64,000 nt of DNA from Tetradesmus obliquus. Its lineage: Eukaryota > Chlorophyta > Chlorophyceae > Sphaeropleales > Scenedesmaceae. Location: assembly GCA_030272155.1 (NCBI GenBank), contig CP126201.1, positions 124,001 through 188,000 on the forward strand. The letters are read 5' to 3'. This document shows positions 1 to 64,000 of this stretch, piece by piece. Below the pieces are notes generated by a model. It did no database searches. It was not told where the DNA came from and saw nothing but the letters and a program-made list of their open reading frames with translations. Positions within the stretch are counted from its first letter, which is position 1, and each line of letters opens with the position of its first letter. The position numbers were made by a program, and so were the translations under genes.

Positions 1-85
1 GTCTCCCATTGTTGCCTCCATCATCACTGGAGGCGTCAACCTGGGTGTGACACTGGCAGCAGCAGCACTGCTGGACAGGTGGGGG

Positions 86-117
<32 letters not shown>

Positions 118-2460
118 TACTAAACAATGTTGGCAGGCACTGCACACAGCCCTTGGCTCACGTCTTGCAGTGGCTGGTTGCATGCAGCGGAGGCAGCTGC
201 AGTTGTGGCAGCTTATGGAAGTGCATTTGTGGCTGCTCAGGAGGCATGATGAGCAGATTGAAGCCACCCCAGTAGCATGACATGTTGAGGCACTGCGGCC
301 TCAGCACCTGCCGCTGCTGCGCCCGTTGCTGCTGCTGCTGCCAGGTGTGGGCGCAAGCCGCTGCTGATGATCAGCTACATTGGCATGGCTGCAGCGCTGG
401 GCGCAGTGGCGGGGCTCAGCCTGCTGCCAGGCGCGTGGAGTGCTGCTGCTGCTGCTGCTGTTGCTGCTGCTGCGGCTGCTGCGGCTGCTGCGGCTGCTGC
501 GGCTGCTGCGGCAGTGACGGTTGTGTTAGTGGCGTAAAATTTGCAGGCAGTTTTGACAGTCCGCGCAGGTGTTGCTGCATGTCAGGCATCCTTCTGCATG
601 CCATTGTACAGCTTCGCAGCTGTGTGAACATACAGAGAGCGGGCCCAGATGAGGACACCGCTGCGACTTCTGGTGCAATGCGCTGCTGCCGCTGCTGCTG
701 CACCCCGCCTGTTTCACTGCTGCAGTGTCTGCAGGCGCTGCTGGTGTGCTGATGGTGCTGCTGGTGCTGCTGTACGTGAGCTTCTTTGCCATCGGCTCCG
801 GGCCTGTGACCTGGGTGGTGCTGAGTGAGGTGCTGCCCCCTGCCATCAAAGGGCCCGCAGCCTCACTGGCCACAGCAGCAGCCTGGACAGGTGAGGCTCT
901 GCTAGAAGTTGAAGGGGCTGCTACCCAACCTACCTGCCGCTTCAATCCGCTGAATTTGTATGCCAGCAGTGTCCTGGTGTGCAGTTGGGAGTGTGCAAGG
1001 TGCTACGTGGTGAGCAGGTGGCGCTCCAAGCGCCATGTCGTGGGTCGACAGGGTGCCCAGCGTGGTGTGGTGCTGAGTGAGGTGCTGCCCCCAGCCATCA
1101 AGGGGCCCGCAGCCTCACTGGCCACAGCAGCAGCCTGGACAGGTGACGCTTCTACTGAACCACACCACACTGGTGTTGCGAATTCCATCTGCAGGCAACC
1201 TGGCTGTCGAGGGTAGCTTCTACGACCTGCTGACCTTGCTGTATGTGCGCAGCTTCTAGCCTTGCCAGAGCTGTGTTGACGTGGCCAACCACGCCCACTG
1301 CTGTTCCTCATGATATCCTGCCGCAGGCAACTTGGTAGTCACGCTAAGCTTTGACGGGCTGCTGGCGGCTCTGCTATGCAGCTTCTAGTGGACACAGCTA
1401 TTGACAGTGTCCTGATCTTCTGCTGCAGGCAACCTAGTCGTCACGCTGAGCTTTGATGGCCTGCTGGCCCGGCTGGGCCTGGGTGGCACCTACCTGCTGT
1501 ACGGCCTGGCCAATCTGGGAGGGGCACTGTACGTGGCCAGCCTGCTGGTGGAGACGCGGCGCAGGTGAGCTGTGCTTCAGCCGGCTCTGTTGTCTACTGT
1601 GGTTGACACTGTGCTACTTGCTGTACGGCCTGGCCAACCTGGGTGCAGCGCTGTACTTGGCCAGCCTGGCGGTTTAGACGCGGCGCAGGTGAGGGGGCAT
1701 GCTGCTAAGTTGTAGGGTAGGTGAGGCGTCAGCAGATTCATAAACCTCTTGGTGATCTGCTGTTTGGTGAGCCTGCGTGCTGGTGGTCTGTTGTGGCCAG
1801 CCTGCTGGTGGTGAGGTGGCGTGCTAGTAGTGTGCTTTCACCTGATAGGTTGCGGGAAATAGTTGTTGGTGGAGCAGCTGCTGGTGGAGACGCTGCGCAG
1901 GTGAGCCTGCCTGCTGCTGGTCTGCTGTGGGCTGTCGGCTGCTGCGCAGCATTCTGGGTGGCCAGCATGTAAGCTGCCAGCAGTGCTCTCGGCCTGGTGG
2001 TGATCTGCTGTGCGGTGAAGCTGCCTGCTGGTGGTGAGGCGTGGGCTGCAGATGCTAGCAGCCAGCCTGGGCGTGGAGGCAAGTGAGGCCAGCTGTGTGG
2101 CCCAGCAGAGAACGCATGATATGTTGCCCGTGATGATGTGCGTGTGTATTGCAGCTGGCGTCTTGTTGCATACACTTGTGTTGCAGACACATGCTGCAGA
2201 CATTTGTGTTCAGACTGTCACAATGCTGTGATGGTTTACACAGTCTTAATGGTGACTGCATCTGCCAACAACCTGCAAATTGCCTGCTGAAATCACCTGC
2301 TGCTGCAGGAGCCTGGGTGAGATTGAGGAGCTGCTGCTGCTGCCAGACATCGATCCGCGCCTGGCTGCGCTGCTGCCGGCGCTGCAGCAGCATGCCAGCG
2401 GCGCCAGCGATGACAGCAGCGCGCGGCCCGTTGGGGGTGCCAGCCCCACGCGTGGCAGCC

Positions 2461-2505
<45 letters not shown>

Positions 2506-3293
2506 GTGGTGGGGTGAGGGGGTCGCCACGAGCTCTATTCAGCAGGATGGGGCCTGGTCCAGGGCCAGGGCAGTACAACCAGCAGCAGCAGCAGCAGCAG
2601 GCATGGATGTCTCAGCAGCAACAGCAGCAGCAGCAGCAGGCAGCGCGGTTTGGGTGGCCCGGGGCCCTGCAGAACCACCAGCCTGCTGCTGCTGCTGCTG
2701 CCAGCCCCTTTTATGGGCTCAGTGGCGCTGCAGGCGCGGCAGCACTGCACACGCCCCCGACAGCAGGCCCAGCAGCAGCAGCTGCAGCAGCAGGTGTGGG
2801 TGAGGAGCATGATGAGCTGGACCTGCCCACTGCACTGCCACATGAGCTGGCCAGCTCGCAGGAAGATGTAGCAGCCTGCAGGCAGCACTATGTGGCGGGC
2901 TGGGCGCTAGGGGCCTCTGTAGAGGCGGCTGCAGCAGCAGCAGCTGAGGCGGAAGCAGCACAAGCAGCGGAAGCGGACATGTTTATCGGCTCTGCAGCAA
3001 CCGGGAGCTATGCGTCTGAGGCAACTGCATCTGTGGCCGAGTCTGCGGAAGCAGCTCCAGCCAGGCAGCTAGGGCAGCAGCCGCAAGCTGAACAGCAGAA
3101 GCACACACAGCCGCAACAGCAGCAGCAGCAGCAGCAGCAGCATGCTGCACAGCAGTTGGGTGCGGGGTTGCAGCGGTTTGGCAGCAGGGAAGCTGGGGCA
3201 CCTGTTGCCAAGGCACCTGCTGAGGCGCCAGTTGTTGTGACAGGGTTTGTGCTGCCGCAGCAGCGTGGCGATGCTCCAGGTGGTGAGGCGTGA
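1..3293 (+). CDS. MFS sugar transporter, plastid glucose translocator-like (3' part)
   Basis: The gene enters from the left edge. Exons: <2-78, 345-430, 726 (or 735)-890, 1429-1564, 2309-3293 (stop). The encoded half of a 12-helix sugar porter carries the family signature DRCGRKPLL across the first junction, a helix followed by SGPVTWVVLSEVLPPAIKG (the usual PxxIRG-type loop), the last helices GGTYLLYGLANLGGALYVA, and VETRRRSLGEIEELL, which corresponds to the PETKGRSLEEIE end of plastid glucose transporters. Exon 2 appears to end at a GC donor (CCAG|GCGCGT), the only donor that keeps the reading phase. Ordinary relatives stop soon after SLGEIEELL. Here the last exon continues for about 310 residues of Ala/Gln/Ser-rich sequence. 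It probably moves hexose across a membrane, likely the plastid envelope, but the targeting peptide is outside the window. The family is firm; substrate and compartment are inferred. Confidence 0.75.
1063..1145 (+). repeat. Tandem copy of transporter exon 3 tail with its 5' splice site
   Basis: This stretch repeats the 3' half of the exon ending at 890, from GTGGTGCTGAGTGAGG to GCCTGGACAG, including the following GTGA donor. It differs at only a few bases. It lies inside the intron and the reading frame is still open. Confidence 0.85.
1195..1388 (+). repeat. Two decayed head copies of transporter exon 4
   Basis: Two stretches, near 1195-1258 and 1325-1388, begin with an acceptor-like CAG and then GCAACYTGG, as does the real exon starting at 1429. 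Both turn into stop codons (…GCAGCTTCTAG) after about 60 nt. The nearer copy still reads NLVVTLSFDGLLA; the further one is more degenerate. Confidence 0.75.
1605..1975 (+). repeat. Decayed tail copies of transporter exon 4
   Basis: The intron after 1564 contains at least three degraded copies of the exon's 3' end. The best is 1605-1690 (LLYGLANLG, then an in-frame stop, then ACGCGGCGCAG|GTGAG). Others lie near 1754-1830 and 1872-1905; the latter ends in GACGCTGCGCAG|GTGAGC. Each retains the junction-like CGCAG|GTGAG or part of it. Confidence 0.7.
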
Positions 3294-3680
3294 TGCCGCA
3301 CCTGGCAGTGGGCAGCACTGGGACGTGCCAGCAGTCGTAACAGTGGTCCCTGTGGCAAGGTAACTGCTCAGGTTCTGCGAGCATCAAGGCATGGACATGT
3401 AGTCAACATCAGCCGCCAAGAATCAGGCAGACGATTCAAGCTCGAGCATTCCGTGTCTGCTGCATGCCTGGCAGCAGTCAACACCTGCCCTGCAGTGCCT
3501 GGGGTGACTGGGGTGTGACCAACAGTGTGAGGGCACATGACAGCTACGCCATAGCCGTGACGGAGGCAAGGACAGCGCATACCTTAAAGGCTGACCACTA
3601 CTACGTATCGAACGATTTTAATTGCCGGTTTCTGCACGGTGTTGCTGAAAGTGCTGCGAGATCTTCGAACACAAGTCAAG

Positions 3681-6600
3681 ATGCAGTGCTCGCAACACAG
3701 AACGGCTGTGAGCTATGATACAGTCGCGAGAGAAACGCTGAGACGAACGTCATGTACACAATGTAGCAGCAGCAGACCTCGCCGGACACCAGTAGTGCAG
3801 GCGACCAGCAGTAGCAGTAGCAGCAGCAACCAAGGCGTGGAAGAGTTGCCTGGGCCTCGCAATGCATTCGTACCTGGGCAGGAATCAGAGAGCAGGAGGC
3901 AGCTGTTTAACCGGATATCACCCGTCTATGATGAGGTGAGCAGCAGCACACAGGTTTGCATGAGTGCATGCAGTTGCTCGTTGGCATGCCAGGAGCAGCC
4001 TAATGCATGGAGCTTGTGCTAAGCACTGCTTGTCAAGCAGTACTTGCAAACCCAGCCAATTTGATTTCAATCCATGCTTGCATAATCCAACGGCCCCTGT
4101 ATGCAGCATGTGCATGGTAGATGTCAGATTCATACTTGCAGCACCTTCTGCCTTTGCAAAGGCACGAGGTTTTACAGGGCACCATGTAATGCACGCACAC
4201 AGCAACTGCACCTGCTGATGCCAGTACGAACAGGCCTTGCGCTGGTCAGCAGGTTGTGCAGAACATGCAGTGTCACACAACGCCAAGCTCGTGGACAAGC
4301 TGCCCTTTGAGCCGCATGTGTCGGTTGCTGCACCCAGGGCCCCTGATGCCATGCATGCTGCGCACTGCCCTGCAGCTGCAGCTGCGTCAAAATCAACTGT
4401 TGCGGCTGCCTCGCGTTGTTAGCTGCAACACATGCCTCACCCTCTTGACTCTGACCCCGCACAACTGCTGGCGTGGCCTGCTGCAGCTCAACGACCGGCT
4501 CAGCCTGGGCCAGCACCGCGTGTGTTGATTCATACACAATGAGCCCAGCTGGCTATCCACTTCACAGTTGTTCTCCTGCTTGCAAGATATGTTATATCAC
4601 TGAGCGAGTGCCCTGCAGTGTGCAAAAGCCACTCACACACAGCCGCAACTGCTGTTTGTGCCGCTGCAGCTGAACGACCGCCTGAGCCTGGGCCAGCACC
4701 GCGTGTGGAAGCGCATGGCAGTAAAGTGGGCCGGGGCAGCACCAGGGCAGCGCGCGCTGGATGTGTGCTGCGGCAGCGGCGACCTGGCGCTGCTGCTGGC
4801 AGCAGCTGTGGGGCAGGGCGGCAGCGTGACAGGGCTGGACTTTGCGGCAGACATGCTGCAGGTGGGTACCTGGCTGCCCGCGTACGTGTCACAGGTTTAT
4901 GGTTGCATTTACGTGCATGCCGCCGCATGCGTTGGCATGTAGGTTGTGCAACATTCCCACAATGTCAGGGTTGGTTTGGCAGCAGCTGACTCGCTGCGGC
5001 TTTGAGTTATGAGCAGCCAGCGCTGCTCACCAGAGATCCTCCCTCCCAGCAGCAGCAGCACAGGCGGCTGCACGGGCCTGCATGCAGCTGCCCCTAGCGG
5101 CGTGCACTGTGTGTGAGTGCAGAGCGGCAGCGTGGCTGGGCTAGAGTCTGCAGCTGACATCCTGCATGTGTGCGCGGCGGGGCGCCGCCGGGCAGCAACT
5201 GCATCGAGGCCAAGTAGCTGAAGCAGTGCTGCCTGCCTGCCTGCTCACCTGCCTGCCTGCCTGCCTGCCTGCCTGCAGGATGCCTCCTGCCGCGAGAGGC
5301 GGCAGCAGCAGCAGACGCGCCTGCTTGCCTGGAAATTTTCTACTTAACAACAGCACTGTGTTTGACTGCTCATGCTCTGCTGCCTGCTCTCCTGCCATGC
5401 AGGACGCCTCCAGCCGGGAGGCGGCAGCAACAGCAGACGCGCCCTGGCAGCGCTCCGCAAAGGTGACCTGGGTGCAGGGCGATGCGCTGGAGCTGCCTTT
5501 TGATGATGCCAGCTTTGATGCCGCCACCATGGGCTATGGCCTGCGCAACGTTGCGGACATCCCTAAGGCGCTGGCGGAGCTGCGGCGCGTGCTGGTGCCT
5601 GGGGGCAAGGCTGCTGTGCTGGACTTCAACAACAGCAGCCAGCCGCTGGTGGATAGCCTGCAGGTGTGTGTTTTACAGGGGAACCCGTAATGTGTAGTTG
5701 TGTGTTGGAATGTATTCTTGTTTCCTGGCAGGTGCTGTTCTGGACTTCAACAACAGCAGCCAGCCGCTGGTGGACGGCCTGCAGGTGTGTGTTTGAAAGA
5801 GGGCATATGATCGGCAGCTGCAGAGCTCGTTCTTTGTGTGCGTGCTTCTAGCAGAGACGGGATGAGGTGTTTCAGCCAGCCAGCACTGGTGCACAGCCTG
5901 CAGGTGGGAGGAGGGGCAGGGGTAGGGCGCTGCACAGCGTGTGTGATGGCAGTGTGGAAGCAGCAGTTGTCATTGCCTGCCCTGCACCTTAGCAACAGCA
6001 TGTGGCTGCTCTAGACTTCAACAAAAGCAGCAGCCAGCCGCTGGTGGGCAGGCTGCAGGAGGGAGGGGGGTTTGTGCTGCAGAGTGCTGCCCTGTCAGCT
6101 GCATCAGGCATTGCAGGCCTGCACTTCACCAACCCGCTGCTGCCAGTAAGCCTTGTCCCTGTCTTGATGTATGTCGTACCGCGCTGACGCCGTAGGGCGT
6201 GCTGCTGCACCATGGCTGCTGCCCGCCACTGACTTGCGTTGCGTGAAGCTGGGACGCTGCTTATCCCTCTTTTTCAGCATTCGCAGCTGTTGATGCGCAT
6301 GCTACTGCGTGCTGCTCCACATCAATGGTAACAGGCATGTCTCCTTTTGCTCCGCAGGGCCTGCTGCTACAGCAGGTGGCAATGCCTGGTGCTTGCCCCT
6401 TCAACGCTGGCAGCTGCTGACAAGCCGCCTTGCCCTGCTGCTGTTCGCCTCTCCCCTTCCGCCACCACCTCCCCTCTGCCCCATCACTCCTCCTGCAGGG
6501 CCTGCTGCTGGGGCAGGTGGTGGTGCCTGCTGCCGCCTCATTTGGGCTGGGTAGCGCATTCTACTTCGTCCCAATCCTGGTGCTGCTGACAGGATTGTCA

Positions 6601-6933
6601 TTTTCATGCCTGGCCTGCCGAATGGCCTGCTGCCGGAGCAGGTGCTGGTGCCTGCATTGACTGCTGCTGACAGGTTAACCGATCCCTCTGCTGCTAAAAT
6701 GCTTGGCAATTTTGATGCCTGGCCTGCCACAGGGCCTGCTGCTGGAGCAGGTGGTGGTGCCTGCTGCTGCCTCGTACGGGCTGGGTGACGAGTACCGCTA
6801 CCTGCGGCCCAGCATCAAGCGCTTCCCCAACGGCAGGGAGCAGGAGGCGCTGGCGCGGCAAGTGGGGTTCAGGAGTGCAGTGCATTACGAGATCGGCTTT
6901 GGCATGATGGGCTGCCTGGTGGCCACCAAGTGA
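3681..6933 (+). CDS. menG: 2-phytyl-1,4-naphthoquinone methyltransferase (phylloquinone synthesis)
   Basis: Exons 3681-3935, 4670-4861, 5403-5663 and 6733-6933, all phase 0, give 302 residues. Residues 1 to about 60 are a Ser/Arg-rich chloroplast transit peptide. The UbiE/COQ5/MenG core starts at RRQLFNRISPVYDE. It continues with LNDRLSLGQHRVWKRM, the SAM-binding motif I ALDVCCGSGDLAL, motif post-I VTGLDFA, then QGDALELPFDD, ATMGYGLRNV and LRRVLVPGGKAAVLDF. It ends HYEIGFGMMGCLVATK, as in plant menG (MGNLVA near the C terminus). The enzyme methylates demethylphylloquinone with SAM in the plastid, giving the photosystem I quinone. The GYGLRNV and SLGQHR signatures favour MenG over mitochondrial COQ5. 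The ATG at 3681 is the first in frame; an upstream GTG was not used. All three introns carry copies of exon edges. Confidence 0.92.
4484..4528 (+). repeat. Head copy of menG exon 2 with acceptor
   Basis: CTGCAG followed by CTCAACGACCGGCTCAGC repeats the start of exon 2 at 4670 (LNDRLSLGQHRV), about 186 bp upstream of it. It diverges into TGTTGA after 44 nt. The acceptor is intact, but using it would terminate translation early. Confidence 0.85.
5228..5277 (+). repeat. (CCTG)n microsatellite in menG intron 2
   Basis: Tetranucleotide CCTG/TGCC repeat, with interruptions, ending at a CCTGCAGGATGCC sequence that is itself similar to the start of exon 3 (CAG|GACGCCTCC). A further exon-3-like stretch (GGATGCCTCCTGCCGCGAG) follows at 5278-5297. 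Confidence 0.75.
5724..6059 (+). repeat. Three tail copies of menG exon 3 with 5' splice site
   Basis: The 3' end of exon 3 (CTGGACTTCAACAACAGC … CTGCAG|GTGTGT) recurs at 5734-5785 (near-identical, donor kept), near 5870-5901 (only the CAGCCAGC…CTGCAG|GTGGG end kept) and at 6005-6059 (one codon inserted, reading LDFNKSSSQPLVGRLQ). Divergence does not simply increase with distance. Confidence 0.85.
6349..6690 (+). repeat. Three head copies of menG exon 4
   Basis: GGCCTGCTGCT…CAGGTGG occurs at 6358, 6499 and 6616 before the real exon at 6733. The first two are preceded by CAG acceptors; the third has AAT instead. The copy at 6499 reads GLLLGQVVVPAAASFGLG before an in-frame stop. Confidence 0.85.
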
Positions 6934-8190
6934 CGCACAGCGTGACAGGTGTGATGTGGATTGTTTGCGGTGTGGCCTATGGAGTGTGGCGCATTGTATA
7001 GGCTGTTTTGTGGCCACCAAACTGCGAGGCTGCAGCAGGCTGTGGGGCCACTGCGATCGAGGCTAGTCATTGTCCCACCTGATCGAGGCTAGTCATTGTC
7101 CCACCTGATCGAGGCTAGTCATTGTCCCACCTGATCGAGGCTAGTCATTGTCCCACCTGATCGAGGCTAGTCATTGTCCCACCTGATCGAGGCTAGTCAT
7201 TGTCCCACCTGATCGAGGCTAGTCATTGTCCCACCTGATCGAGGCTAGTCATTGTCCCACCTGATCGAGGCTAGTCATTGTCCCACCTGATCGAGGCTAG
7301 TCATTGTCCCACCTGATCGAGGCTAGTCATTGTCCCACCTGATCGAGGCTAGTCATTGTCCCACCTGATCGAGGCTAGTCATTGTCCCACCTGATCGAGG
7401 CTAGTCATTGTCCCACCTGATCGAGGCTAGTCATTGTCCCACCTGATCGAGGCTAGTCATTGTCCCACCTGATCGAGGCTAGTCATTGTCCCACCTGATC
7501 GAGGCTAGTCATTGTCCCACCTAATCGAGGCTAGTCATTGTCCCACCTGATCGAGGCTAGTCATTGTCCCACCTGATCGAGGCTAGTCATTGTCCCACCT
7601 GATCGAGGCTAGTCATTGTCCCACCTGATGGGCTGCCTGATGGCCAGCACGTGATGCACAGCTGCTGAGACGAATGGCATACAGAATGCGGCTGCCACGC
7701 TCACATTTTGGGGTGGGCTGCCTGGTAGCCAGCAGACAACTGTGTTGTGGTGTTGCGGCATGTGGCTGCAATGCGGCTGCCAGTCTTGTTGGTCATCATA
7801 AAGAAGACAGGAGTGCAGTTGGTGTGTGTTCTGGGGTGCTTGCAGCAGCAGCAGCAGCAGCAGCAGCAGCTCATTGATGGCAGCTGTTCACCAGCTCCAG
7901 CAGTATTGTCGCTGCTGTGTTGGAGCTGCCACAGCTGCGGCGACTGCAGTTGCATCAAATGAAAGCTGTACAGCCTGAGATCGAGTGGGTGTGCTACAGC
8001 CTGGCAGCCTCTGCCGCAGGCTGATCGGTGTGTCACACCAAGTTGCCGCCCATCAGCAAGTTGGTGGTTTAGTCGCGTGGATCGCTGTGTCTTGTCTGTA
8101 GACGTGGCCGTGGCTGCTTGAGTAACTTTCTGCTGCTGACTTAAGCGTAACTACTTATAAGGAGTTCTGCCTTGGTCTGCTGGAAGGCAT
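6934..8190 (+). other. menG 3' flank with minisatellite and decayed copies of the gene end
   Basis: No gene seen. Besides the 26-bp minisatellite it holds degraded copies of the menG stop-codon region: near 7000-7030 (GTGGCCACCAA), 7627-7665 (GATGGGCTGCCTGATGGCCA…TGATGCACAGC) and 7708-7740 (GGGCTGCCTGGTAGCCAGCA). A (CAG)n run lies at 7843-7870. Confidence 0.6.
7055..7626 (+). repeat. Minisatellite, 22 copies of a 26-bp unit
   Basis: Exactly 22 head-to-tail copies of a 26-bp unit beginning GATCGAGGCTAGTC and ending CCCACCT fill 572 bp. The only difference seen is G to A at 7523, the first base of copy 19. It starts 122 bp after the menG stop codon. Unbroken units without unique spacers exclude a CRISPR array. 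Confidence 0.97.
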
Positions 8191-8561
8191 CATGCTGCCA
8201 CAAAGCAGCACACCTGAACAGTTGAGGTGCCAGCAGCAACCCTGGCAAGGACTCCTTGTAGCAATGTTGGTACTCACTATGTTGCATCATGCTACTGCAG
8301 AGTGTGTTGCCTGCAAATCTTTGCTAAGCAGCATGCGGTGGGTCAGTGCCACTGGGCTCGCACATACACCCAGGCCTGATACCAGCCTTGTCGACACCTT
8401 TTGTTTGTCGTCGAAAATGGAATTACCGCAGCATTCGCGACGGCAGCATGTGTGGTTACGTTGTGTAAAAATGAGGGCACCGTGACCAGCAAATTCACTG
8501 CGAGGCAGGACTGCGAACTTCCGAAGGCGGACCATTCGTCCCCACTTTTGCCGATCACTAC

Positions 8562-9977
8562 ATGGATGAGGGCGAGGCTCCGGACAACATTCTGTCAACT
8601 AATCTGCTACAATCAATTCCACCGCTCATATGCTTTTGGTATGATTCCTATTGTCTCTGGGCCAGCAGCAGACCTCACTGCCTTGCAGCACTTCATGCAC
8701 TAGACCATCGTCAAAAAGCGTTGGATTATTTGTTTTCTGTGTATCAAAATCTCAAAATGATAGAGGCGTCGAGTGCGTCGTCCTCTTCATGCACAGCCAC
8801 CTCGCTTTCTTGCACAGGTGAGGAGTGCGGTGTGGATTGCAGCTGTTTCAGAACTTTCTTGCCACATGTTAGTTTTGGTAGTGCACGAGAAAGGAAATGC
8901 TCAGTACACTGGGGTCTCACTTGACTGGCTTTGGTGTCGCCCGTGATCGTGTTTGCCGGCCTGTCTACTACTGCAGGCTATGATGAATACAACAGCGTCG
9001 ACAGTTTGTTGAACACAGCTGTCCTGCCGACCTCGCCGCGGGGAGAAAAAATGAGCAGCTCAGCAGCAGGCATCAGGGCGCTTGCCGGGCTGATGCGGTC
9101 GCTTGAGTGCACCGAGCGCAGGAACAGCCCTCAGCGTGCGTGTCCCGCTGCTTCGGCAGGTGTGCAGGCAGAGTGTGCAGGCGCCCTGCAGGTGGTTGCC
9201 ACACTGCAGCAGCAGTGCCAGGCAGTGGAGCAGACCTACAGCAGGCTGCAGCAGCTGCGCACGAGGCTGGCCGCTGCGCGCAGCAGCAGCAGTTACAAAA
9301 AGGCGTCAAGGCTGATGCACACGCAGCAGCGGCAGCGAGCTGTCAGCAGCTCACTGGTTGCCGATGACGCTGGCGCCTTGGAAGGCCCGCAGGCGCTGCG
9401 CACCAACAGCGGCAGCCGGCTGGCTGGCCTACCGCTGCACAAGAAGCAGCAGCGCCTGCAGCTTGCGCAGCACCGCAGCAGCCCAGCCAGCCAGCAGGCG
9501 CCCTCCCTGCCCGCGCTAACTGTGCTGGTACGGGCGCTGCTGCAGCTGGCGGAGCTGCAGGCGTCACCCGCAGTGGCAGCTGCCTTGCGGCAGCAGCTGC
9601 TGCATCAGGTCAAGGCAGCTGCAGCGGCTGCCAAGTTTGCAGGACAGCCGTTCAGTGTGGCGGCCGCGCTGCACAGGGCGCTGCCATGGCTCAGGGCGGC
9701 AGTGCGCAGGGCCTGCAGCCAGGCAGTGGAGGCAGCTGTCAATGCCGCTACAGCAGCAGCTGCTGCAGGAGTAGCTAGCATGCAGGACAGCCCTGCTGAC
9801 ACGGCAGCAACGCTTGAGAAGGCGCTGTCTGCAGCAGCAGAGGAGGTGCAGCAGATGGCTGATGCTGCTGGGGCTGCGGGGCAGCAGGTGGACGGCAGCA
9901 GCAGCAGCAGCATGGCAATAGACATGGATGCCCTGCTGCAGGCAGAGATGGTAGCAGCACTCTCAGCAGCGACATAG
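8562..9977 (+). CDS. Uncharacterised Ala/Gln-rich protein
   Basis: The secure part is the open frame 8977-9977. It has an ATG at 9051 and encodes about 308 residues rich in Ala, Gln, Arg and Leu. There is a predicted helical/coiled segment (ALQVVATLQQQCQAVEQTYS), a basic patch (LHKKQQRLQLAQHR) and an acidic end (MAIDMDALLQAEMVAAL). A phase-matched upstream exon 8562-8817 (donor ACAG|GTGAGG, acceptor CTGCAG at 8976) would extend it to 418 residues. That exon is AT-richer and less biased than its neighbour, so it may be spurious or belong to a decayed gene. Codon use in the 3' part resembles the other genes here. No family was recognised and no function is proposed. Confidence 0.5.
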
Positions 9978-11307
9978 CTGCTGGTGCAGAGTTTCTGCTG
10001 AAGATGCTCAAGCGTCAGCTTCCGTGTACTTGGTGCAGTGAGCAGTGCAGCGCTTCATTGCCGGCAGACCGCAGCCACACTGTTAACGCCAGCTGCTGAG
10101 GTTTTAATCAAACAGCTTACATACCTACTGAAGTACAGAGATCAGTTGCACTGGTGATGCGATGTTCTGCAGCGACGTATGTGCCAGGCTGGCATGAACA
10201 GCATAAAGAAGCCGCTGCAATGAGCCGCGGCATAGTTGTCTGGAGAATAATGTGTCCGCACTGCACCCAAGTGGCAGTGCGGTGCAGCGGACCAGCCCCT
10301 TGGCATTGGCCTTCCCAGGGCAGCTCAGTGGGCTGCAGCTAGCTGAACAGCTGCGCCTCGTCTTGCTCAGCAGACATTAGCACTGCAGCATGGCGCATCA
10401 AGTGTTGCCCAGCCGTGTGTTAGCAGTGCTGGCCTGATCTCTTTGTAGATTCTTTGCATTTCTGATTGACACAGCAGGGCATGTGCCATGCTGTGTCACT
10501 CGTTGTACAATCGGCTGCATTTCTAGCTCTGGTTTGTTTTCTGTTTTGTCTGGCAGACGAAACTCGATCCCGCATGCTGCCATCCGATGTAGCATACTGG
10601 AGGCAGCTTTCTAATGGTTGCCATGGAAGCATGACACGGCTGTGTGGCTGTGGTGGCAAGTAGGATCGGTTGCTTTGCACCACCGAACGGTGAAGTTGTA
10701 CAGCACAACGTATCTACTCAGTGTACAGCACAGGTTATGCGCGACCACGTGCTTGTTGCTGCAGGCTGCTGCATCTGCCGGCTGAGCAGATCATATTTGC
10801 TGCTGAGCAGCACTGATTGTTATTCTTGATTCTTGATTCTTGACGAGTAAGTGCCCCAGACAGGGCTCTTATCCTGGCGGTACATTGTGCATGGACACTG
10901 TGCTTCAGCTGTGCAGAAGCGCTCAAACGAATCTCAGGTTCAGCATCACTACATGCCTGGGCTCTGCACGTGTTGGTGATGTGTGCCAACAGATTTGTTG
11001 CAAACAACTTGTCAAATGGCACTTGTTTGCTTGCATAGCGACTGTCACTGATTGCATCATCGCTGCTGATGGTGACAAGCCATCACCAGGTTGCAGTAAA
11101 TACTGTCACTTGCATGTGCGCATGTTGTGCTGGCGGTTCACACTGCATGTCAGGGTGGGGCGCCGCAGGGTGCATCCAGGCATTGTTGTCTCCTGTGCAT
11201 ATCCAATAATCAGCAGCCTGCATGCCCAGTTCATACGAATATGCTCGGTCGCACTGATGTTTGCTTTGATATAGTCAATGCGTGAGCTCGCTCGCGGGCT
11301 TTTGGCA

Positions 11308-11466
11308 CAGTGCCGCGTGAGTGAGTGAGTGAGTGACTACCCAGGCAGCTCTGCAGCTCCTGGGTAAGTTAAGGCTAAGAGGGTGTGTGTGGCCAGGGGC
11401 GGTGCCCCTGGGCTCCACACCCTCTACCCGTCCACTTGTGCCCTAGGGCACATACAGTGCCGCGTG
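11308..11466. other. Cluster of three stem-loops bounded by 12-bp direct repeats
   Basis: CAGTGCCGCGTG occurs at 11308-11319 and 11455-11466. Between them are three stems. The first pairs 11338-11350 with 11355-11366 (TACCCAGG…CCTGGGTA, one bulge). The second pairs 11380-11400 with 11404-11423 (about 20 bp, loop GGT). The third is the perfect 16-bp palindrome TGTGCCCTAGGGCACA at 11437-11452. This could be a small foldback element or a structured RNA; the function is unknown. Confidence 0.7.
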
Positions 11467-11732
11467 TGTACAGATTTGGGGGCGCCGGCAGGTACCCATC
11501 GGGACGCTGCCGGTTCACAGTATACGCTGTAATCGTTGGCAGCATTTGCATTGTCCAATGTAACACCAGCGCTATGTTGCTTACGAGGTGCTGCTTCCTC
11601 ATGCAGGCAATCAGTGACAGTGACTGCATTCCCTGTTCACTGTTCATGCAGCGCCATAAGCTAAAACTGCCTTTTCACTTCAGCGTCATGCTGACAGTAC
11701 TGTCGGTGAACACTCCTCAGTGACTGAGGCCA

Positions 11733-11760
11733 TGGCACACTGGCCATGGCCAGTGTGCCA
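11733..11760. repeat. Perfect 28-bp palindrome
   Basis: The half-site TGGCACACTGGCCA is followed directly by its reverse complement, with no loop. A smaller inverted repeat (CCTCAG-TGA-CTGAGG) lies just upstream. Confidence 0.95.
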
Positions 11761-11809
11761 CGGCTGCAGCTGCATAGTACAACGCTGTTCGTGCACGCAG
11801 ATATCAAGT

Positions 11810-12001
11810 ATGCTTACCAAGTGTTTGTGTTCAGCAGCTGCAACACGCTTGCAGCCTGCCGTTCAGCAAGCAGCAAAGCTGCAGCATTGGGGAGTTACCC
11901 CTGACTCGAGCACCGACTACTACTTCAGTCTGCAGCAGCTATGCATGGATTGCTTTCATCGTACCTTACTAACATTCATCAAGATTGACGATGCGGCGTG
12001 A
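11810..12001 (+). pseudogene. Decayed gene fragment upstream of CAP-lectin gene A
   Basis: An open stretch reads KCLCSAAATRLQPAVQQAAK … LQQLCMDCFHRTLLTFIK and ends IDDAA-stop. The nucleotide string around ATCAAGATTGACGATGCGGC resembles the ACGACGCTG region found about 180 bp upstream of CAP-lectin genes B and C, so the three units share this relic. The repeated LLRLVxALELP-type text in units B and C suggests a BTB/BACK-like repeat protein, but this is a weak guess. Confidence 0.35.
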
Positions 12002-12576
12002 GTTGGCATCTTCACACAAGCAACTCACGCTGCTGTCGCCCTGGTGACGATTCATCAGTTGCCTTCATACAGTTTCTATAGTTGCAGTGGAAACAGAAAG
12101 CAATTTGATGCAGTTCAATGGAGCAGCATGCTTGTTGTCTGCCCTTAGTGCCACAAGCACGCACCGGTGTGACGACATCGCGTACGCAGCTTCTACGCTG
12201 GCATTAAGCACCAAGCCCGGTCCACTGGTAAGTTATACTATGGTTGGAAGTATCAGCATGTGATGTCAGCGACAGGTGTATTGCTGGTGAAGGAGCTGGG
12301 GTTAACTCGTCACTCGCACCATCCGAAATAGTACACTCTGGTGAGAGCTACATTCTAGCAAGCTGTGTCATTGAACCTAAAACTATTGAGTTTGTTCTGT
12401 GGCTGCGGTGCTGCTGCACCTGGGCACTCTACGTTCAGAACGGGGAATCACGGAAACTCGCCCATGCGCGGAACACTTTCACTGCATATGCTCTCACAGT
12501 CTGTGTGGCTAGTCAAGCCGCATCGTAAAGGAGACGGCTGTAACAACCACCTCACAATGATGCTGTACTGCAGGTG

Positions 12577-13348
12577 ATGGTGCTGAAGATGCTGCTGCCG
12601 GCGCTGCTGTTGCTGCTGCTCGCAGCAGCAGATGCCCAGCAGGCAGGGCAAACAGGTGGGTGTGGCCAGGCAGTGCTACCCCATCTGCATGAGTGTTGCC
12701 GATGGCGTCAACAGCCCTCTTACAACCTTTCAACAACTTGCACTTCTTTGGTGTGTGCCGCAACGGATCAGCCCAGGCTGCACCCTGCCTGCTTCAGTGC
12801 CACGCTGAAGCGTGGGCCACGCTGACAAGCAAGTGGTTGCCAGCGACCTGTGTCAAGTGACAGTCAAGCTACCAGCCCTGCAGTCGACGCCAGCTGACAG
12901 TATGCCCTTCCTGCACCCTGAACTGCCCGCAGGGTCCTCCAGCATCCCACCCACCGCCCCATTCACCACACCACAGCGGCGGACAAACATACACTCGACA
13001 GCCAGCACCAGCACCCCCAGCATTGCCAGCAGCACGCCTGCACAGGCAGCAGCACCAGCGCAGTACCAGGAGATCCTCTCCCTGCATAACAGCTACCGGG
13101 CTGGCCATGCAGCACTGCCCTTGGCATGGGATGCCTCACTTGCTGAGTCAGCATCACGTGTGGTATCTTCCTGCAACTTCAAGCACTCTGGGCTGGAGAC
13201 TGTCGGTGAGTGTGGGCTGTGGCGGGCGCTGCAGTGCGGATTCCTGCAAGCAGCAGCCACCACAGCAATAGAACTGCTTCCTGCAGACAGGCAGCTTGAA
13301 CAGCAGCTGCTGCGAAAACAAACCTCCAGCAGCAGGGTGAGCGCTTCA

Positions 13349-13398
<50 letters not shown>

Positions 13399-15045
13399 CT
13401 GTCACCCTGCTGCCCAGCACATGTGGCGCGTTGCACATGCTGCAGGCAGGGTATACTATTGGCCATGGCAGCCACATCACGCCGCATGCAACTCCCAATC
13501 TGGCCGGGCAATTGCTCCAAACAAGCATTACAGCATGGCTGTACATCTGTTGACTGGCGGACGTGTGCACACTGTACGTCCTGCAGGGGAGAACATGGCA
13601 GCATTCTGGGACTGCTACGATCCGCAAAACACCAGGCCTGCCAGGGCACTGAAGGGCGCCATAGACAGCTGGTGAGGCGGCACGGGCGCAGCTGCTACAA
13701 CAGCAGCAGCGCTGCGGCTGAAGCTGGGCTGCCAGAACAGCTTCCACGTCACTATGCGTGCTATATAACATACAGTGTGTTTGTGAGCAACAGACGAAAA
13801 CATGCGGGCGCCAGCTTGCATGTCGTGTAGAAGTGGCAGCAGCTGCAGCAAGGCAAGGTGGGTCAGATGCTGAGATGCAGCGCCTGTTGGCAGGAGGGGG
13901 CGGCAAGCAGGAGCCAGGCGGCAAGTCCACTAGCTGCAAACTTTGCACAGTGTGCATGGTTTTCTTTGGTTCATCATCAATCTTCACATCCGCCGTGGCA
14001 CGACCACAGTGCAAGTATTAGGAGTGGATGTCCGCCTCTACTGTAGCCATCCTGTTAGTTGTGAAGTGCTGTTTGCTGCTGCAGCATGTGACGAGGGATG
14101 AGTGGCCGCCTGTGCTGCCTGCAGGTACAACGAGGTGGCAGACTACAACTTCAGCAACCCAGTGAGTCCCCGCGCCTGAGGACTTGCAAGTGCCGTGCAG
14201 CTGCACTTGGCACGGCTTGCATCCTCTGCGGCAGCAGCTCCAGCTTCTTTGGTTCAAGTCATTCGTCAACCTGCCACCAGCTGCAACCTCTCACCTGCAA
14301 AGGGCACCGGTGCTTGTCTTGCATCATGCGGGGTGTATGCCATAGCACACATGCACGACCCTGACTCAGCGCTGAGCGCTCCACATGCAGCCTTCCCCAT
14401 CACGTGCGCCGCGCTGGCAGCCTCTGTCATATGCAGCAGTCAAGCCCTTGAGCAATAAGCGTTTCAGGTTGTCAGAGCTGGTTGCTAACTAGCAATTTAG
14501 GCATCATTTTGTTTTGCAGCGCCAGGCTTGACACCCCAGGGCCGGTGATGTGCTGTGCGCTGCTGCTGCTGCAGGGCTTTTACACGAACTATAACGCAGG
14601 CCACTTCACACAGGTGTGGCGGCAGCGGCAGTCGTGTGTGGTTTGTGTGTATGCCATGCACTGGGGGCACCCTGTCGTTGTTGCTCAGCCGCTGTTGATG
14701 GGTTGCAGGGTTGCTAGGATGACGTATGCTGCTGAGTGGCAGCACTTACGGGTGCCAGGTGCAGCTGGAATGTGCCTGCCATCCACCAGCTTTCAGGAGG
14801 TCGGTGCGTACTAGGCCAATGTGCAGAGAGGACTGACAATGCATGTATCTCTGCTGTGAGCGTCCTGCAGGTGAGCTGCAGCATCACCCCATTCGGTGTT
14901 CCGTGGCGCTAACAGTACATTGCCATGGAGGTTGCTTGGTGCTCCCTGCCAACCAGCTCTGCTGCTGCTGCTGCTGCTGCTGTTGCTGAATTGCAGGTTG
15001 TCTGGCTGGCAACCTCTCGCATCGTGAGTTGTGTGGCAGCACTCA

Positions 15046-15083
<38 letters not shown>

Positions 15084-15329
15084 GTGCAGCAGCATCAACA
15101 GCAAGACTGCGGCTAGCAGCAGGGGAAGCAAAAAAAGGCAGGGCCCGGGTGCAGCAGGGACAGCAGGAATGTGCAGCAGGTTGCAGCAAGCGGCTGGCTA
15201 TGCGTAGCTGAGCACAGAGCAGCATCCACACGCATCAGCATGAGCTAGTTAACTCATGCTATAGCATGTGTCTTAAACAATTATGCATCATGTCATACCA
15301 GCAAGAATGATCAACAATGCTGACCCGCT

Positions 15330-15360
<31 letters not shown>

Positions 15361-16122
15361 CGCCGCAGGGTTGCGCTACGGCATTCTGCAATGCCAACTT
15401 CCAGATCGACCCGTCGTGGGTCAGCGGGCGGCCTCCTGTGTCTGCCGACATGGTGGTGTGCCACTATGCGCCGGCAGGGAACTTGATTGGGGCTGATGAG
15501 GCGGCCAACTTCAGGCAAAACGTAAGTGCAAGATGAAACTTGGGTCGTTATACACTTGTCATACTGTCAAAACGCAGCACGTACATGTGTCCAGGCACTG
15601 GGCGTCATAGGACCTTCCAAGATGGCACTACCAGTGTGTAACTGCACTTGCTGCCTGCCTTGCATCCTCAGGTCCTTCCCAAGGGCTCAGTGCCCCCTGG
15701 TGCCCCAGACCCACCAAAGCAGCCCCCAGCAGCACCCAGCCCCAGCCCCAGCCCTGCACCCAACGTTGGCAGTGGTGGCAGCGGCCCCACGCTCATCGGC
15801 AGCAGCCTGGCACCTGGCCAGTCCATATCCACAGGCACATGCTTGTTCTCTGACAACCAGCTGTACAGGTGGGACGCTGGGGCCTGGCCCATACAAATTG
15901 CAAAGGCATGGGCTGCTGCATTATTTGCTATTAACAGCAGATCTTTTCCTGACGATTTCTGCGAATGTCAAGCTCTTACATGCAAGCACTGCTGCACCCC
16001 TGCCTCCAGCGCCATGCAGGCTGCGCGTGAAAGAGCTTCAAAGTGATCAACTCCAAACGCTGGAGCGCACAGACGTTCACGCACTGCTGCTGATGCTGAT
16101 GCTGCTGCCGCCGCTGCTGCTG

Positions 16123-16153
<31 letters not shown>

Positions 16154-16764
16154 CACCGCAGGTTGTGCCTGAACAGCTTTGGCGAAATTGTTGTAATGAA
16201 CGGCGCCCGCGCCAACACGGTGCGCTGGCGCAACTCAGTGCCCCTGGGAACACGAAGCAGCAATAGGCCGCCCTACACGCTCACACTCAACAATGACTAC
16301 ACAGTTACAGGTGCGAGGAGCTGGTGTGCTGCGCTGCTGCTGTGCTGCGATATCATTGGGGTGTATACTTTTGGCATGCGCATGTGGCTGTGACGGCCGG
16401 GATTGGCCTGCTGCAAAGTGCTTTTGCAGGATGCTGAGCTTAATATGTAACGTGACATGACGTATGTGACATCAAGTTGACGCAGCAGCCTGCTGCTGTG
16501 ACCTGCGGAGATTAGCGCAGGGCTCAACCTCACCAGCTCGTGACGAACGACCGCCGCTGGCATCTGATTGCCTCCGCTTGTTGCTGTGCTGCTGCAGTGA
16601 AAAACGGAGACAACCGGTTGCTGTCGATGATTGCGCTGCCTGGGCCACCCAGCGGCAGTGTCAGCCTGCAGCTGAGGAACGACGGCAAGGCTGCCATGAT
16701 GGATGCGGCTGGCAGGTGCATCATTGCCTGGGGCAGTGGGCCGGGCATGCCTGCCGGCTGCTGA
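12577..16764 (+). CDS. Secreted CAP (PR-1-like) protein with C-terminal bulb-lectin-like domain, copy A
   Basis: Ten exons: 12577-12655, 12933-13205, 13587-13671, 14125-14161, 14575-14613, 14997-15023, 15369-15521, 15672-15868, 16162-16310, 16598-16764; 401 residues. Residues 1-20 are a signal peptide (MVLKMLLPALLLLLLAAADA). The CAP domain spans about 70-230 and has all four pocket residues: H78 (SLHNSYR), E119 (GENMA), E149 (YNEVADYN) and H168 (GHFTQVVW). It also has the CAP-2 signature VVCHYAPAGNL. A Pro-rich hinge (about 235-262) leads to a three-part domain (GSSLAPGQSIS, YRLCLNSFGEIVVMN, VSLQLRNDGKAAMMD…IIAW) like bulb-type mannose lectins, though the QxDxNxVxY sugar motif is imperfect. 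It is probably extracellular or cell-wall associated and may bind sterol/lipid and glycan. Intron phases match copies B and C exactly. The CAP call is firm; the lectin call is by pattern. Confidence 0.85.
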
Positions 16765-19700
16765 GCTGCTCGACTGCTGGTTCGTCAGCAACAAGAATGA
16801 CCGAATGCGTCCCTCTGCGGCTGGGGAACGATCTGAAGACCAACACATGAAGACCAACGGTCTTGGCGTTTGGCGCATTGCTGTGCGCGGTTGCGTGGTG
16901 CGCCGTTACGACTCGTGTAGTATGCAATCGAATCATGGTGGCACTGTTTGCATTTGTGAGACCGCAAGAGCGGTGTTGTGCCTCTGCCCCCCTTTCCATC
17001 TGCTGTGGAATAGGGAAAAACCGGCACGCCATCTGACACACACAGCAGTGTGCATGTTGGTGTCAGGCCATTGCTATGATGCTACGTTTTTTGTTCAGTG
17101 CATTGCAGCACTACCCGGTTTCACGGCAAGAGAGCCTGTCACCCCGTTCAACGCTAGCTAAGACAACTCTCTTCATGCTGAGGGGAACTTGGGCACAGCA
17201 GCAATTACTACCTGCACAGTACTGTTGAATGCACAGGCACGCTGCTCAATGCGGGGCTGTGCTGTGTGCTGCTCCTGGCTGCAGTCGGCTATGGTAATGC
17301 CGTTGTGCACTTCTCTCATCCGCACATTCTCACCAGCAACTAGCAGCTGTGTCTGCTGGCGGCTTTTTGTTCTGATGTATGCTCCCTACTTTTGTTGTCA
17401 CTATTAATGGTTGTGTTGGCAACTTGTTTGTCGGTTCACCACATCTGGTGCGGTGTACAGCAGCAACAGCAGCAGCTTGCAGGGTGTGGCTGCATGATGC
17501 TGCTTTTGCCAGCAGTTTGTATCGATCCCTGTTGGGCTCAAAATGACAAACACTGGTGGTGCGGGCTGCACATGACATTTTCCTGCTTCAATAGATGCAG
17601 CGGCCGCTGCTAAAGGAATACTCTTGCCTTTTGGATACTATGTGGCGCATTGAGCATTTTCAGTTGCATGCTGACACAGTCACATCACCCAAACACATGA
17701 AGTGTGGTATGCCTGGTTCTCATATGGGGTAGTGCTGCCCCCATCATTTTGACGGCTGTTTCTTCCTACATGCCTCTGTAGAACGCTGCTGTTTTGCCGC
17801 ACCTAACATACAGCAACGCTGGTTTGAATCACTGGTTGAGCTCAATGCACAGTTTCACAACCACACAACGCCCTTTGCCCGCCGTGGATGATTGCGTGTG
17901 TCGTGTCTGCACACAGCTTGGGCGCCTATGCTGCGCAGCTTCGGCAGCCTTGCAGTTGACCCTGCATCTTCCAACACACGACACCTTGTTGAATGTTTAT
18001 ATGGCTGACCAGCGGTGCTGCTGCTGCCCTCGCGTCGGCTTTCAGCAGCGCTGCTGCCAGCAGCACCGCTACACTTAAGAGTGCATAGCACAGTGTGGCC
18101 GCACATGTAGCTGGACAGACATGGCGGCTACTCAGCAGGCATGTTGTTTGGCACCTTTAGCTGATGAGGTTCAAAGGCCACCCTTGTTCAAAATCGCCAG
18201 AGTACCTCTGGCTGGCTGTTAGTTGTCAGTATCTTACGTTAACGGCCCATACATAGCGAGCGGCAATGACGCCGTAGGCTGCGCCGTGGGCTGTATGGGT
18301 GGTGGGAGGTGGGAGCGGCTCCACACTTGAACGCATGCTGTTAGTGTGGTTGGCCTGGTGGTGAGGTGAGGTGGCTAGTGACAAGCATGTCATTGCTTCA
18401 GCAACACGCCAGCAGCAGCATGGAATGCGCTTACAACACACGCCCGCCCAGTGCTGTTCAATGCATTGGGTGGTGCTTTGATATGCGAGCTTGGTGGCTG
18501 TTCATTAGTCCTGCATACATCGTGCGCGAGTGCCAGCTGTCGTTGACGTGCAGCGTGATGCAGCGTGGTCACCACATTGCATGGTGCAGCAGTGTGGTGC
18601 AGCAGCATGCACACGCAGCATGGTGCAGCAGCATGCACATGCAGCATGGTGCAGCAGCATTCTCTGACCAACCAGCATCACTGCAGGCTCATACAGTCTG
18701 CCCCCTGAGGCGAGCAGTGCAGTAATGTGTACAGATGTAAGGTCGCTCCGAAGATAAATGTGCGGCTTGAACGGCAGCGCTGAAACCTTTAGGTGTGACG
18801 CCTACAGCAGGCCAGCTGGCAGCAGCACCATCTTGCAGCTGCTGCTCAGCGCAGCAAGCGTGCGGCAGGCCGTTGAGCTGCCAGCAAGATGCAGCCACAT
18901 GGCATGTGCGCAGCACCCTGGCATGGTCAGCAAAGGCTGTGGCTGACGGTCAGCGAGTGCCAACGTCGGCTGTGCACGCATTTGACAGGCCAGACTCTGC
19001 TGCTGAGCAGCTCCCACTGGGAGCAGCTGGTCGCGTGAAGCCATCATCCATCATTCAGTGACGGCCATGGCCAGCCAGTGGTGCTGAGAAATGTCCTCAC
19101 GAATGGAGCGCAAACTGCAGACTTGCAAGGATCGTCACCAATTGGTGGTTGCAACCGGTACAGCGCTGTGCTTGTAAAACGAATCTCATGATCATGCAGG
19201 AGAGCTTCATCATGGCCCGGGGGGCCCTAAGCCTTGATTGCATGCTACCATGCGGTATGTAGTCACCACAGTTTGCCACCCAGCGCTGCAGCAGCTCCAA
19301 GTGGAGCGGAGATCCGCTGACTCCAAGGGGCCCTGCCAGGCTGCTCTGCTGCAGTCACTGCAGCAGTCACTGCAGCAGTACGGTACCATCTGGTGACCGG
19401 TGCGGGATGAAACAACACGGAGTGAGCCCCGCTGCCACACAACGCTGGTGAGGCTACTTGTTTCAGATTCCTACTATATTTATCCTACCGGACACGCCAT
19501 CACCTGGTGGGATGGCAAGTGCCGTGCGAGGCGGGTGCTGTCATTCCTAATCTACGTACGTACTGTGTCCAGTAGCCGTCTTCAACTTTGTAAGCTGTGC
19601 TGTCTTTAAGCTGTTGTTGTTTTCTGGTGCGATCTCTGATGTCGAGTGCCTTGCCTGCCCTGGTGTGAGTGGCAAGCACGACGATCACCAACATCCTGCT

Positions 19701-20229
19701 GCGGCCAACCCTGTCCGTGTGAGAACTTCCACGTCTCTATTAGTGCTGTTTGTTTGCTTCAAGGTTCTCGCAAACGCCTGTGATCATTATCAGCTGCTCA
19801 GGTTGGTGGACGCGCTTGAACTTCCATAGCCTGCAATCCTTGGGGCTGTGACAACTCTTAAAGTAGCACGCTTACAGTAGCATGTTAGACGGGGTGGTTT
19901 GAGCAGAGCACGTGCCACGCCTGCGGGTGCAGCGGCACTGCTCTGCTGCAGCAGCAGAAGGGGAGCCTGTGCAAAGCCGTGCTTGCCGAGGGTTGCGGTG
20001 CTGCATAATACGAACGCATTGAAGGCATTATCTTTAACCTACTAAGCCGGACGACGCTGTTAGTTGGCGCGGGTTGTGGCTGTATCAGAGGTGCAGTTTG
20101 GTAACCGCAGTACTCACAACTGCCACGCATGACAGCAGTGCAGGCCACTTGCAGCGCAGCTGCCCCACTGGCTTCAATGACTTTGCTCTTTATTTGCTGT
20201 ACGTTTGGCCTGCCGCAGGTGCTGCAAAG
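16765..20229. other. Intergenic region between CAP-lectin genes A and B
   Basis: No intact gene seen. From about 18830 to 20229 it matches the region 27830-29161 upstream of gene C, in patches with conserved order (offset near 9 kb). An open piece at 19767-19829 reads VLANACDHYQLLRLVDALELP-stop, where the C-unit equivalent continues PEACRLQC. This suggests a decayed duplicated gene. A short tandem repeat lies at 18580-18665. Confidence 0.55.
18580..18665. repeat. Short tandem repeat, about 25-bp unit
   Basis: About three imperfect copies of GCATGGTGCAGCAGCATGCA with short linkers, in the intergenic region. Confidence 0.75.
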
Positions 20230-21990
20230 ATGATGTCCACACTGCCTTTGCTGGTGCTGCTGCTGTGCGCGGCAGCTGCTGCAGCAAGTGCAGATGACAA
20301 AGGTGGGTGGCCAGGCTGCATCTGATCACACCTGATGCCCCATTCAGTACCTTTACTGTGTGCTATGCAACCTGCCTTGACAGCCATCCCAGCCAGGCAA
20401 CAGTAGCAATGTGTGTCACTGCAGCTGCGCTGTGTTGACAGCAGCGCTGTCTCGGGCCAGCAGCTGCCACCAAGGCTATTGGCGCCGCATTCACAACCAA
20501 TACGTCAACTGTATGCATCACTGAAACACCGAGCTCTGAAAGCTACCACCAAACTCCTGCCCTGTTGACCTCTGCGTCAGCCGGGCCGAGCACCAGAACT
20601 GCATTGGCCAAGCGCACTGTGCTCATTGCATGTCGCTGCCGCCCTGCTGCGCACCCTGTGCACCTCGCTTCCCCTGCCTGCAGGCTACGATCTGGTATCA
20701 GAACCCCTATGCTGGTCCGAGCCAAAAGATCCTGCTGCCGTTGGCATCAGCAGCACAGTGCAGCAGACTCCAACACCCGCCAAGTTCCAGTTCATTGTTG
20801 CAGAGCACAACAAGATGCGAGCTGAGCACGGCGTGGGGCCCCTGATGTGGGACGACACACTTGCACAGTCAGCGGCAATCATCACAAACCAGTGTAACTT
20901 CTCACACGACCCCACGCTCCCTGTCGGTGAGTGCCGCCCTGCTGCATCCTGCAAGCAGCAGCTGCTGCCTCATTTGGCAACTGCAGGAGCTGCCTCATTT
21001 GGCGGGCATCAGCAACAGCAGCAGCAGCAGCAGCTGCGGCTGGCCTCTGGTGAAAAATGACATTCTTGACTGGCAGCTGAGTTGCACTACCCACTGCTGA
21101 GTGGCACTACCCACTGCTGAGTTGCACTACCCACTGCTGAGTTGCACTACCCACTGCTGAGTGGCACTACCCACTGCTGAGTTGCACTACCCACTGCTGA
21201 GTTGCACTACCCACTGCTGAGTGGCACTACCCACTGCTGAGTTGCACTACCCACTGCTGAGTTGCACTACCCACTGCTGAGTGGCACTACCCACTGCTGA
21301 GTTGCACTACCCACTGCTGAGTTGCACTACCCACTGCTGAGTGGCACTACCCACTGCTGAGTTGCACTACCCACTGCTGAGTTGCACTACCCACTGCTGA
21401 GTGGCACTACCCACTGCTGAGTGGCACTACCCACTGCTGAGTGGCACTACCCACTGCTGAGTTGCACTACCCACTGCTGAGTGCTAAGAAGCTTGCAAGG
21501 CCTTTGCCTACAGCAGCAGGCAGCGCAGACTGACTCCAGGTAACCACACGGTGTTGACCAGAAGCCAGTAGCCAGCAAGTGCGAGCGCCAATCCCTGGCA
21601 GCAGTGGCACATCACTGTTGGTCAAAGCAAAGGATGTGCGTGCCACAGACTGTGGCTGTCCTGGCAGGGCGCCGCCTGCAGCCGCCAGTGGACTTCAACT
21701 GCACACAGCTGCACCCACCAGCTGTTGCTTCGCACTGCCTGCTGTTTGGGCCTCACGCACTTGCACTGCACTGCTGCAGGCGAGAACTTGGCAGCAGCCA
21801 TCAGGTCCTCAATCACGGAGGAGGAAGCGCTGGAGCGCGCGATCACCAGCTGGTGAGCCGGGCGTGATCTAGGGTTTAGCTCTTCAAGATGCTGGTGACT
21901 GTGTGGTTTAGGATTGAGCACTAGCAGATGCGCTGCAGCGCGCAAGTTAGATGTTGAGGGGCCTCCCGGCAGTAGCAGCAGCAGCAGGAG

Positions 21991-22043
<53 letters not shown>

Positions 22044-23438
22044 CGTGTCGCATGCAGACCGTCTGCACAGAGCATGTCAGCGGCAGCAGCAGGCCAGCCT
22101 GGTGCTGAGCACAACCACCGTGAAAGCACTCAGCGCATTACATACTATGGGTGTGATTCAACACCACCAGGTTACTGGAGGGGTGTGGCAACAGCAACAC
22201 CGTGCCGTTGTGCTGTTGCGGCGTTCTTGCAGTACACATCTGCAGCACACATCTGCCCATCCAAGCCACGTGGGCATGCCACATGACCTGGCCATGCCAC
22301 ATTACCTGCCACATGACCTGCCACATGACCTGGCCATGCCACATGACCTGCCACATGACCTGGCCTGCACTGCATGCCACATGACCTGGCCATGCCACAT
22401 GACCTGCCACATGACCTGCCACATGACCTGGCCTGCACTGCATGCCACATGACCTGGCCATGCCACATGACCTGGCCATGCCACATTACCTGCCACATGA
22501 CCTGCCACATGACCTGGCCATGCCACATGACCTGCCACATGACCTGGCCTGCACTGCATGCCACATGACCTGGCCATGCCACATGACCTGCCACATGACC
22601 TGCCACATGACCTGGCCTGCACTGCATGCCACATGACCTGGCCATGCCACATGACATGCCATGCCACATTACCTGCCACATGACCTGCCACATGACCTGG
22701 CCTTGCCACATGACCTGCCACATGACCTGCAACATGACCTGCAACATGACCTGCAACATGACCTGCAACATGACCTGGCCTGCACTGCATGCCACATGAC
22801 CTGGCCATGACCTGGCCATGCTGTGAGTGCAAGCAACATGCCGGTCACACTGTGGCCTGTGACATGGTTGTAACGCTGCGCCTGCCTGTACCATGGCTGC
22901 ATCGTTGTGCCTTGCTGCGCGTGCCTGCCCGCAGGAATGGCGAGGAGGCGTTATACGACTACAGCAAACCAGTGAGGCCCGAATCTCAGCCTCAGACTTT
23001 AATGAGGCTCCTTTTATGCTTTTTGAGTCAGCAAAATGCCTGGCCGCGTGCTGCAGCAGCAGTCTCACAGCAGTTGCTGCGGCAGCGCCATCCTGCTGCT
23101 ACAGTTGCAGGCTATGTGCCAGTAGCATCTCGTCTGCTGCTGGCTGTCTGAGCTGCATGACAGCTGCTGCTGCAGTGGTGCGTGTGCTGTGCTGATTGCG
23201 CATGTCAGGCTCGGCGCCCAGGTGGCCTGCCGCAGTAGCGGGGCACACTGGCCATGTGGCATGTGCTGCACTGGCCATGTGGCATGTGCTGCACTGGCCA
23301 TGTGGCATGTGCTGCACTGGCTGGGTAGCGGTTGCTGCTGATGCGCTGAGACACTGGTGTTCAAGTGCCGTGCATGCTTTTGCAAGCACACCATTTGTGA
23401 TTCACGGATTGCATGGCCAGCTGTGGCTGAGCAGTGTG

Positions 23439-23471
<33 letters not shown>

Positions 23472-24154
23472 GTTGCTGCTGGTGTGTGGCTGCTGCAGGG
23501 GTTTGACGGGGCTACAGGACACTTCACTCAGGTGGGGCTGCAGCCAGCAGCTGCAGGCGAGATGTCACACAGACGCAAACCATGTCTGTATACTTTTGTG
23601 GCTCAACTTCAAGCTAGGGTTCAATGTATGTTGTCTGCATCTGTGTGTGTCATACATACCATCTTGAACCACATGTATGGCTGTTAATCAGCGGCTGCTG
23701 CAATATATAGATGGTCAGCAGCCGCTGCCGCAGTGAAAGCCTTTGCAGTAAGCAGCACAGCAGCAGCTATTGATGAGGTAGCTGTGTGAACATTATGATG
23801 CCGCTTCTAGGGCTAGTTGCAGGCCTTGCTTTCAGGAGCATCAGTGAGCGGTGCAGCAGCAAGCTCGCGGCACGTGCTGGTTGCTGCTTCTAATAACCAT
23901 GTGCTGCCTGCTGTTTGTTCACTGCGCCACGCTGCATGTGCAGGTGGTGTGGAAGGATTCAACAAACATTGTGAGTGCCACAACCCCTGCTGTTGCAGAG
24001 CACTAGCAGCTGTGCACACATCCCGAGTTGTGCAGGTTGAGAGGAGCACACCACGGGACCTGCAGCATCTAAGTGTCCATATGTGATTTGCCTAGAAGCT
24101 GGTTGCATGCGTCACTGTATGTCTGCCGCCGAATGATATCCCCCTTCGACTGCC

Positions 24155-24193
<39 letters not shown>

Positions 24194-25334
24194 ATGCGTG
24201 AAGTAGCTCCGCATTCAGCAGATGTGCTGGGACTTCGCCGACATAGCTGCTACTACTGCTGCTGCTGCTGCTGCTGTTACAGGGCTGTGCAACAACCTTC
24301 TGCAATGGCAACTTTTGGGTTGAACCAGCCTTTGGGATAACTTCCAAGGTCGCGTGGATGACTGTGTGCCACTACCTGCCACCCGGCAACGCAGGAGGCC
24401 CCGATTTCTTCAGGGCCAATGTAAGATATTATCAACAAGTTACCGACATGTGTAACATGCATCACACAGTTGTGGGCCTAACTCCCACCACCTGCGCAGT
24501 GGCTGCTGGCAGTACACAAGGTCGGCCCTGCTGCCCCATCCAGCAGTCGGCACCAGCCGATCTGCCCGAACACGTCGTGCAATGCGTGCTCACTGCACCT
24601 TCACTGTAGCCTTGCTGCATGCCGGATGCTTCACCACCTCCACTGCATGCAAGCAATTTTTCGGCACAGATCTTTCTCAGCCAGCCGCTAGCAGCTGCCT
24701 GCAAACTCCTGTTGTTTTCTCACTCTCACCTGGTTTCTTTACCCTGCCCTGCTTGTCCTGCAGGTGCTGCCAAAGGTGGCCGGCCCCCCTACTGCCCCAC
24801 CACCCAGCCCCTCACCGCCACCAATCATCATCCCTCCCCCCGTCCCCTCCCCCTCCCCAAAACCGCCCACCCCTATCCCAAGCCCTTCCCCCAGACCTGT
24901 CACCCCTCCTCCGACCCCCTCCCCCGCACCAAGCGGGACAAAGTTCATTGGCAGCACACTGGCCATGGGTGCCTCCATCACCTCAGGCACATGCATGTTG
25001 TCGCAACAGGAGAAGTACAGGTGTGCAGGATGCTGCTGCTGCTCCTGCTGCTGCTGTTGAGAAGGAATGGTAGGGAAGGTTAGCAGTATGCACTTCAGGC
25101 ACCACATATGTTGGGGTGTTGTGAGCGCTAGCAGGGCAACTTGCGCTATGCTTGCTGCAGCTGTGACCGCTGTGTGGATGGGGGTTGCAGGCAGCCTGCT
25201 CATGATGCTTCTGCTGCAACCTCGATCAGGTTGCTGCTGCTGTAGCTGCTGCTGCCAACGCTGTAGTCGCAGCTGCTGAGTAAGTTGCTTTTGCAGACAG
25301 CCCGTTGATACTGTGCATGCTTTTCATATGCTGC

Positions 25335-25370
<36 letters not shown>

Positions 25371-26108
25371 AGGCTGTGCATCAACAACTTTGGCGAGATC
25401 TCCGTCATGCTCAACCGCACCTCGCTGGTGGCGCGCTGGCGCACCGCGGTGCAGCTGGGGCAGCGCCCCGTCCCGGGCAACGCCGGCAACAACAGGCCCC
25501 CCTACACGCTTAAGCTCAATGACGATTACACAATCACAGGTGCGGCCAGCTGGCTGTGTCGCCGCACCTGACCTTGTAGATAAGTTCAGCACTGCGACAC
25601 CTGTGGTGCCAGCAAGTTGGCAGGTGAAGGCTCATGAGCACTTGATGCTGCCGTGGCCGCTGCTGCCAAGATTGGGCTTCAAATTACTTTCACCCACTTA
25701 CCTCACATACATGTACATCTACAAACAATGTTACATTGTTTGGTGTTTGGTTTTTGATGACCAATACAACGTGGCATAATGCGGCCAACCAGTTTTTGCA
25801 ACTCCGGCTCAAGGTCAGCTGCAATTCTTTGCAACGCGGCAATCCCAATCCCCAAATCTTCACCGACGCTCGATCGTCATCCCTGGCGCCCTTGTATTGC
25901 TGCTGCTGCTGCTGCTGCTGCCGCTGCTGCTGCTGCTGCAGTGCGTAACAATGACGGCAAGCTGATGATGTTGATCGCCGTGCCTGGCGGCCCCGGCCCC
26001 GTCAGCCTGCAGCTGCGTGACAAGGACGGCAAGGCGGTCATCACGGACGCCAACGGGGCCTGCCTGGTGGCCTGGGGCTATGGAGGAGGCGTGCCTGCAG
26101 GCTGCTAG
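20230..26108 (+). CDS. Secreted CAP (PR-1-like) protein with C-terminal bulb-lectin-like domain, copy B
   Basis: Ten exons: 20230-20302, 20684-20926, 21780-21852, 22935-22971, 23499-23531, 23944-23970, 24283-24420, 24764-25020, 25373-25539, 25942-26108; 404 residues from the first of two adjacent ATGs. There is a signal peptide (STLPLLVLLLCAAAAA). The CAP domain has His in AEHNKMRAEHG, Glu in GENLA, Glu in NGEEALYDY, His in GHFTQVVWKDSTN, and the VCHYLPPGN signature. The Pro-rich hinge (VLPKVAGPP to SPAPSGTK) is longer than in A. The lectin-like domain reads STLAMGASIT, YRLCINNFGEISVML and VSLQLRDKDGKAVITD. Closest relative is copy C. Introns 2 and 3 hold large minisatellites that make this the longest of the three genes. 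Predicted extracellular; ligands unknown. Confidence 0.87.
21081..21480 (+). repeat. 20-bp minisatellite with 60-bp higher-order period
   Basis: Twenty copies of a 20-bp unit, GTTGCACTACCCACTGCTGA or its GTGG variant, sit in intron 2 of copy B. Variants alternate T,G then T,T,G five times, so most of the array has a 60-bp higher-order period; the last units break it. Copy C has a single diverged unit at the corresponding place (about 30014-30033). Confidence 0.97.
22274..22820 (+). repeat. CATG-rich nested minisatellite
   Basis: Intron 3 of copy B contains about 545 bp built from a 12-bp unit (CCACATGACCTG) mixed with GCCATG and GCCTGCACTGCATG links. Together these form longer recurring blocks of roughly 55-70 bp. 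It is bounded by normal intron sequence. Long open frames on both strands here (GHVAGHVA… on minus) are products of the repeat. Confidence 0.93.
23247..23315 (+). repeat. Three exact copies of a 23-bp unit
   Basis: ACTGGCCATGTGGCATGTGC plus TGC, three times in tandem, in intron 4 of copy B. No other feature is associated. Confidence 0.9.
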
Positions 26109-29100
26109 AGCACATGCTGGACGTTACAGAAGTTACTACCTCCCCCGTTGGGGAGCCAATGACAGGCTCATCCGGCAGCGAAAGAAGCAACACGGCCACA
26201 CAGATCCTTCGAAAAGGAGGAGAGGAACAGGACACAGGGAGCGGGCACAGGAACAGAGCACAGGGAGCGTGCACACAGCGCTAGCAGGCCAGGCGATGTC
26301 AGTGAGGCTCTGCGCCTTGCTGGCTTGCAGGCAGAATTTGTGCTCCATCTGCCGGCATTGCTACCAAAATAACATGTTCTTAACGGCCCACTCGTCAAGG
26401 AGCCAGACAAGGGGTCCACCAAACATCGACATTGCTGGGCTCAGCGCACAGAGCATGCTGAGGTGACCTGGGCAGTGTCCTTGCTGCATCTGCTTGCAGG
26501 ACATGGCACGATGTGCTGTGCTGCTTGGCCACTTGCAAAGTCAAGTGTGCAGCACGGCAGGCCTGCAGCGCCGTTCTAACAAGAGGTCAGTAGTAAAAGT
26601 CCGCTGACAAAAAACTTGGCAGTTTTGTACGCTGTGTATGTCGCTTGCCCGTTGTGCTTTGGCAGTGAGCTGATTGCCCGGCACAGGCACACATTTGGGG
26701 GCCAGTGCATGACTGTTGCTTGAGTGCATGTTAGGTTTCAATGGCCTCTGCGCGTGTGTGTTCTGCTTGTATAAGGTGGTCCTGTTATACAAGATAACAG
26801 CCAGCTGGTGTCAGGCTTTGGTGCTGCACATTCACTCCACTTCTGTCGATGTGCAGCCCAAGCCTGGTAGATGTTGTACCTCATGTTACTCCGCTGTTCG
26901 TCAGCATATGGTGTGCTGAGTTGGTATGGTCAGCATATGGTGATCTGAGTTGACCAGCCCCGGCACCGTCACAAACGCATGCATGGATCGAAGCATTTCA
27001 GCTGCATGGAAGTGGCATGTGCACAACATCTACTTTCGCACCCTGCTGTTATCATAGGGGGCGCTATGCCCATTGACGAACTTGCTTGGGATCACATAAT
27101 TCATGGCCGGCTGGCGGTGCTGTGGCATCCGGTGGCTGTTATCAGAGTCCTTTCAGTGCTGCGGTTGCTTGGCGTACATCAACATTTGGCGCACAGCAGA
27201 TGCAACAACACACACGGATGTGGCAGCATGGTCATGGGTAGATTGGCTGCTGGGCCTTGCCGCTGGCAGCATGGTTACGGGCTGATGGCTGTTGGTTGAT
27301 GGCAGCATGGTCATCCCTCAAATTTTGCGTCGGGTCCTGCATGCAGCTGCGCAGCTTCCTGCAGGCATGCAAGGGCCAAGGCTGGTGCCCTGTGTGCAGA
27401 TTGGCATGCATTGGTGCTGCTGTGGGCATTTTGTGATTCATGCGCATGCAACACTTTCCACAATGGCACTTCTTCAGCATTTGACGTATCCTTTGGTGTA
27501 CAAGGTCTCATGCTGCAGCTGCAAACACATTTTGTTCGTCAGCAGATGTGGCCGTGCAGTTCATGGCGTGCACACTGCACGGTATCTGCTGAAGAGCCGC
27601 CACGGTTGCGCTAAGCCTCTCAGCAGCGTCACCAAAATAGGTACCATGCTGCTGTTTGGCAGGGGAGTATGGGCGGCACGAGCATGACATACACAAGCAG
27701 CTCATCAGGGTCGTGTGTGTCCTTAGGCACGGGCTGTGTTTGCACCTTATACCTTGTACCTGGTGGCCAGGGGCGCATGTCCCGCTGTGTGTTGTAACTC
27801 TTTATACTGTGCCTCTCGTCTGCTGCATGCAGCTGACGACACTGCTCCTAGCAGCAAGCCTGCGACAGGCAGGAGTCTTTTCGGCCGCTTTGCAGCTTCC
27901 AGCTACATGCAGCCATGTACACACAGCACCATGTAACCATGGCATGGCCAGCATAGTCAGCAGGCGCGGACCTCCTGCCAGGCCGGAAGCTGCTCTAGCT
28001 AGAAGCTTCCAGCCTGTGCAACGCGTCCATTGTACCAGACGATGGAAGCGTTGCACAGGCCAGAAGCTGATGCCATCATCCATCACTTACAGTGATGGCC
28101 ACGGCCAGCCAGCGCTGATGAACAGTCACCAGCTGGGGGCGACAGCTGCAGTGCAGACTCTGCAAGGCTTGCAAGGATTCCCACCAAACCGCGCTGTGCC
28201 AAAATAAGGCAGGCAATCTCTTTACCATGTCTTTGAACCTGGATCGCCTGCAACAGTGCGGTACGTAGCCAGTACGGTCTGTCAGCTGCTGCTGCAGCTG
28301 CCACAGGAGTGCCACCTGCCAGGCTGATGACCGGGGCGGGATGACACACCCCGGAGCACTACTGCCACATAAGGCTGATCTTTTGCTGCTTTAAAGGTAT
28401 GTATGGTTTAAGCAGCCTATCAAACAAGCGACGCCCCAGCGGGCTTGGAGGTGGGGTGCGAGAAGGGCGAGAATGTCATTCCTTCCTACTTACGTACATT
28501 GACCTGCGGTGTCTTCATTCGTGCACGCTGTTTGGTTCAAAATACCTTATACTGAGTTTTTCGTGCCATCATGCAGAGTGCCCTGCCTGCCTGGTGCGAG
28601 TGGCAAGCACGACGATCAGCAACTTCCTGCTGCAGGCAAACCCGTCTGGGGACTTTCATATTTACGAGCGTACTTTGAGTAATTGTTCAAAGGCGCTCTA
28701 CAGCGGCTTTGCTGATGTTCAGCTGCTCAGGTTGGTGAACGCGCTTGAGCTCCCAGAGGCCTGCAGGCTGCAGTGCTTTAAGTTATGACCACGCTAAAAG
28801 TAGACATGTCCCAATTATGAGGTTTAGGGGGCAATGTGTGCAAAGCACTTGCCTCACCGGCGGGTGCAGCAGCACGGCTCTGCTGCAGTAGCAGAAGGAG
28901 CCCGAGCACAGCCATGCCTGCCGAGTGGTACTATGCTTTGTGATACGAACGCACTTGAAGCATTATGCTCACCTTGATCGAGCCGGACGACGCTGCTATT
29001 AGGAGCGAGGGGTGGCTGTGGCAGGGGTTCAATTTAGTAACCGCAGTGCTCACAACTGCTACTGAAATGAGCAGTGCAGGCCACCCGCAGAGCAGCTACC

Positions 29101-29161
29101 CCACAGCTGCCATCAATAAGCACAGTTGGCATATGCTCGGCCTGCCACAGGTGCTGCGAAG
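26109..29161. other. Intergenic region between CAP-lectin genes B and C
   Basis: No intact gene. The 5' half (26640-27800) aligns in patches with 34650-36100 downstream of gene C; the 3' half (27830-29161) aligns with 18830-20229 upstream of gene B. The last 190 bp before the start codon are well conserved between B and C and are the best candidate shared promoter. A relic reads ADVQLLRLVNALELPEACR at 28708-28770. A hairpin lies at 28004-28067. Confidence 0.55.
28004..28067. other. Long imperfect hairpin
   Basis: AGCTTCCAGCCTGTGCAACG… (28004-28030) pairs with 28042-28067 (…CGTTGCACAGGCCAGAAGCT) over about 26 bp with a few mismatches and a loop of about 11 nt. It has the size and shape of a small foldback element or a small-RNA precursor. 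It is not evident at the corresponding place upstream of gene B. Confidence 0.7.
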
Positions 29162-32100
29162 ATGCTGCCCAAGCTGCCGCTGCTGGTGCTGCTGCTGTGC
29201 GCAGCAGCTGCTGCAGCAGGTGCAGGTGACAAAGGTGGGTGGCCAGGCTGCATCTGATGTCACCCTAATTCACCTTTATGTGTCTTTACTACGTGCTATG
29301 CAACCTGCCGTAACAGCTGTTTCAACCAAGCAAGGGCGCCAACGTTTGTCATTGCAGCTGCTCTGTGTCAACACCAGCGTTGTCTTGGGCCAGCAGCTGC
29401 CACCTAATTCAGCGCCTCATGCAAAACCGAATATGCTGCGTGAACAATGCGTATTTCTGCACCAGTCAGGTTTGAAAACCACCACCAAGCTCCTGCCCTT
29501 CTTGCCAGTGTGCAAATCTGGTGCAGCACCAGAACCGCGTGGCGGAGGAGCACACTGGTCTTCACCATGTTGCCGCTGCCCTGCCGCGCACCCCTGTGCA
29601 CCCTGATCTCCCTGCCTGCAGGCTACGACCTGCTCCCACGCAGCGCCCCAAACCGGCTCAAACCAAACCAGCCGCCCGCCGTCGACATCAGCAGCACAGT
29701 GCAGCAGGCGCAGACGCCAGCCAAGTTCCAGCAGATTGTTGCGGCCCACAACGCATACCGAGCTCAGCACGGGGCGGGGCCCCTGGCCTGGGACAGCAGC
29801 CTCGCACAGTCAGCCACAATCATCGCACTCAAGTGCCGATTTGTACACGACCCTGCTCTCACAGTCGGTGAGTGCCGCCCTGCTGCATCCTGCAGGCAGC
29901 AGCTGCTGAGGCTGCAGGAGCTGCCTCATGTGGCGGGCATCAGCAGCAGCAACAGCAGCAGCAAAGCAGCAGCAGCAGCAGACCATTGATGAGAACAGAT
30001 GTCCTTGACTGGCAGCTGTGTGCACTACTCGCTGATGCGTGAGCTGGCCTTTGCCGGCAGCAGCAGGCTGCGCAGGCTGATTCCAGTGTTGACCAGCAAC
30101 CGCTTGCGCATGCCCATGCCAGCAGCGGCACATTGCTGCTGCTGCGGCACATTGATTGCCCACTGCCTGCTAAGCCGCTTCTGCACTGTGCTGCTGCAGG
30201 CGAGAACTTGGCAGCAGTCATCACGAGCTCCATCCCGGACACAGATGCGCTGCAGCGCGCAATCGACAGCTGGTGAGCAGGGCGTGGGCTAGGGCTCAGC
30301 GCTACAAGATACTGGTGACGGTGTGGCTTAGGATTGAGTACTGGCAGCGCGCAATTGACAGCTGTTAAGGAGGCTGTCACGGCTGCAGCAGCACAGCATG
30401 CATGCAGCGCACCAGCCCTGTGCTTGCAAGGTGCAGCAGCATGCAGCACAACCGCCATGATAACTTCCCGTGCAAGACATTCGTTGAGCCACTTCTCAGT
30501 ATGCGGCCTGGTATGGGTCCTACGGCAGCAGCAAGATGCTACTGCGGGCACATCCGCCCAGCAGATGCATGCTGCTGCCCTGCGCATGCACACCATCACG
30601 CTGTCAGCAGAGCAAGGCAGCAGCAGCAGCAGGCCATTACCCCATGGTTGACAACTGTCAGCGGATTGCTGACATGCTTGTGCTTGGTGTATCGCACGCA
30701 AGCCACATCAAATGTGGGCGCCGCCGCAGCTTCGCCTCTGGCATGCATGAGCAGGCGCTGCACAGGCAGGCATGAGCAGGCCTTTTCGCAGCAATAAGGC
30801 CGCATCGCTGCTGCACAACTGCAGCCCCTGCACAGCCCTGCCACGCTGGCAGGCCATTAGATCTGATAAGGCTGCATGCGGCTTGGCTGTAGCGCTGCGC
30901 ATGCCTGCACTACCCTGGCTGCTCGCAATCTGTCTTTTTGATGCTGTGCCTGGTGCTGCGTTTCGACTGCATTGCTGTGCATGCCTGCCCACCTGCAGGT
31001 ATAGCGAGGTGGAGAATTACAACTTCAACAGCCCGGTAAGGCCCAACATCTTTTGGGTTGTCACCTCTGCATGGCTGTATGTTGTGTGCATTGCTTACAA
31101 CTACAACAGCCCAGTGATGGCCTACAGCCCAGTAAGGCCTGGCACGTGCTCTGCCTGAGTTCCAGCATAGCCAGCCGCATGCTGCCACAGCCTCACAGCA
31201 GCTGCTGCTGCAGCAGCAGTATGCCGTTGAAGCTGCATGACTGGAGCCAGCAGCAATCTTTCTGTGCTCAGGCAGAGGCAGATCTGTTCCTGGCTGGGTT
31301 TGAGCTGCAGCACAATGCCTGCCGCTGCGGTGCTTGTACTGCGCCCTGTATTTGCCTCGGGCGCGTTGTTCTACTGTGGTAGCATGACAAACTCGTCGTG
31401 TGGCAGGTGCTGTGCAACAATAGGTGGCAACTGCCGCTGATGCGCTGGTGTGCTAGTAAAGATTGGTGGACAGATGCTCTTGCAAACACAGTCTTAAAGG
31501 TGCGCAGCTGTGCATGACCAGCGTCCTTTGAATCCTGGCTTTGTCTAAAATTTTTCATCTTACAGTCTTGCAGGGTTGCATTGCCCACTCCGGCTGACAG
31601 TAGTGGCTGCTGCCGGTGCTGCTGCTGCTGCTGCCGGTGCTGCTGCTGCTGCTGTGTGGCTGCTACAGGGGTTCCAATTTTCTGCCGGACATTTCACTCA
31701 GGTGCGGCTGCTGCCAGCAGCGTAGTGTTGCATACTCATTGTTCTGGCCTGACAGTGTGCACGTCAGTACATCTATGGGTTGTCACCTCTGCATGACAGC
31801 TTGTTGTGTACATCGCTTCAACAGCATGCATCGCTCTGTAGCAGCGGCTGTTGCAACGAAGCGATTGAATAAAAGTAAACAGTAGCAGGCGCCGCAGGAC
31901 GAGCCCGTGCATTGCACAGGAGGACAGCAGCAATCAACGAAAGAGCCGGGTACACATGCGTGACCCCGCTGCTAGGGCTAGGCGCACTGTTGTCACAAAA
32001 CACAGAGACTCCTGGCAGGCCTCGCTGTGGGTGGCATCAGCAGGCAGTGCAGTGGATGTTTGAAGTAGTGGTTGCCAAAGGAGCCCGTTATCGGCTCGAA

Positions 32101-33617
32101 AACGGGCTGTGTTCCTGTCGTGTGTCACACACATCGCGCAGCAGCAATTCCCTGGCGCGCCCTTGCCGTTGCTCCCAACCAGCCGCCTGCTGCCTGCTGT
32201 GTATGCGCTGCGCCACTCTGCATGTGCAGGTGGTGTGGGTGGACACAACAAACATCGTGAGTGCTACAACCCCTGTCGCTGCAGAACAGACCACCAGCGG
32301 TGCATGCAGTAGGTGATGTGCGGATTGGCAGCACACATGCCGGCCCACAGCAGCTCAGTCACCACCTGTTAAATGATTATGAGCTGCTGCCCACGCTGCG
32401 GCTTGTCTTTTGCTTGACTACAAGCCCCTCACCTGCCGCACCCAGAAGCAGCACTTCTTTGTAACATAAGACGGCAGCAGTAATGCACACACTGCAGTGG
32501 CCGCCACTACGACAACAGGTTGCACCAGCGGCACCAGCATCAGCACCCAGCAGCAGCAGCAGCAGCAGCGCAGATCAGCTCTGCAACAGCGAACATGCTG
32601 GCTCTGCATCGACATGTCTTGCTGTGTATGCCGCTACAGGGCTGCGCAACAACCGCCTGCAATGGCAACTTCTATGTGGATCCATCACTGTTCCCCCCGG
32701 GCAGCGCCATCCCCAGGACTGCGCAGCTGACAGTGTGCCACTACAATCCAGCCGGCAACTCAGGGGGCTCCAGCGACTACAGGGTCAATGTAAGCCGTGA
32801 TTAACACGTCTTTAACATGCGTAACGCAGTTGCATGCCCAACATGGTAGCGTCTGGGCCGCGGCAGCTGGCAGCATGATGGCCAGTGCTCTCGCACCACA
32901 CAACTGTTGGCGCGGGGGAATGCGTACTTTCGATGCTTTACGTCCTAGTACTGCTTGCTGCGCATGCACAACAGCCTTGCTGCAAGCCATCAAGCCCTTG
33001 CCAGAGCCCTCTGCCAGCCAGTACTAGCAAGAGCACGTGCACTTTCCTGCCACATCTCTCATCTTGTTGCTGTTTCATGTACCCTGCCTTGCTGGGTCTG
33101 TGCAGGTGCTGCAACGGAGGGCCGTGCCCCCTCCTCCTGTTGAGCCACCACCCAGCCTCTCACCGCCACCAGGCAACCCGGATGGGGGTGATACCGGCGG
33201 CGGTGGGGGTGGCACCGGTGGTGGTGGGGGTACCCCCACCCCCTCCCCAACACCGCCCAACCCCACCCCCACCCCTTCCCCCAAGCCTCCTAACCCCACC
33301 CCTACCCCCTCGCCAGCGCCAGGCGGGCAGAAGTTTGTTGGCAGCACACTGGCCATGGGTGCCTCCATCACCTCAGGCACATGCATGCTGTCACAACAAC
33401 AGAAGTACAGGTGCGCAGGCTGCTGCTGCTGCTGCTGTTGCTGCTGTTGCTGTGGGGAGGGGAGAGGAATCAAGCAGAATGCGCCATGTCTGTGGGGGTG
33501 TTGGGAGGGCTAGAAAGGCAGCCTGCGCTCAAGCTGCTGCTGCTGCCACAGCTGTGGGTGCAGCTGCTGTATGGGTTGGTGTTGAAAACATGTGGTGACA
33601 GTGCGCATGCCTAAATC

Positions 33618-33668
<51 letters not shown>

Positions 33669-34156
33669 GCTGCTGCTACTGCTGCTTTCACCACTGCTGC
33701 TGCCGCAGGCTGTGCATAAACAACTTTGGTGAGATTGCCGTCATGCTCAACCGCACCTCGTCCATTGTGCGCTGGCGCACTGCGGTGCAGCTGGGGCAGC
33801 GCGGCACCAGCCGCAACAGGTTCCCCTACACACTCAGACTCAACGAGGATTACACAATCACAGGTGCGGCCAGCTTGCTGCAGCACCACAAATTGCTAGG
33901 GAGGGAATAGTCCAGCACAACCACACTTGCGCGCTTGGTGCCAGCATGTCGGCGAGTGATGGCTCATTAAAGGCTTGCTGCTGCCGTTGCCGGTGCCGCC
34001 AAGGTTTTCGGCTTCATTAACCTATGGAACTCGTTGTTGCTGGTGACCAAACAGCGGTGTAACAAGCCTGCCAAGTCCAGATCTGCAACTCTGTTTCAAG
34101 CCGCAGATGCATCTTCCAGCGCTGTCACTAAGATCCATCCCTACCGCCCTGGTCTG

Positions 34157-34190
<34 letters not shown>

Positions 34191-34376
34191 GCCGCTGCTG
34201 CTGCTGCAGTGACCAATGCTGTTGGCAAGCAGATGATGAGCATCGCCCTGCCGGATGACGCCGGCCCCGTCAGCCTGCAGCTGCGTGACAGGGACGGCAA
34301 AGCAGTTTTTTTGGACTCCAACGGGGCCTGCCTGGTGGCCTGGGGCTACGGGTCACGCTTCCCCGCAGGCTGCTAG
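29162..34376 (+). CDS. Secreted CAP (PR-1-like) protein with C-terminal bulb-lectin-like domain, copy C
   Basis: Ten exons: 29162-29234, 29622-29867, 30200-30272, 30999-31035, 31669-31701, 32230-32256, 32640-32789, 33106-33410, 33709-33863, 34210-34376; 421 residues. Signal peptide [23 protein letters not shown] domain: H67 (AAHNAYRAQHG), E108 (GENLA), Glu in YSEVENYN, His in GHFTQVVWVDTTN, and VCHYNPAGN. The hinge differs from B by a Gly-rich insert (TGGGGGGTGGGGG) before repeated PTPSPxPPNP units. The lectin-like domain is near B (STLAMGASITSGTCMLSQQ, YRLCINNFGEIAVML, VSLQLRDRDGKAVFLD). All splice junctions are GT-AG, with phases identical to A and B. Probably secreted, cell-wall directed; binding partners unknown. 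Confidence 0.87.
31095..31137 (+). repeat. Decayed tail copies of exon 4 in CAP-lectin gene C
   Basis: Just after exon 4 (ends 31035), TACAACTACAACAGCCCAGT and GCCTACAGCCCA|GTAAGG repeat the exon end and donor (TACAACTTCAACAGCCCG|GTAAGG). Frame and length are not preserved. Confidence 0.7.
31511..31570 (+). repeat. Dispersed repeat, copy 1
   Basis: Contains GACCAGCGTCC…ATCCTGGCTTTGTCTA…TCATCTTACA. Related copies occur at 35387-35453 and 46174-46212. It lies in an intron of CAP-lectin gene C. Confidence 0.65.
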
Positions 34377-35386
34377 AGCGCACAGCCGATCTGCGGGACA
34401 GGCGTCTTTGTTATTGAGTCGCAGCGACTTGCTGGCTGGCAGGCAGTGAGGGTGCTGGCTCTGCCAGGGTCGCCGACTCAGCGCATGGAGCCTGCAGAGG
34501 TAATGCAGGCGGTGTGATGCAGGACTTGCTTTCGCTGTGCCTGCCTGGTCAGGTGCAAAATGATTATGCATCGCAGCAGACCCTGCAGCGCTCTGCAATA
34601 AGAAATATAACGGTGCTGTGCAGTCGTGTGCTGGGTAGGACACTCGCCGGTTGTGCTGGCTTGCCGCGCAGCTAAGAGCCCAGCACAGGCACACCGTCAG
34701 GCGCCAGCGCATGACTGCTGTTTGAGCGTGCATGCGAGGCGGCCTCTGCACTTCTGGCTCCTACATGTGTTGGCGGTCTTGGTGCACAGGATCTGGGCGA
34801 GTTCCTATTCAACTATGGGCTGCACAATCACCGCATGTGCATGTGGTGGTGCAGAATTTTAGCCTGATAAATTATTGTCATGCCTCCTGAAAGTTTCACT
34901 GTTCAAAAGAGTATGGGGTGTGCTCAGTTGACCCTTCATACAACTTCAATGAATTGTTTGAGTGCTTGCAGTACAAGGCCGCAACATCACCTCATGTGTG
35001 GGCCGGGGCACATTACAGCTGCACGAGGGGAGGTGTGGCTGTGGGGTTTGGTGCAGTTGCGGGCTGCATCACAGCAGCAGCAGCCGGATCACAACGTGTG
35101 CACAACATGTACTTTCACACCCTGCTGCTGTCATAACGAGCATCAAGCGCATTGATAGAAGTGTCTTGCTTTGGGGCGCAGAGACTTTGTCGGCCGCCAA
35201 TGCTGTTGCATCCTGCAGCTTTCATGACCGGCCCTGCAGTGCCATGGACGGGTGGCTTTCACTCCTGTGGCACACAGCAGATGCATTGTCATGTGTCCAT
35301 TTTGCACCATGGCAATGCATTGACGGCTCCTGCAGCGGAGTGTTGCTCCTGTGGCAGGCTGGGGTGGTTCAAGCGTGCATGCGCGG

Positions 35387-35453
35387 CTGTGCATGACCAG
35401 CGTCCTTCGGGATCCTGGCTTTGTCTAGAAATTGTCATTTTACATCTTGAAGC
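35387..35453 (+). repeat. Dispersed repeat, copy 2
   Basis: GACCAGCGTCCTTCGGGATCC, then TGGCTTTGTCTAGAAATTGT and CATTTTACATC. It shares flanking sequence (GCTGTGCATGACCAGCGTCC) with copy 1, and shares with copy 3 the part from ATCCTGGC to TTTTACATC. Confidence 0.7.
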
Positions 35454-36582
35454 CTGGCGTAAGTGCTGTGCTGCCGAAACTATCACAACTGGCTGGATGT
35501 GCCTGCAGCAAGCAGCAAGCTGCTCCATTGGCATGGCATGTGCTGCCCTAGGGTTGTTCAGCGCGGCGCCTGACAGCAGCTGCTGCGAGCACTCGGCGTC
35601 CACTTGTGGAGCTGCTGAGGCAGCATACATTTGATGTTATGCATGTGTGATGATGTGTGCAGTGTGGAATGCGTGTGTGACGTCCCTCAATGTTTGTGTC
35701 CAGCCTTGTGCTTTACCCGCTGTTGCTCTGCAAGGGCCCCATGTGCCAACATACATGTGTGAGTGCTGTTGTTGGCGTTCCTCATTTCATGCGCATGCGA
35801 CTCTGCCCCAGCAGCCTTCGTCCTCTTGGCTTTCAAGGGTTGTAAGCTGCAGCTGCAAACGCGTCCGTTTGTCAACTCAATTTATGGAGTGCATGTTGCA
35901 TGATACCTGCTGCCGCGCTCCGCCTTCCAGCAGCATTGCCCCATTGGTGCCGTGTTGCTCGTTTGACATGGGAGCGTTGGCAGCATGAGCATCAAATACA
36001 TAAGCAGCTCAGCAGTGCGGTGTATGTTGTTGTGGCATTGGCTGAGTTCGTCCATTGGCGCTTATCACACCAGGAGCGCATGTCCTGCTGTGTTTCACGG
36101 ATGCTGCATGCCTCACATAAATGGTGACGCTGCTGTCTGCACAGCAGCATGCACTCCGAGCACATCATAATTCTGCACCACACTAAGTTGCGCCACGTCC
36201 TGCAGTAGAGTACTTCCTGAGGCAACGTGAGGGAAGCTGCCCTTTCATAATTGCAATGTGCATCCGCCGCAGTAGTATTGCATCACTGGCCCACCTTTAC
36301 TGGAGCAGTGACGCATGAATACCACGCCATGCTGCACTCTGTGAAGCAGCCTTGGCTGTACTATGCGGTCATACCATTCAGAGATAGAAGCAGATGGTGT
36401 AGGTTGGTACTTGTGCATTTTTGGGTGCAATGCTTGACGCGGATGTTCATACGTTGCGGCTTGATAGCAGCTGATGCCGCTAAGACTGTGGCGATCAGCT
36501 TGTTCAGGCATCGCATCAGTAAGGGCTGACATCCCGCATGTCGTTGCTGTACCCTGATGCTGCCAATGTTTGTACTGCTAGA

Positions 36583-36601
36583 ACTACTAGTGACTAGTAG
36601 T
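36583..36601. repeat. 19-bp hairpin palindrome
   Basis: ACTACTAGT-G-ACTAGTAGT, followed 6 bp later by another GACTAGTAGT. No neighbouring feature explains it. Confidence 0.85.
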
Positions 36602-36832
36602 GAGCCTGACTAGTAGTCAGTCTGCCACGTCAGGTTTCCTGGCGCAGACATTGGAGAACGATGAGCAGTGCGTACCCTGTTGCAGTATTGGATGCGGCCA
36701 ATTCACTTGAACAGTGGAACGGACGTATAATGCATACACACAGCTGGCGCCCACATCACCATGGCGTTCAACCAACGTCTGGAGTGGTTAAGGGTGTAAG
36801 CATAAGAAAAAAAGAAACTGGAGTGGTGTCTG

Positions 36833-36837
36833 TTACA
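36833..36837 (-). terminator. Candidate poly(A) signal TGTAA for the FKBP gene
   Basis: TGTAA, the usual polyadenylation signal of green algae, occurs on the minus strand about 196 nt beyond the FKBP stop codon. The motif is short, so this is only a candidate. Confidence 0.3.
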
Positions 36838-37032
36838 AGTATGTGCTGCTGCCAGCGCCTGGCGCTACACAGCCACACCACCCACACAGCCGCCTCCTTG
36901 GCAAATCATCACGTGGGATGTAACCAACTAATACGCTTGCAGCCACGCCGCAATGGGTGCACCATCATACTTCACAGCTGCAACTTTATGCCAGCCTGGC
37001 AGTGCAGCTGCAGCTGCATCTATGCACAGGCC

Positions 37033-38122
37033 CTACTGCGGCTCCGGAAGCTGTCTGCTGTCTGGCGATGGTGGTGCAGGCAGCCGGAAGGGCTCGCCCT
37101 GCTGCTGCTGCATGCCTGGCAAGTCCTGCAGCGGGGCGGCTGCTGCTCCTGTAGCATCTGCTGCTGGCTGCCGCACCTGCAGACGCAACACATACACACG
37201 ACGGTGCGGTACAGCACTGTGAGACCAGCGGCAACCAGCTTAGCTACTGCCTAGAGCAGAAACACTGCAAGGCACGCGCTGCTGGCTGCGCGCAGCGCAT
37301 GCGCATCTCACATGCTGCGCTGTGCTCGTCCATCTGCCTTCAGCTCAATGCGCAGCAGCGGCTGTACCGCTGCTGCTGTGCCTCACCGACTCAGCGAACC
37401 AGCTGCACTTCTAGCTGCACACAATGTGCGCTCTTTGATCATTTAAGACAAGCTTGCTGCAAACAAAGGGCTGTGCCACCGCCACCTCTCAACCTGTGTT
37501 CCATCGACTCAGCTGGGCTTCCACTCACCCGCACCAGCTGCGCCTGCATATGCTGTGCTCTGCTTGGATAGTTCAAGACAAGCGCCCCTGCTAGCTTTTG
37601 ATCAGTGTAACAACGACTCAGCCCCCTCCACTCACCCGCACCAGCTGCGCCTCAAACAGCAGCGCCTCGCCCCGGTGCGTGTCCCAGCGCCGGGCAGCGC
37701 CAAAGGACGGCCGCGGCGGGCCCGTCTGCAGGGCATGCAGCGGCAGCAATGCCAGCTGTAAGCCGGCGTGTACTGTACCTCACAGACCTAGCGCGTAAGG
37801 TGTGGCTTAGAGGCATCACGAGCTGTGGTCATGAAGGCAGCCGCTGACCAGACACGACCTGCTTGCAACATGATGCAGCACACCTGGGTTCTTTCAAATG
37901 CAAGAGCCGTACACATTGTCCTTGTACACCTCATGTGCTGTGCGTCACAAAGTAATTCATGTGCTATGCAAGCCATTACTTTCTGAGCTGCACAGCAGAA
38001 CCTCTGCCAGCCACGCCTGCTGGCCCTGACACCCACGCCGCGGCAAGCCATGCCATGCTGTCTCACCAGGATGCCGCAGGCCCATGCATTGGGCAGCTGC
38101 TGCCTTCAAGCTCATACTCTAT

Positions 38123-38158
<36 letters not shown>

Positions 38159-40156
38159 CAGCGGACGCACCTGCTCAGCTGTCCAGTTGCCTGGGGGCAC
38201 CAGCACGCGCCGCCTGCCCCCTGCCCGCATGCCAAGCATTGCTGCTGCCACTGCAGACGGCACCGCGCCCGGGTCACCCAGCCTGCACAGTGCAGCACAG
38301 CACAGCACAGCTGGCCAATCCGCCAGCAAGTGAGCGCAGGGTTATCAGCAACGCTGCTGCGGCTTGAGATTTTCTGATGTTGTTTGTCAAGCCAGGCGGC
38401 AGCAGCACGCACCAGCAGTGCATGCAGCCACAGAGCTGCAGCCACACACATGCACAGTGCTTTCTGCAACACATCCGTGCTTCTGCGCTGCCTCCTGTCA
38501 CAGGCTCCATGACTGCGCTGGCTGCTGGCATGTGCTAGTACGACTGCCAGTTGCCCCCCATGGTGCGGTCCCAGTCAGCTGTAGCGTGTCACCCTGCTGC
38601 TGCCCCACCACGTTGCTGTTTAACCCTGCTGTAAAATTTGATCCTGCTGCTGTCCCACCTTGGTGATGTGTCCCACCATGCTGATGCGTCCCACCATGCT
38701 GCTGTGTCCCACCTGAAGCGGTACGTGTCCCACCATGCTGATGTGTCCCACCATGCTGCTGTGTCCCACCTGAAGCGGTACGTGTCCCCCAGGTCGTCCC
38801 GCCCCTCCTGGCCATATCCCACCGACCACATGTACACCGGTGTACCGCCGCCGCTGTACTTGTAGTAGCCGCCGCTGCTGAGCCTGTACACGGTGTAGCT
38901 GATGTCACATTCCAAACCTAAAAGCGCCTCGGGCCCAGAGCCAACGCTGATCTCTCGATACTGCAGGCCTGCGGGTAGGGCGGAGTCGCAAACAGATTGG
39001 GCAGGCAGCAAAAAATGTGGACAGGCAGTCTGGCTAGGTGCACGAGGCTAGCATGCAGGAGTAGCCGTAGCTATTGCTTCACTCCGATGCCTTCCATGTC
39101 CGTTGCTGTGTGGTTCAACTTGTGCAAGCGTTATTGCCATCGTGAACAGCTGGGGCCTGGCCGGCTGCCCTTGCCAGACACACATATGCAGCTGTATCTG
39201 AGCCATCTGACGACAACCGCCGTCGGTGCCTGCACCTGAGGGCAGCGTGACCAGCTCCCCCGGCTGCTCGTACTTGAGCCGCTGCTGCTCCTGCTGCTGC
39301 TCGTCGCTGCCCTCCTCTGCTTCCCGCCGCTTGCGCTCCTCCCTCAAACACTGCTGCAGCGCGTAGCCGCGCATGCCTGTGCAGCAGCACGTGAGCGGCG
39401 AGGCGTATATGACTTGACTTAACATGTGAACAAGCCATGCACAGAGATATGGTGTTTGGGGTGCTGAAACATGCCACCGTGTGGTGCAATCTCGTGCACG
39501 GCTCAACAACTGAGTTGGCCAACAGTAGTTGTGCTTGCTGCACCTGCTGTTTGCTGCTGTGGACTGCTTGTTACTCCAGCAGTTGGATAGCAGGCATGTG
39601 TGTCAGCACCGCGCAGCATACCTGGGCATGCCAGGGCAGCTGCTGGCTGGCAGGCCACCAGCTGCAGCGCCAGCCCTGCCACTAGCAGCGCGCCACCGAT
39701 GCTGCGCCGCGTCACAGGGGCCTGCAGTGTAAGTATCAGTAATCACACCAGGTCATGCAAATAAACAAAATTGCCAAATTAGCATTGCAGCAGCCACAGG
39801 ATCAAATGAGGCACCAGGAACACAGCACACCTGACACCAGTGCAGCAGTAGCAGTGGCAGTAGCAGCAGGAAGGCTTGCAGCACGCCTGATGCAGGTCTG
39901 AAGCTGGCACAAAAGACAAGACTTGTGGCTTTGCTGTGTGGATTTTCAGGTAGCATGCACCACCATTTGCAGTAGTGCTGTGCTGCTCCCACTGCTGACC
40001 TACCTGGGCCACGGAACCCTCCTGCTGGTGCCTGCACGGTAGCACATTGGCAGCTACTTGTACTTTGATTCGACATCGTGCTAAAAGTATGCGGTGTTTC
40101 CGTTGCTGCGGCAACCGGGCTTGCGATCTGCTTTGTTGTGAGTGAGCCAACGACAT
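37033..40156 (-). CDS. Thylakoid-lumen FKBP-type peptidyl-prolyl isomerase
   Basis: Exons in transcript order: 40156-40004, 39721-39622, 39376-39236, 38968-38770, 38282-38171, 37725-37636, 37176-37033; 312 residues, all phases closing. Residues 1-51 (MSLAHSQQSRSQARL…) form a basic Ser/Gln/Arg-rich chloroplast transit peptide. Residues 52-82 form a thylakoid signal with twin arginines (VTRRSIGGALLVAGLAL) and an ALA cleavage site, so import by the Tat route is likely. A charged helix (REERKRREAEEGSDEQQQEQ) precedes the FKBP fold: LPSGLQYREISVGSGPEAL, ISYTVYRLSSGGYYKYSGGG, PVYMWSVGYGQEGRDDLG, AMLGMRAGGRRRVLVPPG, LLFEAQLVR. The last exon adds 47 Gln/Pro-rich residues; if that splice is unused, translation ends three codons into a Gly run. 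The exact FKBP16/17/20 subgroup is not settled. Proline isomerase activity is inferred. Confidence 0.87.
37380..37545 (-). repeat. Tail copies of FKBP exon 6
   Basis: The exon 6 end and donor (GCGCAGCTGGTGCGG|GTGAG, minus strand) recur at 37521-37545 almost unchanged. A more degraded copy lies near 37380-37412. Flanks such as GACTCAGC recur too, indicating duplication units of roughly 110-120 bp. Confidence 0.8.
38645..38769 (-). repeat. Tail copy of FKBP exon 4 within a short-period tandem array
   Basis: On the minus strand, GTGGGACACAGCAGCATG-type units of about 20 bp follow the exon 4 donor. One unit contains a second copy of the exon end and donor (ACACGTACCGCTTCAG|GTGGG, around 38712-38731). 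Confidence 0.85.
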
Positions 40157-41257
40157 GTTTTCGCTGCAGCGGTGATGAGACGTGCAATACCAACGACGCT
40201 TTCAAAGTTCAATTGATTTGTGGAGGAAGCTACAGTGTGCAACTCACATTTACACAGGTCAATGATCTGTCCGTTCAATCAGAGCTGCCAGATGTGACAG
40301 GTGCGTCTGGTTGACAAGCGATGCCACGCACGCCAAGCGCAGTTGATGCATTTCATATCGGCATTTGCAACTCCCATAACTTGCCGGAACCAATGACCAC
40401 GGCTGCCACACAACAGCAGTACCGGTCAAACTTGGTGACAAAGCGGCAGCACTACAATCGCAGACTTGCTGTTGCCCAGGTTCAATGCATGGCATGCCAG
40501 CACCAAGGCCCACCCGAAGTTCCTTTGTCAGGCTCAACTCCGCAGTAATCACACTCCTGCCAATGACGGGCGCGTCCCCGAGAAGACACACCGACAGCGG
40601 AGAAAGCCAGCACTGCTGGCAGCCAGCCTCTGCCTCAAAACATGGGCATGAGCACAGCTCAGTATCAAAGGGTTATAGCTCAATGAGGCAAGGCATGCAC
40701 AAGAATGTCAGGCAACAACAGCAGAGACACAAGCCTGCAGGAACTACACAGGTGCAAGAACCCTGAACGCACTATAAAGTCATACTAGATCGTAACCAGT
40801 GTACAATGAGCTGACTGAGCACAGGGACAGTCCGGTCAGCAGCAATGCACGTGTGGGACAACTGAGCTGAAGGTCCTGATCCTGCAGCCGATACTGTCCT
40901 TCATGCTTCGAAGCTAAGCAACACGCCGATGTATGCAGTAACCTAAGACAGCCAAGTACAATTGCCAGTCTGCTTGCCTGCAAGCTGCAGCCGAACAAAC
41001 CTGAAGGCAGCCAGCTGCACAACTTGCGTGAATAATACAGCAGAGCACAGTGCAGATGCAACAAGCATCCATAACGGCAGCCACCCAGCACAGCACTTGC
41101 ACCGTATCACGGCACGCTTCCAAAGCTCACACAACATGCACAGCAAGCACACAGCACAGCACACACCGCCGTCCTACCCCATCTGCTGCTACCACCAACA
41201 CATCCAGCTTCCCCAGCCCCATCTGCCCCAGCCACCTCTGCAGCAGCCATAACACTG
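40157..41257. other. Spacer between FKBP 5' end and the 1153-residue gene
   Basis: About 1.1 kb between two genes on the same (minus) strand. It must contain the FKBP promoter and the 3' untranslated region of the upstream gene. I see no further coding region, repeat or hairpin of note. Confidence 0.4.
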
Positions 41258-44200
41258 TCAGTTGCCCCTAGCAGGCTCATAGTCGCCATCGCCGCCCAGC
41301 CCCAGCTTGCGCCTGCTGCTGCTGGGTGCGCTGCCGCGGCCGCTCTTGCTGCTGGCTGCTGCCTGGCGCTTGCTGCCTCCATTAGGGCTGTTAGGGCTGC
41401 TGCTGGCACCCCCCTGCTTCAGGCTGTTCAGGAATGCCGCAACCTCCTCATCACTGCACTTCTCCAAGTCCACACCATCACCCTCAGCAGCAGCAGCAGC
41501 AGACCCGCCAGCAGCAAATGCGGCAGTGGCAGCAGCTGCTGCTGCATGCTCCGTCATGCGAGACGCCAGCATCACCGCAGCACGCCGCAAGTCCGCATCT
41601 GCTGCTGCTGCTGCGGCTGCTGTGCCAGCCTCGCTCATGCTGACATCAGCAGCCCCGCCATGCTCCTGCTGCTGCACCTCTTCCTCCTCTTCGTCATCAT
41701 CATGCTGCTGCCGCCTGCCGCTGCCATGCTGGCGCGCCTTGTGGTGCGCACGCGCCGCTACTGCTGCAGGGTGGATCCAGCTGCTAGGCTTGGGCCCTGA
41801 CGCCTTGCTGCTGGCTGCAGGGTCTGCCCGGCCCGCCAGCGCGGCACGCCACGCTGCATCCTCGCCAGCTGCTGCAGCAGCACGGTGGGCGCCAGATGGG
41901 CCCAGCGCTGCAGGGTGAGGGTGCAGCAGGTCACGCTGCGGGCCCAGCATGGGGTGGTGGCTGCAGGGCAGGGCCACCTCCTCTCCTTCTTCATCCTCAT
42001 GCTCAGCAGGCCCGCTGCCTGCTGGCATCGCTGCCGCCTCTGCAGCATCCATGCCTGCTGCCTGCTGCGCCCTGGCAAGCGGCAGCGCACCAGGCCCTGC
42101 TGCTGCTGCTGCTGCTGCTGCTGGGGCTGGAGGTAACACTGCTGGCATAGCAGCCGCTGCTGCCCTGTCCAGCAGTGCGGCAGCAGTGTTGACGCCGCCA
42201 ACCTGCGCCGCAGCTGCAGCAGCCGCTGCTGCTGCTAGCTGCGCCTGCGTTATATTGCCAGCAGCCATGTAGGCAGCCATCTGCTGCAGCTGCTCCAGTG
42301 ATGGTGCAGCTTGCTGCTGCTGCTGCTGCCCAGCCTCGCCAGGCTGCAGCACACCGCCCAGCCCACCAGCTGCTGCAGCCGCTGCCAGCGCTGCAGCATC
42401 AGGCACACCCGCTGCAGCAGCCCCCGCTGCCATACCAGGTGCACCTGCTGCCGCCGCCGCAGCCGCCATCGCTGCTGCTGCTGCAGCATCGCCATTTACT
42501 GCTGATGTAGAAGCTGCGAGCGCCTGCGGCAGCTGCAGATGCAGCTGCTGCTGCTGTGTCAGCTCTGCCAGCGCCCGTGTAGCACAGGCTTCAGAGGCCT
42601 TGTTCATAATCCCCAAGAAGCTGTTGACCTGACAAGATAGCGCCTGCGCCTTGCTCAGAGCTGCCTTGTGGTCGTGGCTGGCATCCAGCGCGCCACCATT
42701 ACAGGCCACCTTGAGCTGCGCTGATGCTGCCAGCCGCTGCACCACACAGCCCAGGTAATCCAGCAGCTGCATGCAGCTGCCCGCATTCAGCTCATCCTGA
42801 GGCGGCACCTGCCAGCTGGATGGGAAAGCGGCTGGCGCCACTGCTGCTGCTGCAGCTGCCGCTGCTGCTGCGTCTGCAGCAGTACCGCTGCTGCTAGGCA
42901 TGCGCGAAGCCCGGCTGCGCTTTGCTGCCCGCTCACCATCTGACAGTGAGCCTGCAGCAGCTGCCGCTGCTGCTGCTGCTGCCGTCTGTGCAGCCGAAGC
43001 AGCAGGGTCCTCCAAACCTGCCGCTGCCGCCGCTGCTGTAGCACAACTTGAGGCGCCTGACATGGCCCCTGCCAGCGCAGGGAAGCCAGCTGCTGCTGCT
43101 GCCAGCTGCTGCTGCATTATCGCCGCAAGCTGCTGCTGCTGCTGGCCCACGCCCATGCCCGCCATATTCCCCGCACCCGCTGAGCTGCTGGTGCGCTTGC
43201 TGCCTGCGTGCTGCAGCGGTACACCACCACCAGACGCCGCTGCTGTGGCTGCTGCCAGCGCCGCCTGCTGCCGCTGCAGCTCTGGCGGCGGGCCTTTCAC
43301 ACAATTCCTGACCTGCTCCAGGCGCAGCGGCACGTCCCAGTTCCAGGAGTACACGCCTAGCTCCATCAGCTTGTCATATAACACCTCCCAGCTGCGGCCC
43401 TGCTGCCGCCGCGCACAGTCCATTGCCACGTAGTTGGTGATGTCGCTGCGGCCGGTTGCCCAGTTGAACAGCTCTGCCAGGTACTGCCCCCAGCCGTGCT
43501 TCAGGCCCCAGTCTGGCTTGGGGGCCTCCCCTAGTGTGGCTGCCAGGTAGATCTTGATCTGCTCCGCTTGCACTTTGTTGCCGCCGCCGTCTGCGCCGCA
43601 CGGCATGAAGCCAGCGCTTGCAGGAAGCAGCTTGGTGAGGATGCGCTGCAGCTGCCGCATCTCGTCCATAGGGCCGCGGCGCTTGGCCACTGAGCTGGCG
43701 TGCTCGGGCTTGGACACGCTGGCATGGCGCGGCTGCGACAGCGCATACTGCTGCTGCGCGTACTGCTGCTGCGCTGCTGCAGCAGCAGCTGCGGCTGCGG
43801 CTGGTGGCAGGAATGCGTACGGCGACTGCGCGGCAGCCAGCCGGGCGATCTGCTGCTGCTGCTGCAGCAGATCTAGCTCTGCTGATACACCGCCTGCTGC
43901 GGCTGCTGCTGCTGCTGAAGTGCTGCCTAGGCCTTGCAGCACTGCACCAGCATGCGGCTGCGTGCCGGCAAGTGTGTTGAGACCTGCTGGTGTGCCTGCT
44001 GCCTTGATTGCGTCTGCAAGCAATTTGAGCTGTGCTGGATCCTGCAAGTTAGCTGAGAAGCCTGCTGCCGCTGCCGCTGCAGCTGCTGCATTGCTGTCAC
44101 TTGCTGTTGGCAGCAGCAGGTGCGGCTGCGGCCGCAGGCCCATGCCAGGCTCTTGATCCTCCAGCACATCACTGCTGGTGCCGGCAGCAGCTGCTGCTGC

Positions 44201-44719
44201 TCCTGCCACTGCTGGTGACTTGGACGCCTTGACTGCACTAGGTGGGCCCTGCCATACTGCAGGAGCTGTCGTACTGCAGGCCCGCAGCCTGCTGGCGAGT
44301 GCCGCTTCTGCTGCCGCTGCGTGCTGCTGCTGTGCCATCAACTGCTCCAGAGACTGGCTGCCCTGAGTCTGAGTGCCCAAGCCTAGCAGGTCTTGGCTGG
44401 GCCCTGCGTAGGGATCCTGTGACAAAGTCATAGATGGTATGACAGGACCTGCTGGTGCCAGCCATTCGAGTTGACTGCCTGACAAGGGCTCCTGGCTGGG
44501 AGGTGTGACCAGAGGTGCTGCATCAGAAAACAGAGGAGGAGCTCTGGCACCGCTGCGATCTGCTAGGGACTCCTTAGCGTCGTTGCTGGGCACCTGCTGT
44601 TGCCTGTTGTTGGTCTGCTTGCTGCTCGCCCCGGCCGCGTCAGAGGAGCCGTGAGCCTGCTGCTTGGCAGCCTTGCATGCAGCGTCTTCCAGAGCTGCAC
44701 TAACATCGTTGTCAGACAT
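41258..44719 (-). CDS. Large intronless protein of unknown function, Ala/Gln-rich with conserved-looking core
   Basis: A single open frame from the ATG at 44719 gives 1153 residues. Most is Ala/Gln/Ser low complexity encoded by GCN/CAG repeats. Two segments are normal, globular-looking sequence. One at about residues 348-475 includes MDEMRQLQRILTKLLPAS, EQIKIYLAATLGEAPKPDWG and WEVLYDKLMELGVYSWNWDV. The other at about 633-726 includes SSWQVPPQDELNAGSCMQLL and LSCQVNSFLGIMNKASEAC. Basic patches (ERAAKRSRASR; SSSRRKLGLGG at the end), an acidic run near 1010 (DDDEEEEE) and an EEVAAFLNSLKQ helix near 1090 suggest a nuclear or regulatory protein; this is inference. It is the only long gene here without introns. 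A plus-strand open frame at 41307-41918 is its shadow. No family recognised. Confidence 0.8.
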   Translation of the reverse strand: MSDNDVSAALEDAACKAAKQQAHGSSDAAGASSKQTNNRQQQVPSNDAKESLADRSGARAPPLFSDAAPLVTPPSQEPLSGSQLEWLAPAGPVIPSMTLSQDPYAGPSQDLLGLGTQTQGSQSLEQLMAQQQHAAAAEAALASRLRACSTTAPAVWQGPPSAVKASKSPAVAGAAAAAAGTSSDVLEDQEPGMGLRPQPHLLLPTASDSNAAAAAAAAAGFSANLQDPAQLKLLADAIKAAGTPAGLNTLAGTQPHAGAVLQGLGSTSAAAAAAAGGVSAELDLLQQQQQIARLAAAQSPYAFLPPAAAAAAAAAAQQQYAQQQYALSQPRHASVSKPEHASSVAKRRGPMDEMRQLQRILTKLLPASAGFMPCGADGGGNKVQAEQIKIYLAATLGEAPKPDWGLKHGWGQYLAELFNWATGRSDITNYVAMDCARRQQGRSWEVLYDKLMELGVYSWNWDVPLRLEQVRNCVKGPPPELQRQQAALAAATAAASGGGVPLQHAGSKRTSSSAGAGNMAGMGVGQQQQQLAAIMQQQLAAAAAGFPALAGAMSGASSCATAAAAAAGLEDPAASAAQTAAAAAAAAAAGSLSDGERAAKRSRASRMPSSSGTAADAAAAAAAAAAVAPAAFPSSWQVPPQDELNAGSCMQLLDYLGCVVQRLAASAQLKVACNGGALDASHDHKAALSKAQALSCQVNSFLGIMNKASEACATRALAELTQQQQLHLQLPQALAASTSAVNGDAAAAAAMAAAAAAAGAPGMAAGAAAAGVPDAAALAAAAAAGGLGGVLQPGEAGQQQQQQAAPSLEQLQQMAAYMAAGNITQAQLAAAAAAAAAAQVGGVNTAAALLDRAAAAAMPAVLPPAPAAAAAAAAGPGALPLARAQQAAGMDAAEAAAMPAGSGPAEHEDEEGEEVALPCSHHPMLGPQRDLLHPHPAALGPSGAHRAAAAAGEDAAWRAALAGRADPAASSKASGPKPSSWIHPAAVAARAHHKARQHGSGRRQQHDDDEEEEEVQQQEHGGAADVSMSEAGTAAAAAAADADLRRAAVMLASRMTEHAAAAAATAAFAAGGSAAAAAEGDGVDLEKCSDEEVAAFLNSLKQGGASSSPNSPNGGSKRQAAASSKSGRGSAPSSSRRKLGLGGDGDYEPARGN

Positions 44720-47172
44720 GGCCGCGTGCTGGCGTGCGCCGCTGTGCTGAGGACACCTGCTTTGCTTTGTTGAGGCTGGCTTCACCAGTCTTCACAATGG
44801 GGGTGGCACATCCGTGGGGGCTGCAACACGGTGTATTTATTGCTGAAATAATACTATCGAAGCTCTTTGGTTGCAGTGAGCAAGGCACTGCAAAGGGAAG
44901 GCGAAAGCACGACTCCGCGATGTGAGCAACCAGGCTGCATATACCACGAAAAAGGCAACGGAAACTAAAGAAACTTGATTGCGTTGCATCAACCCCTGCA
45001 TCTTCTGTGTGGCGCAACTCTGGCAGCTTGGACCAGCTCACGGCATAGCACGGAGGTCTCAGCACGCTGCATACCGTGTTCTTCTTGCAAAGCAGCATAT
45101 GCACACTTGCGGTACCTGAAGCTGCTCCGTCTGCACTTTTGTTTCTAGTTTTGCCCAGATCACTAGTAATGCATGCAGGTGGAGATTCTGTCCGTTGGTT
45201 GGTCAGGCTGTCGCTGGATCAGGCTGAGCGCTTCGGCGCTGCCCACCACCAAGCATCTGAACAACTGGCTCGAGGCTCATTATGAGCACGAAACATCAGC
45301 TCTGGTCTTTGCCTCGCTCCGATGTGGCGGATGTGTCCCTGCAAGTGATCTGCTGCGCATTCAATGGCTGCCTGCAACTTGCAAGCGGCTTGCCACATGT
45401 GTTACAGGGCTGACTGCGTTAAGCAGGGGTGCAGCCGCTGCACTGTGACAGCGGCTGTTACATGAGTACGGCGCCGTACTGCCGGCAGAGATGCACTGAC
45501 AACTAAAACCACAACACATGGGATTGGGCATGACCAGCCCAATCGGAGTGCTAGGAGCCCTTGGGCGGGGGGCTTCTGGCTCAGCATTGCTTGAAGGTAT
45601 GGATGTTGTTGGATGCTATGCCTACATGCCAGCCGAGCTTACGACTGCCTGCATGCGTGCCAGCTGCAGCCCACGCAGATGGTCAGGAGACTTAGAACGA
45701 GAGGTCTTCTGGCGCAGCTTTGCTTGCATGTTTCGCATCCAATGCAGTCCGTGAGGACTCAGCGGATGTGTAAATTCGTTCTTATACATGGTGCCGACAT
45801 CTACATCACCCACTTCGTTTGACTACTTCCATCTGCTTTACATGCTAAAACAACTCTGAAAACTCCATGTTAACATCAGCAAACTGTTGTTTGTACTTAC
45901 ACCGTCTACAATGTTCCATTGATGGCAGGAATGCCAGGACTCTTGATCAACCACTCAGCGCCCGGTGGCACCAGGTGCCATGCAGAACATGAGCCATATG
46001 CATGCACAAAACTGCGAGTCCTCAAACACTGCGAACACTAGAGTCCTCCACCACCCGGGTGTGCCACCACCACATAAGCACCCGTACAATGCTCGCGCAG
46101 CTGCACAGATATACCCTGAAACGCTGCTGGCGCCACTGATGGCATGTCATCCTTTTACAAGGACAGCACCGCACATCCTGGCTTTGTCTAGAACTCGTCA
46201 TTTTACATCCAGCTGCAGGACTGCAAGTGCATGACGCTGTTGAGTGGCACCGCACCATGCCACAAACAGAACATGGTTCTGTGCTGCTTGGTATCGGAGT
46301 TCAAGCATTTTGCACTGGGCAACGCTACGGAATGCATCACAGCAGTGGTGTGCAGCACAGGCACCTTCTGTTCTCTGCTATCAACCAAACATTGGTCATA
46401 ACGGACAGTCAAACCGTCACACACCGCCAGTAAACATATGCAAGCGCTGGTACGCCTGAAAGCCTGCCCACATCACACCCACTCGGCAACTTAGCATCAC
46501 CGCTTCTACATAAATTTACAAGTGGCTGACAGCCATGTGGCATACATTAAAAAGTTCGACCTAGGATAACTACACCAGTACAGGTAACAAAACATGCTCA
46601 ACGCTGCACTGCACGTACAAGCCCTAGCACCACACAATCAGTGCTGCTGACACACAAGGCACCAACAGCTGCAAACCCCCACCAGCAGTCAACAGTGTTG
46701 AAAAAGAGATGAGACTAGATCAGCTGTGAGAGGACACATGACGGCTGCGGACGCAGGCGTTGACAACACACATGGGATGCATGGGAACAGAGAACAAGTC
46801 CAGTGCAGCTTCCTGCAACAGGACGCCTTGGTGAACCTGTTACGATCTTATAAATCCTGACGATTATTCCTGGCCTACTAGGCAACAAACACACCACCTG
46901 ACCTGTTGCCCGTGACACGACTCTGCAGTGCAAGCAGCACACAGCACGCCAAGCAGACCAGGGCGCTGAACGTGTGCTTGCACCGCCCGCTGCACATATT
47001 GTGATACCGGCAGCCAGCGGCGTGTTGCTGCGGAGTATCTGCACATGGGCGCTGCGGTGGATGTGCCAGCACGGCCGCTGATGCCGCTGCACAGCAGGTG
47101 TGCCCGGCAGGCCTGCCAAAGCGTTACTAGCACCCGGCGTGCTGCACATGTCACTAAACACTTGCCAAGCTG
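44720..47172. other. Spacer between the 1153-residue gene and the kinase gene
   Basis: No convincing gene. It holds the promoter side of the gene ending at 41258 and the 3' side of the kinase gene. It contains an inverted repeat (CAGCCGCTG 45432-45440 with 45449-45457), a perfect 16-bp palindrome AGTACGGCGCCGTACT (45465-45480), and the third copy of the dispersed repeat. A TGTAA on the minus strand (46516-46520) could end the kinase transcript. Confidence 0.4.
46174..46212 (+). repeat. Dispersed repeat, copy 3
   Basis: CATCCTGGCTTTGTCTAGAA then CTCGTCATTTTACATCC, matching the core of the copies at 31511 and 35387 but in unrelated surroundings. Confidence 0.7.
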
Positions 47173-47236
47173 TCAGTACCTCCGGTTGTATGAGTTCAAG
47201 CGGGGCATCAGCCCGCCTGCTGCCACTTGCTGCTGT

Positions 47237-47293
<57 letters not shown>

Positions 47294-48770
47294 TGAAGCC
47301 TGGCGCCAAGCCCTCCCAGACCAAACTGCGGCTGCTGCTGTTGCTGAGCGGACATGCGCACACCTGGCAGCCCATTGAAGTCTGTTGTGTGCCTGCAGTA
47401 GCAGCACAGCACAGCACAGGTACAGCATAGGTTGGTGGCAACTCCTGTCGAGTGCAGGCGTCACCTGCTACATTATAGCTAGCATTCAGGCAGTGCTTTG
47501 CGCAACCGGCAGTGACCGCTGAGATGCAGGGTACGCCACACTCGCATGCACGCTGTGCCCAGCAAACCACCCCCAAACCCCTGCAGCATCTCGCAAAACA
47601 CAAGCACACATCGCTGCTGCACTTCTGCCCGCCATCTCACCTGCCTGGCCCCCCGAGCGCTGCTGACGCTGCACCGGCTGCAGCAGGCAGCTCCGGCTGG
47701 CTGCCGCGCCTCGCAGCCACACCCAGCACGCCACCATCTGCGCCACCCCAGCTGCCTGCAGGCTTCACTGCAACACCGCGGGGGCTGGCAGCACCAACTC
47801 CAGCCGCACCACCAAACCCGAGGCCACCAGTGCTGCCAGCACCAGCTGCAGCGCCAGCCTGCCTGCTGCCATAGCTGTAGCCGAGAGCGCCTCCAATGCC
47901 TGCTGACGCTGCCGGCTGCTGCAAACGGGTGACGCCAGGCGGCAGGTGCTGCTGCTGCTGCTGCACGTGCTGGCCGCCGCCAAAGTGACCCGCGGCAGCT
48001 GGCGGCGGCTGCAGAGCACCCAGCTGCTGCTGTGGCTGCTGCTGCTGCGCCGCATAGTTGGTGTTACTGCTGTTGGCGGACCCGCCCCAGCTGCCGCTAG
48101 GCCCGGCTGCTGACATGAATGAGGGTGAGTAGCCACCTGGCAGCAGCTTGTTCGTGCTGCTGCTGCCGTTGCTGTTGCCTGCACCAGCCTGGCCTAAGCC
48201 GCTAGGCGGGCCCCGCTGCTGCTGTTGCTGCTGCTGCTGCTGGTAGCCAGAAGGGCCACTCAAGAAGCTGCTCGAGCCCTGCTGCTGCTGCTGCCGCCGG
48301 CCACCAGACAGCGCACCTAGGCCACCAAGGCCCTGCTGCTGCTGGCCGCCGCTGCCTGCTACAAACGGCTGCTGCTGCTGCAGCAGGCTGCCAGCGAGGC
48401 CATTTGCACCGCCAGCAGCGCCGCCGCCGCCGCCATACCCAGCAGCAGCACCCAGCAGTGAGCCGCCGCCAGGCATCGCTCTGCCAGGCACTGCTGCATT
48501 GCTGCTGTCAGCACCTGCATAGGCACCCGCGCCCGCTGCTGCTGCTGCTGCTGTTGTTGCTGTGGTGCCCCAGTTGCCAGAGGACTGCCGCCGGCCTAGC
48601 AAGGCACCAGGGCCTGCAGGGTGCTGCACATTGCTGCCACCGTTGCTGCCCGCAGCAGCGCCGTTGGACAGCCGTGCGTCGCGCAGCGCGCCGAGCTTGC
48701 TTGCAATCTGCATCTGCTGCTGCTGCAGCTCCAGCGCCCCGCCGCCGCTGCCGCCTTGGTCCCTGTACAG

Positions 48771-48803
<33 letters not shown>

Positions 48804-51800
48804 AGCGAGGCTAGCAAGCAGCCCGCCGCCTGCGCCAGCAGCCGCTGCCGCAGCTGAAGGAGAGTACGTACCGCCGCCACCGCTGGCTGCTGCTGGTGCT
48901 GCTGGCAGGTCGCTGCGGCTGCCACGCCTGTTTTCATCACTCCAACTGAAGCGGAAGTCGCCTGCAGGTGGTGTTGGCGGGAAGAAGAGGATCACGGCAG
49001 CAGCCAGGACAAGTACAATTGGACACAGGCCACAACAAGTCAAACACAATCAATAAGTACTGGCAGCAACAATCAGCGCCACCTTGCTGTCTGCAACAAG
49101 CCTAGCCTTGCACCATGCATCATGCGCAACACTGCACCCACGTGCAACTGAGCTGTGCATCAAGGTGATCCTGAGCGGGCAATGCCTTTGCTGCTGCATC
49201 AACCTGCACTGAGCAATAAGGCACTAGCCACACGCACACACCTGAGAGCCGCCTGTCTCCGGACCGCGGAGCATCCACACGGCTCCAGGGCGGCTGCTGC
49301 TGCTTATCCTGCGCTGCTGCTGCTGCTGCCGCCGCAGACGCGCCAGGCGACACACCCCTGCCTGCAAACACGCCTGCAGGTGCGCCAGCAAGCGCGCCGC
49401 CAGCTGCTGCTACTGCTGCTGGCAAATTGGAGCTGTTGCAGCTGTTGGCCCTGTCTGCCAGTGGGGGTGCCAGGCCAGCTTGCGGCTTGTTTGTCAGTGA
49501 CTGCAGAACACAGCAGCGCACAACAGCAGATCTCACCATCAGCTTGTGCACAAGCTGGTCAAGAAACAAACATAAGTTGCTGCCAATGTGCCGCTTGCGC
49601 AGCCTTGCATACCCCCGCAAGCCACACTCGGGCAGCGCACATGACTACTAGATGCAGCCATCTCATACAAGCCCATGCAATGGCCCTACCCGCGGCCGCC
49701 GCATGCAACAGCCCGTCCTCTACATCACGCGAACAGATCTGCGCGCCCTCACCGCGAAGTACGGGTGGTGCAGCGCCTGCTCGCTGCTGAGGCGCGCGTC
49801 AGGGTTCCACGCGATGAGCTTGCCGATGAGGTCCAGCGCCTCGGGGCTGGCGCTGGGGATGAGCTTGGCCAGGCTGGCGGGCGAGAACTGCGGGAACCTG
49901 CGCGGGGCAGGGACAGTTATCACAAGCAGATGTATGGCAGTGATGGTCAAGAGTCGGCGGCTGGGCGCTGCAGGCAGAACAGCAACGCAGGCTGGCACCC
50001 ACACACACAAATTGCAGATCGTCTGCAGGATTAAAAAGAGCAGATGGCACGCCAGGCACGCGCCACATAGCACAAGGCAGCCCAGCACACCACTGGCTGC
50101 TCACGCAACCCCTGCAGCACTCGCTGCTCGCGCAGCACACCACTCGCTGCTGACGCAGCACATCACTCACTTGAAGTCCATGGCTGCCGCCAGGCGCAGC
50201 CCCTCAGGCCAGTTGCCTGCCGTAGGGGTGCCCAGCACCGCAGCTATCTTGACGAGCTCGTCAGCCTCGCTGGAGCCCGGGAACAGCGGGCGCAGCGTGT
50301 AGCACTCTGCCATGATGGCGCCCAGCGCAAACATGTCGATGGGGGCGGAGTAGTAGCTGGAGCGCAGCAGCACCTCGGGCGCGCGGTACCTGCGCGACAT
50401 GGAGGTGATGGTTCAGTGCAGTGGCGCTGGTCTAGAAATAGGGTAGATGCAATTGTGTGATGTGCGCACGGGTGATAGAAGCTGGTACATGAACTGCTGC
50501 AGCAGCTAATGTCTCATGCCGTTAAGTGGGTATGCACGCACAAGAGTGCCGGCAGAAGACGGTGCACAGGTGCCACACACACAGCACCAGCTCAACTTCC
50601 CGTCAAGCAGCAGAACAGGCGGCTCAATCATTCAGGCAACCGCCGCAGCAGCTCACCAGCGCGTGGACACGTAGTCTGTGTAGGGCGGTCGCGAGCGGAT
50701 CTCGCGTGCCAGGCCAAAGTCGGCGATCTTGATGGCGTCCTTGGACACCAGCAGGTTCTCTGCGGTTCAGGAGTAAGCATAAAGAATGCTTGTTACGTCA
50801 GGTGTAAAACAAAAGGCATTTGCAAAGTGCATTGCAAGGCCACCACCACAAGCAGGAATTGTCTAGCCACTTGAGTTGGTGTTTAAAGTGCGCAGGAGTG
50901 CAACAGCGCCAGAGGCCAGAGCACTGCATTGAATGAGCATCACTGCTTGGGCAGCACAAAGAAACACATGTAGCAATACAAGCTGCACACCCGCCAGCAA
51001 CTTGCGTGCGCCAACAGCATATGCTGGCTGCATCATCCAGCACTCGGTCTACCGCGCGCACCTGGCTTCATGTCCCTGTGGAAGTAGCCGTGCCTGTGGA
51101 TGTATGCCATGCCCTGCAGCACCGCCCACATCCAGCGCCGCACGCGCTCCTCGGGGAACAGCCGGTCACGGTCCTTCATGAGCTGGTACAGGTTGCAGTC
51201 CTGCAGGCAGCAGGGTGCGGCACAAAGCTCAGGCACGAGCAGACAGCACAATGTGTGCGAGTCCGCTGCAGATGTTGTACAGTTGCTCAGAACTCTGTTG
51301 CACAGAACTCGGGCCAGCCCTGGCTGACCCCTGCCACGCTAAAGCCTCACCCTCCAACCCTGGCTGAGTCGGCTTCTCTGGCCGCAAACAACCCAATCTT
51401 TCGCTAGGCATTCAAATTCTCACCAGGTACTCGAACACAAAGAAGAGCTCGTCGTTCTCGCGGATGACCTCCTTGAGCTTGACCACGCTGGGGTGGCTCA
51501 GCTTGCGCAGGCTGCGCACCTCGCGCAGCGCCATGCACTCCTCCCAGGAGAAGAACTTGCGCTTCATCTTCTTGATGGCCACCTGGAGTGGAAAGGAGAG
51601 AGAGTGCCCACGGGTTACAGTAAGGTGGTTCGGTTGAAGGAGGTGTTGATGTGTGCTTGATCAGGTGCGGCTGTGTGCATGCGATGGCAGCAGCGACAGC
51701 TGGGTCAGCGCATGTTCTGGTCACGGGTACATCAGGGGCTGCACCAATCAGGCGTGACACTGCTGGCTAGCAGCCGCAGGACGAGAACGATTAGCTGCTG

Positions 51801-52859
51801 CTGCTGCTGCACAGGAGCTCGCAGCAACGCGCAAGCTCCTGACATAGGCACAGCCAGACGTGGCTGCGGCATCCAGAGGGCTGGCGCGCTATCGAGGGGT
51901 GGCAGCTGGAATGTACTGCGAATACTAACGCTGCTTTCGTGACCTTCAACCAAACGCTACAAGCTATCCAAGTGCAATGGGGGCCTGCACGACATCCTGC
52001 TGCTGTCAAACTCCAGCCCCCTCTGATGCTGTGCGCTGGCTTGCAGGACACTGGGGCTGCAGCCAAACCATGCATGCAGACACCTGTGACATGTGCAGAC
52101 CTACCCTTGCAGCACTGACCACAGAAATTCTGAGCTATTGAACGTGACAGACACCTGCAGCTGTGCCTTGCATGTCGTCAACTGGCAGTGCTGCATGCCA
52201 AGCTACAAAATGCATCTGCTTAGCTGTATTGCGCCTGTACAGGCACGCATTATGGACCAGAGCCTGCAGGCTGCTTCCTGCTGCATGCCTTTCATGCAGC
52301 TGCATCGCAAACACCACGCTGTTACGCTACCCAGCTGCCGCTTATGCGCTAACAGGTGGCAAAAGAGCATATGGCCTCTTTCTGGCGCCATGTGCTGCAG
52401 GTGGTCAGCTGCTGCAGCAGTGGGAGTCCTGGAAAGGAGACCAAACAGCGCCTGCTTCTGCCGCACCGCCTGCACCAGTCTTGCTGAGAGTCCTGATGTT
52501 GTGCCAGCTGCTGCTGCTCCCCCGCTACTGCAGCTTGCTGCTGAAAGATCATGATTCCTGCAGGGTGCTGCTCACCACCTCGTTCGTCTGCCTGTTGATG
52601 GCTTTCCACACGTTGCCATAAGTGCCATCGCCCAGCTGCTTCACCACCTTGTACCTGGAGTGACAGTAGCATCATCTAACTGTTAGTGCCGACGCACAGG
52701 CAGCCAGTGCAACTGCACCTCACACAGCTATGTCCTGCTGCAGCAGACGACAGCAGCACATCAGAAGGGCCAGCTGCGAAGTCCCTGTGGCACCTTAACC
52801 TCTCTCGATACAAACACGATATTGTAAAGAATATGTTCATCATGCAGGCACCTGTTCAT
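47173..52859 (-). CDS. RCK/MHK-type (MAK-like) Ser/Thr protein kinase
   Basis: Exons in transcript order: 52859-52852, 52654-52576, 51582-51424, 51200-51062, 50759-50657, 50389-50171, 49897-49753, 49500-49242, 48961-47641, 47392-47173; 883 residues. The first coding exon is only 8 nt (ATGAACAG), giving the start [19 protein letters not shown]. Kinase domain about 4-283: glycine loop GDGTYG, K33 in VAIKK, E50 in ALREV, HRDMKPEN (123-130; Met in place of the usual Leu), DFG 142-144, activation motif TDY 156-158, and [15 protein letters not shown] and the [28 protein letters not shown]-type region (given in part) place it with MAK/ICK/MOK/MHK kinases, some of which set flagellar length in algae. 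Residues 284-883 are a Gly/Ala/Gln-rich tail ending after a run of about 19 Gln. It may stop at 47173 or splice at CGGAG|GTACTG just before. Function in cilia is inferred only. Confidence 0.88.
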
Positions 52860-54205
52860 CGCGCTTTCTTCGCCTTTGTGGCTTGCTTCCGAGTTGCCCT
52901 GAAGCCCTCAGCAGCTGGAAGCCCTTCCGAGCCTGTTAAACGTGCTCATACTAGCCTTCTGCAATCACGACCATAGTGAACCAGGCCCAAAGGCAGATGC
53001 TTTCAACTTTTCGTGAGTGAAGCTTCAGCAGCGTCCTCGCAAATGCCTGTTTGCAGCAACACAAGACTCGTAGGAGCTTTTGTCAGGTGTGATCGACTGA
53101 AGATGCGTCAAACGCCCTCTCATCCTCTAGCTGGTGTTGTGTCAGCAGCGCGCTCAAGCGGGTTCAAGCTCTGCGATCTTCCAACAGTCCAGTGTGTCTG
53201 CTGCTGCAACTAGCGTGTTTTGAGACGCTATGATGGGCCTGGCAGCCTGGCTGCCTCTGTCACGGCAGCCTGCGCGACCAATGTTTCCACTGGTCATGAA
53301 CAGCATCAAACACTCTCCCGCTGCCCTGAAGCCACCGACAGGCGTGTACAGCTACATTGACACTACTTCAGCAACCACACAGTCATTATAACAGCTGTGT
53401 ACTGCCATGCCTTCCAAAGGCACCAAGTAATCGCGTCTTGACAGTGCCTTGCAGTGCTACTGTAGTGTGTGACACACTGTGCGGGCCATGCTAGCATCAG
53501 CTAATGCAATGGCAGCATTCCATGTGCAGCTGGATTCAACCAAAACAAAACAGAACAGATCACGTTTGATGAGGCATTGTGTAAAAGCTGTGGTTCATGC
53601 CTTCAGGTGACCTGCACTCGCTAGCGTTCTGTACAAACTGGCAGCAGCACTGGTGAAGCTAAAGTGGCTACTGGTGCATCCAACAGCATACCAGGAGTGC
53701 AGTAGTGATTCCTGATGGTAACTCAGCACCCAGGGACTGCTCTGAACAGCACACCAAAGTTTCTGAATGCAGCACTGCATAGTTGCAGACTGCTGTCAGG
53801 CTCCTCAGCCGAAGCCGCTGCTGCATAAATTAACAGCCTATAATTACCACAGCCATTGTCATTAACGCTCGTTCGTGGCGTCTGTGTCTCCAGCAAGGGC
53901 AGGCTACAGCAGCAGCTCTGCTCAGCAGCAAGCATGCAACCACCGCATCAAGGCAGAAAACAGCGTTCACGCAGCTAAGTAAGACACGTTTGTAATGTTG
54001 CTTGCAGGGAAGGTGTCGAGGGCCGACACACACGGAGAAGAACTTGAAGCAAAACCAGCGCCCTCAAAACCGCGTGCTGCTGGTGGGCCTTTAGGATCGA
54101 GCAGGTGACTTGAGCTTTCTCTTTTGCAGGTTGTTTTAGGCCTGTGTTCAAGCCGCAGCCTCCTGCTCGGCCGCTTTCGTTTGAGAGGAGGAGCACATAG
54201 AAGCC
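52860..54205. other. Divergent intergenic region, kinase / eL34
   Basis: About 1.35 kb between the kinase start (minus) and the eL34 start (plus). It must contain both promoters and 5' leaders. No repeat, coding region or clear motif stood out. Confidence 0.45.
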
Positions 54206-56468
54206 ATGGTGCAGCGTCTGACCTACCGCAGGCGCCATGCCTATGCCACAAAGAGCAACAGGATTCGCGTGCTGAGGACCCCTGGTGCGCGCCACTGACT
54301 GCACTTGTCTGTCGCACTCATGGTGGCTGCTGGGTGTGCTCAGCCCTGTTCTGCGCAGCACAAATGGTTTGCATGCTGTTTGAGGATGCTTCGAGCTTTT
54401 TGTTCAGATTGCTGTGCCGCAGTGCGCTGCAACACGAGACATCCAGCACAGCAGCAGCACCTCCCTGACTGCTGCAGCTTGGTGTGCTGCTTCTTTGCTG
54501 CCTGTTCCCTCCTGCTTTGATCTGCTGCAGGCGGCAAGCTGGTGGTGCAGACGCAGAAGAAGCCCACAAAGGCACCCCGCTGCGGAGCCACTGGCGTGAC
54601 TCTGCAGGGCGTGAGTAGCATTGCTTGCAGGCAGGGCAAAGCAGAGCAGCAGCTGCGGCAGTGCTGAGCCCAGCAGACGTCGGGGCATCATCAGCAGTGA
54701 CAGTGCAACTCAGTATTGGGCAGGATATGGTGCTGCTTTGTGCTGTCGGCAACACAGCAGCGCAGTTGGTTCAGCCTGGAGCATGTTGGCGGCGGTTCCA
54801 ACTGCTTCAGCTGGAAGCTGCGGCGTGCAGGAGCAGCAACTGCCTTCAAATACACTACCAGCAGCAGTGATTGCGGCAGCACTTGCAGCTGGGGGAGCAG
54901 CAGCAGCAGCAGCAGCACACTGATGGAGTGCAGCAGCAGGGGACTGCTCGGGTGCAATGTATAGATGTGCGGGTTCTGGCAGCGACTGGGGCAGCAGCTG
55001 TGGTGTACTTGACACATCTCCTCCAGACTGCTTGTCGCGCAGAACGTTACAGCTGTTGGGTCAGCGACAGCCCTAGTAACCTGTCATGTTGTTACAGCCT
55101 GCAGGTGGTGTAGCCTGCAGCGCACTGGTCAGCCGCGTCGGCATGTTACCGCTCTGGAGCTGCAAAACCCATCAGAAGACAAGCAGCTGCAGCAGCAGTG
55201 GCAGCAGCTGCAGTAACCGCAGCACACTGTGGCTTCCTGCTCTGGCAGCGCCAGCAGCAACAGCAATGGAAGCGATGCTAGCAACATGGTTTGGCAGGTT
55301 GCGGCAACAACCGCCACCAGCAGGCACCCAGCGTCAATGCTCAGTCCCTCACGGCACACTGTCGTTCTTGTCCTGCCGCACCTGCCGCACCTGCCACACC
55401 TGCCTGCCTCCCTCCTGCCTCCCCGCAGCTGCCTGCGCGCCGCCCCGCGGACTGCAGCGCCAAGCGCCTCGCCAAGCGCCACAAGAGCGTGAACCGCGCC
55501 TATGGCGGCCACCTGGCGCACGGCGTGGTGCGTGAGCGCATCATCAGGGCCTTCCTGATCGAGGAGCAGAAGATCGTGAAGAAGGTGCGGCTGGGGACAG
55601 CCTGCGCAGCATGCACAGCATGAGTGGTGCCGTTGCAGCAGCAGTGTGAGGTTGCAGCAGACGGTCGCAGCACAGTTGGCGCATGTGTGGCCCGCTGTGT
55701 TGGGCAACGGCAGTAGTCAACGTGTTGTGCAGAAGACCGTGAAGAAGGTGCAGCCTGCCCAGCTGCAGGACGGCAACCAATCACTAGGATGGCAGCTGTG
55801 ACTGCAGCTGTGCATATGGTGTAGCGGCTGTGCGATGCGTCACAGTGCTTGCTTGTGCGCCATGGCAGGCCCACAGCACAGTGCATGTGGTAGCAGCGCA
55901 GTTGGGCGCACGCAGCACGCTGTGCTGGGCAGTTGCAGCGATGATGCTTGGTGCAGTTGTGTCGTCAGGCCTCCTGGTCGCCAGCAGATCACAGGCAAAG
56001 GTTGTTGTGTGCTATGCTGCATCAGTTGTGATTGAGGTGGCTCTGCTGTGCTTTTAGGCCATGTATACTCCAGGTTCCCTGCGCGAGCAGCAGCAGCAGC
56101 CTGTATGTTGTGGTCAGGTTTGCTGCACTGCACGTCCAGCCCTGCACCGATAAAAGCAGTGCCGGCCTTCGCCACTGGCTGTTTGCTGAAGAGACGGTGC
56201 TAGAGCAGCTGCTGGCCTGCCCTCCTTTTGTGCTGCACGCGTGTTGTGTGGTGCGCACGGGCATAGCTTGCGCACATGCAATTGAGTCGCAGGTGTCGAG
56301 ACCCGTGGTGTGCAGGGTTCATGTGGAACAGCTGCGGCTGTGTGTTGTCTTCTGGTTGCTTTCATTTCGCATCCTGCTTGCTCACACGAGTATGTTTGCT
56401 CGTTCCGTTGCCGCTGCTGCCACCAGGTGCTGAAGCTGCAGAAGGCCAAGGAGAGGAGCAGCAAGTAA
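54206..56468 (+). CDS. RPL34: 60S ribosomal protein eL34
   Basis: Exons 54206-54284, 54531-54610, 55429-55584 and 56427-56468 encode 118 residues. The start [20 protein letters not shown] is typical of eL34. It is followed by [57 protein letters not shown] and a basic end [10 protein letters not shown]. The protein is a structural component of the large cytosolic ribosomal subunit. Length matches the family and all junctions are GT-AG. Of the metal-binding cysteines seen in some eL34s only partial remnants ([14 protein letters not shown]) are visible. The last exon has just 14 codons including the stop. Confidence 0.96.
55729..55753 (+). repeat. Decayed tail copy of eL34 exon 3
   Basis: GCAGAAGACCGTGAAGAAG|GTGCAG repeats the end of exon 3 and its donor (GCAGAAGATCGTGAAGAAG|GTGCGG, ending 55584) about 163 bp downstream in the intron. 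Confidence 0.8.
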
Positions 56469-58049
56469 ATCAGCTGCAGCTGCGTAGCCGGTTTGTGCTG
56501 CAGCTACCCACACATCAGCAGCAGCAACAGCGCCACGGCCAGCAGCAGGCAAGCAGCCACAACACGGGCATTGATGCAGCAGCTGCGGCATCTCCGCTGT
56601 TGAGTGCAGGCTGGTGTTTTGCATGTTGACTGTGCTGGGCTGTTTGCTGAGCAGCAGCAGCAGCAGCAGCTGCTGCTAAGGGCCTGGTAGCAGCGGGCAG
56701 TGCTCTGCGTACCAGCCTTGTGTGGTGTAACTCGACTTACAGATTCCCTGTTGACTTACATGTCGGCAAGCCTAGGTCAGCTGATGAAGCTTTGTAATCA
56801 ATAGGTTTGCAATCTGCGATGGCTGCTATGTGTGGCACATTGCACGGCTGATACAATCAATGCGTAAAGAGTTGTCAAGCAGGCAGTACGCAACCGTGGC
56901 ATGCAGTGCATAAGACCTGGCAGGCAGCACAGCCATCGAGGCCCTTCAACAAAAGGGTACAGGCACATGTGGACTGAACTCGAGAATAACGGTGAAAGGC
57001 GTTACAACTGCTGAACAACAATGGTACCTCAGCCAACATTCTTCCAATGATGCAGAACACACTGCGCACAACTTGTGCGTTGGCATTGTATCAAAACAGT
57101 GTTCTTCAGATATCACACGATGCAATGCGGCATGCAGGGATGCCGACTCAAAATCACCCACTGCGCCTGCATGCACTTTGAAATTGACTGGCAAAGACTG
57201 TGTCCAGATGAACAATGACCTCCCAGCGATGTACTGCTGATGCTGGAGTCACTGCTGCGCTGGGGACAAGCTTTGGAACTCCCCCTGGCACACCAGCTGT
57301 TCAGCTGCATGCGTGTCTGCGGACCACCCGCCAGTCACAACTGGCGTCATAACTTATGCAGGCTGCAGAAAATGCTCTGCATGCCAAGCCGCCGCTCCAC
57401 ACTATGTATGGCAAACGGAGTTCCAAACGTACTGCGGCAGCTAACTTGAAGCACCTGGATGAAGTCAGATGCAAAATGCAGAAAAGCTAGTGCTTTCTTC
57501 CGCAGAGACCTCATGACAAACTAGCACACAGAAGCCCGCCGTTAGGGCCGCAAATTGGAGCCCCTTGATAGGCTGCAGCATCCTGTAGCCATCTTATGTG
57601 CAACAGCATGCTGTAGCCATCCAATGTGCAACAGCATGCGCATGCAAACATGCAACTGACAGCAGCCATGACTGCCAGTATGCACGTAGAAAACCCATAA
57701 CTGCAGTCGCAGCCGCCGCATGTCCGGTGCTTGCTTTTGGCAAGGCTGCAATGCCTCGTGGCCGCCTCGCATCATCATCACACTTGAATGCATTCTGCTG
57801 GAAAGCCGATATTGCTGATGCACTGGTGAAGCTGCAGCCTTGCTTGTGCGTGCACAAGCTGCTAATGCATGCTCAGCTCGCTGTCTGCCGAAATATAGCC
57901 TACATTGCCTGCTTGGCTTCAGACGCACCAGCGACTAGCATTCCATACCCAGCAGCTGCACCCTAACTCACAGCTGCCAGGCATGCACTTCCAAGGCCAC
58001 CACGCGCGACACACTGCTGACACGCAAGGATGCAGCCTCTCTATCAACA
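56469..58049. other. Convergent intergenic region, eL34 / GDT1 gene
   Basis: 3' flanks of two convergent genes. TGTAA at 56726-56730 is a possible eL34 poly(A) signal. A short open piece at 57240-57310 reads ESLLRWGQALELPLAHQLFSC. It echoes the LLRLVxALELP text of the relics near 19790 and 28720, so it may be a fragment of the same decayed family. Nothing else recognised. Confidence 0.4.
56726..56730 (+). terminator. Candidate poly(A) signal TGTAA for eL34
   Basis: TGTAA on the coding strand about 258 nt past the eL34 stop codon. This is the standard green-algal signal, but a five-base motif is weak evidence alone. Confidence 0.3.
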
Positions 58050-58398
58050 TCACAGCATGGTGTAGACTGTGGCAGCCGCAAACAGCAGGAACATGATGCC
58101 AGTGACCAGGTTGACCGCCTTCTCACTGATGTACTTGGCAGCCATATTCGTCTCAACGGCAGTCAAACCATAGTCTACATTGCCTGCTCGATCCAGCCGC
58201 ACACGCCGCGGCGCTCCTTCAAAATTACGGGTGCACCCTACAGAACTTGCTCCACATCTGCACAGCCAGACCAGCATTTAAGCCCGCCACGCAAGGCATC
58301 ACAGCATGGTGTAGACTGTGGCAGCCGCAAACAGCAGGAACAGGATGCCGCTGACCAGGTTGGCCGTCTTCTCGCTGATGTACTTGCCCGCCATGTTC
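58050..58398 (-). repeat. Two extra copies of the terminal exon of the GDT1 gene
   Basis: Downstream of the true last exon (58720-58550) the stretches 58398-58299 and 58146-58050 repeat its 3' two-thirds. Each reads KYISEK(T/A)(A/V)NLV then FLLFAAATVYTML and the stop codon, without frameshift. They lack the exon's start (NPVGVAVGATAGHALATAL). Each is preceded by an in-phase AG (…ACTGAG|ATGAAC; …GTTGAG|ACGAAT), so use as an alternative last exon is conceivable. Confidence 0.88.
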
Positions 58399-58549
58399 AT
58401 CTCAGTGTCAGTTAAACCATAGCCTACATTGCCTGCTCGACCCAGCCACACACGCAAATGGCGCTCCTTTCAATTACAGCTGCACCCTACAAAACTCGCG
58501 CCACGCCCCTGCACAGCCAAACCAGCATTCAAGCCCACCACGCAAGGCA

Positions 58550-60817
58550 TCACAGCATGGTGTAGACTGTGGCGGCCGCAAACAGCAGGAACAGGATGCC
58601 GCTGACCAGGTTGACCGTCTTCTCACTGATGTACTTGCCAGCCAGCGCCCCGCCTGCAACAGCCAGCGCCGTGGCCAGCGCGTGCCCCGCAGTGGCACCC
58701 ACTGCGACGCCCACAGGGTTCTGCGAGCAGCAGCAACAGTAGCAGCAACACGATGTCAGCATATGTTCAAGGCTAGGCTGCTGCTGGTGTTGCAGCACGA
58801 CCGTCAAGCCTATAACACCAGGCTTGGTTCCTTTTCTTTGCGTTGGACATGGTGTACAACAACATTGACTGCCAGAAGCGCAGCCGGGCAGCTGACAGAC
58901 TCAACCCGATCTGCACCTGCGACAAAGCAGCGTCCAGCACACCAAAGTCAGATAAACCAAACCACACACGCCGCGTCCAGCTTGGTGTAAAGCAAAGACA
59001 CTGCACACACAGCATGCAACAGATATGGCATCAGCAGCGCGCACTCACATAACAAGTCCAGCTCTACACCCAAAGCAACAACAGACGCTGCGCTGCACCC
59101 ACCTGCGCCGCGCCCAGCGCGATGGTGGCCAGCATGCTCCTGTCGCTCCACGCGTCCCCACACGCTTCACAGTTTCCGCCATGTCCTGGGTGGACCTCGC
59201 AACTTGAAGTACAGCACAACACTGCGCACACAGCAGCTGGCATGCACCCGCCCAACAGTCGAATTGCAAATCACAAGATCAAAGACCCAAGCAAGACGCC
59301 GCGCTGCACCCACCTGTGCCGCGCCGAGCGCGATGGTTGCCAGCATGCTCCTGTCGCCCCACTCTGCCAGGAAGATGAGCCCAGCCACCTCCAGCAGGCT
59401 GGCAAAGGGCTTCTTCTTGCCGCTGCTGCTGCTCTCAAACTCCGCCACAGCCTCCTCAGCGTCAGCCAGCTCCTCCTCACTGGTGGAGGCACCAGTTGCT
59501 TCGGCGTCACGCGCAGCCTGTTCAACATGGCAGGAAAACACACACGTGACAAGAAAGTCAGGAGTGGACCAGAAACTGGCAAGCGAAGAAGGCAGGCCTA
59601 AGACGCCACACACAGGCAGGCAGCCAGGCAGCCAGGCAGGCAGCCAGGCAGGCAGGCAGGCAAGCACGGCAAAATGAGTGCTCCTTGACTTGCAGTCAGC
59701 GTCAGCCAGCTCCTCCGCGCTGGTGCAGGCGCGCGTAGCCGCGGCGTTGTGCACAGCCTGTGTACAATGCACACAACAGGGGTGAAGATCAGCCAGAAGC
59801 AGGCGGGCAGGCATGCAGTGGACTGTTGCCCGTCCAGTGCGATGAGCGGCTGCCAGCTCCTGTTTGCTGGTGGAGGCGCCCGAGCCGCCGCCGGCGTTGT
59901 GTGCGCAGCGTGCACGGCAATGCCACACACGGGGTAGGCAACATGAAACTCCAGCAGCTGCATGCTGCGTCGTTTCTTATCAACCAGTCAAAACCCCACC
60001 CACCTTCAATGATGATGATTCAAGAACACCAGCATCCACACTGCCACCTCAGCTGTGTAACACCACCGCCACCTCCGTTGCCATCTCATTTACATACCAC
60101 ATGCAACACCAACAAACATACCACCACCCACCTTGATGCCAAAGGACACCAGCAGCGCACCAGCCACCCCAACTGCCCTACACAGCGTTACCTTCCAGCA
60201 CTGCACAGCAAAGGCAACACAAAGCCCACCCTCTGCTCCCCACCTTGAGCGCCTTGATGCCGATGAACACCAGCAGCCACGCTGCAACCTCAAATGTGTT
60301 ACACTGCGTCACCTTCCGCTGCTACATCACAAGCGTGTTACGCTGCTACATCACAAGCGTGTTACATCACACAAGAAACACACCAAAAGTAACACACATA
60401 AACCACTTGCTCCCCACCTTCAGCGCTTTGATGCCGAAGAACACCAGCAGCGCCACGCCCGCGATCTCGCCCACAGGCAGGCTGCTCTTCAACGCATCCG
60501 GCACCCTGCTGAACGCAGCACCAATCCCCACACTGATCAGCGTCATCACAGCCAGGGCAGCCACACTGCCCACAAAGCTGATCCAGCGGCCCAGCTTCAT
60601 TGCAAGCAATGCGGCAATGAAGAAGGTCTTGTCGCCGAGCTCAGAGAGGAAGATGAGGCAGAAGGCCGCAAGTAAGCCGCTGCGTCCTGCAGGGCCGTTG
60701 ACCAGGTAGGCCTGCAGGCTGCTGGCGTGGCCGGAGACGTATAGGGCGATGCAGGCGGCGATGGCGGCTGCGGCTGCGAGCAGGCCTAGGATGAGAGTAC
60801 GGCCGGGCTTTTGGGAC
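58550..60817 (-). CDS. GDT1/UPF0016-family Mn2+/Ca2+ transporter, PAM71/CMT1-like (5' end unresolved)
   Basis: Three exons are secure: 60817-60418, 59517-59314 and 58720-58550 (stop), giving 257 residues with matching phases. The family hallmark ExGD(K/R)(T/S) occurs twice, in LSELGDKTFFIAALLAMKLG and LAEWGDRSMLATIALGAA, each within a half of three predicted helices. A charged loop (STSEEELADAEEAVAEFESS) lies between the halves and the end is FLLFAAATVYTML. Plant and algal relatives sit in the thylakoid or chloroplast envelope and supply manganese to photosystem II; plastid location is inferred from the family. The first secure exon starts in phase 2 (G|TCCCAAAAG), so at least one upstream exon with the transit peptide is missing. 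It should lie within 60820-62200. Every intron holds decayed copies of exon edges. Confidence 0.85.
59101..59171 (-). repeat. Tail copy of GDT1 middle exon
   Basis: On the minus strand this reads WSDRSMLATIALGAAQ and then GTGGGTGCAGCGC, copying the last 55 nt of the exon 59517-59314 and its donor. One Gly codon of the ExGD motif is changed. Confidence 0.85.
59693..59935 (-). repeat. Two decayed head copies of GDT1 middle exon
   Basis: 59693-59760 and about 59838-59900 repeat the beginning of the exon at 59517 (AGGCTG…GCCTCCACCAG…GAGGAGCTGGC…GAC, minus strand) with increasing divergence. A (CAGG/GGCA)n run lies between the nearer copy and the true exon (59613-59660). Confidence 0.8.
60000..60300 (-). 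repeat. Three decayed tail copies of GDT1 first secure exon
   Basis: The exon end GTGTTCTTCGGCATCAAAGC…AAG|GTGGGG recurs near 60240-60290 (GTGTTCATCGGCATCAAGGC), 60130-60175 (GTGTCCTTTGGCATCAAG|GTGGG) and, very degraded, 60005-60050. The first two keep the AAG|GTGGG junction. Confidence 0.8.
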
Positions 60818-62235
60818 CTGCAGGCAGGCAGGCAGGCAAGCAGGCAGGCAGGCAGGCAGGCGGGCAGGCAGGAGCAGGGTTTGGGGTTGGATCAGGGTTC
60901 GAGGTTGTCATGGCGAGCAGGCCTGTATGAGGGTGCGCGTAGAACTGGCCCGTTGCAAATGCTGGGCTGCGCATTGCAACTGCGTAGTGGTGCTGTGTTG
61001 TGCTGTGGTGTGCTGCGCTGTGCTGTGCTGTGCACACCGTCGAGCCTGTGCAAGCTGCTGCAGGGCTGCTAATGGTGTGGCTGAGTTGGCGCTGCAGCTG
61101 CCGTGTTGCACTGGCGCTTGAAGGCAGCAGCTGCTGTTGATGGCCAATGGTGCAGCTGCAGCAGCATGCATATGCACTCCCTTCACAACACACAGCTACA
61201 AGGCAGAACTTCGACGGCAGCGGTGATGGGAGGCGCTGTTGCAGCTGGTGGCATGCTCACTTCTTGATGCGGTGTGGCTCCTCTGGTAGTGGCCCGGCAC
61301 CTGCTGCTCCTGCTGACGCTTGCACCCGCAGGGGCACCCGCGCTCTGCTGCTGCCCCTGCTGCTGTTGCTGCTGCTGCCGCTGCTGCTGCTGCTGCTGAA
61401 GGCTGGCTGGCAAGGCTGCAACTGCACAGGCCCTGCAGTACAGCAGCAGTTGGTGGCCAAGGGTGCATGCACCCAGCAGTCACAGGTTATGCCGTGTTAT
61501 GCCGTGCATGCATGCAACTGCAACAGCAGCAGCAGTGCAGGTTAGCCACTAGCAGCTGCAGTGGTGCTGCACAATGGCTCACTGCTAGCGCACATAGGTG
61601 CACCTAATCCATCGGTAAGCAGCAGGGAGAGTTTCTGGTAGCGGGCCCAGAGATATGCTGGCTGTTCAGGCCCACCTGTCCTGCTTATGCTCCGTGTGCA
61701 TATATGCCGCGGCAGCTGCAGTCTGCTGAATGCGCATTTGTGCTGGCTTTGTAGTTGATCTCTGCTGATGCCGAGAGGCAGCTGCCTTGCTGCGAGCGCC
61801 ATCCTGCAATGCTAGCAGGCTGAGCCAGACGTCTACGGCAGATCAGCGGGGTAAACAGATTCAAGCGGCAACGTACACAGCGACGGAATGTGCGGCTTCA
61901 CCTTTGGACAATCTTCAGATGCCCTGCACAGTTCGTGCTGGTGCATGTAAACAACATGACACCTGCTGACTGTTCCAGTCTCACGTCAGGTGTTCTGTTG
62001 CGCATTCGCTGAATACTGTAAAGAATGGGAGGTTAGATGCAGGCTGTGTTTCGCATCACGATCTGCGGGATCCTTTTTTTGAACTTACGTCTCACGTCAC
62101 CAGCGTTTGCACAGTTTCAGCGCAGTTTGCTGCCCAAACCTTATTGAAACAGCCTTGAACTCTTCTTCAAGCATCTTTCGGCAACAATTTATCTTATTGC
62201 TGAGCGATTGAAAGCTGAGGGGGCTGAGCCTGGTG
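60818..62235. other. 5' flank of GDT1 gene and spacer to SLC25 gene
   Basis: Presumably contains the unresolved first exon(s) and promoter of the GDT1 gene, and the SLC25 promoter. It holds a (CAGG/GGCA)n microsatellite at 60820-60875, a TGCTG-type pentanucleotide run at 60990-61035 and a (CTG)n run at 61345-61398. No coding exon could be assigned with confidence. Confidence 0.4.
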
Positions 62236-62949
62236 ATGGTCAGCCAGACAGCAGCTGCTGTTGGAGGCGACGTCATCACAGCTATGCATAGTCAGCAACA
62301 CCCCACCAGCAGCTCTAGCAGCACCAGAAGCACACATTTATGGGGATCTAGCAACCTGCAAGCACTTGTCTCACATGCTGGCACAATGTCAGCAGCAGGG
62401 GCAGTGCCAGCGTCAGCAACAGCAGCAGTAGTCCCTTGGTCGGCAGGCAGCCAAGTGCTGCAGCTGCCTGCATACACATCCTACGGCAGCACTCCTTTCT
62501 TCCCAGTGATCTACTCCGTCCGGGAGCCAGCAGCAGCACAGTCAGCAGCAGGGCCTAGCCAGCATGCTACAACTACCAGCACAGTCAGCCCACAGCCTGC
62601 AGCCAGCACTAGTAACAGCAGCAGCAGCAGTAGCATTGAAAATGAGCATGGGCAGCATATCAGCAGTAGCAGCAGCAGCAGCGGCAGCAAGCAGCGCCCC
62701 TGGTCGGAGATGTGGCGCAGTGCTGGGGCGCATGCCCTGGGGGGAGGCATCCCTGGCAGTGCAGCAATGGTGGTGCAGGTGAGGCCCCGGGGGGGGGGGG
62801 GGGGCATCCCTGGCAGTGCAGCAATGGTGGTGCAGGTGAGGCCCTGGGGGGGGGGGGCATCCCTGGCAGTGCAGCAATGGTGGTGCAGGTGAGGCCCTGG
62901 GGGGGGGGGCATCCCTGGCAGTGCAGCAATGGTGGTGCAGGTGAGGCCC

Positions 62950-62981
<32 letters not shown>

Positions 62982-64000
62982 TCCCTGGCAGTGCAGCAAT
63001 GGTGGTGCAGGTGAGGCCCTGGGGGGGGGGGGGGGGGGGGCATCCCTGGCAGTGCAGCAATGGTGGTGCAGGTGAGGCCCTGGGGGGGGGCCCATCCCTG
63101 GCAGTGCAGCAATGGTGGTGCAGGTGAGGCCTGCAGGCTGCACTGCTCTCATTGCATCTTGAACCTGTCATACGGCATTGACTGCCAGCTGCACGCATTT
63201 ACCGGCACGCATGGTGAAGCCAGCAGCGGCGGCATGATGCAGTAGCATGCAATGCAGCTGGCACCCTTTTCGGTGTGCGGATAGCAGCTGCCCACCACTG
63301 CAGTGCTTTGCTGGTGACCTAGCAGCTTGGCGTGCTGCACGCCTGCCCTGCAAGAGAGGGCAGCGCTGGCTTTGCGGCTGTACGTTTCGAGAGCACCAGC
63401 TCATGTCAGACAGCGCAGTTGCCATGACTGCTCTATGTATGTGTGGCAGTTCATCCTGGCTCACTGCTTCTGCCCTGCTGCTGTTGCTGCTGCTGCTGTA
63501 GGTGCTGTCGCTCATGTGGCTGCGCACCACGGTCAACTACCAGTACCGCTTCGGCACCAGCACCAGCGTGGCACTGCGCACACTGTACAGGTGAGCGCCT
63601 GAGCGCCTGACAGGTGACGCGCCTGACAGGTGACGCGCCTGACAGGTGACGCGCCTGACAGGTGACGCGCGCTGCATTGCCTGCAGCAGCATGCAACCTC
63701 CACACTATCAGCAGCAGCAGCAGCACATTGACACAAATTGGTGTGAGCAGCAAGTCTGGCAGACTGGCAGTGCTGGTATCAGTAGCATGCACACGTGTCG
63801 CCTGCAACAAGCCTGGGCGCAGCCCGACTCTGCCTGCTACTGTGCTGCGAAGCTCTCTGACAATGCTATAACTGTGTCATCACTATGCCGCAGGGACGGC
63901 GGTATTGTGCGCTTCTACCAAGGGGTGGGGCCAGCGCTGCTGCAGGTGCGTAGCTAGCAGACAGCTGCTGCAGAGAGTGGTGTGGGCCAGCAGCTGTGAA
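62236..64000 (+). CDS. Mitochondrial-carrier (SLC25) family protein, N-terminal part
   Basis: Exons in the window: 62236-62778, 63502-63590 and 63894-63945; a donor at 63946 shows the gene runs off the right edge. The first 150 or so residues are Ser/Gln/Ala-rich without clear domain. The carrier repeat begins at about residue 155: [20 protein letters not shown] continues into [19 protein letters not shown] and ends [20 protein letters not shown]. This is the usual order of helix 1, loop and helix 2 start (…EGGIxxFYRGxxPxLxQ). The normal PX(D/E)XX(K/R) gate motif after helix 1 is not recognisable (SLMWLRT instead), as in an atypical plant/algal subgroup. Substrate unknown; location could be mitochondrion or plastid envelope. 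The start ATG at 62236 follows a GTG and is the first in frame. Confidence 0.78.
62746..63128 (+). repeat. Sevenfold tandem repeat spanning exon 1 / intron 1 junction of the SLC25 gene
   Basis: The last 31 nt of exon 1 (CATCCCTGGCAGTGCAGCAA … GTGGTGCAG), the donor GTGAGGCCC and a G-run form a unit present seven times. The first is the true exon end (62778). The G-runs vary from about 9 to 29 bases (longest at 62951-62979, next 63021-63040), accounting for nearly all length differences. The exon-derived parts are practically identical. Confidence 0.97.
63591..63666 (+). repeat. 16-bp tandem repeat at exon 2 donor of the SLC25 gene
   Basis: Directly after the exon 2 donor (TACAG|GTGAGCGCCTG) the string GCGCCTGACAGGTGAC repeats about four times. 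Each unit regenerates ACAG|GTGA, a potential 5' splice site. Confidence 0.92.

What the first reader, a model, noticed from the sequence alone, without database searches (positions are those of the whole stretch)
811..63666. Exon edges and their splice sites are tandemly copied inside introns across most genes of the window
Seen directly: the sugar transporter, menG, CAP-lectin gene C, FKBP, eL34, GDT1 and SLC25 genes all carry copies of an exon tail plus its GT donor downstream of that exon. Several also carry copies of an exon head plus its AG acceptor upstream. Copies range from identical to barely recognisable, so duplication is recurrent. The repeated unit always straddles the splice junction, which simple random tandem duplication would not predict. 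It may show a junction-linked mechanism (R-loop, slippage at AG|GT-flanked repeats, or intron growth by tandem duplication), or a source of cryptic and alternative splice sites. I know of no standard name for such a pattern.
Basis: partly seen in the sequence, partly recalled or inferred. Interest (0 to 1): 0.88.

Follow-up and report, generated by a model that had tools for sequence, protein, structure and literature searches.

The report
Exon edges copied into neighbouring introns
In this green alga the ends of many coding exons have been copied, repeatedly and about 120 bases apart, into the non-coding DNA next to them; the copies look like decaying remnants, and why they gather so strictly at exon ends is an open and now testable question.

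Summary
The genome fits Tetradesmus obliquus. In 304 kb (window plus 240 kb, three contigs) there are 148 independent local duplication families. 95 touch the edge of a predicted exon; 33.3±4.9 are expected by random placement (0 of 300 shifts reach it). In three genes whose models match known proteins, 14 of 14 do (6.0±1.8 expected). Spacing is characteristic: about 120 nt (95-165), with further peaks near 240 and 360. Copies lie on the non-coding side, nearly always include the edge, and often lose similarity within 10 nt beyond it.

Corrections: stop-codon ends are copied too (GDT1, CLPR2), so splice junctions as such are not required. Copies are absent from the three known proteins and decay almost neutrally while the exon stays constrained.

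Uniform neutral duplication is excluded (about 515 non-coding-only families predicted, 43 seen). Best account: ~120-nt tandem units stay recognisable only where a constrained exon end refreshes its copies. An edge-targeted duplication mechanism is not excluded.

The parts
735..890 (+). sugar-transporter exon, donor ACAG|GTGAGG after 890; source of copy 1067-1142
   Evidence: PF00083 on 737-889; sequence
1067..1150 (+). copy of exon tail 815-890 plus GTGAC donor, in the intron, lag 252, 96%
1308..1370 (+). copy of the head of exon 1429-1564 with its acceptor, lag 102, 82%
1614..1693 (+). copy of exon tail ending 1564 plus donor, lag 124, 86%, in-frame stop in copy
1878..1906 (+). 29-nt copy of the same exon tail plus donor, lag 336, 97%
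4462..4524 (+). copy of the head of menG exon 4670-4861, lag 184, 86%
5119..5170 (+). degenerate copy of the tail of menG exon 4670-4861, lag 306, 81%
5238..5321 (+). copy of the head of menG exon 5403-5663, lag 125, 83%
5733..5802 (+). copy of the tail of menG exon 5403-5663 plus donor, lag 121, 91%
   Evidence: exon supported by P0001
5877..5915 (+). further degenerate copy of the same exon tail (pairs with 6031-6070)
6004..6059 (+). further copy of the same exon tail, lag 395, 83%
6350..6392 (+). copy of the head of menG exon 6733, lag 375, 83%
6490..6552 (+). copy of the head of menG exon 6733, lag 234, 91%
6581..6655 (+). copy of the head of menG exon 6733, lag 108, 84%
7626..7662 (+). 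weak copy of the menG stop-codon end (6905-6941), lag 721, 89% over 37 nt
37496..37652 (-). FKBP-like exon tail and its copy (37496-37545 with 37605-37652), lag 109, 84%
   Evidence: gene name by eye
55324..55584 (+). eL34 exon
   Evidence: PF01199, E 2.4e-10
55729..55754 (+). 26-nt copy of eL34 exon-end sequence (55566-55591), lag 163, 92%
58550..58720 (-). GDT1 last exon with stop codon
   Evidence: P0121, 100%
58297..58393 (-). copy of the GDT1 stop-codon end, 3 differences in 90 nt; its 3' flank is similar too
58048..58144 (-). second, outermost copy of the GDT1 stop-codon end; similarity to the neighbouring copy stops at the stop codon
59083..59151 (-). copy of the tail of GDT1 exon 59314-59517 plus donor, lag 211, 93%
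59696..59761 (-). copy of the head of GDT1 exon 59314-59517, lag 240, 80%
59845..59901 (-). further degenerate copy of the same exon head
60204..60282 (-). copy of the tail of GDT1 exon 60418-60817 plus donor, lag 174-175, 80%
60131..60196 (-). further degenerate copy in the same series
63603..63670 (+). 16-bp x 4.2 array CAG|GTGAC just behind the donor of the predicted exon 63502-63590

Best explanation
Exon-anchored repeat turnover. Tandem duplications with a unit of about 120 nt arise in and around genes. A duplication inside an exon spoils the protein and is lost. One that overlaps an exon end is tolerated, because the original exon end stays in use and the extra copy sits in the intron or 3' flank. 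Later exchange or gene conversion keeps refreshing the copies from the exon, whose sequence is held by selection, and sometimes re-amplifies them into arrays. The non-coding flanks on both sides drift apart and drop out of the exchange, so the recognisable unit shrinks to the constrained part: the exon end plus splice signal, or plus stop codon. Purely non-coding duplications have no fixed master and vanish quickly. Shown: enrichment at exon ends, spacing, outer boundary near the edge, near-neutral copies with a constrained exon, stop-codon ends copied. Inferred: gene conversion or unequal exchange. Unexplained: why about 120 nt.
For: 95 of 148 families at exon edges against 33.3±4.9; 10 inside exons against 17.5; repeated in four stretches on three contigs; 14 of 14 in protein-supported genes. 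Stop-codon ends of GDT1 and CLPR2 are copied, and the outermost GDT1 copy loses similarity at the stop codon (by eye). Block outer ends pile up 0-9 nt beyond the edge (50 of 157); 12 of 157 stop inside the exon. Polarised changes at 34 edges, 1,802 sites: exon-only 6/6/46 by codon position, one-copy-only 68/61/91, so the exon is constrained and copies nearly neutral. Flanks are far more diverged than co-duplicated neutral DNA of the same age should be (73-93% of pairs, by divergence class, below the modelled 5% level), yet 45-67% exceed the 95% level of unrelated flanks (arrays included), as expected if flanks are old and edges refreshed. Fresh arrays with units of 118-120 nt exist. Spacers are not dispersed elements. 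At donor 103611 (L004) the farther copy shows no difference in 33 shared sites and the nearer 15%, not a simple stepwise series.
Against: Conversion was not shown directly; no second strain's DNA was available. Several loci (acceptors 106521, 133401, 65652 and R2 38132) keep flanks about as similar as plain co-duplication predicts, and at GDT1 and CLPR2 similarity of the nearest stop-end copy runs on into the 3' flank; only one boundary falls on a stop codon. The ~120-nt spacing is strong at exon edges (66 of 82 families with smallest lag 95-165) and weak in families that touch no exon, which a general ~120-nt process does not by itself predict. Of 5 fresh full-length arrays with 105-140-nt units, 4 contain predicted exon and the fifth consists of copies of the exon end at R2 67832. 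Differences in the most similar exon-copy pairs are more third-position-biased (0.70-0.75) than a neutral copy plus a freely evolving synonymous exon should give (at most about 0.5), and copy-only changes keep a slight third-position excess (0.41). Most exon calls come from a home-made gene finder.
Confidence: 0.46

Rival explanations
1. Edge-targeted duplication. New ~120-nt copies are made preferentially at exon ends by a DNA- or transcription-linked process (breaks, nicks or nucleosome positions at exon borders), and the enrichment reflects where mutations happen.
For: Enrichment is as strong in the most similar families (13 of 18 against 3.9 expected at 95% identity or more); all 5 fresh full-length arrays with 105-140-nt units carry exon-end sequence; the lag peak is edge-specific; in the arrays read, the outermost copy has a different flank close behind the edge.
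Against: Stop-codon ends of GDT1 and CLPR2 are copied too, and no DNA- or splicing-level process can recognise a stop codon; this rests on two genes and one boundary. Inner block ends show no AG/GT preference. The copied stretch on the exon side varies (5th-95th percentile 25-89 nt for donors).
Confidence: 0.27
2. The copies are kept for a function, for example as decoy or alternative exon ends that regulate splicing or supply alternative protein ends.
For: AG and GT at the copied junctions are kept in 93-99% of aligned copies (partly an alignment-end bias); some copies stay open with few, mostly silent changes, notably the stop-codon ends of CLPR2 (4 differences in 90 nt, all at third positions by my reading) and GDT1 (3 in 90); third-position bias of the most similar pairs.
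Against: The best-matching menG, GDT1 and CLPR2 proteins lack the copies; one-copy-only changes are nearly even over codon positions (68/61/91); 19 of 84 best copies carry frameshifting gaps in the exon part.
Confidence: 0.12
3. Ordinary neutral tandem duplication, uniform over the gene, with exon-internal events removed by selection and copies slowly decaying.
For: Copies nearly neutral; exon-internal families fewer than expected; direct orientation, short distance; some loci with flanks as similar as this predicts.
Against: With the same ages and 0.98 detection it predicts about 515 non-coding-only families; 43 were found. Most flanks are far too diverged.
Confidence: 0.06
4. RNA- or cDNA-mediated copying: spliced or partly spliced RNA is reverse-transcribed and converts or inserts exon sequence beside the exon, so that copying stops at exon borders.
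For: Similarity often stops close to exon borders.
Against: Copies keep several intron nucleotides (GTGAG), and in the cases read they are not followed by the next exon (not tested systematically); at stop codons mRNA continues into the 3' UTR, so RNA gives no reason to stop there.
Confidence: 0.05

Closest known systems
[quoted passage not shown]
   Same: Tandem duplication in a gene whose extra copy is hidden by splicing; exons with copied donors mostly end in AG (34 of 43), giving AG|GT.
   Different: There a duplicated exonic AGGT segment makes a NEW intron whose ends come from the exon. Here existing introns and 3' flanks gain copies of exon ends followed by non-exonic sequence, and acceptor and stop-codon ends are copied as well.
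Small tandem duplications from break repair (PMC8355091, passages seen)
   Same: Short direct tandem copies, no mobile element.
   Different: The passages speak of short (<100 bp) duplications and mention no exon-end preference; here almost no lag is below 95 nt and exon ends are strongly preferred.
Concerted evolution of tandem repeats / minisatellites (recalled, no paper read)
   Same: Arrays with fresh near-identical units, ends less homogenised.
   Different: Here one unit is a constrained coding end acting as master, at many unrelated genes.
Introner elements (PMC9860276, search listing only)
   Same: Large change of intron content in eukaryotes.
   Different: The spacers and copies tested are unique to their gene, not dispersed.
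Tandem alternative / mutually exclusive exons (recalled)
   Same: Duplicated exon sequence with splice signals beside the original.
   Different: Mostly only exon ends are copied, inner block ends lack splice signals, copies decay.

Membership tests
[quoted passage not shown]
   in menG and CLPR2 the proteins continue at a farther exon and the copies lie inside longer introns; predicted introns are rarely near 120 nt (median 280; 7 of 105 below 100)
Introner elements | similar sequence dispersed over many genes | tested here: not met
   two whole-genome DNA searches hit only themselves (the tool skips simple and very common words); 12 spacers have no relatives in 304 kb other than their own array and, for one, simple-repeat-like matches
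Tandem alternative exons | copies flanked by acceptor and donor and kept coding | tested here: not met
   no AG/GT enrichment at inner ends (40 donor- and 30 acceptor-type copies); one-copy-only changes 68/61/91 by codon position
Tandem alternative exons | copies present in transcripts | tested here: inconclusive
   absent from the representative best protein matches for three genes; other cluster members not seen; no RNA-seq at hand
Concertedly evolving tandem repeat | direct head-to-tail copies with a characteristic unit | tested here: met
   lag peak ~120 with 240 and 360; arrays of 118-120 nt
Concertedly evolving tandem repeat | homogenisation between copies by exchange or conversion | tested here: inconclusive
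   edges younger-looking than most flanks, some discordant copies, other loci without discordance; no population data
Stwintron / recursive splice site | AG|GT in the intron used as a splicing step | not testable with these tools
   needs RNA intermediates; stop-codon ends and a non-AG exon end (CLPR2 GAC|GTGAGT) also carry copies

The most novel reading that the evidence does not exclude
The genome has a duplication process that is itself focused on exon ends, with a built-in step of about 120 nt, so that exon borders steadily emit copies of themselves outward and thereby lengthen introns and 3' flanks: a border-directed mode of intron growth.
Probability: 0.22. Interest if true: 0.9.

Novelty: new variant of a known kind. 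Interest (0 to 1): 0.72.

Why it matters
How introns grow is mostly inferred from transposons and random indels (recalled). Here a large share of predicted exon ends (43 of 191 donors, 40 of 205 acceptors at a conservative threshold) carry self-copies with a preferred spacing, which makes intron growth readable gene by gene. If conversion from the exon is right, it is a clean natural case of selection on one repeat unit keeping a family of non-functional neighbours recognisable. It also warns that gene predictors may call decaying exon-end copies as exons: the home-made finder did so here.

Tried and rejected
Self-trained gene finders collapsed (one giant gene) and were dropped; the seeded version was used. 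It still called copies as exons, so lower-scoring exons linked to a better one by a repeat were removed, together with weak or short ones (210 of 497 exons kept). Searches use that set; and later edge counts use it with 12 hand-set exons for three window genes (211 exons). Family counts use 292 of 391 pairs; long blocks and heavily covered arrays were dropped. Lags below 25 nt and simple repeats were filtered throughout, so short-unit arrays such as 63603-63670 are not in the counts.

Recursive/nested splicing as the reason for the lower lag limit: rejected as a general cause, because acceptor ends show the same limit (1 of 71 below 95 nt, 1 of 73 for donors), exon starts with GT are not enriched there (7 of 40 against 26 of 165), and CLPR2's copied exon ends in GAC. 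~120 nt as intron length: rejected. Copies as mini-exons: rejected. Dispersed element in the spacers: rejected. A strain difference in CLPR2 did not help to date conversion. The 'stop' edge at R1 127134 is a mis-called donor, so of the 3 of 18 stop edges counted at least one is wrong; genuine stop ends with good copies are GDT1 and CLPR2, menG is weak. The flank expectation assumes a neutral rate of 0.7 of the exon-copy divergence and 1% indels; the 515 assumes 420 edges with 90 usable positions each.
Full report
WHAT WAS EXAMINED. The window is C11:124001-188000 of a 104.66-Mb, 17-contig genome. The GDT1 protein read from it is identical over the 258-aa query to Tetradesmus obliquus OEZ85_005516, and size and contig number agree with the T. 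obliquus assembly listed as 104.7 Mb, 17 contigs, GCA_030272155.1 (PMC12571836, passages); the match to that assembly is inference. I added 240 kb from the same genome: 100 kb beside the window, 100 kb of C1, 40 kb of C3.

THE COPIES ARE REAL. The window shows the described pattern by eye and by self-comparison. Over 304 kb there are 268 direct and 6 inverted local pairs within 1.5 kb, array pairs included. At a lower threshold one 100-kb region gives 98 pairs and its reversed sequence none. A strict donor motif falls inside duplicated blocks 46 of 108 times against 12.1 expected; the reversed control motif 1 of 10 against 1.1.

THEY BELONG TO EXON ENDS. With exons from a seeded gene finder, 148 independent families split into 95 touching an exon edge (33.3±4.9 expected by random shifts, 0 of 300 as high), 10 inside exons (17.5 expected) and 43 touching none (97.2 expected). 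Each stretch repeats this: window 15 of 27 (5.1±2.1 expected), C11 downstream 42 of 64 (15.9±3.3), C1 32 of 46 (10.4±2.8), C3 6 of 11 (2.0±1.2, 1 of 400 shifts as high). To avoid relying on the gene finder I used three genes whose exons match known proteins: menG (100%), GDT1 (100%) and CLPR2 (99%; C1 1,019,250-1,022,549). There all 14 families touch an exon edge (6.0±1.8 expected, 0 of 1000 shifts as high); these genes were not picked at random. In CLPR2, tblastn with the known protein shows extra copies beside most exon ends, including the stop end.

ANATOMY. Copies of 3' exon ends lie downstream and copies of 5' exon ends upstream: 73 donor, 71 acceptor and 4 stop-labelled pairs point outward, none the other way. 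Lags avoid values below 95 nt (1 of 73 donors, 1 of 71 acceptors), peak at 95-165 and again near 240. A gene-model-free 12-mer spectrum shows the same peaks near 120, 240 and 360. The class with smallest lag 95-165 is the edge-bound one (66 of 82, 18.5 expected); lags below 95 are not enriched (2 of 10, 1.8 expected). Of 157 exon/non-exon pairs 12 stop before the exon edge and 50 stop 0-9 nt beyond it. The inner end inside the exon varies and has no splice motif. Fresh arrays show the build: exon end, spacer, exon end, spacer... exon end, then a different flank. In one search the outermost copies of 34 edges mostly have flanks near the level of unrelated sequence (11 of 34 above its 95% point, by my reading of the rows).

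EXON ENDS, NOT ONLY SPLICE JUNCTIONS. Stop-codon ends are copied too. GDT1 has two such copies: the nearer has 3 differences in 90 coding nt and a similar 3' flank, and the outermost loses similarity at the stop codon. CLPR2's stop end has a copy with 4 differences in 90 nt, all at third positions by my reading, and a partly similar flank. A stop codon is visible only to translation, hence to selection on the protein, not to DNA repair or the spliceosome. This favours selection-shaped boundaries over a junction-linked mechanism, but it rests on two genes and one boundary.

COPIES ARE DECAYING, THE EXON IS NOT. At 34 edges with two copies, changes seen only in the exon fall 6/6/46 on codon positions 1/2/3, changes seen in one copy only 68/61/91 (1,802 sites). 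So the exon is constrained and the copies nearly neutral, with a slight third-position excess. Against simple neutrality, the most similar exon-copy pairs differ at third positions more often (0.70-0.75) than expected. The best-matching proteins of menG, GDT1 and CLPR2 contain no copy.

WHY PLAIN NEUTRAL DUPLICATION FAILS. If duplications of these ages fell evenly, about 515 non-coding-only families should be visible; 43 are (detection 0.98). And if exon end and flank had been duplicated together, flanks should still be similar; in 73-93% of pairs, by divergence class, they fall below the modelled 5% level, although 45-67% exceed the 95% level of unrelated flanks. Some loci do keep flanks about as similar as co-duplication predicts. 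On balance flanks look older than the exon ends beside them. Refreshing of copies from the exon by conversion or unequal exchange explains this, the edge restriction and the boundary at the end of constrained sequence. It does not explain the 120-nt step, nor why all five fresh arrays with 105-140-nt units carry exon-end sequence. I hold it at 0.46, with edge-targeted duplication (0.27) as the strongest rival.

RELATION TO WHAT IS PRINTED. Ten text searches of an open-licence library (capped lists, titles and abstract openings seen) showed no paper describing exon-end copies at a preferred spacing; subscription papers are not covered. Tandem-duplication intron gain (PMC4974935, passages) and break-repair tandem duplication (PMC8355091, passages) are the nearest seen.

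LIMITS. 304 kb of 104.66 Mb; a home-made gene finder outside four loci with protein support (sugar transporter by domain only); no RNA-seq; no second strain's DNA; the whole-genome spacing search did not complete (21 busy replies).

Noticed in passing
window 7055-7629: 26-bp minisatellite, 22 copies at 99%, just behind menG; the weak copy of the menG stop-codon end lies at its far side.
   Followed up: no
window 21076-21483 and 22268-22821: Two further minisatellites (20-bp units at 96%; a 12/68/184-bp ladder) not linked to predicted exons.
   Followed up: no
window 58048-58644: GDT1 stop-end copies keep near-intact reading frames (MAGKYISEKTANLVSGILFLLFAAATVYTML and a more diverged one) with TGA; possible alternative last exons.
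   Followed up: partly
L013 about 2693-2806 (C1:1,022,693-1,022,806): Copy of the CLPR2 stop-codon end, reading frame and stop kept, 4 differences in 90 nt; candidate alternative last exon.
   Followed up: partly
protein P0125: A GDT1 relative from a transcript source reads past the donor of the exon matching 59314-59517 (GAAQVGSGAG...), as if that intron were retained.
   Followed up: no
window, throughout: Very dense CAG/CTG trinucleotide runs (many of the TRF rows).
   Followed up: no
genome C13:199612-206092: Cluster of mitochondrial-carrier (PF00153) exon hits, some with a stop inside, suggesting tandem gene copies or pseudogenes.
   Followed up: no
L004 9612-9871 (R1 103612-103871): Farther copy of an exon tail identical in 33 shared sites while the nearer copy is 15% diverged; good single candidate for recent conversion.
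   Followed up: partly
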